NCBI GenBank assembly: GCA_023653785.1
Contig: JAMKCH010007221.1
Location: forward strand, 1 to 64,000
DNA from: Ophioderma brevispina
Taxonomy: Eukaryota; Echinodermata; Ophiuroidea; Amphilepidida; Ophiodermatidae
DNA: 64,000 nt
Direction of reading: 5' to 3'
In this document: piece by piece, positions 1 through 64,000 of the stretch
Numbering within the stretch: position 1 is the first letter of the stretch
Layout of the letters: every line of letters starts with the position of its first letter
The notes under the pieces: generated by a model
What the model was told of the DNA's origin: nothing
The model's input: the letters and a program-made list of their open reading frames with translations, nothing else
The model's database searches: none
Position numbers and translations under genes: made by a program

Positions 1-2315
1 GTGGCAAATAATATCAAACATTTGGAGATTTTTAAACTCAATTTTGGCCCCAATCGCTGATTTTTTCAAAAATCTGTCATTTTTCTTTCGAATTGGGGGA
101 GGGGAAACTGGGGGTAAAGAAAAGGAGAGGATGGCCCCATGCGCCCTGGAATTGCCACTGTTACGTTTCTGTATCCATTTATTATGCATCCTGATGGTAC
201 GAAAAGAAAACCTTAAAATAATGGTGGGGCGGGAATTTTCGAACAAAAATTCCCTATGCGAATGCAATGATTTGAATCATGGTAATCGGGTGCTTAATTT
301 TATTTTGATACAAATTCTATTGTTTTTAATCAATACATAAAAAATACTTTTAAAAAATTTAAGTATAGCCATAATATACTCAAAAAACAAATAGTAGCAA
401 AAGGGCGCCATTTTTGATTTTTTTGGCGCCAAACTGGAACTGATTAATTCAAGAGTTATCGAAAATGTTATTTAATGTTATCCATCATTGATATATCAGA
501 TGAATAACACATGAAATAAAATCTTTAAACTTCATACAACTTGGAATATTAGTCAAATAGCTAAAATATTGAAAACAAGGTTTGGGGCCCTTTTGAAGAT
601 TGTGGGCTACCCCCTTGCACATCGAAAAAACAATGTAGCTAATACTTTTTGGTTTCGCATGACCTATTTACAGATATAAAAGTTTAACCAATATCGCAAA
701 AAAAAATTCGACCACTCAATGCAACAAAACTGTACCAGACTACCCCCTACGCATTTCGTGTCAGTAGGATTGGCTGACCGACTGACTGACCTACAAGGGC
801 GTCGCTAAGCGTGTCTAGAAATTTAGATGAATGTATTGTAAGTTTTAACAGGGCTGCACATTTTCCTTCTCTCCTAGCAAGATGAGCCTCGATTGCACTT
901 CAATTCCTTAGAAACTTTTATTCACCACAACATTGGATTCGTATCGAGGCATTCAGGTGGATTTGCGTCAGCCCTGTGCTGATGTGGATGCAAAGCTTAC
1001 CTGACCTAAGGTTTTATTAAATTGCCATTATCTAAATTGGGTCTAAACACGTGCACAGCTTGGTCACAGGTATCAAATGTCTCAAAATTGATATCCCATA
1101 CCGTGGCTTTTCTGAGATGCTATTTAACAAATCTGAACGTTCATTGACTCAAATCAGAAGATCAAACACCACACCTTGACCTAGATGACGCGCAATAAGC
1201 ACTGGATTTAGAAGATAAGTGATGCTGTATTTTTTCTTAATTTTTAATTACAAGACCTATATAAGATCATGTATGTAATGAGAATGAGGGCTTCCTGAGA
1301 CGAGCTATACTCGTCTTGGATGGCTAATATTACCTTAATCCCAACCGTTGATATAATTAGTTCAAAGGACCAGTCAATATGTCTGATGTCATTTTTTGTA
1401 ATACTTGTTACATGATGCGTACTTATATTAGAGCATGTTTTCAGGTTAAGTTATTCACGTAATTAAATTAACCTGACCTGTAAAATCGTGACAGTAAATA
1501 TACTTCCATATCAGCTGCATACACTATGCAATTATCAATATCGTAATATTATTTCAAACCTATTTACAAACACCAACTAATTATTTGACTTAAACCCTGG
1601 TCTTGTGAAAATCATTTGAAGCATTTAATGTTTTTTTTTCTGTACGCAACTTAGTTGGTCGATATCATGAAACTGTTCACTATTTTTTTGCATTGGGCTT
1701 TCAAATGTGCTATTACCAGAATTAGCTTCCAACTTTGTTTTCCTTTGTCAGTTTTGTAAGCATGCATATTCAATCAAATTCTATTTGTCTGGGTTGCATG
1801 GCCTGCCACATTCTTTGATCAATCGCATCTTTTTAAATTTTTATTATAAATAATATAAACGTCTATTTTTGATGATTATCAATGTCTGTTTTCTAGTCAA
1901 AGTTTGTGTGTTTCGTGCTCCAAATTGGAAATCTGTTCACAAACTAATTTTTTGTAAACAAGGTAAAGGATTGTGCAAAAAATGTACACAATTGAACCTA
2001 AACGAACTCCGTCGGCTAAGTTGGATGAATGGCTTGCTTGAAATGAGCATAATAATATTGATGAGAAGGAGGAGGGATAATGGGTGGCGAATGTAGTAAG
2101 GATTATAACGACTTGAATTTGGAGTTTTGGATGTAAAAATAAGACGACATAGAAAAATTACGATCGCATGGTATTTAACCCCTTAAAGATACCAGAATAC
2201 CATAGGCCAAGAATCTAACGAAAAGTCCTTTGACGCAACCACTCACTTTTTCAATAGTGGTTTCGGATATATCCCAATAATTTAAAAACGAAAGTCTATC
2301 TGAAGAATGTGATTT
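1..2315. other. AT-rich region without recognised gene
   Basis: I see no coding exon, RNA gene or clear repeat structure here. Reading frames are short and interrupted. The GC-richer patch around 90-140 contains G runs only. The 75-codon frame near 1869-2096 has no recognisable motif and no splice context. Part of the right edge may be the decayed 5' end of the LINE that follows. Confidence 0.5.
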
Positions 2316-2319
2316 TACT

Positions 2320-5300
2320 ATCTGAACGCAAATATTAGAGCATATCAGAAATTCGAAAAATTGAAACAGTGCCTCGAAACTTAATCACAATTTTTAAATT
2401 ATTGGCACTCAGTGAAACTCACCTTGAGAAAAACCACATGGATATTACCACTTACCTGGGAACCTTTCGAATTCACAACAGAAAGTATGGGCAAACAGGT
2501 GGAGTCTTGTATGTATAATCTCGAACAGTGGTTTAGTACACACGTTCAAACGGACTTGTGTCCAAGCAAATACTTTTTTTGAATGTGTGTATTGAAATAG
2601 AAAGGAGTGGTGAAAACAATATTATAGTGGGGAAAAAAACAGTGTACAGCTCACTACATCAATCGATTAATTCATACTGCTATTGACGCCTGTATTTAAT
2701 GTTATTAATAGTGAGAAAAAGGTTAAACAAAAAAATAAAAAAAGTAATTTTAAAAAACAATTGATTTGTTAAAAGATGATTCACACACACAGACCCTACA
2801 CCTGATATTTAGACCTGCATTTACTACCATATTCCTTTGTTTTTCTCAAACAATACTAAGCCAACAAGACTAACAGAGAGCAGTGCTACAGAATAATTGA
2901 TAACATATTGACAAATGACTTGTGTTCTGTTAACTCTGCAATTCTCGTTCCAGATATTAGGACACCACCTTTGCCAACCTTTTTTGCCGTCAAAATCGAA
3001 TCCAAAATTGAACCATAGTAAAATAATAATATTCTTTATAAAATTGGTTTAATATATCGATATATTATCTCAAATTTAAAAAAGAAATTACTCAAGATAA
3101 ACTGGGTGGAAATTCTGATGGCAATGATGCCAATCAGGACTACAATTCGTTTATAAAGACATTTATTAAATTGCACTGACGAATGTAATACCATTAAGGA
3201 AATAATAAGTTAATAAAAGACAGTACCATCCATTCACCAGTGGATACTAAAGGTTTTTAAAAGTATACAAACAAAAATAAGTTGTATAAAGAGTATTTCA
3301 ATGTCCCAGTGAACCACCGATTACAAAGTTTCAAAACTTACCGAAATAACTTAACACGTTAATTCGTAAATCCAAACGTTGTATTACTATAACAAAGTTT
3401 CATTGCTCAAGAAATAATATGCAAACAACGTGGAAAACTATCAATGCCATAATTGGCCGTGGCAAAAAAATAAAGACGTCAAACAAATTGCAGAATTGAA
3501 TAAACTGGGTAACGTAATAATAAACTGATCCAAAAAGTATTCTTCTGATTTTAAAAACAATTTTTTGTTTAAAATAGGACCAAAACTTGCTTCCAAATAC
3601 CACTCTGAGCAAAATTACTTGTTACTAATGAACCAACTTCAAAAAGTGTCTATATGTCACCAAAGTGAGGAAGAATAATAAAATTGTTAATAAATTTGAT
3701 GTTAACAAGAGCCCTGGCCATGATGACATCGGTACATGAAATTAATCCAAAGGGTCCATTCCGAGAGATAAGCCACTCCATTGGCAATTGAATATTTAAC
3801 ACATCAATCTTACCCAGGCTAAGTCCCACTAAATCTTAAAATTGCCAAAGTTGTTCCAATCTATAAAAGGAGGCCCAGATTTTTTTTTCTAATTCCGCCA
3901 GTGTCTGTACTTCCATGCTTATCCAAAATTTTGGAAAAGATTAGCTTCAAATCGGTGCATGATCTAGATTGATAAAAGAAATATTAAACCAAAACCATTT
4001 GGGCTTTCGTCCAAACACTCAACCTAATGTCAATTTTGGAAGTTATAGCTAAAGTGTGTAATGCTGTAGAAAACATGAACAACACGTTGGAATATTTCTA
4101 GATCGTATCGAAAGCATTGCGACACATAGACATTAATATTTAATTATACAAATTGGCAAGAATATATGGATTCAGTTGTCGTTTTTTAAACTGGTTTAAG
4201 GAGTTAGCTAAAAGCAATCGTAAAACAATATGTTGTCTTATTCTTCAGTAAACCGAAGACTTTAAAGAGATTAAATGTGGCGAGCCCGCAGGGTTCATCT
4301 TGGGGTCCTTTGGCTATTCATAAACTTTATGTTTAATGGAATAACTGGTACTATCTCGGTGTCAGATTTTATATTATTCGCTGATAACTACTATTTTTGT
4401 ACTCTCACTCAAATTCTTGTGATACTAAAAATGGACTTTAATTAATTAATGAATTAGAAGAAGATATGTAACTGGTTTTAAATCAAATAAACGTCGTCAA
4501 TTCTAGTAAAACACTTATATGATACTAGGCACGCCCCACGGAACTTCAAAATACCGGACTGTACAACATACTAATGATAACAATCAATTCCATCTAAATC
4601 GACAGACGATAATTCTATAGTGGTTAAATTTCACACTCGATATTATAAACCTTGAAAAAGTGCGTAATACAAAATTTCTCGGTGTCACATTGATGAAATC
4701 TAACATGGAAGTACCATTTGCTGTCCAACACATAATATCTAGAATCTTGGTGTAATTAAATAAATAAGCATTTTGTCCCTTTAATTATATACTTTTGTAC
4801 TGTACCCTTGTATTGCCGTATATTAATAACGGTATATATTGATATGGGGAAACGCCCTTCTATATATTTAATAGATCTTTAAACTTCAAAAGTGGGTACT
4901 GAGAAATATTTCAAACAGTCACTACCGATGTCCATTCCACCCACTGTTCCTTTACTATAATGTTTAATGTGTTTGAATATACCTTTTAAACTTAATTTGG
5001 GTGTATTTTATGTTAAACATTTTCATAATCAGCTATAACGGGAATTTATGGACATAATTATTTTGTAAAACAATTCTGAGTGCATGATTCCAATACAAGA
5101 ACTGCCCAAAATTATTGTATAATTTCAAAAAACAAAGAAAACATTCTCCTCAAAGGTCGGTGAGAACTACTACTGTCCGCATGCTTTATGGAATTCTCTA
5201 GAAACAAACATAAAGAAAAATACTGCAACATTTAACGGCTACACTGAAAGAATACCCTACTTTCCACGTCATGAAAACGAGTAATTTTGGGCATGTCCGT

Positions 5301-5515
5301 GGTTGTGTGTCATGTTTGTCCGTCTGCGTCCATTTTATGTGTTTATTGTTGGTAACGTTAAATTTGCTCAGGGGTATCTCTATCATCTCGATCGGGGCCG
5401 TATTGGCCTTTCGACTGGCCTCCTCCATCCTTGTCACTGTCTTTCTTTGTAAATTTTTGAATTATGTGGCTTGGAAATAAACTTGATATGATAAAACTTG
5501 ATATGATATGATTAT
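2320..5515 (+). mobile_element. Degraded CR1/L2-like non-LTR retrotransposon (LINE)
   Basis: A decayed LINE whose motifs appear in the right order but in shifting frames. Near 2390-2520 an apurinic-type endonuclease is visible (LALSETHL, then TGGVLYV). Near 3710 there is NKSPGHDDI, the usual entry to the reverse transcriptase. Around 3830-4020 come LKIAKVVPIYK and an FGL..KHST-like segment. Near 4090 GIFLD recalls GIFLDLSKAFD, and near 4190 LNWFKEL is visible. Around 4275 a relic of the CGVPQGSILGPL motif is followed by a stop. Near 4365 LFADN stands for the catalytic FADD, with the second Asp changed to Asn. Near 4660 TKFLGV is seen. The element ends at about 5470-5512 in a tail of repeated TTGATATGA units, as in CR1/L2/Jockey elements. 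Many stops and indels make it inactive. The clade is inferred from motif style only. Confidence 0.85.
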
Positions 5516-5736
5516 TTGATACTAAAACTATTTTCCATTTGACACTTCGAAAAATACTTTCAAGTATAAATTCATTTAAATTTAATTTTAAAAATCACAA
5601 AGTAGCTTTTTTACTGCAGAAAGAGAACTTTTACACGCAAATCTTGCAGCACTGCAATACTGTTTGGGAGAAAAATTTAGAGTTAGTAATTAATTTTAAA
5701 ACGCAAATTTGGTACTAAAAACATTTTAAAACAATC

Positions 5737-6599
5737 CAAAATTATCAATTAACCTTAAATTTGATCTCAATGACCTCATTTGACCTCTACATGAAAGCAG
5801 CCTCGGTTGACCCTCTGCAATTTATAAATCTTGTCAAAGAACAGTGTAGAGTAGGGTGGTTGTATACACTTTCCATTGATACATATTATGTCCAGTATTA
5901 CTCAAGGTAAAAGGAGCAAGGGTAATCTAATGAGCGCTTTTACCCCTCTATACCTAATATGCCTATACCTAAAGTGCGTTGACCTTTACCTCAATGTATT
6001 TCATTAACCGTGTGATTTTGAAAGTTATGCTTCTGACTACTACTTATATAATAAAAAATGCAATGCAACCATATTTAATTAAGCAAAACCTGGAATGAAA
6101 AACCAAATTTTGGGAAAAATGGGTACTTGTAGATGAAGACCTATACCGAAAATACCCAATTCTTAACGACCTTGTGACCTTTGACCCCATGTCACATCAG
6201 GTCATCTATGCAAGGGATTAATTTTGGTATTCGCTTGTTAGAGAAAATTATGAGCTACTTATTAGTACCTAAATCATGCCAATTGGTCAATGAAAAGTGG
6301 AGATAATGGTTGTTTGCTACCCCTAGAAAGGGAAAATGAGTACAGGTACAGACCTATTCTGTAAGGTGTTATCATTTGGATATCATACAAATATTTTTCA
6401 TTTGAAACTATCAAAATATATGCGCAGTCAAAGAATCAAAATCCTTCAATTTAATTTAAAAAAAAACAGTAAAATGGGCCTTTTTACCCAAGAAAGAGAA
6501 CATTATAGACTCAAATCTATCAGCACTAATACTGTTTGGAAGAAAATTTTATTAGTAGTATCTTAAAACCAATTTTGATTATCAAAATAAATTTTTACA
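5737..6599. repeat. Tandem repeat, unit 1 (about 860 bp)
   Basis: First of three head-to-tail units, aligned from CCAAAATTATCAATTAACC. It contains many TGACC half-sites and one TGACCTTTGACCCC block near 6175. Short frames inside it, such as 6336-6566, are repeat sequence. The part from about 6112 to 6586 is almost identical to unit 2, while the first part is clearly more diverged. Confidence 0.85.
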
Positions 6600-7460
6600 T
6601 CCAAAATTATCAATTAACCTTAAATTGTATCTCAGATGACCTCATTTGACCTCTAAATGACCCTAGGATGACCCTGCAAATTTATAATCTTCTCATAGAC
6701 CAGTGTAGAGTAGGGTGTTGTATACACTTTCCAATGATACATTATATGTCCAGTAGTACTTCAGGTAAGGGAAGCCGAAGTTATCTAATGAGCACGTTTA
6801 CGCCTCAAGCTATACCTAATATGGCTTTTTTTTCTACAAAGTGCGTTGACCTTTTTAAGTCAATGTAACTCATTGACCCATGTGATTTTGAAAGTTATGC
6901 TTCTGACTACTACTTATATACATAAAAAATGCCCCAATTGCAAACCATTCTGTAAGCAAACCTGAAGAAGAAACCAGAATTTGGGAAAAATGGGTACTTG
7001 TAGATGAAGACCAATACCGAAAATACCCCAATTCTTAACGACCTTGTGACCTTTGACCCCATGTCACATCAGGTCATCTATGCAAGGGATTAATTTTGGT
7101 ATTCGCTGTTAGAGAAAATTATGAGCTACTTATTAGTACCTAAATCATGCCAATTGGTCAATGAAAAGTGGAGATAATGGTTGTTTGCTACCCCTAGGAA
7201 GGGAAAATGAGTACAGGTACAGACCTATTCTGTAAGGTGTTATCATTTGGATATCATACAAATATTTTTCATTTGAAACTATCAAAATATATGCGCAGTC
7301 AAAGAATCAAAATCCTTCAATTTAATTTAAAAAAAAACAGTAAATGGGCCTTTTTACCCAAGAAGAGAACATTATAGACTCAAATCTATCAGCACTAATA
7401 CTGTTTGGAAGAAAATTTTATTAGTAGTATCTTAAAACCAATTTTGATTATCAAAATTAA
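6600..7460. repeat. Tandem repeat, unit 2
   Basis: Second unit, directly abutting the first and starting with the same CCAAAATTATCAATTAACC. From about 6983 to 7457 it matches unit 1 nearly base for base, differing by single-base gaps in A, C and G runs. Before 6983 it differs from unit 1 at many positions. The TGACCTTTGACCCC block recurs near 7050. Confidence 0.85.
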
Positions 7461-7574
7461 GGTTTACATCCAAAAGGAGGAGCAAGGAACCCGGAAAAGC
7501 GGGACGCTAAGCATGACATCAGTTGGAACACTATAAAGTGGACAATTTTCCTCTTCCCTTTTAGGATTGAACCT

Positions 7575-10210
7575 TGTTTGAAATTATAAATCTTATCAAT
7601 AGCCAGTGTTGCCTTATAGATAGTAGCCTAGAGCTAGCGGTGTTGGTATACACTTGCCAATGAGACATTATATGTCCAGTAGTAATTCAGGTAGGGTAAG
7701 GGAACCACCTGCGAACGCGAAACGAAAGTAAAAAAGTTATCTAATGAGCACGTTTACGCCTCAAGCTATACCTAATATGGCTTTTTTCTACAAAGTGCGT
7801 TGACCTTTACCTCAATGTATTTCATTAACCCGTGTGATTTGGAAGTTATGCTTCGGAACTTAGGGTTTTGCAAAAATTCCCGGGATTTTCAGAGTGGGAA
7901 ATTTCCATGGGAATTTTGGGAATTAACGGGAATTTATGGGAATTTTAGGAAATTTTCGGGAAAATTGGGAATTTTCAAAACAATCTTTTGAAATCGATAC
8001 AAACTATGAGGTCCTTTTGTTCAGTTTAAGATATTACTCTGTACAATTGAAATGCTACAGAAGAACATACAAGCATGTTTTAAACAACTGAGAAAATGAA
8101 TAAACAAAAAAAATGTGTTTGGGTCAGTTTATTTGCTATTCTATCACTCACTTGATTTGTTAGTTTATATTCTGTAAACCACCCACCATGAGTGTACCTG
8201 AGAATTTATCCTTCAAAATCAAACTTTAATTTACTTAAAGTGGTTTTGACTGCTTCCTAACAAGCACAAACATTTTCAGCAATTAAATATTTCAGATTTT
8301 TTGGAAATCCAACTTTCCACAATTTTTGTCTTATGTGTAGCACAAAATGGTTTGATTTTTGTGTACATATACTCAACCCAAAAGCCTCATGTAACTGATT
8401 AGGGTATACAATGCTATTAAAACAATGACATTGAACAGCCTTATTCATATTCAAAAGAAAAAGTGGCATTAATATATTTTACCCAAGCAAAAACTAATAA
8501 AATGTTTAAACTTTTAATAATGTGTGACTATTCCAAGGTTGTTATTTTAGAATGTATACATACCTTTGTGATGATTAGAGTATCATAAAATTGAAATTTA
8601 AAATACATTTGAACAAATTTCATTAAATATGTAGATAAGTCTTCAAGTTTAGTAAAATTTTGTATAAATGCGGGTCTGGGTCAAATGGGGTCGTTGCCAG
8701 ATTTTAGAAACTACTACTTCTAATGAGTTTAATTTACATTTATGGCTAGAACAAATGATGCACTCTGAAAAACATCTATCACATTTCTAGATCTTGTCTG
8801 AGGGATGCTTAATAGAAAACTATTTAAAATTTGCCAAAGTTCAAGGTAAATTCAAAGGTCCAAGGGTGGCAATACAAAGAAGATGAAGTAAACACAAAAA
8901 TGTATTTAAAAATATGTCAAGTATAGTCCCCAACAGAAACAAGACCTTACAAATAGTTTTGTGGTAATGAACTTGAGAATTGCGCATTTGGACCTTTGAC
9001 GATTTTTGCTAATTTTCGACTCAAGTGCCCTGAATAGATAACTTTAGTCTGATAAAAATCTGAAAGAATACTGTAAAGCAAAAGCTTAAATTATTACAGG
9101 ATAGTGGCACTTTTGCTAAATCAGACAAGAAAAAAAAATCAATCAAAATCAGATTTTTGCATCTCTGATAACAAGTCTATAGGTGTCCTCACATACTCTA
9201 CACCCTAAGGCAAATCAGATGATTTTAGTCATTACTGTCCTGTAGGGCACTTACTACAACACGTAATTAATGGATATTCTTATCTTGAGTACTTTTGGTT
9301 TACTTCCGTTGCCTATAAATTTTCATGTGGAAAAATACGCTTAAATGGAAATTCCATTTTTATTTTGAAAAACCCCCTTTTAAAAAACAAAAAAACCAAA
9401 TCCCCTACACTTTTAAGCTATCTTGCAAAATTTGTGCAAATATTTTGAATCTTTCGGGTGGATCACTGTAGTGCCTTTAATTGGCCTGTACATAGCAATA
9501 TGTCATATGCGTGAAATTAGACACAAAACGTACATAATTGAAAGAAAGGCCTAACAACATGTTTTTTATTTTTTCCTGGGGACAAATTTTTTTAAATGTT
9601 TAAAACTATAAATGCCCAAATTGAAAATTCCCCGAATTCCCACTATCCCGGGCCCTTCAAAATTCCCGGAAAGTTTCCTCCCGGCGGGAAAGTTCCAAAA
9701 TTCCCCGGAAACTTTCCACCCTTTGCAAACCCTATTCTGACTACTACTTATATACTCTCAAGATGCATTCAGCCAGATTGTTAAGCAAAAATTGAGTGAA
9801 AAAAATCCAGTATCCTAGAAAAATGCTGAACATATAGAAATAAACCAGTGTATAGCCGAAAATAGCTCTAAAAATTTAATGACCTTGTGACCTTTGACCC
9901 CAGGTCCACATCAGGTCACCGAAGAAGAGGTGTTATTTTTGGATATCGTCTTTAGAGAAATTATTAGCTATATATTGGTACCTAAATTATGCCAATTGGT
10001 CAAATGAAAAGTGGAGATAATGGTTGTTATGCTACCGACCTACCCTTATATTTTGCAGCTGCTTTAGCTAGGCCTCAATCCACGATGGCTCTCAAATATC
10101 ATCAACAAACACAATATATGGGACAATATTTTCGCTTTGGGAACATCAAAATTCTTAAACTAGACTCTATTAGCTTTACAAATATGTAACTTAAAAAAAA
10201 TATCCTTTTG
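7575..10210. repeat. Tandem repeat, unit 3, split by a transposon
   Basis: Third and most diverged unit. Repeat sequence runs from about 7575 to 7860 and resumes at 9735 with TTCTGACTACTACTTATATA, exactly where the other units would continue. It ends near 10210. The TGACCTTTGACCCC block is present near 9890. The stretch 7461-7574 (with GGAACCCGGAAAAGCGGGAC) is not found in units 1 and 2 and looks like a separate small insertion. Confidence 0.8.
7861..9734. mobile_element. hAT-like non-autonomous DNA transposon with 8-bp target duplication
   Basis: An insertion of 1,874 bp into repeat unit 3. The left end is TAGGGTTTTGCAAAAA and the right end, read on the other strand, is TAGGGTTTGCAAAGGG. 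It is followed by TTCTGACT (9735-9742) and preceded by TTCGGAACT (7852-7860). The uninterrupted site in units 1 and 2 reads GCTTCTGACTAC, so this is an 8-bp target duplication with a small later change. Both ends carry arrays of GGGAATTTT-like motifs in inverted orientation (7872-7985 and 9620-9715), as expected for subterminal transposase sites. No transposase frame is seen inside. An 8-bp duplication and a TAGGG end fit the hAT superfamily. Confidence 0.85.
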
Positions 10211-10327
10211 GGTGCATGGGACCCCCTTGCCCACTAGACTACCTAAGGCAAATACAATAAAGTACTTCGTTTATACAATTCAATAACTTCAATTACTATG
10301 TTTTGATTGATTTTATTTTTCCGTCAG

Positions 10328-11384
10328 GTTTTGCGACGCTCACTCCATGTGTTGTTACGTTGAGCCACTATAAACAATCACTACATTGGAACCGGTCCCG
10401 ACATTGTTTAACTGCGGAAGTTTGATGCAAAATGATTGCTTAGATCTCCATGTGGATACTTGTCTTAGTGCACTCGTGGGGCATTTATTTGTAACTTTTC
10501 ATTTCGAATCAAAGAACGTTCGGACACACTGCTCAATACAACAGCGTCTGTTCATGAGGAGCTGGGCTCTTTCTGACTGTCTTATGGCGTATCATGATCA
10601 TTTGGCTTCTGCCGATATGTACTATGGCAATGACCTATTTCACACATCAATCAGTGGAGATCTGGACTTTTCCATGCAAGATAGCTGGTTTTCTGTCTGT
10701 TTTTCAGTGAAGCCTCCGTTTTGTTTCATTACAATTATAAGGTGTCGATCGCTTCTTTGCATTGTTTTTCCATTCAGTAATTTAAATTGCGGTAAAACTC
10801 GTCCAGGATTTCCGGTGGTGTACTATTTTTCATTTCTGTCGTGTTTCTTGATACCTATTTTACTAGCATGTCCAGAGTCGGACTTTTATGACCTATCGGA
10901 TGTTTGCATTGGCCTACCTCTGATTACACTACGTCGATTTTTTCTTTTCAATCAAGTGGTGTCAGTATCAAGTACCTTTTGTTTAGTCCATGGCAATGAT
11001 TCAAAACCAGCCTGGTATTTCAATCGCCATTTTTACTGGTATTAATCTGGTGTGCTTCTAGAATGCTTTGGGCTATTCGCCATTTTTGTAACCGTTAAAG
11101 TCAATCGACCAAACGAGTAGGACGGGAAAAAAGGAAATGAAGATATTAAACTGGCAATGAAAATGGCAGCGGTCGTTGGAACTGATTTTTTGTGTTGGTG
11201 TTCCAGTAATCATGATGGGCATCTTTTCTCAGACATGGAGCGGTTGTTTATTCCTTTAGATGCTTCTGTCTGGTCAGTGTGTTTTTATCCTCCCTGTGAA
11301 TTCTTCCCTGAATCCATATCTGTCACTGTCGCATCTTTAATTCAGTTCTACAGACGGCTAGGCGCAAAAGAGAAGATACAGTGA
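10328..11384 (+). pseudogene. Rhodopsin-type GPCR pseudogene, relaxin-receptor/LGR-like
   Basis: Seven-transmembrane receptor sequence recognisable across several frames. In order: HSMCCYVEP then FNCGSLMQNDCL (hinge after the leucine-rich repeats, 10345-10440); TM1 with SALVG (near 10468); TM2 with ALSDCLMA (near 10565); SADMYYGND (near 10610); TM3 with SSEASV and a VDRF in the DRY position (near 10750); CIVFPFSNL (near 10760); extracellular loop 2 with ESDFYDLSDVCIGLPL (near 10875); TM5 IAIFTGINLVCF (near 11020); TM6 AVVGTDFLCW continuing in another frame as VPVIMMGIF (11165-11230); TM7 ILPVNSSLNPYLS (near 11290), equivalent to NPxxY. CFPL-type loop 2 and TDFLCW are known from RXFP/LGR/GRL101-type receptors. 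The piece starts just after a pyrimidine-rich tract ending CCGTCAG, a plausible splice acceptor, so it looks like a decayed genomic exon rather than a retrocopy. At least four frame changes and an in-frame stop argue against function, unless sequencing errors are responsible. No leucine-rich repeats are visible upstream. Confidence 0.85.
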
Positions 11385-11484
11385 GGATGTCTACCAAAAC
11401 TGTCCACTCTAGATGGTGGACGCCGTCGAAATTAGACAACGGAAAAGCTTAGAACCTAAGATACAACCTAAGAAAAAAAGTGCG

Positions 11485-11700
11485 AGAGAGGTTCGCCCCT
11501 TGCCGGTCCCCTATAGGGCCCGTAGGTTCCTTATATCGCACCAAAAATATTTCTTTAACTGCTCGTATACACCCCTTCTATGGTTCGTAGGAACCTTTTT
11601 TGGATTCTCAGATTATTAAGAACCTTTTTAGGTTCCTTCTATGAAGGTGTTCCTATAGAGGCCAAAAAAAGGGTTCTATAGCCTTAATCTGATAGTGTAG
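11485..11700. repeat. Palindrome-rich repeat with GGTTCC/GGAACC motifs
   Basis: Repeated short palindromic blocks such as GTAGGTTCC, GTAGGAACC and AAGAACCTTTTTAGGTTC occur here, ending in an A-run at about 11721-11738. It resembles a decayed fold-back repeat, but I could not define both ends. Confidence 0.4.
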
Positions 11701-11739
11701 ATAACTTCAAAATTAATATTTAAAAAAAAAAAAAAAAAC

Positions 11740-12390
11740 ATAATAATTACTTAGTGAAAATATTAACATTCTAATGATATTGTTGAAAGTGGGTTATCAT
11801 TCTTTTTGTCTCATTCTTCCGTCTTCAACGGACAGTGGTAATGATTAAAAAATCCAAGCTCACATCACATTACAGACATATAGCTAAACAAGCGACAAAT
11901 AAAGGGAAAATATTTAGAGAAAACTATAAATATATTTTAAGACGTAACGAGCGCATATACAAAGCATGTGATTAAACACACTGCCAATTATCCTTTTTAA
12001 AATCTTTAACAGGAATATTTCTTCCGGTGTTTGTTTCAAGTTCCAATTGATCTACTTTTGATTTCGTGAATCATAATCATTTAAATTTAGTGAACCATAA
12101 TTATGTTTCAATAGCTCGTTTTCGTCATTCATTTATATAGCGTATGACAAAGCGGAGTTTACCATAATTAAGCAAATTAAATCATGCTCAAGTTTTGAGA
12201 CAAAAAGTATTGCTTTTTCTTATCGTGTATTGTTTTCGACTAAGGTGCTCGCCGCTAGTCGAAATCTAACAAGCTCACCAGACCCTATCAAAGCATCATT
12301 TTTCATAAAGGTGGTTTCTTCTCATACCTTTATCATGTACATACACATGTGTTGAAATTTCTGAATTCCGTAGGGTCGCCAGTCACCCAT
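11740..12390. other. Intergenic, nothing recognised
   Basis: AT-rich sequence without coding frames, splice-like exon structure or a clear repeat. Confidence 0.4.
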
Positions 12391-12606
12391 GGCCACACCA
12401 ATGTCAGACACAATTTTAGGTAGACGTTTGATATAGAAGTCCAAGTATGCAAATGAAGGTATTGCCATTTATTCCGTCAAGTCGCTACTTTGCACAACAA
12501 TATACAGCCATGACGGAATCAATGTAATTACCTCATTTGCATGTTTGGGGACTGTATATCAACGTTACCAAGTTTAGTTATAGTCAGTTGTTGGTATTAC
12601 GGGTAC
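12391..12606. repeat. Inverted repeat (hairpin) with paired ATGCAAAT motifs
   Basis: Two inverted arms. The core arms are 12447-12479 and 12511-12542: ATGCAAATGA...ATTCCGTCA on one side, and its near reverse complement on the other. The loop is 31 bases. Weaker pairing continues outward for another 55-60 bases, for example GTTTGATATA against GTTGATATAC. The octamer ATGCAAAT therefore appears once on each strand. It is most likely a fold-back MITE. A structured RNA cannot be excluded but has no other support. Confidence 0.75.
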
Positions 12607-12968
12607 AATCTTGTTAAAAACACTTCTGTTGTGGTCACGCTTGAAAAAGGCAACTACCTCTATGCAGGCCAGGACAGAGCGTTCATGCTTTGTTGGTTGC
12701 AAAGATCATCATTTCCTTCAATTTTGTGCCTGGTGCCGAATCTTTGCGAAGTTTTCCGAAATAAGAGCTAAGTATTCCTTAAATAATTATGTGATAATAT
12801 TTGTTTTAAAAAGTATATTAAATTTCAAAATATCACGTATGTCCAAAAAAAAGTTAACAGTGGGACTTGACTGACCGTTTCCACAGACTGCACATGGTCA
12901 AACTGTTGATAAGATTTGTGACTTACTACGCAAAAACAACTTGTCGTGAGCTGAGAACACAGATTCTA

Positions 12969-13350
12969 ACTGAGGCAAAACAAATTGTTGTATTGGAGTA
13001 CCCGCAGACACTAATTTGAAAATCAAGCCCTGTACAAAAGTATACCTACCCTAATTTCGTTGTATTGATTTTCAAAATCTTATTTTTCAAGTTGTTTTAC
13101 CCATTAAACACCTGATTTTTCAAAATTAAACCTCGCTTTTCTCATATTATTTCTGGTCTTGTGTAACTTTGGCAACTTCTCTTTAAGATTTCCATAAATG
13201 ATAGTCACAGTATCAATATTAATAACATTACATAGACTATGGGGGATGATTTGATGTATAATGCAGTATTTTAAAAAAAGTCACCCGCCCTACCCTATTT
13301 GAAATTTCTTGTTACTCCAATACAACAATTTTTTGTGGCCTCAGACAATT
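12969..13350. mobile_element. MITE-like element with roughly 30-bp terminal inverted repeats
   Basis: The left arm near 12970-13000 contains AAATTGTTGTATTGGAGTA after CTGAGGC. The right arm (13309-13347) is its reverse complement, TACTCCAATACAACAATTTT followed by GCCTCAG. The interior is non-coding and holds a smaller inverted pair, TTGAAAATCAA and TTGATTTTCAA. No target duplication is evident, so the exact ends are uncertain. Confidence 0.65.
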
Positions 13351-13359
13351 TTGGTTTTT

Positions 13360-14287
13360 GAGAGACAATAATATTTTAAACATTTACATACCTAAGCTTC
13401 ATACAGTGATACCTAATTTGTTTAAGTTTTCAAAATGTAATTTTCTTTATAAAGGACCCACTTCCGGTAAATTCTTTTGTTTGATATTTATACTTTTTTT
13501 TTATTTTATTTTAAAATGTTCACATACTCAACGACCAAATCTCGGTTTAGAACCTTGTAATTCCCAGATTATGTAGTGTCCAACTCTTTATTCTTCATGA
13601 CACAAAATAATGTGAAACCATACAAATTATAGTATTACTACGGCCTTTTATGACAGCAAGTTTTATTGTATTTCCATATAGACCCTTTGCAGTAGGCAGC
13701 CATGTCGTAGGGCAAGAGAGCCACTTTGTATGCCCAAATTATACAGGTGATCTATTATTCTCTTGGTACTCTATCGTAGGGCAGGGAAGATCTTAATTAA
13801 AGGCTGATTCAGATATTTCCAGAGGATTCCGCCCTCTATTTTCCAACAAATCATGTTTTAGGCATGTATATTATGATTGTCCACCTCCTATTCAACGGGT
13901 GAAATAGCTAAGTTCACATCAATGTCCTTCTGAAAATCACAACTTTGTAATAACATTCCAGATGCCGAATTTTTGTTGTACACAGTATCCTATGGTACTG
14001 TATCCATAAACCCTGCTTAACCTCAAAAACTGAAAATCCATTAATATAAAAACTTTGGAATTTCGCGTATTAGGTGACTAGCTTTATTTCTAGTTGACTA
14101 TTTTAATAAATGTGTACAGAATTAGATTTGGAAATCTTGAGTCTGCCAAGTCTGACGCCGTATGCCATAGATATTCCACAAAACAATCCAATGTGATTTT
14201 TGTAATTATTATTATTATATTATTCTACTATCGCAATAAGAATGCCTTGTCCAATCAATTGACGTTATAGAAATCCACTTTATTCCG
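13360..14287. other. Intergenic, nothing recognised
   Basis: AT-rich sequence. The 72-codon frame at 13358-13576 is low-complexity and has no motif. There is no clear repeat boundary. Confidence 0.4.

Positions 14288-14345
<58 letters not shown>
14288..14345. repeat. 58-nt poly-C homopolymer
   Basis: An uninterrupted run of C from 14288 to 14345. It produces a spurious glycine-run frame on the minus strand. Its true length cannot be trusted from sequence alone, because homopolymers of this size are error-prone. Confidence 0.95.
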
Positions 14346-15242
14346 ACCCTAATAATGATATTACTTCCGTACTTTATCCATATTTGGCAGTTTAGACGGG
14401 AAACTAGGCCAGGTTGCAGAAATCGGTCAGTGACTGGACCGAAGTTCCTAAACCTAGAAGTACAGAGTAAATTAATCAATGCGCCGCGTAGCATTATCTC
14501 GCCTTACTACCACACGCGCTTAGGCGCAGTCTAAACTCCATCAAATCGCGCGCGATACACAGCGCATGATGTACGAATAAAACAATCTATTACCAATACA
14601 CAAAATACTGGTCGTATAAGTCGACATACCAGGAATTCCTTGTAAGACTTGTGTGGGAGTTTATTGATTACTTTGTACTTCTAGGTTTTTGGAGTATAGA
14701 TTAAAGTCTTCTGAAAATCTGGTAAATCTGGTGAGAAAAACTTTGGTCTCGTTGCTGAATTCCCGTAGAAACATGACAGCTTCGTTGCCAACATTTCGCA
14801 TCCCTTACATGCAGGACTTCATTACTTTGCTGAAAAGTATAGAAAAACAAGAAATTATTACAAACATATTTTGTTCCAAATTTTTTGCTGAACAGCTAAG
14901 CCAAAATAAGATACATTTACAATGTTACTAAACCACTGCAAACCTGCATGACTGTTGGTAAAATACGGTAATTTTGCAGAATTTTTCTAACGTGAAATGG
15001 ACATTAATAGATACAGGATATTTTCACCATAAAAATACACACTCGATACTAGAAAAAGGGAACAATCATACTTAGCAGTGTAACTTTTCTACCAATTTAT
15101 GTTGTAGAGCTGGCCTTTTCACAATGTGCATATTTCATTGGGACAAAGTCCCCTACAAAGTAATAATTACTCATGAATAAGAATTTTCATTGACCCTCTT
15201 TCATGACCTCTTTTTGGTAAAAAAAAGTCAAACTACACGTTT

Positions 15243-15540
15243 TTGGATCAAACGTCTTATGTGTACCACCCTGAAATCCATCAAGTATGGTATCATCATG
15301 TAAAAAAAATCTTTCCTTTAAAATGCCACTCCCTATTTTTCAAATGTGGCAGTGTCTCTTTACGCTACTTTGGACATATTACAAGAAGAGAGGGAGACTG
15401 TTTAGAGAAAGTCATCATGCAAGGACGAGTATGACGAATAGAAGGGAAAATTGTCAAGGATCGTCAGAGATGGCATGCAATTGTTGGCGTCATGAGCTGT
15501 CAGTAATAGCGGGAACAAACCAACTTTCAAAATTTTGAAG
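15243..15540 (+). mobile_element. Fragment of LINE C-terminal region
   Basis: Translation gives RYFGHITRREGDCLEK, then after a stop RIEGK, and DRQRWHAIVG in the same frame. This follows the pattern of the C-terminal tail of some non-LTR retrotransposon polymerases, in which a YFGH..RRE segment is followed by a GR..RGRQ..RW.D motif. Only this tail is recognisable, and it contains an internal stop. The family is not assigned. Confidence 0.6.
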
Positions 15541-16194
15541 CGACGCGTGAAAAAATGTTCTACCGTTGAGCGTGGCAAGCTGTAAAACAATTATAGCAAA
15601 TCTGTTTGCAGCCGCCCTTCTGGTTTCAGGATATCTGAGCACGCCTTTCTTCTTCCCCTGTAATGTGATTCGCTTTCTCCCTTTATACCTTCCCGATTTT
15701 TGGACCTAGTTCTGTTGAACTGGTTACTGAATCTCTAAGTCTTTGGTTTGATCGAAGTTCAAACAATAACCAAAGGTTACAGACAGTTGTCACCACAAAT
15801 TTTGATTTAACGTCAATTGAGAAAAATTATGATATAGCTATTTTATCATATTTCAAATTTGACACTATTTTGACCTTTGACTCTAGGGCATAGAGAGGAG
15901 TCACCATTGACTTCATCTGATAAACAGTGTGAAGCATTTTTCATTTGATCTTTTTTTTTTTAATCTGACCTCATTTCGCCCCCATGTGACCTAAAAAAAC
16001 ACTGAACATAAATCAGTGAACAACCTCTAGGTGGTTGTAGCGTGAAGAGTTACATGAAGAATCCATCTCACAGTTTCACAGACACTGAACGAAATGTAAG
16101 GTTACCAAATACGTCAAAACGTGTTTATATTTTAAGCTGCAGACACCGTATAAAACACTTAAAAACATAATTTGACTATTGTGAAGCTTTTAAC

Positions 16195-16647
16195 GGAGTG
16201 GCCGAGCTTTAAAAAGTGCTGTTTTCGAGTTACCCCTCCCCTAGGTACAACAAAACACAACCACCTTTATTTGAAGGATAAATATAATATTATGAGATTT
16301 ACGAAAATGATGGTTGCGGTTGAAATATTTGGTGGCAGGGATGATTTAGGCCGAAAAACGCATTTTGGGCTGCAATTAAGCGAAATTATTATTTATTTTT
16401 TTAAAGTAAAAATATTGCAATCTTGATTTATGGTATCCTTTTTGTTATTGATCTTATACATCTTGATTTTCTTAATTTTTAGCTCAAAAAGGGATTGTTT
16501 GACCCAAAAAACAACCCTGCCACCAAAGTTTTTGACCACAACCATCATTTTTAAAAATTAGTTATTACTATCTTTTGAACAGAAGTGGTTGCGTTTTGTT
16601 GTACCGAGGGGAGGGGTTGTCGACAATTTTGCAGTCCAAACCGCTCC
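16195..16647. mobile_element. Fold-back element with roughly 150-bp inverted arms
   Basis: The left arm starts at GGAGTGG (16195) and includes GGTACAACAAAACACAACCA, ATGATGGTTG and TTTGGTGGCAGGG. The right arm ends at CCGCTCC (16647) and contains the reverse complements of all three in reverse order. The central loop is short. No coding potential. The 84-codon frame at 16172-16426 lies wholly inside the repeat. Confidence 0.8.
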
Positions 16648-16726
16648 ACTATTTTAAAATTATTTAAAATTAAGTCAAACCCAGTAAATCATTGCGAATA
16701 TTTGCTGAGGTGCATGCAACACTTAC

Positions 16727-16934
16727 TTGGATTTCCCTCCGTCTGTTTTTGTTTCGGGGTTATTTTCCCCCGGTAGGATAACGGGGACCAGACCAGGGAC
16801 GATATATGGTGGCACTGGTATGAATACGGGACCCGGAACAACTCCTACATCAGGTAATGGCAAACCCGTAACGCCTTCAAATTGATCCCCGATGACATCG
16901 TCGTCTGTTGTATCTTCAAACTCGTTATCTGTAG
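16727..16934 (-). CDS. Minus-strand secreted-protein gene, exon 3 (acidic and proline-rich)
   Basis: A 208-nt open block bounded by ATTATTACAG (acceptor, just above 16934) and GTAAGTG (donor, 16726 downward). In phase 1, which matches exon 2 of the same gene, it encodes about 69 residues. First comes an acidic part (EFEDTTDDDVIGDQFEG), then a proline-rich part (PLPDVGVVPG, IPVPPYIVPGLVPVILPG), then NNPETKTDGGKS. The other frames are closed. If the donor is not used, a TAA follows one codon later and overlaps the donor, so this could also be the last exon. The PGLVPVILPG segment resembles PGLIPPLFPP in the plus-strand gene near 39580. No known domain is recognised. Function unknown, likely extracellular because of the signal peptide in exon 1. 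Confidence 0.55.
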
Positions 16935-17281
16935 CTGTAATAATTATGGAGAAAATTTAACAATTGGGTTTACCTTAGTAAATGCAATCGGTATAGGTTA
17001 TGGGAATTTTAAATGCATCTTGTGACACCTGTTTTGCTGGACGTAAGGTTATCGAATGAACATGGTTTAAAATGTTTCTTCATGATCAAGAATGGATGTG
17101 TCATATTGCGTTTTCAAGAGTAACAGATTATATATATTTCTACTATTGCACGAATATAGGCATTCAATATTTGTTTTATATTATGATAGCACCTTTTTTA
17201 TTTTCAAGCCATGTGATAGTAATGCCTCAAATCACTGTAATCGTAATATAAAATTGTATTATTGCATCATACCATCATGAT

Positions 17282-17596
17282 GTGGGCACGTGTGGTCCAG
17301 TGGATTGAGCATTCGCCCAGCATTCCAAAGGTCGTGGGTTCGAGTCCCACTGCGGCCAACGTGTTGCGCCCTTGAGTAAGACGCTTTACCTCAATTTCTC
17401 CTCTCCACCCAGGTGTATAAATGGGTACCAGCATTATTCAATGCTGGGAAAGTAACAGACTCGCTGTGCGGGAGGAGTGGCGAACCCCCCACAGCAAAAT
17501 ATACGGAGGAGTCTGGCCCAAACGCTAAGGAAAGAGAGATGGGCACTCCGCGCACGAGCTTGGTCGGCACGACAATTTACTTTTTTTTTAACTTTT
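17282..17596 (+). mobile_element. tRNA-derived SINE with intact target duplication
   Basis: The head carries a tRNA-like A box (TGGTCCAGTGG near 17293) and a perfect B box (GGTTCGAGTCC near 17336). A conserved body follows (GAGTAAGACGCTTTACC, TGTATAAATGGGTACC, GTCTGGCCCAAACG). It is flanked by an 11-bp direct repeat, ACCATCATGAT, at 17271-17281 and 17597-17607. A T-rich end precedes the right copy. Non-coding; frames across it are spurious. A 5'-truncated relative lies at about 48005-48232. Confidence 0.9.
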
Positions 17597-17609
17597 ACCA
17601 TCATGATCA

Positions 17610-19600
17610 TGATTTCGTTCGAATTAAATACATCCTGAATCTGAAAATCTGAATCTGTGTCATATAGGGGTATTCACAGTCCACCACTAACTACGCCAGA
17701 TATAAAATAGATTTTTGATAAATTTGATAAACTAGTACTTCGCGGTTCTTGACTGAATGATCCCCGGATGACCTTTGATTCCAATGGGCGTAGAGAAAAG
17801 GTGATCGCAAACATCGTACGGATGCCATTATCACAACGCCAAATATCAGATCTAAATATCAAAGAACGGCGAAAATCATCGGACAGACAAATGAAAGAAA
17901 GTACCATTAAATCTTTTGCGGTTCTACATTTTTGTGGGAGAAACATACTTTAATGATGACATTACAAAAATGTCGAATATTGACCTTCTATGACAATTAA
18001 ACACTTCCTGATAACACCTTATGACTCACTATTTAATGATAAATCTGAGCTACATCAGTAAACACCCATGTATTTCAATAAAAGCGGCTCACTATTTTGA
18101 GCATTTTCGAATAATTTTAATGACCTGCAAACCTTCTTCTCCAAACTTCTAGAATAGCATTCTCATTTATAACCCTACTACTTTTAGAAATGACCTTAAA
18201 AAAACTGTCGTTTTAACCTGAGATGAGGTATATTCACCTCTGGTTTTAACTGCAGCAGTTGGGACTCGCTACCTGCAAATATGTAAAAAAACGTCGTTTT
18301 ATTTTGAGTTCCAGCTCCCAGATAAAATGACGTTTTATGGTCATTTTTAAATGCACCACGAATCAAATACACCAAGCCAGAAAGAGGCAACATCGTATGA
18401 GCATCTATGTGTATCATAATTATTAATCCATTGTTATCTAACAATAAGGGTGACTTGTTTTTGCTTCAACTGTCCTGTTGATCTTGCCACTCTGTTGTCT
18501 TTCAATACCGTCATGTAAATGAGAGCAAGTCGAGACAGCAGTTGAATCTAGTACAGGGTCAATGGTGTCAAACAGTTGTTAAAGACTAAGTATACGCCAC
18601 GTTTATCATCAACAGTACGTTAAACGTCATTCTGAACTAGTCCATCTAGAAGGACCCTCGTTCCTCCCTGTGTCCATCCCCCCCTGTGACCGAGCCTCTC
18701 GCGCTACGCGCTCGGTGGCTAGGTCAGTGGGAAAACGAGAGTTCTGAACACGTAACAAAGCTGTTTCAGATCAGTTCGGTGATTTTACTTATACGTAAAT
18801 TGGAAGGGTTCATAAAGTTTATTTTTATTTTTTATAAAGGTGATCTATTACACGTGAAGAGACTTTGCTCAATGGTGTTAGAAATTAATGCAAGATTTGA
18901 GATCTTTAGTGTCCAGTTCAGTGACGGATATCCAATTTTTATCATTTTTACGAGATTTTGCGAAAAGGTACTAATAACTTCTACATGCTCACCAATTTTG
19001 AAAGCTGCAAATTAATAGTAACGTAATAATCTGAATGAAAACTTTGGCCGTTTATACCGGAAGTTGAGAACAGAGATTTTGATGTTTTATATAAAAGCTA
19101 AATCCTCGTTACTTATGTAATTGCTAATCTTAAGACGGGTGTTTTAAATACTAATTTTAATCAAAATTAAATGATAAAAAATATTACTTATACAAACAAA
19201 ATATTTAAAAAATAATTGATATTGTTATTTCACACTGTTTTAGGAAATTGTCCAAATATTGCCAGTTCAAATTGCTTAATCTTAACCATGGACTCAACAT
19301 CCGTTAGAGTGTAAAACACATTAACACGCAGATTTGAGGTTACGTACGTCGATGTGTCGGATGTTCGGAAATATCGCCGATGCTGTATTATGTACCGACG
19401 GATGCCGACATTACATAATTAAATCAAGCGTCATTGCATAAATACAAGAAAATATAAATTTTCAAGTGATAATCTCATTCTCCAATTCAACTTAATCATT
19501 TGATCCATGTAATATAGATGCCTACTGACTCTGCAAAGTACTTTGGTTTAACATTCGTCACTATGTGATACACGAGACGATACGACCGTATATTATTATT
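17610..19600. other. Putative intron 2 of the minus-strand gene
   Basis: No confirmed exon. Palindromic GAGCCTCTCGCGC/GCGCTCGGTGGC occurs near 18690-18715. A 35-nt block at 18238-18272 has good acceptor and donor sequences on the minus strand, but its phase does not fit exons 2 and 3. The rest is AT-rich without clear repeats. Confidence 0.4.
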
Positions 19601-19608
19601 AAACTTAC

Positions 19609-19683
19609 CATCAAAAATGTTGTGGCCATTCATTAATTCCTCTAGTTCATGCGTGTGTTTGTCCAATTTCCTCTGGGCAATAT
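19609..19683 (-). CDS. Minus-strand secreted-protein gene, exon 2
   Basis: A 75-nt exon with a strong acceptor (TTCTTTTTGCAATAG) and a consensus donor (GATG, then GTAAGT). It is open only in phase 1 and leaves in phase 1. It encodes a hydrophilic, probably helical segment with IAQRKLDKHTHELEELMNG and ending HNIFDG. It is similar to the 63-nt exon of the plus-strand gene at 35498-35560. Both end in a GG.....F(D/E)G pattern, and the nucleotide match continues past the donor (GTARGTTTAA). That conservation across two loci is the main argument that it is real. No known domain. Confidence 0.6.
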
Positions 19684-20073
19684 CTATTGCAAAAAGAATA
19701 ACACAGATAGTGTGTCCATAAAGAAAGAGTAAAATAAAACTAATGTATATGAGTGTAAACGTCAATTGTCTTTGGCCAAGCGTGTGAAAGACACATTTAA
19801 GGGCCAACTTTGCTACCTCTTCAGTTTACGGACGCGGACTTGTACGTGTTCGTATCTGTGTCAGTTGTCTAATTTAACTAGGTAAAGTCGTCTAACCCTC
19901 AGGGACCTTAAGATTTTACTAAAGTTCACTGCATCTTGGCGTTTATAATAGAAACAAGTTGAACAGATGTTAATTTATTGTTGCAAACATTTGTTAAGCA
20001 TTTAAGATTGTTTAGTATATGCCGACGAATTACAATACATTTATACCTTTGTTAATTACCGATCTTTTCCATC

Positions 20074-20093
20074 GGGGGGGGGGGGGGGGGGGG
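20074..20093. repeat. 20-nt poly-G run
   Basis: Uninterrupted G from 20074 to 20093, within the putative first intron of the minus-strand gene. Confidence 0.95.
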
Positions 20094-20468
20094 TGAGGTG
20101 CAGGGGTTTCACCATACCATCTCGATCTAAACGACACACAGGATAAAAATTTTAAGCATTTAATAAATGAAACGATAAAAGTGGTAACTACAAGTTGTTT
20201 TCACTACTGTTGCAAGCTGCACTGTATTGCATTGTAGTGTCAATTTGGGCTTCAGCCTTGAGGCCAAGTGAAAACTTTTTTTTGACATAAACTTAACACG
20301 AATGGAAACAATTCAAGTTTTTCGATTAGATGACAAAAGCCTTTTTTGCCATTTTAGATAGAATCGTTCCTTAGAAATTACTATAGTTTTTGACTGTTTG
20401 TCCTTTAAAATCGGACCAACATATTCCCGATTGTTTTACTTTCCATGTACACAAAAAATAGAACCAAG

Positions 20469-20829
20469 CACTGTAAAAATTCCGTAAATTAAGAAACGAT
20501 TTTTCCGTAATTTAAACTGAAAACTCTGTTTAGAAACATAAAAATAAAAAACATAAAAAATAGCGTAAAATGTTAATTTTTAGCGGAATATTTCAAAAAG
20601 TTCTGGCAGCAATATTTCGGACTTTTTTTTTGGTTCCGTAATTTTTATTACGGAAAAATTCCTGTGGAAATCCCTATTTTTTTTTCATAAATATGAGACA
20701 AAGTTTCTGTAAAAATTACGTCCAAATTTCCGTTAATTACAGAAATTTTTCTGTAATTTACCCTAAAAATGACTGGAAATACTGCTTGCCAGAAATTTCC
20801 CCGTAATTTACGGACATTGTTTTACAGTG
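20469..20829. mobile_element. MITE with CACTGTAAAA ends
   Basis: The left end is CACTGTAAAAATTCCGTAAA. The right end read in reverse is CACTGTAAAACAATGTCCG, continuing TAAATTACGG. The interior is full of ACGGAAATTT-like palindromic pieces and TTTCTGGCAGC-type motifs. The element at 27966-28438 has the same composition and the same TTTCTGGCAGC motif, so the two are one family. Target duplication not resolved. Confidence 0.75.
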
Positions 20830-21360
20830 AGTGATCGAATTCACCGTAATCCTAAATCTAAAGCATCTACACGAAATTACCAACAAAAGCGGATTAATTA
20901 CAGAGACATTGGGAAGCTCATATGAAATTTTGATCATTCAATTTTGGAGAGAATACATGAAGCTCAATGTACACTATTCAGGCCTTTACAGTCTGACTCA
21001 GAGATTCGAAATATATTTTTTGGTATGTCAATCGTAAAACTAAAGATAGCAACCTAAAATGCACAATTCCGAAATGTAGATGAATCGGATTTGTCGTTGA
21101 TGCAGTAGTAGTAAACATTTATGTGTAGTAGACGTCCCATAGGATACTGTGTATACAAAAAAATTTGGATACGGAATTTATAACAAAGTTGTGTTTTTCT
21201 ATAGGAAGGAATTCGAGTTAAGCTTAGCAATTTCACACAGTGATTAGTATATGGACAAGAATTATGTCTATGCAAAAAAATACGATTTTTTTGGAAATTG
21301 AGGGCGACCTCCTCAGGAAATCTCGAGTCGGCCTTTAATTCGTACATTATTATAATCAAC

Positions 21361-21437
21361 CGCTGCGTTTTAGCAATGTGCATCCAAGCAGAAATTAACA
21401 AAAGCGAACAGCCCAAAATGTGCAACCACGATTTCAT
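21361..21437 (-). CDS. Signal-peptide exon 1, downstream copy (donor damaged)
   Basis: ATG at 21437 opens MKSWLHILGCSLLLISAW, a short basic start followed by a hydrophobic core: a typical signal peptide. It is 77 nt to the position where the other copy has its donor. Here the junction reads GCGGTTGATTAT instead of GCGGTGAGTAT and lacks one A, so the splice donor and phase are altered. Without splicing the frame runs on for 127 codons, to 21054, into sequence with no recognisable domain. The most likely reading is a duplicated first exon with a damaged donor. Confidence 0.5.
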
Positions 21438-21548
21438 CTTTGATATCTCTTTGGTTTTTCAATGAAATGTGTTCAAAGTTCTTTCAATATAAGCTGGACG
21501 AAGTGGTCAGAGACGTCTACCTTCGGTGACAGACCAGTTTAAGATGCA

Positions 21549-21558
21549 ATATATATAC
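21549..21558 (-). promoter_or_regulatory. TATA box for exon 1, downstream copy
   Basis: On the minus strand GAGTATATATATTGC lies about 110 bases before the ATG at 21437. This is a suitable distance for a TATA box with an untranslated leader of about 80 bases. The equivalent site exists in the second copy. Confidence 0.5.
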
Positions 21559-22593
21559 TCAGGGCCATTAGATACTCTATAAGATCTGGTACACAACATA
21601 ATAACATTTAACGACTCTTATACATATGTTACGTGACCTTTCTGCACAAATAAAAGAAGGCAACATTAATTTCACAAAGAGGTCAACCCCAGATGCATAA
21701 CAATAGCAATATTCAATTTAAATAATAAAATACCATCATTAAATTCAGACGAGGTTCACAAGGACAAAGTTGGGTAAATATAAATTAATTAACACTTCAC
21801 TCCTTCCCGGGAGATATGCTCTAGAAACAGATGGGGCGTTAGGGTTAATCTCGACAAAAAATCGGTATACGGGTGCATTTCTGCCTACACTTTAACAATC
21901 ATGCACAGAATCATGCACATCATAAGAACAATATGGCCGCCCTCTTCAGTCATAAACACGTACATTATTTTTAAAAGCTTAACGACCATAAGGCGGGTAG
22001 ACGTATAAAGCATTGTTCCAAGAGCGCGGACTAGATCCAAGGTAATACATGTCACGGGATCAATTTAATAGAAATGCCGTTCATCTTTTATCTGTTCATG
22101 TAATTCATGAATAAAACAAAAGACTAGGCTATGTTAAGGGTTAGAGTTAGGTTGCGGTTGTAAGGTTAAATTCATATAAAATTTGTGATTCATAGCATTG
22201 TCCCCCTCAAAAAAGTTGAGAGTTTGGTATCGTCTGAACCTGGCATACAAATTCGATCGTCTCTGCAAGAATTTAGCAAGTTGGTATTTTCTGTCTTTAA
22301 GCAGACAGACAAAAAATTGTAGCACAGTAGCCTTTAATAGGCTGTGGTAAAAGGGTCACGCCAAAAACGCACAAGATCAGAGTCAACTGGAATTTCTGGA
22401 TTAGGAAAAAAAAAAAAAAAAAAAACACCCAATCATATATCTTAAATCAATCTTCACAGAATTAAAAAAAAATCGGGATTATTAGAAGACATTGGAAGCA
22501 TCATCATGATTTTTGATCATTCAATTTTGGAGAGAATTACCTGAAGCTCAATTTTACACTATTCAGGCCTTAATAGTACATTATTATACTCAC

Positions 22594-22671
22594 CGCTGCT
22601 GTTTTAGCAATGTGCATCCAAGCAGAAATTAACAAAAGCGAACAGCCCAAAATGTGCAACCACGATTTCAT
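22594..22671 (-). CDS. Minus-strand secreted-protein gene, exon 1 (signal peptide)
   Basis: ATG at 22671 begins 26 codons that start MKSWLHILGCSLLLISAW and end AKTAA. The exon closes with a consensus donor GTGAGT in phase 0. Basic N-terminus and hydrophobic core make a clear secretory signal. The first exon of the plus-strand gene (30240-30314) has the same length class, the same phase, and an aligned end (SAW.HIA.....A). Exon 2 at 19683 is entered in phase 1, so direct splicing would break the frame. Either a small linking exon is missing or a base is wrong. Of the two copies of this exon, only this one retains a good donor. Confidence 0.55.
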
Positions 22672-22780
22672 CTTTGATATCTCTTTGGTTTTTCAATGAA
22701 ATGTGTTCAAAGTTCTTTCAATATAAGCTGGACGAAGTGGTCAGGACGTCCTACCTTCGGTGACGACCCGTTTAGAGATG

Positions 22781-22791
22781 CAATATATATT
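22781..22791 (-). promoter_or_regulatory. TATA box for exon 1, upstream copy
   Basis: On the minus strand GGAATATATATTGCATC lies about 115 bases before the ATG at 22671, in the position equivalent to the TATA-like site of the other copy. Confidence 0.45.
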
Positions 22792-23699
22792 CCGTCAGGG
22801 CCATTAGATCTCTATAAGATCTGGTACACAACATATAACATTTAGACGCCGACTCTTATTCTTATACATATGTTACGTGACGTGACCTTCCTGCACAAAT
22901 AAAAGAGGCACCATTAATTTCACAAGAGGCAACCCCGGTAGATGCATAATAAATCAATAGTCATTTAAATAATAATACCATCATTAAATTCAGACGAGGT
23001 TCACAAGGACAAAGTTGGGTAAATATAATTAATAACACTTTCACTCCTTCCCGGGAGATATTGCCTCTAAAGAAACCATGGGGCGTTAGGGTTAATCTCG
23101 ACAAAAAATCGGTATACGGGTGCATTTCTGCCTACGCTTTAACATCATCACATAATCATGGACTCATCAGAACAATGATCGCCGCCCCTCTTCAGTCATA
23201 AACACGTAAATTATTTTAAAAAGCAACGACCTACGGCGGGTAAGCGTATAAATCATGTTCCAAGAGCGCGCGCGGCCTATATCCAAGGTAAAAGTCACGG
23301 GTCATTTATGAAATGCCGTTCATTCTTTTAGCTGTTCTTGTAATTCATGAATAAAACAAAAGACTAGGCTATGTTAAGGGTTAGAGTTAGGTTTGCGGTT
23401 GTAAGGTTAAATTCATATAAAGAGTGTGTATCATAGCATTGCCCCCTCAAAAAAGTTGAGAGTTGGGTATCGCGTCTGAACCTGGCATACACATTCGATC
23501 GCTCTGGCAAGAATTTTAAGCAAGTTGGTGATATTTTACTGTCTTTTAAGCAGCGAAGACCAAAAAGTTTGTAAGCACATTACCTTTAATAGGCTTTATA
23601 AAAGCGTCAGCACGTGCAAAAACGCACAGATCAAGTCAACTGGAATTTCTGATTAGGATCTTTCTCAAGGAGATCTAGTGAACATAGATAAAACAGACA

Positions 23700-24640
23700 C
23701 AGCTTTTTGACCCCTGTAAACCGTCTTTTTATTGTAATCAAATTTTAAGCAATTTTAAGCGTGGCGACACAATTTTGAATTTGACAACTGATATAAATAA
23801 GTAGGGACATGCAAGCGCTAGGTGATCTTCGAAGCAAATCCGGAAAAATGCATTGCGGGAATCTTGCATATAGACCTACAAAGGTCGGATTTATTTGTTA
23901 TAGTGCCCTCTATGCCATTCCCCATAGAGAGACGGTTCACTAATTTTTAAAAAATTCACATATTTGCCCACCATGAAGTTTTCATAAAATTTACCACATG
24001 CAGTCTGGGTGGGAATAAATAATCTGAATTAGTAGGCCTACAAGTGGTCGCCCTTTAAAATTTTTTGTTTTATTCACCCTGTTTGTCATAATAATGATAC
24101 TTTCAAACAGTTGGGAGGAACTGTGCCTAAAATCACGAATGCACCTTCAAAACTTACAGCAAACCATAAAACTCGTGGGATATAACTTTAAATACAATTT
24201 ATTTGTTATTTTGGTTATTTATGATTATTGCCAGCCGTGTATTCACAGTTTATTTCTACAATCAATACACTTTATTATCTTGTTCCAATTGACATAATTT
24301 CAACCTGAAAGCCAAAGTTTCAAAAGTAGTGAACGAAATCTGACAAAACCCTAGGCAGAATGTAGAAATTAAAAGGGGTTTAAAATCTGGCACCAATTGG
24401 GCTCACTTTATTTAAACTTATTTTTACTGGAAAACATAATTGGTCACATTCTCATATAGACCAAACTTGGAATGACATTATGACGAAAAATACGTTGTTT
24501 CAGCCAGGCGTGGGCCCGTGTTTTGGACAGTTAGTGACCTTCTGAATAGCAATAATCGTGTTCTGCCTGATTCTGATTAATCTTCTGCTCTTGCCAATGG
24601 TTTCTGCCAATTTTTCACAGACACAGTCAAGAACATTCGC
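23700..24640. other. Region between the divergent genes, nothing recognised
   Basis: AT-rich with no clear gene. The 67-codon frame at 24094-24297 lacks motifs and splice context. Confidence 0.4.
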
Positions 24641-24644
24641 AATT

Positions 24645-24873
24645 TCATGCATGCATACCGTGCATGCATACCTGCAATGCATACGTGCATCATACCGTGC
24701 ATGCCTACCGTGCATGCAAACCGTGCATGCTACGGCATACCGGTACCTTCCGCAATTTCACATGCCTGCATTACCTGCATGCATACCGTGCATGCATACC
24801 GTGGCATGCATACCGTGCATGCATACCGTGCATGCATACCGTGCATGCATACCGTGCCTTCTACCGTGCAGAC
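24645..24873. repeat. Minisatellite of 13-bp TACCGTGCATGCA units
   Basis: Head-to-tail copies of TACCGTGCATGCA, with variants, arranged in two blocks. Each block is introduced by CGCAATTTCA (near 24638 and 24751). Each unit contains the self-complementary TGCATGCA, so the array is open in several frames on both strands (Cys/His/Met-rich). These frames are artefacts of the repeat. Confidence 0.95.
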
Positions 24874-24879
24874 GGAATA

Positions 24880-26390
24880 AAGCGTGTAATCCATGGGATT
24901 CTGTTTTGTTTTTCGTTTCGTTTGTTTTTTCGCAAATAGCAGTAAGCGCAATATAATCATTATGTTGTTTTTTTATTGTTGTTGTCCTTTATTTGCTGAA
25001 AAACACTCTGGTTTTGACTCGTTTGCCACAGAGTCATACAGCGTAATATATGCAATTGCATTGGACTCCGATGGAACCAATCTTGCTACATAAAATTTTT
25101 TGACTTGATTAAAGAGTGTTCCTTACAAAAGTTTACATTGAAAAAAATTGTGTTCACGAGCATACTTATCCGAGGATTCAGCGCTTTGCTCGAGAGATGG
25201 GACACGTCCCCTGCACCCATGCACCCATTTCCTCAAAGTGTGCCCCCCTTCTTTAAATTTCTGGATCCGCCACTGGTTTCAGAGTTCTTATCAGCTTAGT
25301 CATTTTAATGCGGCTTTAGTACAGCAATTTCTAATACAACAATGCAAAAAATGCCATCTTCGAGAAAAAATTGGGTCGTAGTTTGTTACACTTTGTGTGC
25401 CCGACATTCATTAGACTTGCGAGGAACTGAGGCATGTAATTCAGTCGAAGGTATACAATGATATATTAATAATTACTTCTTGTAACGATACGCTAACTGA
25501 ATCTTAAGACAAGGCAAATTCAATAACAAGCCAAGTAAGTGATGATGGGTCCAACGCCAACATGTCAATGTCTTTAAAACAATGAAAACAATGCAAAACT
25601 GCGACAGCAGTCGAATCACTTTGATCGCATGAGAAATCTTCGGTATAGATAGCAGAATATGGATATATTAATTAAATGTTAATTCCAAACTAGATTTGTT
25701 GCCCCAGGATGACCTTGAACCGTATCAGGGCTGTTGACCTAAAGGTCAGAATCTTGCCAAACCACATTTTTTTAATCCTAATAATGGGACAACTATATTG
25801 GTATACATTTAAACACAATTTAACTTAATTTCAAAATTTACTCCTACACTAATCCCCCTTATTTTACAATGTTCTCACATTTCCCAGAGGTTCAGCACCT
25901 TGAAACTATAGAAACACATCTTCAAACCTTCTTCCCAAACTTCGAGAATAGGATTTTCACTTATAACCCCACTAAACTCGTTAAGACATTTTCGTGTAAA
26001 GTATACACTGATGCGTTAAGCAATAACGCGTTTATGTGTTTATATTTTATGATAAAATATTACCACGTATCTGAATTGGATTAACACTACGTGTTAACTC
26101 ATTGAGTTAACTCATAAGTATGAACCATTTAACACTTAGAGACAGCGGGTGTTTTACTATGCCATTTTAACTTTTCCTGTAAATGTTGTATAAGTTGCCC
26201 ATTCGTAGGAGCAAATGATCAATGTTGATATGTATAATGAAAATGTTAAATACAGTGTGAACATGTAAAAAATTGGTGTTGATTGCTTAATACATGTGCT
26301 GTTATGTTCAAAATGTTTTGCTAATATATCAAACGTACAAATGTGAAAATGTAAGCACCGCTGTTGATTTGCAAACACTGAATGTTAATA
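24880..26390. other. Intergenic with repeat debris
   Basis: No gene recognised. Around 25190-25280 a C-rich stretch ends in GGATCCGCCACTGG, which looks like one end of a CAGTGGCGGATCC-type transposon, but the partner end is not seen. Around 26080-26110 GTTAACTCATTGAGTTAACT is palindromic. Confidence 0.4.
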
Positions 26391-26397
26391 AAGTTAA

Positions 26398-26735
26398 AGG
26401 GGCATTTCGTGATCCACAGCCTCGTCCCCCCGACTTACCTAAAAAAATTTGAGATTTTTATATCATCTGAACCGTTAGCTTTAGTAATCCATGTGTGCCC
26501 AATCTTACGTGCAAATTAGGTCGCATCTGTAAGAAATTCGCAATTTTGTATTTTCTGTCCGTAAACGGACAGAAATTACAGCACAGTAGCCTACGGGACC
26601 GTGGGAAACGAGCAATTGCTCATAACACAAAACCGCAAGATCGGGATCACCTCAAATTTTGAGAATAAGCTTTTCTCAAGGATATCTAGTGATCAACGAA
26701 TAAAACAGAAGGTGCTGAAATCACGAAATGCCTCT
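26398..26735. mobile_element. MITE flanked by TTAA, AGGGGCATTTCGTGA ends
   Basis: The left end AGGGGCATTTCGTGA and the right end TCACGAAATGCCTCT are inverted repeats. TTAA stands directly outside both (26394-26397 and 26736-26739), the target duplication typical of piggyBac- and Kolobok-like elements. Internal marks such as TCTGAACC, GGACAGAAATTACAGCACAGTAGCC and TCTAGTGA recur at 22185-22400, 23420-23690 and 52465-52790, so it is a multi-copy family. (The longer mark spans about 26569-26592.). Confidence 0.85.
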
Positions 26736-27965
26736 TTAAAGATGAACACCATAAATGTGTTTATTAAGTGTTGTTCACCTATTAATGCGTTTGTGTGTTC
26801 AAATAATGAATACTTTCATATGGAAATAGTTGAACATGTGTGTTAATGTCAATATCAAGAGATAATGTCAGTGAACAAAAGCAATGAATTTCAAAACCAC
26901 TGTGAATGAGCCACATTGGTGATTCCATCAACTTCCATCAGACCTGACATACCATTTGGTGGCCTGCAAAGGGGGCAGGCTGTGATGGTGTGGCCAGCTA
27001 TCTACTCTTTCGGCCAAACCCATTTGAACATACTGGCCTTAAAAGCCTCGACACCACTACGCAATCCACAGGCAACACTCAACTTTACCTGGGAGCGTGC
27101 TGGTCGCGCGGATCATTGTTAAAGTTCTGCAGTTGAGGATGAAAGGTTTGAAAATTGCTTGGTATTCGCTTGGCCGCCACAACGCCTGAAAATCAGTTTC
27201 TTATGTTTTTTTTTTGCATTTGAACCACCTCAGACTCGGTATAATTTGGGAGTTAAAAAATTATCCGAAAATCTTTTTTTTTTTTCCGTTGAGTTTTATA
27301 TGAGATCGTGAGTAATGTGTGGTGGGTTTTTTGCTTTTTTTCTTGGTTTGTCTTTATATGTGTGGTTTATATAGTTACACAGAGGTATAAGGATACAAAT
27401 CATTTGGCATTTCTTCTAATGAAACATTTTTAGCACTGGTAGAATAAATTACAGAGCAAAAAGTTTAGAATAAATTGAAACAGAGTGGAATAAAAAAGTC
27501 TGTCAATAATCAGGCCATATAACAACATTTTTGGTCACTAATATTCATATCATGGCTCCGTGAGCTTCCGTATATGGTATGATAATTTTTTAATAATCAA
27601 GGTGATCTAATGTCAAGGTAACAAAAGGCACATTTCGTAGCCGCCATTAATTTATCGAGACAAAAAAATATTCAATTTTGTGTTTTGCAAGATTCACTTT
27701 GACAGAATTGAAACCAATTACGTGCGATTGGGGACTCGATTGTTACTTTAGTTCTTACAGAAGTAATGCCAGGAGTAGTATTGTTAAGACAATTTGAATG
27801 CAAATTTCAACAGAAGAAGACCGAAGACTGAAACGAGCTGAAGGCACTTGGGCTGATGATCGTTATATATCTTGAGATAAATGATTATAATGTGACAACA
27901 CTGAATTTAGACAACCAAGTTCTGCAAAAATATGTACTATGTATCAATTTTTTGACAACATACAC

Positions 27966-28438
27966 CTGTTAAAATTTTCTGTAAATTTAACGAACCATCA
28001 AATTGTCGGAATGCTTTCTTAAATGCACATAAAACAACAAAATTGTGATAAGAAATACTCTCTTGGAACTTTCATGTGATAATTTTTCATACATGTGAAT
28101 TTTTGTGAGTTTTTATATACGCGCCATTATACAATCATTCAAACAAAAATTGACTTTGTTACTTACGGAAAATTTAACGAAATTTCTGGCAGCAAACTTC
28201 CAACAAACACAAACTTCCGTATTTTTTTCAAATGACGGGAATTCTATTCAAAATACCAATGTTTTTCCTTAATCTGAGGCAAATTTCCGTAAAAATAAAG
28301 TGGCCTGTAAAAGTTCCGCTAATTGACAAAAGCTTCTATAATTTACGGAAAATGTTTTTATAACTACTGAAAACGTCTGGAAATTTCGCTGCCAAATTTC
28401 CTATTTTTTCCGTAAATTTACAGATATATTTTTAACAG
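27966..28438. mobile_element. MITE with CTGTTAAAA ends, relative of 20469-20829
   Basis: The left end is CTGTTAAAATTTTCTGTAAA. The right end in reverse is CTGTTAAAAATATATCTGTA. The interior repeats ACGGAAAATTT and TTTCTGGCAGC, as in the element at 20469. No coding frame. Confidence 0.7.
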
Positions 28439-29064
28439 TTAATGCATCTAGGTGGCGAGTGTGAATCTGGTTATTGCATGAACCCTTCATATTTAAATTA
28501 TTACGAAAATAATCCTAATGCCATAAAGAGAGTCGTTGAACTATTCCGTGCAGTGAACTATAGAAGTATGGCGCACTAAAAACTCCGAATTACGTAAGTA
28601 CATATGGCGATAACACGATGCACAAAACAGGCACGGCTGGATTTCTTTTTGATTTCATCAGAACTGAATGCAAATGTCAGTAAGTGTGATAAAATGCCAG
28701 GCCAGGTTATGGCACGGAATTTTGGTGATAGTGGGCATGATCAGGGCTACTGGAAGTTCAAAAATTCTCTCTTAAAGGACAGAGAATTTGTTAATTTAGT
28801 AATTAAAGAAAACTATCAAAGAAGTTGTGGGTAACTACGCAGCAACACCATAATGCAGAACTCATCTGGGTCTAGTTCATCTAGATATTCTACTTATTAT
28901 TATAAATGACCAATTATTATTTGAAATGATATTTTTTGAAATTAGAGCTAAAACGATGTCTTATTCTGCCTAAAAACAAAAAAGAATATGATTGGAAAGG
29001 AACTTGATCTGAAATTTAAAAAAATTATTTGCTAATATTTCTTCCGGATGGTCATAAAGAGTGA

Positions 29065-29310
29065 CGTTTTCAATTTTAGCGAGTGAATGTCGCCACTCCT
29101 ATAAGATTTAAAAGGAGGGACAACACCAGTTAGAGTGGTGTTCCTTCTCACTCTTTTTCGAGTGAAAGTTCAGTGATTTCTCTCTTTTTGGAGTGGATTA
29201 ACCAACACATGCAACTATTTTTGAGTGGTTTACACTCTTTTTCGATTGAATTAAGATTCACTCGTTTTTTCACTCTTTTTACATTTAGAGAGTAAATGAT
29301 GAAAAGTACG
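29065..29310. repeat. Repeat of CACTCTTTTTCGAGTGA motifs
   Basis: GAGTG and CACTC blocks alternate, for example CACTCTTTTTCGAGTGAAA near 29150 and a variant near 29233. The region folds on itself in several places. Probably a decayed MITE. Ends not defined. Confidence 0.5.
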
Positions 29311-29319
29311 ATCAACGTT

Positions 29320-30100
29320 AACTGAACACACACTAAGCTCAAGATTTATCTATTTTTGAACGAGGATATAGGTATTTTGTGTTTACGTTATGAAAAACAA
29401 TACTCATCTGAATCAGGGAAGTGATAACACCTGAAATATTTTCAACTGCGTGAAAATATAACAATATCCCCGCACTCCTATCTAGGGTGAAACGAAATCT
29501 CAAGTATTTGTCTCCCCCGCATACCGGGCCGTTTGTTGAAAGTCTGTAGCTCCATAGTTTGCTGAAGTCTACGTGTATCCATTGGTCACTTATATTGTGG
29601 AAAGGAAATTGAGGTGATATTTTATTCATTTTCAAGAAAAATGTACCAGTTTTATTTGCTGGAACAGGCGGTTATATGATATTAATAATTTATTATGAAT
29701 TTAGACTTGGTTTTACCCCAGTGCCCTACGAAACAACATGCCCCATAGTATGTTTGTGTTATGTCAATTGTACTGCTGATATCGTAAAAAAATGTGTTAA
29801 AAGTGTATCATACGCATTATGTGTTTAACACTTGTATTAACACATCAACATCTGACCATGTTTATCTAGTAAAGCAAATATTCAACAAAACCGAGATGTT
29901 AATGTGTCTACACACATGCATTTGTAAATATTTTCATGAATTAAAAGAATAGTTTCTTAGAAATCTGTTTGAAAAAGGTTAGAAATTTGCTCGCAAAAGG
30001 TCGATTCTATTTTGTGGGAAGACAGTTACTTCTGTACGATTAGCGTAAAATGTTATTACACCTTCACCATACTGGAGTTTAATGCTGTAAAAATAACATA
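29320..30100. other. Upstream region of the plus-strand gene
   Basis: No gene recognised. The 98-codon minus-strand frame at 29339-29635 lacks motifs. The block GTGTTTAACACTTGTATTAACAC at about 29820-29842 is palindromic. (Core written as GTGTTTAACAC.). Confidence 0.4.
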
Positions 30101-30114
30101 TGGCTTGAAGGCCA

Positions 30115-30122
30115 TATAAAAG
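30115..30122 (+). promoter_or_regulatory. TATA box of the plus-strand gene
   Basis: TATAAAAG about 118 bases before the ATG at 30240, within a small inverted repeat (CATATGGC ... GCCATATA). This predicts a transcript start near 30145 and a leader of about 95 bases. The placement mirrors the TATA boxes of the minus-strand gene. Confidence 0.55.
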
Positions 30123-30239
30123 TTGAGGGATACGTTTAAAATTTCATTACGATCAAGGCCGTGACGGTCGGAATAGCTAGGAAACTGGTCGAAAACGACT
30201 TTAGATCACTTGGAAAGTCCTTCAACTCATCAGTTCAAA

Positions 30240-30314
30240 ATGGAGGTGTGTCTCCGTATCGCTGTTGTCATGCTGTTGGCGTCTTCCGCATGGCACATAG
30301 CTGAAAATAAAGCG
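30240..30314 (+). CDS. Plus-strand secreted-protein gene, exon 1 (signal peptide)
   Basis: ATG at 30240 in the context CAAAATGG opens 25 codons: MEVCLRIAVVMLLASSAW, ending AENKA. This is a textbook secretory signal. The exon aligns with the minus-strand signal exon at 22594-22671 in length, in its SAW.HIA end and in its splice position. The donor here reads GCAAGT, so the intron would be of the rare GC-AG type, at the exact position of GTGAGT in the paralogue. It ends in phase 0. The next exon I can prove (35498) needs phase 1, so a linking exon within 30.3-35.5 kb is expected but was not found. Confidence 0.6.
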
Positions 30315-30319
30315 GCAAG

Positions 30320-31380
30320 TATTCTAGTTCGTTAAAGATTCGTTTTATAGAGCGCCGATTATTATATTACACACCCATATGACGCGTGTGCAAATGTAAA
30401 ATGGTGCAGCTATTCAAGTTTCGAGGGTCAGAACTATAACTATCATATTAAAACTTGAAAAGGTGGACTTTGCACAGCAGGAAACATATAATTAGACGCT
30501 TGCATCTTTTAAAATAATATTAACATATGACCCTTGACTAAAGTGCGTCATCCCTTTTTACATTTTTGGCCATAGCGTCCTCGTTTTATGTTTGGTGTAA
30601 TAACAAACTATGCATTTTTAATTCCATATGAATCAGGGGATCAATTGGACCATGATAATGATTCCTTGGAAAAGTATTCTTTGCCCAAAGGAAAAACATC
30701 AACCATCTATCAGGCAAATCCTTCAACTTGTTCCCATAGTTTGGTCATGGATCAATAGGCTTGTTCTCGTAACCGACCGGGGGGGGTCTGTGGGTCAGTT
30801 CCCAAAATTAGAGAATTTCGACCAATTTCATCTAGATTTGGGCACAATTACATGGGTAATTCTTTTCGTGCATTTCGTCAGTTCCAGACTTATTGGAGCA
30901 AATCACCGAGACGACTTTTTTTACGGATCGGGTATTTACGATTTTGGATTTTTGCCCCCCCCCCCCCTTCCCCCTCCCCCCCCCCCCCCGGACGACTGCC
31001 TCGGTAAGCCACTGGATCCTCTACCATATTAAATGTTTTTTTGTAATTCTCAGTTCAGGTGATCATTCTTTCAGTTTCGGAGACGTAGACTTATCTTAAT
31101 CAACGCAGTTATATGAATGTAAGTCAATCACCACCGGAATTGGTACCAATGCCACCACATATAGATTATCTTGTCAACATATCATTTATTGGCAAAATTA
31201 ATGACATCATCCAAATGTATCTTTAAAATCTTTTCTTTGCTGTGTCGTCGGCACAAGCATTGCGTGAGACAACATACTATATTCAAATTCTGTATGTCCG
31301 GCCGTGTGTATGTACATCTTATGTGTGTTTACCATGTTTCGGGAACCTTTTCTCCAAATTTCTCTTGTGCATGGACACCT
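30320..31380. other. Putative intron 1 of the plus-strand gene, first part
   Basis: C-rich tract at about 30956-30989. Two overlapping open stretches exist near 30570-30760. One encodes ESGDQLDHDNDSLEKYSLPK, which faintly recalls the acidic part of the minus-strand exon 3, but no convincing splice sites bound it. Confidence 0.35.
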
Positions 31381-31383
31381 TAA

Positions 31384-31579
31384 TAGACCGTATTCAAAAT
31401 TACGTCAGCCCAACCAGCCCTGTTGGTGGACAATGCATACATTCCGCCTAATACAATCGAATCCAGTGTTAGCGATTGCACAGGGATCATGTGTGACAGA
31501 TGCATTTATTGTAGTACTCTGGAATGCGTCTCAATACTTGTCCACCAACATGGCTTGAGCTATTGAATCGAAGGTTCTA
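31384..31579. mobile_element. MITE family with TAGACCGTATTCAA ends, copy 1
   Basis: The left end TAGACCGTATTCAA and the right end (reverse: TAGAACCTTCGATTCAATA) are diverged inverted repeats. Internal blocks TGTTGGTGGACAA near the left and TTGTCCACCAACA near the right pair with each other. The centre holds GATTGCACAGGGATCATG. Same family as 62071-62239 and 63745-63924. The three short frames crossing it are spurious. Confidence 0.85.
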
Positions 31580-31849
31580 TTTCCAATTACCACTAAACTC
31601 TGGCTCAAGCTCAGTTGACTAAACTCGTTTGCTTACATACAAGGTCAAAGTAGTCAAGACAGATATCGTATAGTCAAAAACATTTGTTTTTAATTTCGTC
31701 ATACTTTTTTGGATTATGTCAACCATCTATTAACAGATATACTAGTATGAGTAATTGATAATCCAATATCTTGAAGTGTCATATTGACCCTAATGTTTGC
31801 ATTTTAACCCTATGTTTAATTTAAAAACAAAATGTCACAAATAAGCTTT

Positions 31850-32850
31850 TATTGTTCAAAGAAATGGTATCTCATAAAGAATTTATAATAATTATGGATG
31901 ATATAAAATATTAAAAAGATTTTAACTAATAAGTTCAAAATCTTGCAAGGTGGCTATTTTGGCTGCCATCTTACATTTTAAAGTGTGTTAACCTACTAGA
32001 AATAAAATTATGAGTTTCTGAAATGGTGCAAGTATATATTCTACCATATTTTAATTTTACACTCTTTGATGGTCCTTGGATGCTATAATATAATTGGTAT
32101 GGCACTTCTAGTTTGAAAGGTTTTGGAAAGTGGTCATTTTGAAATGTAGCATGTGGATACAAAACTGTACACTATTATTTTCTATTAAGGGGAAAGACAT
32201 ATTTTTTCGTACTTTAGTGCCACTTTGATTGGAACTTTGGGATAACACGTATGACATTTATAAGATTTTAAAATCACATGTATGTGAAGGTGGCCATATC
32301 GGCGGCTCTCTTAAACTTTGTTGACTCAAAACAAAGTTGCCGATAATGGGTTCTTACATAGACATTTTATCTCATACTCAATAGTAGCTCAGTCTTTAAT
32401 TTACCCTTCTTAAACCTTAAATGTTTTGGATAACATAACGAATATATATTATTGATAATTTGCTAGGTTTAACGTCAACCAACTTGACTTATGAGGGTCA
32501 AGGTTAACAGCAAATTGCCATGCAGAATTTTTTAAACATCAAGGCATAAGGCTATCTCATATTCTAATGAATCATCCTAATGATATCAGTAAAGCCTATA
32601 TACAACAGGTATCTTGTATTTAGGTTTTAAGATCTTTGACGATGGCCATATGGCCCATCTTGAAATGGGATCACCTAACAAAGCAATATGGCCAGATATG
32701 ACTATGTAATTGTCAGAAACATTATAATTTACAATTTGTATTTCTGTATGAATGTACCTAACATATTACATAAATATGGTATCTTAAAACGTTTTAAAGA
32801 TTTTTTGAAGGTGACCTACAATGGCCACCATCTAAATTTTTTTAGCTATT
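31850..32850. repeat. Degenerate repeat array with GCCATCTT-type motifs
   Basis: Diverged repeats share the order GGTATCTCAT ... TTTTAAGATTT ... AAGGTGGCCATATTGGC-CCATCTT. They are recognisable at about 31865-31980, 32265-32315, 32620-32660 and 32780-32830. Related motifs recur at 56160-56350 and 61110-61290. Non-coding. Confidence 0.5.
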
Positions 32851-32859
32851 TGGAAAAAC

Positions 32860-35490
32860 CAAATTAGTAGATATTTTTTCATAAAAGCATGACAGGTAAC
32901 ATACATATATTCAGACTTCATTTGCACAGTTATCACAGTTTTTGCAGGCACCCAAAATGTTTGTGGATATAACATTGCTATGTGTTTCGTATGCAATATA
33001 TATGTAGAAGAGAGATATATATATAATACAATACAAAATATAATAAACAACAGTGTGAAAATCCTGGAGGAGTTGAATGATCATACCATAATGAAGGAAC
33101 ATACATCGATGACAACTTTTTAGGTGTAAAAGTACTGTCTTTATTTTTTAGACCAAATAACGCACCTCTTAAAAATAATTGTTACAAATAAAACTTACCA
33201 TTATCAACTTTATCACTGGCTTTTATACAGCTTTAATATACCACTCACTGACAATAAATACATGTAGACATGGCTTAAATATCATTTGAGTGGGGACATT
33301 TGCAAGTTGGCAGTCGTGTCATTCAAATGGGAATCCGGGATATGGGTAAAGCTGACTACTTGTTTAAAGGACGTACCGACCTATATTAAAGACACACTAT
33401 CAGTGTTTTAAAAATATTTGAAATTTGCAGGAAGGAATAGCTTCAAAGTGAGTCTGTAGAATTCTCATTAAGTTACCTTGTCCAGCTGTAGATTGACAAG
33501 AAAAGGAAGAAACGGCAAGTGTTCCAAGATACGATTCTCCTCAATTACGTGTGTAGTAAGGTCGTTTCGACAGTATTCCTAAAATCTCCGATTCTGTCCT
33601 TATTAGGTGGCTTCTGTACTTATCATTTGCAGGTATGTTAGGCTACCTACACTTGTTACGGACCTGCTGAATCTATTTTTGATGATTTTTTGATTGTAGA
33701 TTTAGCAATCACTGATAGGTCTTTAACCGATTGGAATTAATATTTGCAGCAAATATTAAAGCTAATGGTGAAATAGGCTTTCCGATGTTACCAAAATATA
33801 GAGATATGTTGATTTAAAAATTCAAAATGGCGGACACAATCAGGGTTCAAAGTTTTCTTACTAAGACTATGTAATATTATTCTACAGTATATGAACGTAC
33901 TCGTTTTTACATGTACTAAACTACATTATTTTATAATCTTGTTAAACCAGTGATGTCCCCAACTCGTCCAGGCTGTATTAAAACAATGATGTTTGGTATG
34001 CTATAAGAAAAGAACTTCTATGTTGACTCCTAGTGACTGATTGTAATATTATTTAACATTATTTTAGGCCGGTGGCCTCGATATACCAATGAATAAATTC
34101 TCTCCATTTGGAAGCTGAAAATGGGATAGAACTCGCGGATTAAATGGTCTTAAGACCAAGTGTCCTACACTTTATCCGTTAAGCCACATGTGAGCTTAAT
34201 TAAGACAGCAGGCAAGTTAAAAACTTAGTTTTTTTGATTTATTTTCAAAATAGCACTGAAACATCTCGGTTTCTAGATATAAACAAAATTTACAGAAATT
34301 TTGATGATTTTTTAAGATTGTCTATTGGTATTGTTTAAAGTTTTAATGTTCCAACTATCTTTCCTTGTTCATGAATTAAACCATTTCCCCCTCAAACTTT
34401 ATTTCAGTTCCCAAGCAGCTTTACGTCGGACACGTGATGAAGGCAATGTCGTAAGAGCCCGTTAAAGGTTATTATTCAGTATCGTGTATTTCTACATTAG
34501 TCACGCTCAAAGCTGACACACACTCGCTTAACATTATTGAGTAGCCGCATCTCAAGAGAAAATAAAACGTGCCATCAAACGGCTACCTGTTAACAGGTCA
34601 GGCTTAAGAAATCAACTTTTTCAATTCCATTTACATTTTTTTTCTTATTTCTCTCAATGTTTGATGTGACTGTGGGGGGCCGCGAATCATTTTAAGTGAT
34701 TTTTTAAAGGGTTAAAGGAGATAACAATTCTAGATTGTGAGGTAATATCCGTCAGTTTTAACGGAATAAAATTGCGTTTTAAAATTAGAGTTTTTTTTAC
34801 CCATATGAGTTAATAATGTAGTGTTTCGCCCCTCCTATGGATGTACCTGGCGCCGCCTGACATTGGTAATCGGCCCATATTCAAATCATTGTCTTAAAAC
34901 AAACATCTCCAAAAGCTGATCAAATCAATCACGGTCCGTTACTTGTTAATGATTGACAGAAAACACACGACACGAGAATTTAGTCCACCTTTCAAAAGAC
35001 GTGTTATAGGACCAGATGAGTAGTGGTGTGGTTTTCAAAACAATTAGATCTTTTTACTCTGACCCCCTATACAAAAATTAACCCCTTATTTTTTTTATAT
35101 TATTAAATTTCAGATTGTTGATTTTTCTAGACTTTTGACCACATTTACTCTGTGACAATTTAGAAGTATGATAACACAACCAATGTTTGTTGCAATTTTT
35201 TACATCAAAAAAACAATTGTCTGACTATAGGGTTGTCGCTAGCCGGGGTGGCCGGAGTCTATCGTGGTTGAATAATATAACCTTTTACGAACTAAAAGGA
35301 TCATGGGTCGTCAGTTGTGATCAATCGGGTCGACGTGGGATGGAGAAGCTTCACTTGACCAATGTTTAAATAATCGAATAAACGCCAATATTATTCCCAT
35401 GACTACACTATCTTCGCTCTCTTCACCATGTGTAACCATGTTTATAGTCTTCCTTTTTTCGCCTACTTTATGTGTATGCATATTTATCTT
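32860..35490. other. Putative intron 1 of the plus-strand gene, last part
   Basis: AT-rich, with a simple TA-rich patch near 33015. Two weak exon candidates were examined (33434-33450 and 34399-34441), but neither connects exon 1 to exon 2 in phase. No other gene is evident. Confidence 0.4.
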
Positions 35491-35497
35491 TAAACAG

Positions 35498-35560
35498 CAT
35501 CGTCGGAGAAACGTATTTATGCGATTAAAGAGTTAACTGGCGGCAAAGAAAAATTCGAAG
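35498..35560 (+). CDS. Plus-strand secreted-protein gene, exon 2
   Basis: A 63-nt exon with acceptor TATTTATCTTTAAACAG and donor GTAGGT. It is open only in phase 1 and leaves in phase 1. It encodes SSEKRIYAIKELTGGKEKFE, a charged segment ending in the same F(E/D)G as the minus-strand exon 2. The last 30 nt of the exon and the first 10 nt of the intron are similar in both genes. It joins the exon at 39228 in frame. No domain recognised. Confidence 0.6.
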
Positions 35561-35569
35561 GTAGGTTTA

Positions 35570-37590
35570 AAACTGAACTTTTATGATATCACATTAATTT
35601 TGTTTTTACATGGGCATGAGCGTGGGTTTAGCTTGTCTTCTTCACTGAAAACGCTGAATCGTTTGAAACCATTAAAACGTCATAATAACAATTGATGTAT
35701 AGAGGGTGGAGATGAATTCCATATATGGATACTGGTTTGAAACCCTGATTTCCCCCAACAGTGAGGAGAAATTTAAGGGGGAAGCATACCACAATGGATG
35801 AAAAGGGATTCTGTTATATTTTCTTGAGTATCGATGATAGTCCAGGAACTTTAGGATCTGTGTAGCCAGAAGGCGGAAATAAATAAGCCATGGCTGATTA
35901 TTTTCAGAATAGTTTTCTAATTTTGTGGGGAGCAAAATACTAAAAGTCCTCTAGAGTCCCCCTTGTGCTTATCTAGGAATAAGGGGTAAGGTTTATACAG
36001 GGGTAAAATTTTTTTAATATGATCCAATTGAGTAAATCATTGACTATTGTATTCTTCTAGTCTCACTGATTAAGAAAATGTATAGTTTGCCTAACCTTTG
36101 ACCTTTAGGTTTAGGAATACAGGCCGAAAAATGTTCAAGGTCATCGTGGGGTAAAATTTTTAAAAACAATCAGATTTTAATCAAACTAATTCCATATTAC
36201 TTACCCATTTGACACGGTCATATTAAGGTGAAATAAATTCATTCCTTCAATCTACATCTTTTTAATATCGACCTTATAGGCAGCGGCTTTTGACCTTCCA
36301 TATAGACCCTGTAGTAATCTGTCATAATGAGCCCTAAAACTATGCAAGTAAACTACTTAACTGTTTACAGTATATTCAGTTTATACACAACGAGAGGAAC
36401 ACATAGACACACTTTTGAAAAGAATCTGACCCTTTAATCCCAGTATGACCTTGAACCTATATTTCCATATAGTTAATTAACCATAAACCGTAGATAGGGC
36501 AAAATATGTCTTTATCATCCTTATGACATGACACAAACGATGGTATACATTTGAAAACAATTGGAACATTATAAAATTTGGCCCCCCTGTACAAACTTTA
36601 CCCCCTTATTCCAAAATTAGCACAAGGAGGAAACTTGGGGACTTTTGATATGTTGCTTCGCACTTTAGGGAAACTATCTTGAAAAATTCAGCTATGGTTT
36701 TTTTATTTATTTCCGGGTGCTTTTCTATTTATCTTGGACTATGATATACCATTGATCCAAAACCAATTGTCATAGATAGTACAAACTATACATCTTTATG
36801 ATTAGACGGACAATTATGACAAACTTTTCAGCATGTTTGGAGCATAAAAGTTTGACCTCTGGGTAACCTTAAAATGGAAAAGAGAACAAAATTCGCGATG
36901 TTAAGAGTCGTCCCTATATATATATATGGTGGTGAACAAAGTAGAGGCAATTGCATAAACACCGCAAAATATACATGATTTTTATACGGAGATGGATTTT
37001 CAAAACAACACGGTACATATCACTAGGGATGGGCGATAAATATTATTTTTTTCACATTATGGTCAAGGTCCCTTTGCGTTGTATTTGAAATGTTCAATCA
37101 AAAATCTTAATTCATATTTGGTAATAGGTAAGATAATTATATTCCAATGGATTTACAATGAACCAGTAAAGCTAAGCATGTCATTTAAAAAGAAACCGAA
37201 TTAGGCCACAGCATCAAAGGGAAAAATATGCTCAGATAGGGACTTTAGTTACGTATTTCGGCAAACTGAATGATTATTGCATAGACATCACTGAAGATAT
37301 AGCTTCAGCATACTGTGCAAACTTATAAAAGTTGCAAATTTTCTTCAAAATGATACAAATCTCATTCAATTTAATTCCCTTTAATGTTCAGTGGACCAAG
37401 TGAATGTGCATCATAGCAAATTATTTCAGCAAATAATATCGCTGTTGATATTCAGAACCGTCGCGTATGCGGAGGAGAAAGCATTCCAGATTCCTTTTTA
37501 CCAAGACGTGCAGAACCATTGGTACTGCCCATGCACTTGAAAAGATTTCAGGTGTTATCACCACCCCGATTTAAATCGAGCTATCTCGAA
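35570..37590. other. Putative intron 2 of the plus-strand gene, first part
   Basis: Non-coding, with scattered TGACC half-sites (for example CCTTTGACCTTTAGG near 36098) and a short (TA)n run near 36915. A 19-nt block, CTTCCATATAGACCCTGTA, near 36295 recurs partly at 13670-13690 (TTTCCATATAGACCCTTTG). Confidence 0.4.
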
Positions 37591-37598
37591 AAAGTAAT

Positions 37599-37872
37599 AA
37601 GTTGCTCCGATTTGGATAAAAAATGGTGAACATTATTGGTGGAGCTCATAGGATTAAAATAAGAAATAGTTTTGAGTGTCTCAAATTCTTGCTTAACAAC
37701 GTAGGGGAAATAAGATCAAGCCTCATTGAATGCAATGGACGTTGACCTTCTGATCTGTGCCCCCTACAACAGAAACTAACACTTTAAGACTGACAAACTA
37801 ATCCTTATTTTAATCCTATGACCTCCACCAATAATTTGCACTATTTTTTATCCAAATCAGAGCAACTTTCAA
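37599..37872. repeat. Inverted repeat with roughly 73-bp arms
   Basis: The left arm (37599-37672) contains GTTGCTCCGATTTGGATAAA and ATTATTGGTGGAG. The right arm (about 37795-37872) is its reverse complement with about 10% difference. The loop is about 120 bases. Probably a fold-back MITE in an intron. Confidence 0.8.
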
Positions 37873-38336
37873 ATTTGACCCTGTACAATTGAAATTGACC
37901 CTTATTATTTATTTTTGCTGTTTTTAGCCTATAACTCTGAAACTTTAGGCTGTACATATTACAAACTATACCTTTTCTGAATCTTTATGGTTAGACACAT
38001 AACGTGGTGTACTTTTCAACATGATTGGATCAGTTTAAACATTCGACCCCACCCCTGTACAATCTCTTGCTTTGGCCCTTTGTCTTTGGTCCTTAAAGCA
38101 CCATTGCATCCACGTAAGAATCACGTTTCCACGGTTCCTGTCAGGCTGTCAACATTTAATCACTCAAACCTTTTGTACTTGGGGGAGATGTGTTACAATG
38201 TGTGCTAGCTCACTGATCAAATGGTCTTAATGTGTGCTACTGAAATACTATCATTGCATATATTTTCACCACAGTACCCACACAGTATTCCTTTAAATGA
38301 GCGATAAGTCTTTTCTTGTCCTTAACAATATTACAC

Positions 38337-38860
38337 TTTTTTTGAAGATGCGCCCCCCAATTTTTCAAAAAAATTGAGAATTTTTACACGGTTTGCAATC
38401 TTGGTAACGGCTAGTAACTATACGCTTAATGGGTTTAGCTCGAAAATGTCTATGTGTCACAAAACGAAGGAATTTTGTAAGTAGAATACTTAGTTATCGA
38501 ATCTCCGTAATATTCAACGGCTGCTGGAAACAGCCTTCTAATGTGAAGTTAGCCCGGAAATAGCGCCTGTTCGTGTCTACGCTCATCCATTATTTTTTTT
38601 TAATCTGGTTCGGCAGTTCAAGTTAAGTTATTTTCTCGAGGTGGGCACATTTTAATCATGGACGAAGGTAAACGTAGCAATTTCCATCCAGCTCTGCCGT
38701 TAAGTCCAATCTGGGATCCCACTTCTAATTACAAAATCGCTTGTTTTATGATAAATACGCATTTTTTAGCATTCTCGTTCGCAGGTATAGTTCCCTAGAC
38801 AATTACCAACTGTGCAAAAATATCAAATTTTGAAAATTGGGGGCGCTCTTCAAAAATGTG
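38337..38860. mobile_element. MITE with roughly 60-bp terminal inverted repeats
   Basis: The left end is TTTTTGAAGATGCGCCCCCC and the right end in reverse is TTTTTGAAGAGCGCCCCCAA. Homology continues inward through AATTTTTCAAAA and CACGGTTTGCAAT. The interior is non-coding. Target duplication not resolved. Confidence 0.75.
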
Positions 38861-38869
38861 CCATTATTG

Positions 38870-39200
38870 CTTTTAAGATATCACGGTATTTCTAAAACAG
38901 CCCTCATGTGCAGTATGTAATTTGGAACGCAAGACAAGAGCCAACCTGGGAGGAATGTCCTTATCTCAAGACCTAGGCCAGTCCTATTCAACACTCCTCC
39001 AGAGATGGCTGTGGATCTTTTTAGACATTGCCATTTTTAATACCTCCCCAGTGGTATCAGGTTTCAAACCACTTGTATTATATTGTATTGTGTATAATCT
39101 TGTTTAATATGTTTACCTGTATGGAATGTGTCTGCCCATTCCGTATCCTGGAATACTTGTAGATTCTTCTATATTACTTAATAAAGATTGAATGAATAAT
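38870..39200 (+). mobile_element. Possible LINE 3' end
   Basis: The stretch ends TTAATAAAGATTGAATGAAT, a poly-A-signal-like sequence followed by a short repeated tail, similar in style to CR1/L2 3' ends. The 61-codon frame at 38922 has no motif. No reverse transcriptase sequence is visible upstream, so this is a weak call. Confidence 0.35.
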
Positions 39201-39227
39201 ATGAACTTATTTGTTTATACTTCACAG

Positions 39228-39750
39228 TAATAAATGCTATAGACCTACAGGGAGACGGTACGGAGGGTCCATTTGGCGAAGGCACGGAGGGTCCATTTGG
39301 CGAAGGCACAGTTGGTCCATTTGACGAAGGCACAGTTGGTCCATTTGACGAAGGAACGGTGGGTCCATTTGACGAAGGGACTGTGTGTCCGTTTGGCGAA
39401 TGCACGGTGGGTCCGTTTGACGAAGGGACGGTGGGTCCATTTGACGAAGGCACGGTGGGTCCATTTGACGAAGGAACGGTGGGTCCATTTGACGAAGGCA
39501 CGGTGGGTCCATTCTGAACAGATGACCACAGTATTTCCACTTAAAGCTACTCCATTGCCGCTTGGAGCTCTTCCCACCCGGTTTAATTCCTCCATTATTT
39601 CCTCCAGATTCCCCCAAATCCTCAGGAAGTTTCAACAAGTCCTCAGGAAGTTCCGCCAAGTCCTCCAGAAGTTACGCCGACATCGTCGGAGAAAAAGATG
39701 TATCGTACAATGACTTTAGCACGGGCATACGCCCAAGCGTTTTAGGTTGA
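39228..39750 (+). CDS. Plus-strand secreted-protein gene, last exon (octapeptide repeat; frame broken)
   Basis: Acceptor TTATACTTCACAG precedes 39228. Entered in phase 1 from exon 2, it reads VINAIDLQGDGTEGPFGEG, then about ten copies of an eight-residue acidic unit (GTVGPFDE and variants). It reaches TGA at 39512-39514. Beyond this, another frame is open to a stop at 39750. That frame has a proline-rich part (FPPGLIPPLFPPDSP), three Ser/Lys heptads (KSSGSFN, KSSGSSA, KSSRSYA) and a tail ending RPSVLG. PGLIPPLFPP resembles the proline-rich part of the minus-strand exon 3, so this tail was probably once in frame with the repeats. The break falls between about 39510 and 39575. Either it is a real inactivating change, or base errors are present, or the short form is the real product. 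A poly-A signal follows at 39952. Confidence 0.55.
39258..39515 (+). repeat. 24-bp coding minisatellite (octapeptide repeat)
   Basis: About ten and a half copies of a 24-bp unit, from GGTCCATTTG(A/G)CGAAGG through to the next GGTCC. Because 24 is divisible by three, several frames on both strands stay open. The splice phase selects the frame with GPFDEGTV. Substitutions between units fall mostly at third positions and at the D/G and V/E sites. The minus-strand paralogue has no such array. Confidence 0.9.
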
Positions 39751-39951
39751 AGTCTCAAAGAATACCTATTTTGCCGATAAACGGAACTTGTTGACGAACT
39801 GTTGACTTATACATAGCGATAAAATAATTAAAGGAAACCTGTGATTTCTTCCTTCAATCGTAATGTTCTTAAGTCTAACTTTAAACCTGGTCGAACATTT
39901 TTGTGCATACGGACCTCAGTATCTATCCAAATTTGTAAAAATGTTGACTGA

Positions 39952-39957
39952 AATAAA
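39952..39957 (+). terminator. Poly-A signal of the plus-strand gene
   Basis: AATAAA about 200 bases after the stop codon at 39750, the first such hexamer downstream of it. It predicts cleavage near 39970-39980. The segment around it is duplicated at about 40570. Confidence 0.5.
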
Positions 39958-40041
39958 TACACACATGGTGGTAGCTCAATTAAGTGTAATTTCTCTCATT
40001 TATGTATGTACAAGACTATTTTGATTATGTTACGTTATATA

Positions 40042-40245
40042 CACTGCAATTTTCGCAGAACGCGTTCAATTGTAACAGATTTTGAACACCTTAAGAACAT
40101 GTTTTAGGCGTTCTGTATGTGTTCTGCACATCTACAGAACACATCCAGAACACCTAAGACACGTTCTGCATGTGTTTTCTGAACACCTGTCAAACACATG
40201 CAGAACACTTCCCGACGTGTCGTGTGTTCTACAAAATTTGCAGTG
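40042..40245. mobile_element. 204-bp MITE at a TA site, absent from the neighbouring copy
   Basis: The left end is CACTGCAATTTTCGCAGAAC and the right end in reverse is CACTGCAAATTTTGTAGAAC. TA flanks both sides (40040-40041 and 40246-40247). The matching position in the tandem copy reads TTATATAAATATT without the element, which proves both ends and the TA duplication. The interior folds back and is built from AGAACACAT/GTTCTGCATGTG-type pieces. Tc1/mariner-like by target site. Confidence 0.95.
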
Positions 40246-40521
40246 TAAATATTATCTTTATCTCAAGCGGTCTCTGTGAAAAAAAATAAAATATCTGTTT
40301 AAAGAAATTTAACGTACATACTTGTAAATCCCTTCTTGAGTAAAACCTTGTGCATCGCTTGTCATGATGTATCAGATTGTAGGTCAATGTGAATACTCTG
40401 TATCAATTGCGTAACAACGGGGCACTTATTTCAGTAAGAATTTTCACTATTTTATCTTCGATTCGGAACCGAACAAAATATGCAGGGAAATGGAAAAATA
40501 AGGCATGGAAATGAACCAAAG

Positions 40522-40925
40522 TACGGACCTCAGTATCTATCCAAATTTGTAAAAATGTTGACTGAAATAAATACACACATGGTGGTAGCTCAATTAAGTG
40601 TAATTTCTCTCATTTATGTATGTACAAGACTATTTTGATTATGTTACGTTATATAAATATTATCTTTATCTCAAGCGGTCTCTGTGAAAAAAAAATATCT
40701 GTTTAAAGAAATTTAACGTACATACTTGTAAATCCCTTCTTGAGTAAAACCTTGTGCATCGCTTGTCATGATGTATCAGATTGTAGGTCAATGTGAATAC
40801 TCTGTATCAATTGCGTAACAACGGGGCACTTATTTCAGTAAGAATTTTCACTATTTTATCTTCGATTCGGAACCGAACAAAATATGCAGGGAAATGGAAA
40901 AATAAGGCATGGAAATGAACCAAAG
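40522..40925. repeat. Tandem duplication, copy 2 (empty site)
   Basis: Second copy of the tandem duplication, lacking the MITE. It carries a second copy of the AATAAA hexamer near 40566. Confidence 0.95.
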
Positions 40926-40987
40926 ACCGCGACCGATTGTTATTGATTTGGAGATATAAACGTTAAATTTAGAATAAGTAAAAGCTA

Positions 40988-41262
40988 CAATCTCGGCCAA
41001 AATTGTTGGAACACTTTATATATCTTCGTGTATACTGATCACCCCTCCCCTAATCAATGTTGAAACATGTCAGTTTATCCATGCGCTCTTAAGACCACCC
41101 AACATTGATTTTGTTGGGGCAGGCGAGAGGTCAAGTGCTAGTGTTGGTTTTAAACCTTGCAATAAAAGTTAGTACTTTTCAGCGCGATCTGTATGGTCCA
41201 TTTAGGCCTTCATTGCATTAGAAAATTACCACAGGTGTTCCAACTACTTTTGACCGGAATTG
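40988..41262. mobile_element. Tc1/mariner-like MITE
   Basis: The left end is CAATCTCGGCCAAAATTGTT followed by GGAACAC. The right end in reverse is CAATTCCGGTCAAAAGTAGT followed by TGGAACACC. TA is on both sides (40986-40987 and 41263-41264). The CCGGTCAAAAGT core is well known from Tc1-type inverted repeats. Interior of about 215 bp, non-coding. The 85-codon frame at 41193-41450 begins inside it and has no motif. Confidence 0.85.
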
Positions 41263-41825
41263 TAGTTCAGAGAACCTGCCAAAAATACAAGTTTTTTATG
41301 CCGCAGAACAATGTTTGCTTTGCATATTCCAAACTGTCAGGAAAAAAAGTAGGCAAACGTTTCTTCGCTTTGAGAATAGTGTCAGTTGAAATGAACCCAA
41401 GGAATCTTCGACATCGAATTAACATTCAGTATTTATGTGGTAAAGAGTGACCTCAAAACTAAACCGTTTACTGGTGGTCCTCGGCGGTTGAATCCTGTTC
41501 CGATGTAAAAGACCGGGCGTAATCCGCCAGCAAACGATGGTTAAATTCTGAAGCCGCACACAAATCACTTAACCCGGACTTTGCGCTATTTCTAGCCCGG
41601 ATTTGCTTCAGCGGTTCCATTGTTTTAGCGCAGTGAAGTTGAACTATTGCTGAAAGCTAGGTAGACATAGCAATTCTGACCGGAGCCTGATAATGTCTCG
41701 CCTCGAGGCCGTTTTTCAATAAAACTACAAACTGCAACCCGATATCAGCTGGTCTACTCACACAAGTTTGCCGACGGGAGGTCAGTAATTGCCAATCTTA
41801 ACGCTAACTCCTTGGTGTGTGAGGA

Positions 41826-42686
41826 GGGCCGCCGAGAGAAATTGCGGGCCCGGGGGGAACATTAGAGTTACGGGCCCCCTTTTACGAACTTCGTTTTCCA
41901 GAACCCCATGGGGGGTTGAAGTTGCAGTGGCTGCGAAGCGGCCATAACCCGGCGCGGGGGGTGTGGGAGCTGTAAAATGTATTTGATCGTTGCAACTTAA
42001 TGAGTGTTTTTGTATGAATTATTAATATTTTGTTTCTGGAGACGGGAGGGGTGTCCCCCTCCCGCGCGAAGCGCGGAGCCTTGCAATGTTCACTTTCCAA
42101 AACACATTTTCTCATGAAAATAGGATAGAAACAAATGATAGAGGTATGATAAACGGGTTTTAAAAAGTAAAATATAGCTGATGGTTTCAGTTCTGTTTCA
42201 AATAATAATATAAAAAGTGTTCATGGAGAGTTCATATATGAAGCGGCCCGCGCCCGGGGTGGGTGCAGGCAAGGAAGCGTAAACTCTTGAACATGTTCAC
42301 ATTTCCAAAACACATTTTTCTCATGTATATTTGAATAGAAACAATTTTGAAATTGGGTATGTATCCACTTTATAATTCATGGCCAACCTTTTTTTAAACA
42401 AAAATCAAAATTGTTTTCGTGGTCATTCTTCAAACCAAGAGAGGCCCTGCACTAAATTTTATTAACCGCGCGTAGCCCCCCCCTGTATCCGCCAATGCTT
42501 CTCTTTCCCTCTCTCTCTCCCCTCCCTCTCTCTCCATTCCCATCTCTCCTTTCTCTCCTCTCCCTCTGACCTTTGTCACAACCGCAAGGCTGAACTTTTA
42601 TTTTTTTACGGGCCCCTAGGACCCCCGGCCCCCCCTAGGACACCGGGCCCGGGGGTCAATTACCCCTTTGACCCCCCTCTCAGCGG
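41826..42686. mobile_element. Degraded transposon with GC-rich inverted ends (CCGCYGAGAG)
   Basis: Left CCGCCGAGAG...GGGCCCGGGGGG and right, in reverse, CCGCTGAGAGGGGGGTCAAA...GGGCCCGG are related ends about 860 bp apart. Inside, a segment with TTCCAAAACACATTTTCTCATG occurs near 42090 and again near 42300, so there is an internal direct repeat. A CT-rich simple repeat occupies about 42498-42560. No transposase frame. Ends approximate. Confidence 0.55.
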
Positions 42687-42689
42687 TAC

Positions 42690-43520
42690 TTGCTTTTCTG
42701 CACCAAGGTGTTAGTTTCACACTTGCCAAGCAAATTATAGCCTTTTCTCCTATGGTCATATTTGTGTTCAACTTTCGTTTTCCTCCCTCCTTTTTTGAAT
42801 AAATGATTTACGTCCAACGTTTTTTTGAACTCACCGAAGAGCTTGAGTTTTATTTTATTCGTGAGCGATGCCGCCAATAGCTTTTATCAATAGGTATCTT
42901 GAAGGGCGTATAGATCGCTGCGGTCGGTGAGCGGGGTATTGGTACCACCTGAAAGCTTTCAAAGTCATGACAATAACAGGTCTCTGCATTTTCCATAGAA
43001 TCTGAATTCCGTGGTCCGGTTTTCTGCTAGTAATTAATGGACGGATTTACTTAATCAATAGCGCCCATTATTTCTGGAGGTCAGTGGAATCGTTGCGTAC
43101 TCCCCTTGGTCCTCTGGATATTTAGGAACAAGGAGATGCATTTAATTTCATTTTCACGAAATGTCACATACTAGACGGATAACCCACCGCGTAGAACTGA
43201 TTTTTATAATTTTAGAGAATTTATTTAGCTACTTCCCAGGGGAGCGTCTTTGGGTAAACGCTATGAGATCGGCCCGTTAGCTATATGCTATTTACCTGCT
43301 TTGTACCCCTTGAGCATTGTGTGCTTGTTTGACACAAGACTCTATCATTGGAGTATTGCCATCACATTAGCTGCTTCCCTGTGATGGATAAGTTAATCTG
43401 ACTACAATGTTATGGAAATGACCGGAATCTACATTCTCTTAGCGTATCCAAAAGTCCTTGGGTAATGGCTTGTGGTGGTGTCAGATTTATTAAACTGAGT
43501 AACTGATCGTGGCGGTGCCG
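42690..43520. other. Intergenic, nothing recognised
   Basis: The minus-strand frame 42680-42877 and the other short frames lack motifs. No clear repeat. Confidence 0.35.
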
Positions 43521-43525
43521 CGCGT

Positions 43526-43760
43526 ATGGATTTAGCCAACGCGGGTCAATATTTGAATGTACCCGACGAATGGGAAAAGCCCTCGGTCGACCGGGGAAAA
43601 TTCACACGCTATGGAATCGCTTTAGAGGCCATCAGCGATAATACCCACTCGTTCTATTTAATATCGGTCGACTGGGAATTGCTTGAAGATTGGCCCCGCC
43701 CACTTTGCAGTGATATTTCATTCGGCGTGATTGGCGTGACAGCCCCCTTTATTACAACTG
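43526..43760 (+). repeat. Dispersed repeat related to the minus strand of 59990-60190
   Basis: ATTTGAATG-ACCCG-ACGA(A/G)TGGG followed by TCGGTCGACCGGG and, further on, GGGAATTGCTTGAAGATTGG is matched on the opposite strand near 60000-60190 (TCGGTCGACCGGG, GGGCATTGATTGAAGGATGG). The 123-codon frame at 43526-43897 largely lies in this repeat and is not treated as a gene. Partial relatives are near 44370-44440 and 58365-58410. Confidence 0.6.
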
Positions 43761-44699
43761 GTTGTTTGTTTACATGTTATTTTCAGATCATTAGCACGAG
43801 TACATTTGGTCTGTGCTACCTCGGATTGACATATCGTTATGTGTGCGCTATAATAAACGGTCTCGCGGTTTGTCTTAGGTATGGTGAATCTTTATAATTT
43901 ATGTTTGCCTTATTTGTCTCCCTGCTTTGGAACAAACAGAGTTTTTGAACACGCATCACGATATTTAGAAATATAGAAACCTTTTCGATTTATGGATATA
44001 TAGATTGCGTAATTGATAGAGTGGTTTGGAGTTTAATTCCATCATAACCTCTTGATGCGTTGGGTTTCGATTTGTTTGTGACCATCATTTAATTTTGGGA
44101 CTGTTCATTAAAAAATAAAAGTGGACTTTCCTACTGCGGAACTCCACCGTAACCACTGACCACTGTATTCGGCACTGTAGAATTATTGTGTCCGGTTCCC
44201 TAGGAAACAACCCACATTGTTCTATGTGTCTCCTCAATGGCTATTTTTAAAGTTCTAGATAATGCGAAAACTGCTCATCGTATACAGGAATTATGCCATT
44301 ATGACAAAATATTGGAACTTTCAAAGTCACCCACGTGGTACCAACTTAACCACACCCCTCACGAGATTTCTCAGGTCGATCGGGATTGAAGATTGAAATC
44401 CATTCGAGTGGGTTGTTTAACCCATCAACGTCAACCTCCACTCGGTTGTGTGCTTGGGTCTGGCCAATAACAATACTCATATTTACAGGCCATCGTGCGT
44501 CAGCCATATTTCACACAAGGTTAACTAGGCTCAAAAATGCATAAAGACATCACACAGTGGTTTAGATTGCGTGGAGCTAACTATAGCTCTTCATTGCAAA
44601 ATATCCTAAAATGAAAACAGATGAAATGCGTGGCTGTATGCGAAGAGTTCCAACATTTTGGGTGGCAGAAAAAAACGACATTGTATATGTGTGAGAAGG

Positions 44700-45420
44700 T
44701 GAAAAGGTGAGCTGGGGGGGGGGGCCACTCACATATGAAATGGCTATTGGTGTAAGGCTAGCGCTTCAAAAGCAGGAGCATTCGGTGACAGACTCGTGCC
44801 ACAAAAATAGGGTTCTAAAAAATAGAGGTCTTTTAGTGAAAATGTTTAAAATTCTTCACAAAAATAGGGATTTGAGTGATTCAGTGGTAAAATTATCAAA
44901 AAATATTGGGTCTTTGGGTGGGGATTTCAAAAATATGGGATCCATTGAGGACATTAGATGCTGAACACGGGGGTGGGTCTTTACAGCCTTAAATATGCGT
45001 CACCTCCAAAAGGCGGATCACACATGCGCACACCCAAAAACAACACCCCACAAACCCACCACACACGACACACACCACACTATTAGGCACAAAATATTAA
45101 CACTCAAAACAAACACATACCGACAACAGCTTACATTGTGGGTATTTGTGGTTTGTGACTTGTGGGGGTAGAAAAGAAAAAAACGTTGTGTAACGATGCA
45201 TTGTGGGAGTGCGACTATAAGTTTGTTAATAATGTATTATTATGGGAGGATGGGTCATGCATGTGTGTGGTATCGGGGGGGGAGGGCACACTTAACACAC
45301 AACACACACAAAACAAACACAATCATTGAGGGGGTATTGTTGAAATATTTTTTACACTCCCAATATCATTTAGACTGTTTTAAGCACTTCATAGTGGGGC
45401 GTACCCCCACTAGGCAATTA
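44700..45420. repeat. G-run and AC-rich low-complexity region
   Basis: Repeated AAAAATAGGG(A/T) and GGGTCTTT phrases at 44800-44985 look like a decayed repeat. CA/CACAC-rich sequence follows at about 45020-45120 and 45290-45325. No gene. Confidence 0.5.
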
Positions 45421-45429
45421 CGCCCACAG

Positions 45430-46355
45430 TAGCTTCTATACTTGGCAAATACGCCCACCAATGTATGCCTGGAAAGTTCACCACGTGACCAAATGGTTAT
45501 AAAACTAGGGTAATTATAGGAAATATCAAATGGGGGTCCCCGTTTTTGGGGTCCCCGTATTAAAGATTATCCAGGGGTAAATCCCGGGGGGTAATCTTAA
45601 ACGACCGGGAACCACACAAACGGGATCCTCTTTATTGTTCCTCGATATCAACGATTTATATACGTTTGTGACCCCAATTGAATGAGTCGATAAATCCTTA
45701 CGCTTGATTTTGATACTTGAACCATATATTGACCAAAGGGACAACGCACAGTAATTCACACCAAAGAATATATCTAAATATTATAGATGATTTAATTAAC
45801 CATTTCATCTTCTTGTTCTTTGTTTTAAACATTCTACAATTATCAGTTCTTTGTATGCTCAACAGGGTTTCCATACTTGTACATTTTTAAGTGTTTCCAC
45901 ATGAATTCAATGAAGCGTGTAGTGAACATGGGCCAAATTAATTCACAAAATTACATGTAAATTACATATGACAGATGTTGATTTTACATTCGATCGCCAA
46001 CCATGCTTTTAAATATCCAACCAGTGTGATAATTATATATAAACAAGAATTAAACTCAATGGAAATGAATCTCAAAAATGGTATTCTGCAACTTCTGTTT
46101 GACGTCTAATATGCATAGAGATTCATCTGAAAATCAATAGTGATAAGAACCCACAAACAAATCAATTACAGTAATGAATTCAAAAAATTGTAACTCCTGA
46201 TTATATCTGTTATATCTGAATATTATGACACTTTCTATAATCAAACATACTTATGTTCCTATTACACAGACCATCTGATTGCAGTATAATTATGACATAA
46301 GTGGTAAATACACGGTGTGCGCCACGATAAAGTTATAGTGATGTCAAATGTATAT
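45430..46355. other. Intergenic, nothing recognised
   Basis: A short duplicated GGGTCCCCGT phrase near 45534-45559; otherwise AT-rich without features. Confidence 0.35.
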
Positions 46356-46984
46356 ACAAGGGAGGTTCATTATTACGCCAGGGGGGGTGATGGATGATTT
46401 CCGTCTTTTTTAACGCGTTTTTCAAGTTCCCCCCTATCAAGTGCTCAAATTTCATGTACCCCATGACTAGTAGAAAAAAATTTCATGTCCCCCCCCCTCG
46501 AATATTTTCAATTACAGTTCATAAATGGTCAATAATCCCAGACATCATCTTTTGAAGCAGCCGAGGTGATTGCTTCCCTAGCCTCCTTTAAGTGCATGAA
46601 GGGATGATTTTTTATCTTGGAAGACAAATTTATAATGCACCTGGCAGTGGTAAATGTTCTTATGCTCCCTGTATAATCAGAGCTTTTTGGAGAGAATTAA
46701 CCTCTTTTTAAAAGACATATCAACAATAACTATCTTGTGAGCTCTTGTATTAGATTCTTTACCTGTCAAGAAATTGTAGTGACATAAATGAGATTGTGCG
46801 GCGTAATAGTGTTAGAGGGTCCTATCCTATCTGCATTTTAGTCAAAATGATTCTACAAACAATAGTCCACTGTTAGCGAGTTGGTCACAAAAGGGCTGCA
46901 TGTTTTTGTCCGGTGCTATAGGTAGTGGATGTGGTCCCCAGGACAAGATGTTAAAGTGTGACTGGCGCGTATGTCACGAGCAAT

Positions 46985-47615
46985 AAGGGGGGTACAGGGT
47001 CCCGCTTTTGGGTCACTGGCGGGGGTACAGGGGGCTGAGATCCTGGAAGCTCGGGTTTTTAAGCATGTTTGAGTGCCTTAGAAGAAGCTTCAGTTATCTC
47101 ATTTATTTTGAGGAATGAATTATTTTTTTCCATTATTAGGGCCAAAACGATCTTTTTTAGTGACTGCGCAATGTCAGAGCAATGCCACTGTACCGTGTCT
47201 TTGACATTTTGTGAATCACGTAAAATATAGGTGATTGTTGGTTCAAGGGCTAGGCATATTTGGACCTGCCTTTCTCACGTAATGAAGATCAATACAAGCA
47301 ATTGTGTGTCAAGTTGGTAGTAAGTGTAAGATGTTAAATTTGTGCCCCATAGCAGTAGCGCGATGAATAATGGGTGGGGTACGGGTTCCCACTTTTGGGC
47401 CTTGGTTTTAGTATATTTGAGTGCCTTCAGAGGAGCTCTCCAGTTATCTACATTATCTGAGCAGCAGAAATACTATTTAGGAACTTCAATATTTCTTTAC
47501 TAGGGGGGACAAAAAGAATCTATTTTTCAGTGACATGAGAACTGTGGGAGCACTGTCACTGTATCAGTTTCTTTGACGTTGTGAGTCGCGTTTAACATAA
47601 GGTGGTGGTGGTCAA
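46985..47615. repeat. Internal direct repeat, two diverged copies of about 240 bp
   Basis: The copies at about 46985-47230 and 47375-47612 share CTTTTGGG, TTTGAGTGCCTT, CAGTTATCT, TTTTTCAGTGAC-like and TGTCTTTGAC-like blocks in order. They differ at roughly a quarter of positions. Confidence 0.6.
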
Positions 47616-48004
47616 GGAATATTGTGACATTCCTTCTCAAGAATAAAGAATCAATACCAACAAGCAGTTGGGAATAGTGTGGGAATGGCCTAATTTAATA
47701 TGCTAGTATGATGATGATCATAATACACAATTTTTTTATCAGTCTGAATTTTGGGTGTACGTATTTGTAAATCTGCAAATCTAGATTGATTCTCAGATGG
47801 AATATCTTTGTACATTTTTGCCTCTATTGTGATAGCACAGCCCCAAAATCATTTATTTTATAATTCTGTCATCATATGCCACCTTTCATATCACCTTTTA
47901 TATTTAATGCTCTGATTTTAAGTTTGATCTGGCCTATGGGCGAGCATGGATCCCAGCATGGATACAATTTACAAGGGCCTAAAAGTATTGATAAAGGTCA
48001 TTGT

Positions 48005-48232
48005 TGAGTCCCAATGCAGCCAACGTGTTCTGACCTGAGGTTTAAGCGCTTTACCTCAATTACTCCTGGAGTACCAGCATTATTCAATGCTGGGAAGGAA
48101 CAGACTCGCTATGTGTGGGAGGAGTGGCGAACCCCCCACAGCAAAAATAATATGGAGGAGTCTGGCCCAAACGTCAAGGAAAGAAAGATGGGCACTCTGC
48201 GCACGAGCGTGCTCGGCACGACACTTTACATC
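48005..48232 (+). mobile_element. 5'-truncated tRNA-derived SINE, second copy
   Basis: Matches the body of the SINE at 17282-17596: GCCAACGTGTT, AGCGCTTTACCTCAATT, CAGCATTATTCAATGCTGGG, GTCTGGCCCAAACGT, GGGCACTCTGCGCACGAGC. The tRNA-like head, including the A box, is missing. Frames of 60-90 codons here are spurious. Confidence 0.85.
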
Positions 48233-48989
48233 TTTTTTACAAATAAAAATTCCCAGTTGTGCTATGTATATCAAAATTAGTTACTGTTTACCATTCATTT
48301 ATTACGTGCAAAGTTAAGACACGCCATCAAATTGGGCAATTGGCAGCTTATATATTAAAAAAATCACACAATTTATGATTATGCATGATGTTTTTTCTGT
48401 CCTACATGATGCATTTCATATGAAAAGCTACATGTAGTGTAACAACAGTGGGTATGTCAGGTATTTGAACTGCATTAACATGTACTGTACTTAATAAAAA
48501 AAATTGTATTAAATTTCATGTTTTAAATCAGGGTTTGTCTTTTGCCTTGTATGTGAAAAACATAATGTTGATATTTTGTAGACAAGGCATAAAAAATATA
48601 CGGATCTACAAACATCCAGGATGATATTATATTTTGAAATTATACACCTGAGATAAAAGAAAGATTTACCTACAAATTTAGCTGCCTTTTCATAGTCTAT
48701 AGCTAGCATCTCTCTAGCATCTTTACACCATAACCTCTTTAATAAGTTTGATTTTTATTATGAGATCAGTCTTATTCAAATGGTGAAAAAAAATATTGTA
48801 CTTAGTTTCATAAAAAACAGACAGTTTCATTTTTTTTATGATGGCTTTAACAAAAATTTCGTGTCCCCCCCCCGTCTCTGTCACAAAAAATTTCGTGTCC
48901 CCCCCTCAATGTTTAAAAAAAATTTCGTGTCCCACCCCTGATTTCCTCCATCCCCCCCCCCCTGGCGTAAATAATGAACACTCCCAATG

Positions 48990-50130
48990 TGCACGTGCTG
49001 ATCGCCAGAAAAACTAGTCGTTGCCAGCGAAAATACCAGTTGTAGAACATCTCATAAATTGAAAATACATACATAATCATGGGGTATTCAAATGTTGTCT
49101 CGTAGAAATCATAATCAACACGAATCCATGTTTAGTGCGATGTTGAATTACCATACCGGGAAATAATTCGATGAACTTGTCAACAACATAGCGAGTCACA
49201 AAACTAAGGTTGAATCACGTATCCATGGAGGGACATCTGTGGTGGAATTAGCGTATACCCCAAAAGCCTATGAATAAATAAATCAATACCCATACAAATT
49301 CTTAATATTTGTATCCGTGAAATGCAATTTCCATCATAATTTAATCCAATTTGAAATCATTCCAAACTATTTTAATAAAATTTGGAATAAACTTATCAGA
49401 CAAAATTCAATTTCCAAAATAAAATATAAAATGAATTATTTGTTTTCATATTGGAACTATAACAAACTTCAATCGATACATAATTGTATAACAAATTCTC
49501 TACACAAGCATTTCAGATCAGTAAATTTAAATTCGTAAATTTCATAACCAAATGGAAAATTTAACCAACGCCCCAAAGATGACCGACATAAATATTTAAT
49601 GTAATGTATTCCGGAAATTACGGTAACATAATTTTAAAATGTTTTCTTTCACACAAAGTCCCATCCTTTTAAGATTTGTGAATTCGGCAATTTTCCAAAA
49701 GTTCAAAATTTATTTCCGACATAAAATTCAAAATATATACAGCCACGAAAATTAGCACACATAATTACGAACTAAATCACTCGGGTGGAATGTGAATAGG
49801 ACACCTGTGTGATTGCGTGAACTCTCATCGTGTGACGCTGTCACATACTTGACTATTGATGCGCGTTCATGCATGGACGGGTATCGTCAAAATATTTGTG
49901 GTTCAAATAATTTTAAAGTTTCTAAACCATGATATAAATTAACATTGGACGTAATATTTTGACAATTAAATATTGTTAAAACTTATATTCTGAATGTAGT
50001 AATTTCTAGCAATTCCAAATAATTATTACAGTAATTTCTCATACATTTTACAACTCATTACAAATTTTACACGAGACAATGTTTCAACTCACCATTTAAA
50101 AGGTTGTGACAAACGAGGAGATTTCACAAA
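48990..50130. other. AT-rich intergenic, nothing recognised
   Basis: Very AT-rich with short lysine/asparagine frames only. No repeat ends seen. Confidence 0.4.
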
Positions 50131-50131
50131 T

Positions 50132-51318
50132 CAGGGGTTCGTCCGCGAAACTGGAATCGTAAGTATATACGTAACTTTTGCTGAGCGCTTGTTACGATTT
50201 CTACAAGTTGTGACTACGTGCGTTCGCGAACAATGGACGTTAGACAGTCGTAGGAATACCTTCTCGCATAACTTAGGATCATTATTACGTGTCTTCTATT
50301 TGGGTGCAGTCGTGGGTGCAATTAGGTACGAGTCGGTGTTGAATGCCGTCTAGTTTATATCGATTAATGGATTTTAGAAGCATACGCGTGGTTTGGGTTT
50401 GTGCAGACTTATTGAAACGGGTTTAGTACTCGGACTACCCCTCGCATATTAGAATTCCTCGTGGTTGATGAGAACCGCGTTTAATTGGCTGTGTACTTTC
50501 GATAGGTATTAGTCTTAGATAGACCTACACCGGTACAGAAAATGGCTTCAAACCAAAGAGGGCGGCTAATTTTTTCCTCATAGGAGTCATTCTTATAGGT
50601 TGGAAAGACAAAAAATATTTATTTAAAAAATGAAAAGTAATTAGGGCCTATATAAATAAACGAAAAAAAAAGGACATGAATGAATGAATATTACAGGTAA
50701 GGTAAAAGGTCTGTTAAGCAAGTGAAGAAGAGATACAATTACTAGCGAAGACTTGCACTGATTTTGTAAAGAATTCAAAAACTCGGAACGAGTCAATAGA
50801 TGGAACGAATAAAATGGTGCACTGTAAGGTCTCAAATATTTTGAGGGGGTTTTTTTGAATGTTTTGTTTGTGTATATTAATTAATCATCTGAAATACTAA
50901 ATTCCACCACAAAGATCGAGATGAAACGTTGTGATGTAGTAAATATTATATGTGTAGTATAACAGTACCATAGGATAGGCATAACTGCTTTAACAATGTA
51001 AGTAACAAAAATGCCGGATGTGGAATTTGATTACGAATTGATGAAGGACATCAAGTTGAGCTTAGCAATTTCAAACAGTGATTAGTAGATGGACAGGCAT
51101 TTTGTACATGGAAAATTAAGATTTGTTCACTTTCCACACACTAAGAGTGTGCTACGTGTACTCATGACTACACGTAGTTTTAATCGTAAATCTGGCCTAC
51201 TCGTAGGCACACGTAGCCTAGATCCAAGTTTCACGAACGCGTTAAAAAGCTTAGTAGTAGGCTACGTGCAAAATAGGGCTACGTGAGTCTTACGACTGCT
51301 TTCGCGAACAAACCCCAG
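50132..51318. mobile_element. Inverted-repeat transposon with subterminal CTACGTG motifs
   Basis: The left end is GGGGTTCGTCCGCGAAACTG. The right end in reverse is GGGGTTTGTTCGCGAAAGCA. Both are followed by TCGTAAG. CTACGTG and its reverse CACGTAG occur repeatedly in the right 200 bp (51150-51290) and also near 50214, a pattern typical of subterminal transposase sites. The segment 50930-51110 resembles 21090-21270 in the first intron of the minus-strand gene. No transposase. The end style suggests hAT, but no clear target duplication. Confidence 0.7.
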
Positions 51319-51329
51319 GTTGTCCTAAA

Positions 51330-52200
51330 AAAAACGAAAGAACTGATTTTTGTCCTAATGTAAAGCTTTCCATCAAAGAATCCCCATCTGAAAGGATTTA
51401 AGCTGAGAATGATTCTTTGGTACAAAAATTGTGAAATTTCTATTTTCGTATAGGAGCAAATACGAAATTCAGCCTATGTTTTACATTGAAATAGAAGCAA
51501 ATAAAAAACCACCTTTTTTCTCTCTTTTATGACATTTCTGTAGCATAATAAAAGGTAAGAAATTAATTGAGTGTCTAATTATATGCAATGATTATTATGA
51601 CACATTATTTGGGTGGCTCAAAATCTCTCGTTGCACCTTTAAAAACTTGCTCTTTCACGTAGGTTGCAATTCGATCCCTTATTGCCAGGAAGCTCTCACA
51701 TACTCAGGAAGATAAGCAAACAGATGCACCATTACCAAATTATAATTTTTAGCTCCTATCTTAATATACCACACGCATTATTTTGCATTGGTCTAAATAA
51801 TATATAGGCAGACTAAATAAACGTGCAACCTAAAGTTAGCTCCTGTCTAGAATCACTGCGAACATTAATTTTGTTCCAGCCTAAATTATACAGGCAACCT
51901 AACTAACATCGCTGACTGGTCTTAGCTGCAGGGCGGGTTCATGTCGTATGATCACCAAAACGAAATTCGCGCTCCTGGATGACAAATTTACTATCACTGC
52001 GCAAGGGACTATGAGGTCATACATGTGCCCAAAACACTTGCAACTAATTTTTACGCAAAATTTTTTCACAAGAGTAAAAAATGCGATTCTACCGTGACAA
52101 ATACGCTACAAAGAGGGGGTCTACTGGTTAACATTACTACATAAAAAATAGAGTAGGACAGCTCAAAATCTGAGTAAAAACGGCGCAAATTTTGTTTTGC
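51330..52200. other. Intergenic, nothing recognised
   Basis: AT-rich and non-coding. Confidence 0.35.
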
Positions 52201-52213
52201 ACTTTAGCCCAAG

Positions 52214-52404
52214 CAGTGGCGTAACCAGCGGGGGGGCAGGGGGCCGAGAGCCCCCCAAACAAAAGCTTGCCCCCCCCCCTTCCGCCCCCCCAAATGAACT
52301 TCCCTTTTGTACAGTGTCTATGGAGAAGGACACAAATTTGCCCCCTCAAAAAAGTCTTGGCACCCCTTCAGCCCCCCCATTTGTAAGGTCTGTTTACGCC
52401 ACTG
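52214..52404. mobile_element. hAT-like MITE with CAGTGGCGTAA ends
   Basis: The left end is CAGTGGCGTAACCAG and the right end in reverse is CAGTGGCGTAAACAG. The target duplication is TTAGCCAG at 52405-52412. On the left the same word reads TTAGCCCAAG, with one extra C and one extra A. An 8-bp duplication and a CAGTGGCGTA end fit hAT. The interior is C-rich. The frames across it, with poly-Pro or Gly runs, are spurious. Confidence 0.85.
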
Positions 52405-52462
52405 TTAGCCAGAAAATAGAAATGATTTAAATTGCTAATATCACGTAGATCACGGTAATGCT

Positions 52463-52800
52463 TAAGGGGCATTTCATGTCATCCCATCCTCGTTCCCCGA
52501 CGTATCTCAAAGAATTGTGATTTTATAGCATCTGAACCGTTCGCCGGCAAGTATAGTAGTGTGCTTAACTTTTGCGTGCAACTTCGATCTACTTTATAAA
52601 AGAAACTCGTAATTTTGGTTTTTCCTAAACTTACAGAATTACAAGACTGGCCTATGGATCTTGGGCAGTGCGATACACTAAATTCCTCATAATATCCAAA
52701 CAAAACTCAGAATCAACAGAAATTTTTTGAAATACCTTTCTTGATGATATCTAGTGAATCTTAACACAAATAAATGTGCTAGGAAAATGAAACTACCCGT
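52463..52800. mobile_element. Degraded MITE, family of 26398-26735
   Basis: Starts TTAAGGGGCATTTCATG. It shares CATCTGAACCGTT, ATAAAAGAAACTCG-like and GATATCTAGTGAA blocks in order with 26398-26735. The right end is decayed. Confidence 0.65.
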
Positions 52801-52809
52801 TAGTGGATA

Positions 52810-54345
52810 AGTACAAAGGGTATATCAATTTGAACCCCCTAGTTCAATATTTTTGTGCATGAGAATCTATTTTCTCCAAACTGTATTTTTTGTAATTTGT
52901 GTAACTTTGGAACACGCTTCTTAAGGTAAAAAATACCAATCAATTGCACCGTTTAGTAGTGATTATGAAAAGGCCTCTGAGCCCCCCTTATCCACTTGCG
53001 AAAGTATACCCATAAAAAATAATTGTTCACATATGTTTTTGTTACCTATATTTGTGGACTTATGCTACTCCGTACTTACTTACACAAAGTATTCATAGAA
53101 TTAGCGTTTCTTTAACAATTATATGCTGATATGTAGTGATCCGGATTCACTTGCCTGTACAAATAATGGAAAGATATATGGTTGTGAAAAAGACGCCACA
53201 CTCAACAGGCTCAAAAAATAATCTCTGGTATCTCTCAATAAAATTAATTGTAACCGGGTTGCATTTATTTTTATTAAGTAATGTCAATGAAATTATCTTT
53301 AAAGTTATCACTAACAATGTATTTTAATTGAGATACTCAAATTGTTTGAAATCAGTATAACTCGTAATAAGTTTATTAGACGGCACTAAAGTCGCAACTA
53401 CTTATACACAACGAAATTATTATCATTGCTGAAACTCAATTATGTGATAGGTATGTGGTTGAATGGGAAATTAAGAGGGAACCCACAAAGAAATGTCTTG
53501 AGGAAACTCTATACCTTCTGCTTATGAAACAAACACTTAACTACTAATCCCGTTGACCTACATGGAATTAATTATGAAACCATTTATTTTATATACATTA
53601 TTTTGCTTTCAAAATAATATATTTGCCTAATTAAATGAACCAATATCATTAAAAAGATGAAGTACTAAAAATTTGAAGTGAAATTAAGATACTAAATCTG
53701 GTTTTTTTGTGTCCTTTTTTGGTTGACAATTGGTCTTTGTTATAACTTGTTATTAACTTATTTGAATCTGCTTTACTTAAAAGTATAAATAATTATTAAC
53801 TTCCACAATCAATATTACAACAACAAATTAAAATGAGTAATTGTTTTACTAATTACTGTGTTACTTAATTTACAGGATCTTTGTATATATGTTTGTGTTC
53901 CAGTTCAAACGACCCCAACGAAAACAAAACAAAAAACAAAACAGAACAAAAACCTACCCGATTGACAAACATCGCCGTCCACTTGCCCATCAAAAATTAG
54001 TTTTGGATCAGAAGAAAGTCAGATTTTTCTAATTACCCAGTGTGTAGGGTTGCAGGGTCCGTTCGCAAAACTCAACGGTTTGATCGATTTAACTCATATG
54101 CTTCCATAGAGAGAGAAAACCCATGAAAATCGGACCCGGCGGGTCACCACCTCTATGTTTAGTCTTACTTCTTACTTAAAAAATAAGAAGAAATGAAAGA
54201 AAGATTTGATGGCGATTCAATGAGTAGTCTTTCTATCTCGAATGTAATACAACATGGATAACACTGGTTATGCAAAACGATCTGGGCGAAAAGCGCGTTA
54301 ACGGCATAAAGGCTGTGCAACAAAAAATAGAATGAATTGTTGACA
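52810..54345. other. AT-rich intergenic, nothing recognised
   Basis: No gene-like exon or bounded repeat. An A-rich CAAAACAAAAAACAAAAC-type tract is at about 53916-53950. Confidence 0.4.
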
Positions 54346-54349
54346 TTAT

Positions 54350-54863
54350 GGGCTATTCCAGAAAGTATTCACACTCCCCAAGATGACAGTGGTTAATTCC
54401 CATACCCTTCTTCTTCAAAAATGTATTGAATTACCATAATGAAATCCAAAAAGGCATGTAATTCCAATAATGAAATCCAAAAGTGCACGAGAATAACACA
54501 ATGAAAATCGTCCAAACATATCCAATAATCCAATTGCGATTACTTTAACAAATCCACTGAATAGAGAGTAGCTAACCAAGGACGATTCTTGGACTTCCCA
54601 TGACTTTACTGTCCAACTGAAAAAAAAATCCCACTTCCTTAAGAATACTGTTATGCTGTTTTTTCCTTTAGTTCTCGTTAGTCAAATACCGAAAGAGGAC
54701 ATGATGAAAAAATGCAATGGGAATTCCCACACTGATTTTTCAAAAACAGCTTTGGAATTCCCACACTGATTTTTTAAAAAACAGCTTGGGAATTAAAATT
54801 CCCGTAGTCATTTCGAAATTTGAAATTGTCATCTTTTTTGTGTGGATAATTTCCGGAATAGCC
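54350..54863. mobile_element. MITE with GGGCTATTCC ends
   Basis: The left end is GGGCTATTCCAGAAAGTATT followed by CACAC and AAGATGACA. The right end in reverse is GGGCTATTCCGGAAATTATC followed by CACAC and AAGATGACA. The interior contains two near-identical GGAATTCCCACACTGATTTT units around 54720 and 54752. No coding. The frames at 54717-54959 and 54740-54931 are repeat sequence. Confidence 0.8.
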
Positions 54864-54869
54864 CAATGT

Positions 54870-56060
54870 ATACATTTTTTGCCTTGTGATACTGAACTAC
54901 TAAATTTACAGTTTGTTGCCAAAATATACATTGAAAAACTTCAGAAGGGGTATAGTTAAACTATTTTGTTGCCATTAGAATGGATGGTAGTACTTTTACA
55001 TTCCTTTTTACTCTATGTAGTACTTAAAGCTTAAGTTGGGTGAGCCGATCGACAACCGATTTACACCAACAAAACTGAAGAAAGTTCATGTTTTTTAGAT
55101 ACGTCAGTGATATTTAAGGCCCAGGAAAAACGTCTCAACATGTTAATGTCACCCACACACTGTTCTATGGGCCAATTTAGTATGCTTAGCTCCAAACGGC
55201 TGGACCTATTTAAGTCCAAATTTGCAAACAATTGTTTTGATTATATGCTTCCACATGGGTGAGAAAACAAAACTTAAATTGGATCGCGATTCGCCACCCA
55301 ACTTTAATCGTATAATTGATAATTCCTAATAGTGTATCGCTCGACATTCTGTAAAATTCAAGTAGCCGCATGTTAGTTTTATTGACATAATATGCCTGGA
55401 AAATACCATAAAAACAAAGTAGTTTGCTGTATCAGTTTCTATAGGCGCTAAATACTATCATCTTAAAGCGATTTTACAGTATTTTATTGTAAAATCCAAA
55501 GCATTTTTTTCACAAAAAGTACACATAGCTGTTTATTACACACAAAAAAAGATCGACCGTGAACGGGAACGTTGTCGGTAATGAGGCCGTTTTCCAAAAT
55601 GAGAAAGGTAACTTTATGTGACTTTTGACAAAAATTTATCACATTGCGAATTCTACATTCTTTTATCAAACTCCTGGATTATAGCTTAAAAGCATGACCA
55701 GCTTTAGAAGTGGTTTATTTTTTCTGAAACAACAATTACCGTTGCACCGCTTCTTGGTTTCAATGAGGTTGGTACATAAGTTTTTTTTTTAAATTTTTTA
55801 TGTTCATATATGTTCAATCCATGGACTTTTCACCTCATTTATTTACAGGCGAGACCTGGCTTTCATGCGCAACATTCACAGCGTATTTACCCAGACTTAC
55901 CTACACATTCTTGAATGCTTTGAGTTAGATATTCTAATAAAAAGTGAGGTTTGCATAATGTTGCCGGGAATGTTGCATAATGGTTATTTATGCTAGTAGC
56001 TTCCATGTACTCAAAGTTCGTTTTTTTTTACTCAATAGTAGGGGACCGTAGTGCACAGAA
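54870..56060. other. Intergenic, nothing recognised
   Basis: Non-coding AT-rich sequence without bounded repeats. Confidence 0.35.
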
Positions 56061-56067
56061 CCCATCC

Positions 56068-58264
56068 AAGTGTGCACTTCCGGATAAAAGTGTGAATTTT
56101 GGCACACAAGTACCTTGGACCGTGGCGATCAAAAAAATTGATGGAAGCACTTTGCCACGCCCTTTGCATGGCCGCCATCTTGGATTTCAAGATGGCTGCC
56201 GTCGGGAGTCTATTTTCCTCAATATCTTGGAAACTAAAATAGCTAGAGAGATCATTCCAAAGGCTATACCCACATTTTTGGGGTCAATGAATCTTATAGA
56301 CTAATTTTAAAAGAGTTCAGGTGGCAGCTATCTTGGAAATTTCAAAATGGCCGCCATCCGTGACATACTTTGAATGATATCTTGGTAAGTGAACAAGTTC
56401 GGGAGATATACATGTATCTGGTGCCAACGTGCACATTAGTTGGCCCCTTGAATATTATAATGTGAATTTTAAAAAGTGCTCACATATGGACTATCTTATA
56501 TCAATTAAATTTGTGTTTTTCTTCCTTATTTTGGCCAAAAATCTGAAAAAAGTCAAGTTTCCTATACTTTTGTACACAAACTGATTTTACTAAATTTTGC
56601 GAGAGCGCCGTGCATTATAACGTCATAGAAGGAAGATTCTGGGAATGTTGGTACTTTATTTTGGTATCACTGGATAGATGAGACCCATAGCTATCAATTG
56701 ATATCAAAATCATGTTGGGGTTCTTTATGGAAAATCTATGAGGGGGTGCAACCCGGTGTTGCAACAACCTCCGCATGCTAGAATTGAAGCCTGCCCATGT
56801 TACCTTGTTTCATTCATCTAGCTCACTTCCTTTATTGAGAATGATTTGCTTTTGATACAATTCTGTCTCTTACAGGTCTGACTGGCTTTACAGCCTTCTT
56901 GAGAACCACATCATATTAACTTCAACCAATCTGTGCAGGTGGCACATTGGCTTAGAAGTCTGGCAAATGAGATCTCATGCTAACACCCGAGTTTTTGCTT
57001 TAAACACGATTGTTCAAAGTAATCAGGGTGTCGTGGAACTCAATCTTTGACAAGTTGCATTGTTTGTGCTGGTCAATAATTGTCCATGTTGCCAGTTCTG
57101 AATACAACCATGTGCAGACTTAAAAGATGGTTAAAGGTGATGGCAGTGTGTCCAACATCTATGATTCTCCCAACATCCTGGAAGAGCACATTTTGGCTCT
57201 TCTTGAAAAACTCTAGCTATTGCTGAAGAGGCTGCTGAAATTGGTGCTGATTTGCCAGATATTGGACACCATTCTTGTTATCATATCCAAACAGTGGTTC
57301 TCAAATATTATCTAGCTAGAGATGGGTACAACGTCTGGCTGCTTCACTAAATTCTGCAAGGTCCTTGTCTGCGCCTTGTTGCTCCAACAGTGGGCAGACC
57401 AATAGGTGTTCCATTTTCTGTGGTGCTGTTCCACAACCACAGGTAGTGTCCTTATCTGCTTCCAGGTAGCCTCACTTCTGAAAGGAAACCTTACATCGCC
57501 ATTCAGCCCATGAGGAGTCAGCTCAAGGTGGCAAATGCTCACCAGGTTCAATACCAATAGATGTTACTTGTTGATAGCAAGGCGACTCTCGTAGACTCTT
57601 TAGAGGCTGTTTCAAGGTGTTGGACTTTGCTTAAGAAACTATTTGAATTAAGGGAGTTAGCAGCAGGTCTCTGTCTGGATATAGGGTGCTTCACATAGAT
57701 ACTTGGCAGCTACGCTCTTGCATGCTTGCTACAGTATGATGGATGTCTCGTGGAGCAATTCCTGCAAGGATGTATAAGTTCTTCGTTGCAGTTGGGCAAA
57801 GACATCCTGTGATAAGCCGGCAGGAGGATCAAGATTCTTGGCATGGTTTGATCTTTCCCATACAGGGCGATGCATGCTCTGCACATCAGTAGCACAGGGC
57901 GAGTGACTGTCGTTTTGAGAATATGTCGGCGAGCACCCCATCTTCTGCCCGCGAGTTGGTAAATGTTATGCGTGAACATACTATACTCTTCGTCTTTTGA
58001 TGTAGGTCTTATAAGAGAGAGTGCAGTCCAAGGCACTCCTAGGTAGACAGAATTATTGCAGTGCTCAGGGGTGTTCCAGACCAGGTTCACGGTTGCATAG
58101 ATGGAAAGCACACACCTGTGTCTTGGATGGATTTGCACATTGGGGTTTTCCAAGATGGCGACAAAAAAGGGGCGTGCCAAAGTGCTTCCATCAATTTTCT
58201 GAAATGGGATGGTCTAAACTACTCGTGTGCCAAAATTCACACTTTATCCGGAAGTGCACACTTC
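56068..58264. mobile_element. Composite element with roughly 130-bp inverted ends, carrying a LINE fragment
   Basis: The left arm (56068-56190) begins AAGTGTGCACTTCCGGATAA and includes GTGTGAATTTTGGCACAC, AATTGATGGAAGCACTTTG and GCCATCTTGGA. The right arm (about 58140-58264) contains the reverse complement of each in the right order. Between them is a GCCATCTT-rich segment and a LINE piece in minus orientation. The LINE probably inserted into an inverted-repeat transposon, or the arms are two copies of one repeat in opposite orientation. Confidence 0.7.
57310..58180 (-). mobile_element. LINE fragment (Jockey-like polymerase C-terminus), frameshifted
   Basis: On the minus strand, in order and across frames: HRCVLSIYATVNLVWN, HCNNSVYLGV, LAGRRWGARRHILKTT, VWERSNHAKNL, LHPCRNCS/ILAGIAPR-type block, then CGCGTAPQKMEHLLVCPLLE. 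These match the layout of Jockey-type polymerase tails: YLGVTLD, then LAG..WGA....L, then VW.RS.HAK.LD, LAGIAPP, and a CDCG....MEHLL.CP zinc-type end. The 156-codon frame at 57710-58180 covers only part of it. Inactive. Confidence 0.8.
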
Positions 58265-58502
58265 CTCGCTAACAACCCTAACTACAAGAGTTTTATAACA
58301 TTGTGATTGAACTATTACGTGGCCATTTGCCACCTCTTTGAAGATTTTCGTTCGCCGGAATTCAATCTATTCGAGTGGGATTTTTTAGCCAATCAAAGTA
58401 AAGAACCCACTCGTCGTTTCATTTAGAAGCCGCCCATTCGAACAATACCAGGCTGTCAGTAGTCATTTGGTTGTCCTATCTGTCGTAATTATTATTGTCC
58501 TC

Positions 58503-58935
58503 TACGGCGGTACGGTAAGTACGTATAGCCTGTTCTAAAATTGAAAACGTAAATTGAAACCAGCGTTTGAAAATGCTCAAGACTGGAATAATACCGAAAT
58601 GCATTGTGTGAAAAGGGATGCGGCCCGTAGCGATTGCGTGTTCACTTTTCCGTGTTTGCGAGCACCGAAGTACCCGACAAAAACGTTCAATTTTCTCGCT
58701 AGGTTCTATAGGTTTCAGACCCAATTACGTACATATTTAAAACAAAACATAGTAAGGGACCCTCTGATGCAAAAATCTCCATAGAACCCCTTCGTTTTTT
58801 TTGATATTTGAGATTTAGTTTCATTTGCATGCATTCGCTATGACGGACTGATAACGTTAATCTCTCGCGCAGTACTAATTTAGATAATATTTTCGGAGTC
58901 TGTGACACGGACTACACACTTTCCGCACCGCCGTA
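58503..58935. mobile_element. Mutator-like MITE with 9-bp target duplication
   Basis: The left end is TACGGCGGTACGGTAAGTAC and the right end in reverse is TACGGCGGTGCGGAAAGTGT. The 9-bp word ATTGTCCTC stands directly outside both (58494-58502 and 58936-58944). A perfect 9-bp duplication is the usual mark of Mutator-like elements. The 433-bp interior has no transposase. Frames of 69-82 codons here are spurious. Confidence 0.9.
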
Positions 58936-58949
58936 ATTGTCCTCCAATA

Positions 58950-59985
58950 GCTCCCAATGGGCACAAGCATATACGAATTGCCGAATGGGGTCATGAACCC
59001 CATTCGCCACTCCACCTGCATTGTTGTTTTTCAGAGTCTGGTAACTTCATCTTTCATTGCATGGCATATGGATGACATGTCTTAGGAGTTGGGTATTAGG
59101 TATATACAAAAAAGGCGATAGTAAAAGTAGGGAACATGGTTTATATTTATTTTATAACTACGAACCTTTAATATAAATTATTGAGCAAACCTTGGTGCAA
59201 CCCGAGCTCAACCTGGCTACCACGTTCCCTGGTTATACGCAATTTTTCTAGAGTGAATGAGCACATATGAATCAGGTCATGCGACCTGCTTACCTGAGTC
59301 CGATAATCAAGAAATGACTTTGTGTCAAAATATAAGTTATTGGTCTGAAATGAATACGAACGTGTAAACCATTTTTTTCTCATGTAATTTGAGGTAATTT
59401 ATTTCCAAAATAATATTGGGGATAGTTGACCAAACAATTATTACGAACCAGAAAGTGGTCTATACTTATATTCGAGATAAAGCGGTCTCAAATAAAGTAA
59501 ATAATTAGCGTGTTTTAAAGTGATTTATGTTAACGTACGGAAACAATATTTTTATTGGTTTTAGAAAGATGATTGCAGTAAGCCATCTAAAATATATTGC
59601 TGAACGTCTTCATGTTCTTATGAATTGCTAAACTTCTTTGTTTATTCAACAATGGATTTAATTTCTTTGAATTGGGAGGCCTGTGCTTGGCCAAACCCGA
59701 TAATTTCGGTGCACCATTCGCATTGTGCTATCGGACCCATAACATTCGCAAGTTGAAGTATGATTTTTTTTAAATGCTGAGCCTTTTATTCAATGGATGA
59801 CAAACAGAACGATCAAGATGATAGTACCGTACCGTAGTCCTATGATGCATGAACGCTACACTAGACAAGCAAGACTTTTGAAATGCAGGGCACTATATAC
59901 AATCGCTTCTCCCCACTTGCATGTTGTACTAACCAGCAGTACCATTAACACGACAGTTTAGCTACAGCGACGACCGGCTCTCGTT
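58950..59985. other. Intergenic, nothing recognised
   Basis: No coding exon or bounded repeat recognised. Confidence 0.35.
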
Positions 59986-59989
59986 CATG

Positions 59990-60190
59990 GTAATATGGTA
60001 GGCGGTTCATAAATATCCCGGTTGAATGGGTATTATTCCAAAGAAGGCGGTCCATCCTTCAATCAATGCCCGGTCGAGCGGCAGCTAGTAAAACCGAATG
60101 GGTTCCGAATTCTGATTGGCTGAAAAGCATAATCCGATCGGGTTTTCCCGGTCGACCGAGACTTTTCCCCACTCGTCCGGGTCCATTCAA
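59990..60190 (-). repeat. Dispersed repeat, partner of 43526-43760
   Basis: Carries TCGGTCGACCGGG, CCAATCAGAATTCGGAACCC and GGGCATTGATTGAAGGATGG on the minus strand, in the same order as the plus-strand copy near 43550-43690. Confidence 0.6.
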
Positions 60191-60261
60191 ATAATGACCG
60201 TCTTGGCTAACCATACGCGCGTATCCATGATACGGACGCTCCTAGTACTGGCCCACTTTCA

Positions 60262-60586
60262 GCTGAAAGCGGATTGGGAACAGTCATGGGTTTTCGCCCT
60301 ACTCTTATTCGACAGTGGCTGCAATGTACATGTACACTCTCTGTACACGGGAGTGAAAACGCTTAACGTCCCCTCCGAAAGGACTGGATGCTCTCATGAT
60401 TCATTTGCCCAATTCCAAGTGAGCCATGGAGGAGAGCGGTACAAACCTGGTAGGCCTATACAGATCAAATCCAAATTGAGTACCCGAATAAATCCCAGCC
60501 AGTCACCCCACCGGGATTCGAACCAGGGAGTTTTTGGGATATTTACGCCACAGGAAAGACCCTAACCGCCAGGCCACGCTCTACCA
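60262..60586 (-). mobile_element. tRNA-derived SINE, second family
   Basis: Read on the minus strand: an A box (TGGCCTGGCGGTTAGG, about 60576-60561) and a perfect B box (GGTTCGAATCC, 60524-60514). A body with GGGGACGTTAAGCG and CCCGTGTACAGAGAG follows, a conserved SINE core found across animals. It is unrelated in its body to the SINE at 17282. The 149-codon plus-strand frame across it is spurious. Confidence 0.85.
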
Positions 60587-60599
60587 CTAGAAGTAACGC

Positions 60600-61890
60600 A
60601 CTGTTTTGTAACACTGATCATTCAGTACATTTTCAATTAGAAGTTCGTAACTTTGTTATGTTATTACATGACCTAAAACCATAAACAACACCTCCATTGA
60701 CAACAACAGCATTATCATTGCCAGTATTTGCTCACTTAAAACTATTTTACTTATATTCGCTTTAAAATGTCCAACTACAATATCACAAACCCTCCAAAGT
60801 CGGAGCTCAGGGTGAAAAGGTGGCGATTTTATGGAATTCTAACGGTAGTATAACAAATTCTAACAAACAAACACACACACACACACGTGATCGTATTGCC
60901 TGTGTAGATGCATCGTTTTGTAGAAAACCTCAAATTTCGACAAAACTTTTGGGGTTTGGGGTTTAATACCCTATTTTTATTTTTATTGTTTTCATTTCAT
61001 AAGTATTACTCAAAATGATCACGGATCTCATGAAAATGAATCTACTATCTATCTTACATAGATATAGTATATAACAAAAAATGCAAAGTATATATTTGAC
61101 CAAAAATGTGACCAGATGCCATCTTGAAAATGAGACATTGCCATATTTTCTCTGGCAACACAGGACTTAAAAGGACAAGTATATATGTCTTTCATTACTA
61201 TATAGTTTTGTCCAAAAAAATGGAATAGTGTATACAACATTTGCAGACCATATTGCCCATTTAAAATCCAAGATGGTGGCTAGCAGACATCTTGAAAAAT
61301 TAAAAAATTATTTGACACCAATTCCCTAAATTGACAGATAAGGTATCATTTTTAATTTTGGCATGTAAAATCCATTTTAACTGAAGCACCCATCACGAAA
61401 AATAACCTTTGAAAAATATAGAGTCGTTATGTATTGGCTGATTGACCCTACATGAAAATTACTATGTAATTGTGATAATAAGACATTTGAAATGTAAGCT
61501 ACCCCTTATTTGGTTTAAGTATAATTACCGGGGGTACTCAACTGTTTTTCAGACTTTGGGCGCTTGGGAAATGATTTGGTCTGCCAAAGTACCGGGTATA
61601 GGGTCTTAGAAATTAAAATTTTTACAAATTTGCAGGCTTAGGGGCTGGAATTTGGCTAAAGTTTAGCTTCTGAGGCAAAACAATTTCCAAACTGGTGTCT
61701 TAAGCACTGCTGGAGAGATGCAAAACGGAGTCTTAAAATGCTCAGATAACAACGGCTATTTTTTTGTTAAATTTGGTCCACCTTGCCAAATCCACCAAGA
61801 AAAAGGTATCCTAAAATGGTCACGGATTTCATTAAAATGAGTCAACTAGGATGTAGTTTTTACACCTGTATAATGCTCGAGAAATCTACA
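60600..61890. other. Intergenic with repeat debris
   Basis: No gene. A (CA)n run lies near 60868-60885. GATGCCATCTTGAAAATG (near 61116) and CCAAGATGGTGGCTAGC (near 61268) are relatives of the motif-rich arrays at 31.9 and 56.2 kb. Confidence 0.4.
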
Positions 61891-61894
61891 ACAA

Positions 61895-63190
61895 GCAAAA
61901 AAAGATTGGGAAATGGACAGTAAATATATGTAGGAGAGGATACAAATTTGTGTTTTTCTCAAAATGCTGATTACCTAAAAAAGTATTACCCTACACGGGC
62001 CCACACAATGTATCACAGGGAAGCATAATATGTCTATTTTATAAGCCATAATGTGGAGCTACCACTTGTATAGACCGTATTCAATAGCCAGCCATGTTGG
62101 TGGACAAGATAGACGCATTCCATGCAGTAATACAATGCATTCACCTGTCCATGATCCCTGCGCAATCGCTAAACACGGATCGATTGACAAGAATGTATGC
62201 ATCTTGTCCTGGTGGCTGACGTCATATGAATACGGTCTATTGGGAAAAGGGTGTTTTGAACCGTTGTGGTAAAAAAGACTGAGTTTGGTAAAAATATGAT
62301 TATCAAGTTTCCTCTGTATCCCTAACGCAAATGCACTTTTGAAAAAATCACGAGGCGGACCCTTGCCTTGTTTTAGGGGGAATTGCCCTAGATAACAAGG
62401 AAAAATAACGCTAGTTGTGTTCTTTTGGGGGGGGCGGTGATCGTAAAATTTTCTTCTATCGCCGATAGCGAACAAGACTCGCCATGTATGTGGTTTTTAA
62501 ACAGGAGTATGATACTCAATTCGTCTACAACAGACGGTTAAAGATTGGGAAATGTACACTAAATATAGATAGTTCTGGATGAAAAATAAGCCTTTTTCTC
62601 AAACCCCTATTTCTGAGGGATTTTTCATTAAAACTTTTGATTATTTAAAAAGTAACACCTTGGATTTACTTATATATCACTGGTAAATTTGATATGTTTC
62701 CTCTAAGGTAAGACACTACGTTGGGCTGTCAAGTTGGTATAATGGGTGTTTTGGGTCATTTTAGTAAAAACATCTACTACGGTAAAAATATGACTGAAGT
62801 GTTTGGTGTATATGACATCTATGTAACAAAATACAACAATACTTGTAGGGGTTTAAAATCTGCGTCGTGCTCCATAAAATCTGTACCAAGCAATTTTGAA
62901 GATTAGAAATTGTACAGTAAATATAGGTAATAGTCGATGTTTTATCTTCAGAAGTATATGATTGTAAGAAAAATGCATATTCAGTTAACATCGCCTATAT
63001 ATTTTCATAGGGTTAACGTATTAAACTTTCTGATATGATGTGGCTCTGAAAAAGTGATGATAATTTTGGTATGTAATAAAAGTTTTAAGGAAAAAATATT
63101 TCAGAAATAGCATTTGAGAAAAACACAAAATATCTGATTCTGCCTCTATTTAGTGCACGTATACACTTCCCAATCTTTAATCGCTTGCGG
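61895..63190. repeat. Repeat array with TTAAAGATTGGGAA motif, mixed orientation
   Basis: The phrase (T)TAAAGATTGGGAAATG-ACA-TAAATATAG followed by TTTTTCTCAAA occurs at about 61903, 62537 and (diverged) 62898 on the plus strand, and inverted at about 63120-63180. Spacing is irregular. It encloses one copy of the TAGACCG MITE. Non-coding. Confidence 0.6.
62071..62239. mobile_element. MITE family with TAGACCGTATTCAA ends, copy 2
   Basis: Left TAGACCGTATTCAATAGCCA and right, in reverse, TAGACCGTATTCATATGACG. TGTTGGTGGACAAGATAGAC near the left and GCATCTTGTCC near the right pair. It lies in a TA context on both sides. Same family as 31384-31579 and 63745-63924. The 138-codon minus-strand frame across it is spurious. 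Confidence 0.9.
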
Positions 63191-63744
63191 TAGACTTATA
63201 AAGCTTCATCCGGGTTCAAAATTGTTCTGTAGATGCCAAAAATAGGAAAAACGTAAAAATCATATTTTTGACTAAACTTGGCCTTTATACCAGAATGCTC
63301 CCAAAACACACTTTCTCCCATTTTAGCAGTTCACCTTACCTTAAAGTAAACATAATTCCAGTGATTCATAATGGTTGGTCTCTATAGAGGATCATTTTTG
63401 TGAGTAATTTTTTAGAAGAATGGTTTGAGAAAAAATACAAATTTAAGTTGTATTGCCTAATGTTACTGTACATTTTTTTTCATTTTTAGATGCTTATTGT
63501 CGCTTTATGAATAAATCATAGTGATCTAAATCTTTGTTCCATGGACAGAAAGTAATGTATTTCACAAATGTCGATAATACCAATATCTTAAAAATATTTT
63601 TGACCAAAGGTTAAGTTCTTGACCAAAATATCCCTAAAAGGTAGTTTCTCACAATTATGGAATTGCATAATAGGATGGGTATATTAAACTCTTAAAATAA
63701 GCCTCTTTTCTCACGTCTGCAGCTCTGCTTATGTGTACATGTAA

Positions 63745-63924
63745 TAGACCGTATTCAACAGCCAGCCATGTTGGTGGACAAGATAGACGCATTCCAGTAC
63801 TACAATACATTCACCTGTCAATGATCCCTGTGCAAACATGGATCGATTGATAGCTTAATGTATTGTATTGTAGTCCTGGAATGTATGCATCTTGTCCACC
63901 AACATGCCTGGTGGCTGACGTCTA
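63745..63924. mobile_element. MITE family with TAGACCGTATTCAA ends, copy 3
   Basis: Left end TAGACCGTATTCAACAGCCA is intact. The interior matches copy 2, with better pairing of TTGGTGGACAAGAT and ATCTTGTCCACCAA. The right end reads GGCTGACGTCTATGG: compared with copy 2, about 14 bases between GACG and TCTA are missing. Confidence 0.9.
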
Positions 63925-63929
63925 TGGCA

Positions 63930-64000
63930 AGCCATAAAGGCCATAACGTATTGCTGCAACGCGTTGCGAGAAAGTAGCAACGCGTTGCGACATTTCGGCA
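63930..64000. other. Window end, palindromic GCAACGCGTTGC
   Basis: Two copies of GCAACGCGTTGCGA within 35 bases at the very end of the window. Possibly the start of another repeat. Confidence 0.5.

What the first reader, a model, noticed from the sequence alone, without database searches (positions are those of the whole stretch)
16727..39750. Two related, divergently oriented genes for unknown small secreted proteins
Both strands show the same three-part layout: TATA box and signal-peptide exon, a tiny charged exon entered and left in phase 1, then an acidic and proline-rich exon entered in phase 1. Minus: 22594-22671 (or 21361-21437), 19609-19683, 16727-16934. Plus: 30240-30314, 35498-35560, 39228 onward. 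Exon-2 similarity continues across the donor into the intron, and exon 3 of both contains a PGL(V/I)P..(L/F)P segment. I recognise no known family. A head-to-head pair of diverging secreted proteins, one with a repeat expansion, would suit a structural, adhesive, mineral-binding or defence role, but the sequence does not decide which.
Basis: partly seen in the sequence, partly recalled or inferred. Interest (0 to 1): 0.85.

Follow-up and report, generated by a model that had tools for sequence, protein, structure and literature searches.

The report
Family of diverging secreted repeat proteins
The two genes are real relatives, and three more copies in the same animal genome show a small family of secreted, proline-rich proteins in which different copies have multiplied different short pieces of one shared exon; what the proteins do is not yet known.

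Summary
g1 (minus) and g2 (plus) are related three-exon genes: signal peptide, tiny charged exon, variable last exon. Within the window alone the homology was thin (g1 exon 3 against the g2 repeats: none). Reading on along the contig and searching the 2.51-Gb assembly found three more members: g3 on the same contig, g4 on C1131, g5 on C60845. Exon order, phase-1 junctions and TATA boxes agree. Exons 1-2 show purifying selection among g2-g5, and the g2 array varies synonymously in one frame only.

New point: exon 3 seems once to have held two segments in series. g2 multiplied the first (8 aa, about 11 times); g3, g4 and g5 multiplied the second (28-32 aa, about 32, 20 and 22 times). g4 keeps what reads as a single first segment before its array. 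g1 has neither array.

No Pfam or database relative, and no meaningful PDB relative, was found. Most likely: lineage-specific, disordered extracellular matrix, mucus or gel proteins; tissue and function unknown. Frame breaks in the g2 tail and in g3-g5 are probably assembly errors. The source is probably a brittle star (inferred from assembly size only).

The parts
22784..22789 (-). g1 TATA-like box
   Evidence: 118 nt before the ATG (letters checked)
22590..22671 (-). g1 exon 1, signal peptide, 82 nt, phase-1 donor GTATAA
   Evidence: Open frame with exons 2 and 3; aligns with exon 1 of g2-g5; second of 3016 window fragments to a profile of g2-g5 exon 1, E=0.66
19609..19683 (-). g1 exon 2, charged, 75 nt, phase 1 in and out
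   Evidence: third of 3016 fragments to a profile of g3-g5 exon 2, E=2.8
16723..16934 (-). g1 exon 3, acidic start and proline-rich end, stop TAA; no tandem array
   Evidence: best-scoring piece against the g2 tail p=0.0005. A donor-like GTAAGT overlaps the stop, so a further exon is not excluded
21356..21437 (-). copy B of g1 exon 1 in a 1.1-kb tandem copy (21330-22406 against 22566-23658)
   Evidence: 144 nt identical to copy A over leader and exon; no donor; both copies occur only here in the assembly
20989..21329 (.). insertion just behind copy B, flanked by TAAAGGCC on both sides
   Evidence: similar stretches at 13795-13998 and on C1131
30115..30120 (+). g2 TATA box
   Evidence: 125 nt before the ATG
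30240..30318 (+). g2 exon 1, signal peptide, 79 nt, phase-1 donor GTATTC
   Evidence: 80% identical to g3 exon 1
35498..35560 (+). g2 exon 2, charged, 63 nt
   Evidence: best of 3016 fragments to a profile of g3-g5 exon 2, E=0.29
39228..39517 (+). g2 exon 3 up to the first stop: acidic start, then 10.6 copies of a 24-nt unit (39260-39513) coding TVGPFDEG
   Evidence: 13 synonymous and 10 nonsynonymous differences between successive units in this frame, 0/22 and 1/21 in the others
39518..39742 (+). g2 family tail: pieces homologous to the g3 exon-3 unit and tail, in three different frames
39952..39957 (+). candidate poly(A) signal AATAAA of g2
   Evidence: position only

Best explanation
SHOWN: a family of at least five genes on one plan: signal-peptide exon, small charged exon, large last exon, joined in phase 1. 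SHOWN: the last exon of four of them carries tandem arrays with unit lengths divisible by three (24, 84, 84, 96 nt), built from two different segments. INFERRED: both segments stood in series in an ancestral exon, and different paralogs multiplied one or the other. INFERRED: the products are secreted, largely disordered, proline- and glycine-rich extracellular material (matrix, mucus, cuticle or gel) whose length and physical properties change as arrays grow and shrink. CONJECTURE: in g3-g5 each unit carries a Gln and a Lys pair between PPG turns, which would suit enzymatic cross-linking.
For: Same exon order on one strand in five loci. Exons 1+2: dS above dN in 6 of 6 pairs among g2-g5; three of the six tested by Fisher: p=0.0005, 0.0002, 0.003. 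g2 array frame test. g4 reads like one g2-type segment directly before its array (by eye through noisy sequence), and g2 holds g3-type pieces SEQMTTVFP and FPPGLIPPLFPP behind its array. Composition: g3 unit 21% P, 7% G; g5 unit 28% P; g1 proline-rich part 28% P, 17% G; no Cys in the pieces measured. In g3 the unit's Gln is kept in 28 of 28 readable copies and the Lys pair in 28 of 28 and 29 of 30; g5 19 of 20, 17 of 18, 17 of 19.
Against: No transcript, protein or tissue evidence. No signal-peptide or disorder predictor was run; both are judged from composition. The frame test is weaker in g3 and g5 and goes the wrong way in g4 (27/64 in the gene frame, 32/59 in another). Gln is kept in only 12 of 17 g4 copies, and P, G, I and F are kept as well as Gln and Lys, so cross-linking is not singled out. 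g1 and g2 have no such unit array.
Confidence: 0.5

Rival explanations
1. Skeletal (biomineral) matrix proteins: secreted, acidic, repetitive proteins occluded in calcite, convergent on sea-urchin spicule matrix proteins.
For: Secreted, low-complexity, duplicated, repeat-diversifying genes are what the field expects of such proteins, and brittle-star skeletal C-type lectins have proline-rich low-complexity tails (PMC4336488, passages). g1 pieces: 20% D+E against 7% K+R.
Against: No C-type lectin or other domain found. The published brittle-star skeletal proteome was seen only in passages; its unmatched peptides were not compared.
Confidence: 0.2
2. Fast-evolving reproductive or defence secretions (seminal, egg-coat or coelomic), with repeats diversified by conflict.
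For: Mammalian REST genes have the same kind of plan and show repeats in different paralogs in different species (PMC7556508, passages). SpTrf immune genes are clustered, with a leader exon and a repeat exon (PMC5491942, passages).
Against: Exons 1-2 are under purifying, not diversifying, selection in the pairs measured. No homology to either family was found by Pfam. No population or species comparison was possible.
Confidence: 0.17
3. Multi-copy peptide precursor: each g3-g5 unit ends in a Gly-Lys-Lys site that could release an amidated peptide.
For: GKK is kept in g3, g4 and g5 units.
Against: In g5 the site is GKKP, and proline after a dibasic site disfavours convertase cleavage (recalled). 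The g2 array has no dibasic site; g1 and g2 each have one dibasic pair in exon 2.
Confidence: 0.06
4. Pseudogenes: some or most members have lost their frames.
For: Frame breaks in the g2 tail and throughout the g3-g5 arrays; an offset in g4 exon 1 and a one-base difference at its exon-2 donor; copy B of g1 exon 1 has no donor.
Against: Gap openings exceed mismatches in the g3 array (191 against 121 in 2686 bases) although the 84-nt consensus is open in one frame only, as expected of uncorrected long reads; g4 97 against 91, g5 105 against 107. Purifying selection on exons 1-2. g1 and the g2 array are intact.
Confidence: 0.07

Closest known systems
REST / semenogelin-type seminal coagulum genes of mammals
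   Same: Signal-peptide exon first; repeat-bearing major coding exon; repeats found in different paralogs in different species (Svs2 in murids and cricetids, Svs3a in a blind mole-rat; PMC7556508, passages).
   Different: Most of those genes have one major coding exon and a non-coding third exon; here there are three coding exons. No sequence relation was found.
Sea-urchin SpTransformer (Sp185/333) genes
   Same: Small clustered genes, conserved leader exon, repeats in the variable exon, disordered product (PMC5491942, passages).
   Different: Two exons, a Gly-rich region, RGD and a His-rich region there; three coding exons and no RGD or His-rich stretch here.
Echinoderm spicule matrix proteins (SM50 type, OwSM20-24)
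   Same: Secreted, proline-rich low-complexity or repeat regions that diverge between paralogs and species (PMC4336488, passages).
   Different: Those carry a C-type lectin domain; none found here.
Involucrin (recalled, no call: different segments of one exon expanded in different mammal groups)
   Same: Alternative segments of one exon multiplied in different lineages.
   Different: Not secreted by a signal peptide; not related in sequence as far as I know. Two paper searches did not surface the original work.

Membership tests
Echinoderm spicule matrix proteins | C-type lectin domain | tested here: not met
   No Pfam family at E<=1 in three queries; g1 and g2 at E<=10: one sub-threshold unrelated match
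Echinoderm spicule matrix proteins | proline-rich low-complexity or repeat region | tested here: met
Echinoderm spicule matrix proteins | occluded in the mineral | not testable with these tools
   needs a proteome
SpTransformer (Sp185/333) | two exons | tested here: not met
   three coding exons
SpTransformer (Sp185/333) | RGD motif and His-rich region | tested here: not met
   no RGD in g1, the g2 ORF or the g3 and g5 units; 5, 1, 0 and 0 His. g4 and the noisy parts were not counted
REST / semenogelin genes | signal-peptide exon followed by one major coding exon and a non-coding third exon | tested here: not met
   three coding exons; some REST members also depart from the plan (PMC7556508, passages)
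REST / semenogelin genes | transglutaminase substrate | not testable with these tools
   only Gln and Lys positions seen
Multi-copy neuropeptide precursor | peptide copies separated by cleavable dibasic sites across members | tested here: not met
   GKK in g3 and g4, GKKP in g5, none in the g2 array

The most novel reading that the evidence does not exclude
A previously undescribed, lineage-restricted family of cross-linkable, proline-rich elastomer or gel proteins, in which paralogs independently amplified different segments of one ancestral exon, forming an extracellular material of a brittle star (or related animal) without a known counterpart.
Probability: 0.2. Interest if true: 0.7.

Novelty: new member of a known kind. 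Interest (0 to 1): 0.45.

Why it matters
It is a compact case of repeat expansion inside an exon: five paralogs with a preserved leader exon, charged exon and (in g2-g5) tail, and two alternative segments multiplied, with g4 apparently keeping both. A brittle-star skeletal proteome paper judged the extensive duplication and concerted evolution of repeats seen in spicule matrix genes to be specific to sea urchins (PMC4336488, passages). If the source is a brittle star and these proteins are made, brittle stars have at least one repeat-expanding secreted family of their own, though not a spicule matrix family. It also shows that array-bearing genes of this kind are hard to annotate in this assembly, because the arrays are full of single-base indels.

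Tried and rejected
Protein database (5.8 billion): g1 (first model) 6 word-sharing candidates, none at E<=10; g3 composite 400 candidates, none at E<=1. The collection may hold few animals, so this is weak evidence of absence. PDB: g1 one chain, a phage tail adaptor, E=0.016; g3 composite 7 chains at E<=0.1 (best 0.00019), designed repeat proteins by their names, with 0 stretches passing on their own. I take both as composition matches. Rfam 0 matches, tRNA 0. Window 3700-5100 read with stops as X against Pfam, to look for a retrotransposon: 0 families.

An intron inside the g2 array joining repeats to the tail was considered and dropped: the tail homologs lie in three frames, so one splice cannot join them.

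A phase-0 junction for g1 (exon 1 to 22594, exon 2 from 19672) gives an open 117-aa protein. It was my first model, used. I gave it up because g2, g3 and g5 share the phase-1 GTAT donor and because VNIAQRKLDK then aligns with VTIAISRLEK.

C5506:32670 (E=3.1e-7 to the g2 array) is an array that reads EGTCGPVD in one frame and ends in what looks by eye like a tRNA-derived element: a look-alike. C20472 (E=8.5; read), and C3567 (E=2.1; not read), were not taken as members. Of the 77 rows outside the five genes, only C5506 was examined; two (C47685, C5874) have lower E-values (3.7e-9, 7.7e-9) and may be low-complexity matches or further members.

Whether copy B of exon 1 is a real tandem duplication or an assembly artefact was not settled: gap openings exceed mismatches (59 against 45), yet 144 nt over leader and exon are identical.
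Full report
WHAT WAS CHECKED. The window is contig C7220:1-64000 of an assembly of 2,514,598,782 bases in 65,844 contigs, so a eukaryote. The claimed pieces were read and translated. Then g1 = 22671-22590, 19683-19609, 16934-16723 on the minus strand (369 nt, 122 aa) and g2 = 30240-30318, 35498-35560, 39228-39517 on the plus strand (432 nt, 143 aa).

HOW STRONG IS IT WITHIN THE WINDOW. Protein shuffles, 2000 each (first model of g1): exon 1 p=0.0035, exon 2 p=0.001, exons 1+2 0 of 2000. g1 exon 3 against the g2 repeats: none (p=0.86); against the PGLIPPLFP piece p=0.0005; against the middle piece p=0.18. Four DNA comparisons (300 shuffles) gave p=0.08, 0.047, 0.64 and 0.15, so similarity running into the intron is not established. 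On the window alone the finding was suggestive, not safe.

MORE MEMBERS. The contig goes on to 87,353. Reading on showed a third gene, g3, minus strand: exon 1 79531-79453 (80% identical to g2 exon 1), exon 2 75135-75052, exon 3 from about 71450 to 68460. Protein searches of the whole assembly (g1, g3 composite, g2, and a partly mis-typed query) found two more loci with the same exon order on one strand: g4 on C1131 (minus; ATG at 17294, exon 2 about 14023-13941, exon 3 about 9265-7200) and g5 on C60845 (plus; 9742-9820, 16346-16420, about 21061-23510). C1131 was fetched whole and 40 kb of the 107-kb C60845. Five is a lower bound, because the search scores only best candidates and not every weak row was followed. 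g3 and g4 share blocks in the same order over about 15 kb (C1131 2.6-17.7 kb, C7220 64.7-80.0 kb) and are close in exons 1+2 (dS 0.07): a recent duplicate or a diverged haplotype.

INDEPENDENT TESTS. (a) A profile of exon 1 from g2-g5, run against 3016 six-frame fragments of the window, ranks g2 (in the profile) first and g1 second (E=0.66); copy B is ninth. A profile of exon 2 from g3-g5 only ranks g2 first (E=0.29) and g1 third (E=2.8). These E-values are not significant alone; rank, strand and order together are the argument. (b) Exons 1+2 among g2-g5: dS above dN in 6 of 6 pairs. Fisher tests were run on three of the six: g3-g5 p=0.0005, g4-g5 p=0.0002, g2-g3 p=0.003. g1 was left out, g2 entered with 15 codons of exon 2, and g4 without its first four codons. 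(c) Successive g2 units differ by 13 synonymous and 10 nonsynonymous changes in the gene's frame, 0/22 and 1/21 in the others. (d) Unit lengths 24, 84, 84 and 96 nt are all divisible by three. The frame test on the long arrays is weaker: g3 45/76 against 25/96 and 27/94; g5 33/74 against 22/85 and 25/82; in g4 it goes the wrong way, 27/64 against 32/59 and 14/77. (e) All five have a TATA-like box 70-142 nt before the ATG.

WHAT THE LAST EXON SHOWS. The starts look alike: g1 EFEDTTDDD and g3 FQDTTDTIEFED; g2 VINAIDLQGDGTEGPFG and g3 VNEMDLLQGDRTKGQLG. Then g2 has 10.6 copies of a unit coding TVGPFDEG, while g3, g4 and g5 have about 32, 20 and 22-23 copies of DSEQLPTIFPPGALPTFFPPGKKASDDV, the same ending in DNV, and DSEQLPTIFPPGAMPTLFPPIFPPGKKPNDDV. 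Before its array g4 reads, by eye and through noisy sequence, like a single g2-type segment followed by a g3-type unit. Behind its array g2 holds SEQMTTVFP and FPPGLIPPLFPP, an unmultiplied g3-type segment. The simplest account is an ancestral exon with both segments in series, of which different paralogs multiplied one or the other. Tails agree as well: PPNPQEVSTSPQEVPPSPPEV in g2 and PPNYPVQTSPPEAPTNPPEAPTH in g3 (tblastn E=1.9e-4). g1 ends GGKSK-stop, so exon 3 is probably its last, though a donor-like GTAAGT overlaps that stop.

ASSEMBLY QUALITY. Gap openings against mismatches: g3 191 and 121 in 2686 bases, g4 97 and 91 in 1718, g5 105 and 107 in 2171. A homogeneous unit with so many indels looks like uncorrected long reads. 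The frame breaks in the g2 tail, in g4 exon 1, at the g4 exon-2 donor and in the g5 exon-3 start probably have the same cause; decay is not excluded. The 1.1-kb tandem copy around g1 exon 1 (88% identity, 45 mismatches, 59 gap openings) contains 144 nt without any difference over the 5' leader and exon 1, found at these two places only in the assembly. I have no settled account of this: constraint on the transcribed part, gene conversion or uneven polishing are possible.

SOURCE. The brittle star Ophioderma brevispinum is reported with 2,684,874,461 bp in 88,538 scaffolds, 38.4% GC, from PacBio and short reads, and Ophiothrix spiculata with 2,764 Mbp in 75,696 scaffolds (PMC9367165, passages). 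G000 would fit the former if short scaffolds were left out. This rests on size alone; no taxonomic test was run.

FUNCTION. Nothing known matches: Pfam gave one sub-threshold match for g1 (Cohesin_load, E=0.32) and none for the rest; no database protein; no meaningful PDB chain. What sequence allows: a hydrophobic leader (judged by eye), low complexity, high P+G, few Cys (1 in g1, 3 in the g2 ORF, 0 in the g3 and g5 units), and in g3-g5 one Gln and two Lys per unit, well kept in g3 and g5, Gln less so in g4 (12 of 17). Extracellular structural material is the most economical reading (about 0.5); skeletal matrix, reproductive or defence secretion, and peptide precursor are rivals. Cross-linking is an untested idea.

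LITERATURE SEEN. Search listings. Passages only: PMC9367165, PMC4336488, PMC5491942, PMC7556508. None of these listings showed a title or opening of an abstract that describes this family; preprints and most subscription papers lie outside the library, so this does not show that it is unpublished.

Noticed in passing
21367-21510 and 22601-22744 (-): 144 nt of perfect identity over 5' leader and exon 1 inside two tandem copies that otherwise differ by 45 mismatches and 59 gap openings; only these two places in the assembly.
   Followed up: partly
39908-40041, 40246-40521, 40522-40925: Duplication behind g2: 134 nt identical and 276 nt at 98.6%; the first copy has about 200 bp more between the two blocks.
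   Followed up: no
17327-17590 and 47993-48239: Two copies (80%, opposite strands) of an element that looks by eye like a tRNA-derived SINE.
   Followed up: no
5523-7857: Neighbouring long repeat copies, 81% identical over about 1.5 kb, related to 9735-10036.
   Followed up: no
14288-14349: 62-nt run of C on the plus strand.
   Followed up: no
24648-24870: 17 copies of a 13-nt unit TGCATGCATACCG between the two genes.
   Followed up: no
35498-35511 and 39681-39694: The first 14 nt of g2 exon 2 recur exactly in the g2 exon-3 tail; chance or an old internal copy.
   Followed up: partly
C5506:32300-33300 (L056): Tandem array reading EGTCGPVD in one frame, a look-alike of the g2 unit EGTVGPFD, next to what looks like a tRNA-derived element.
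   Followed up: partly
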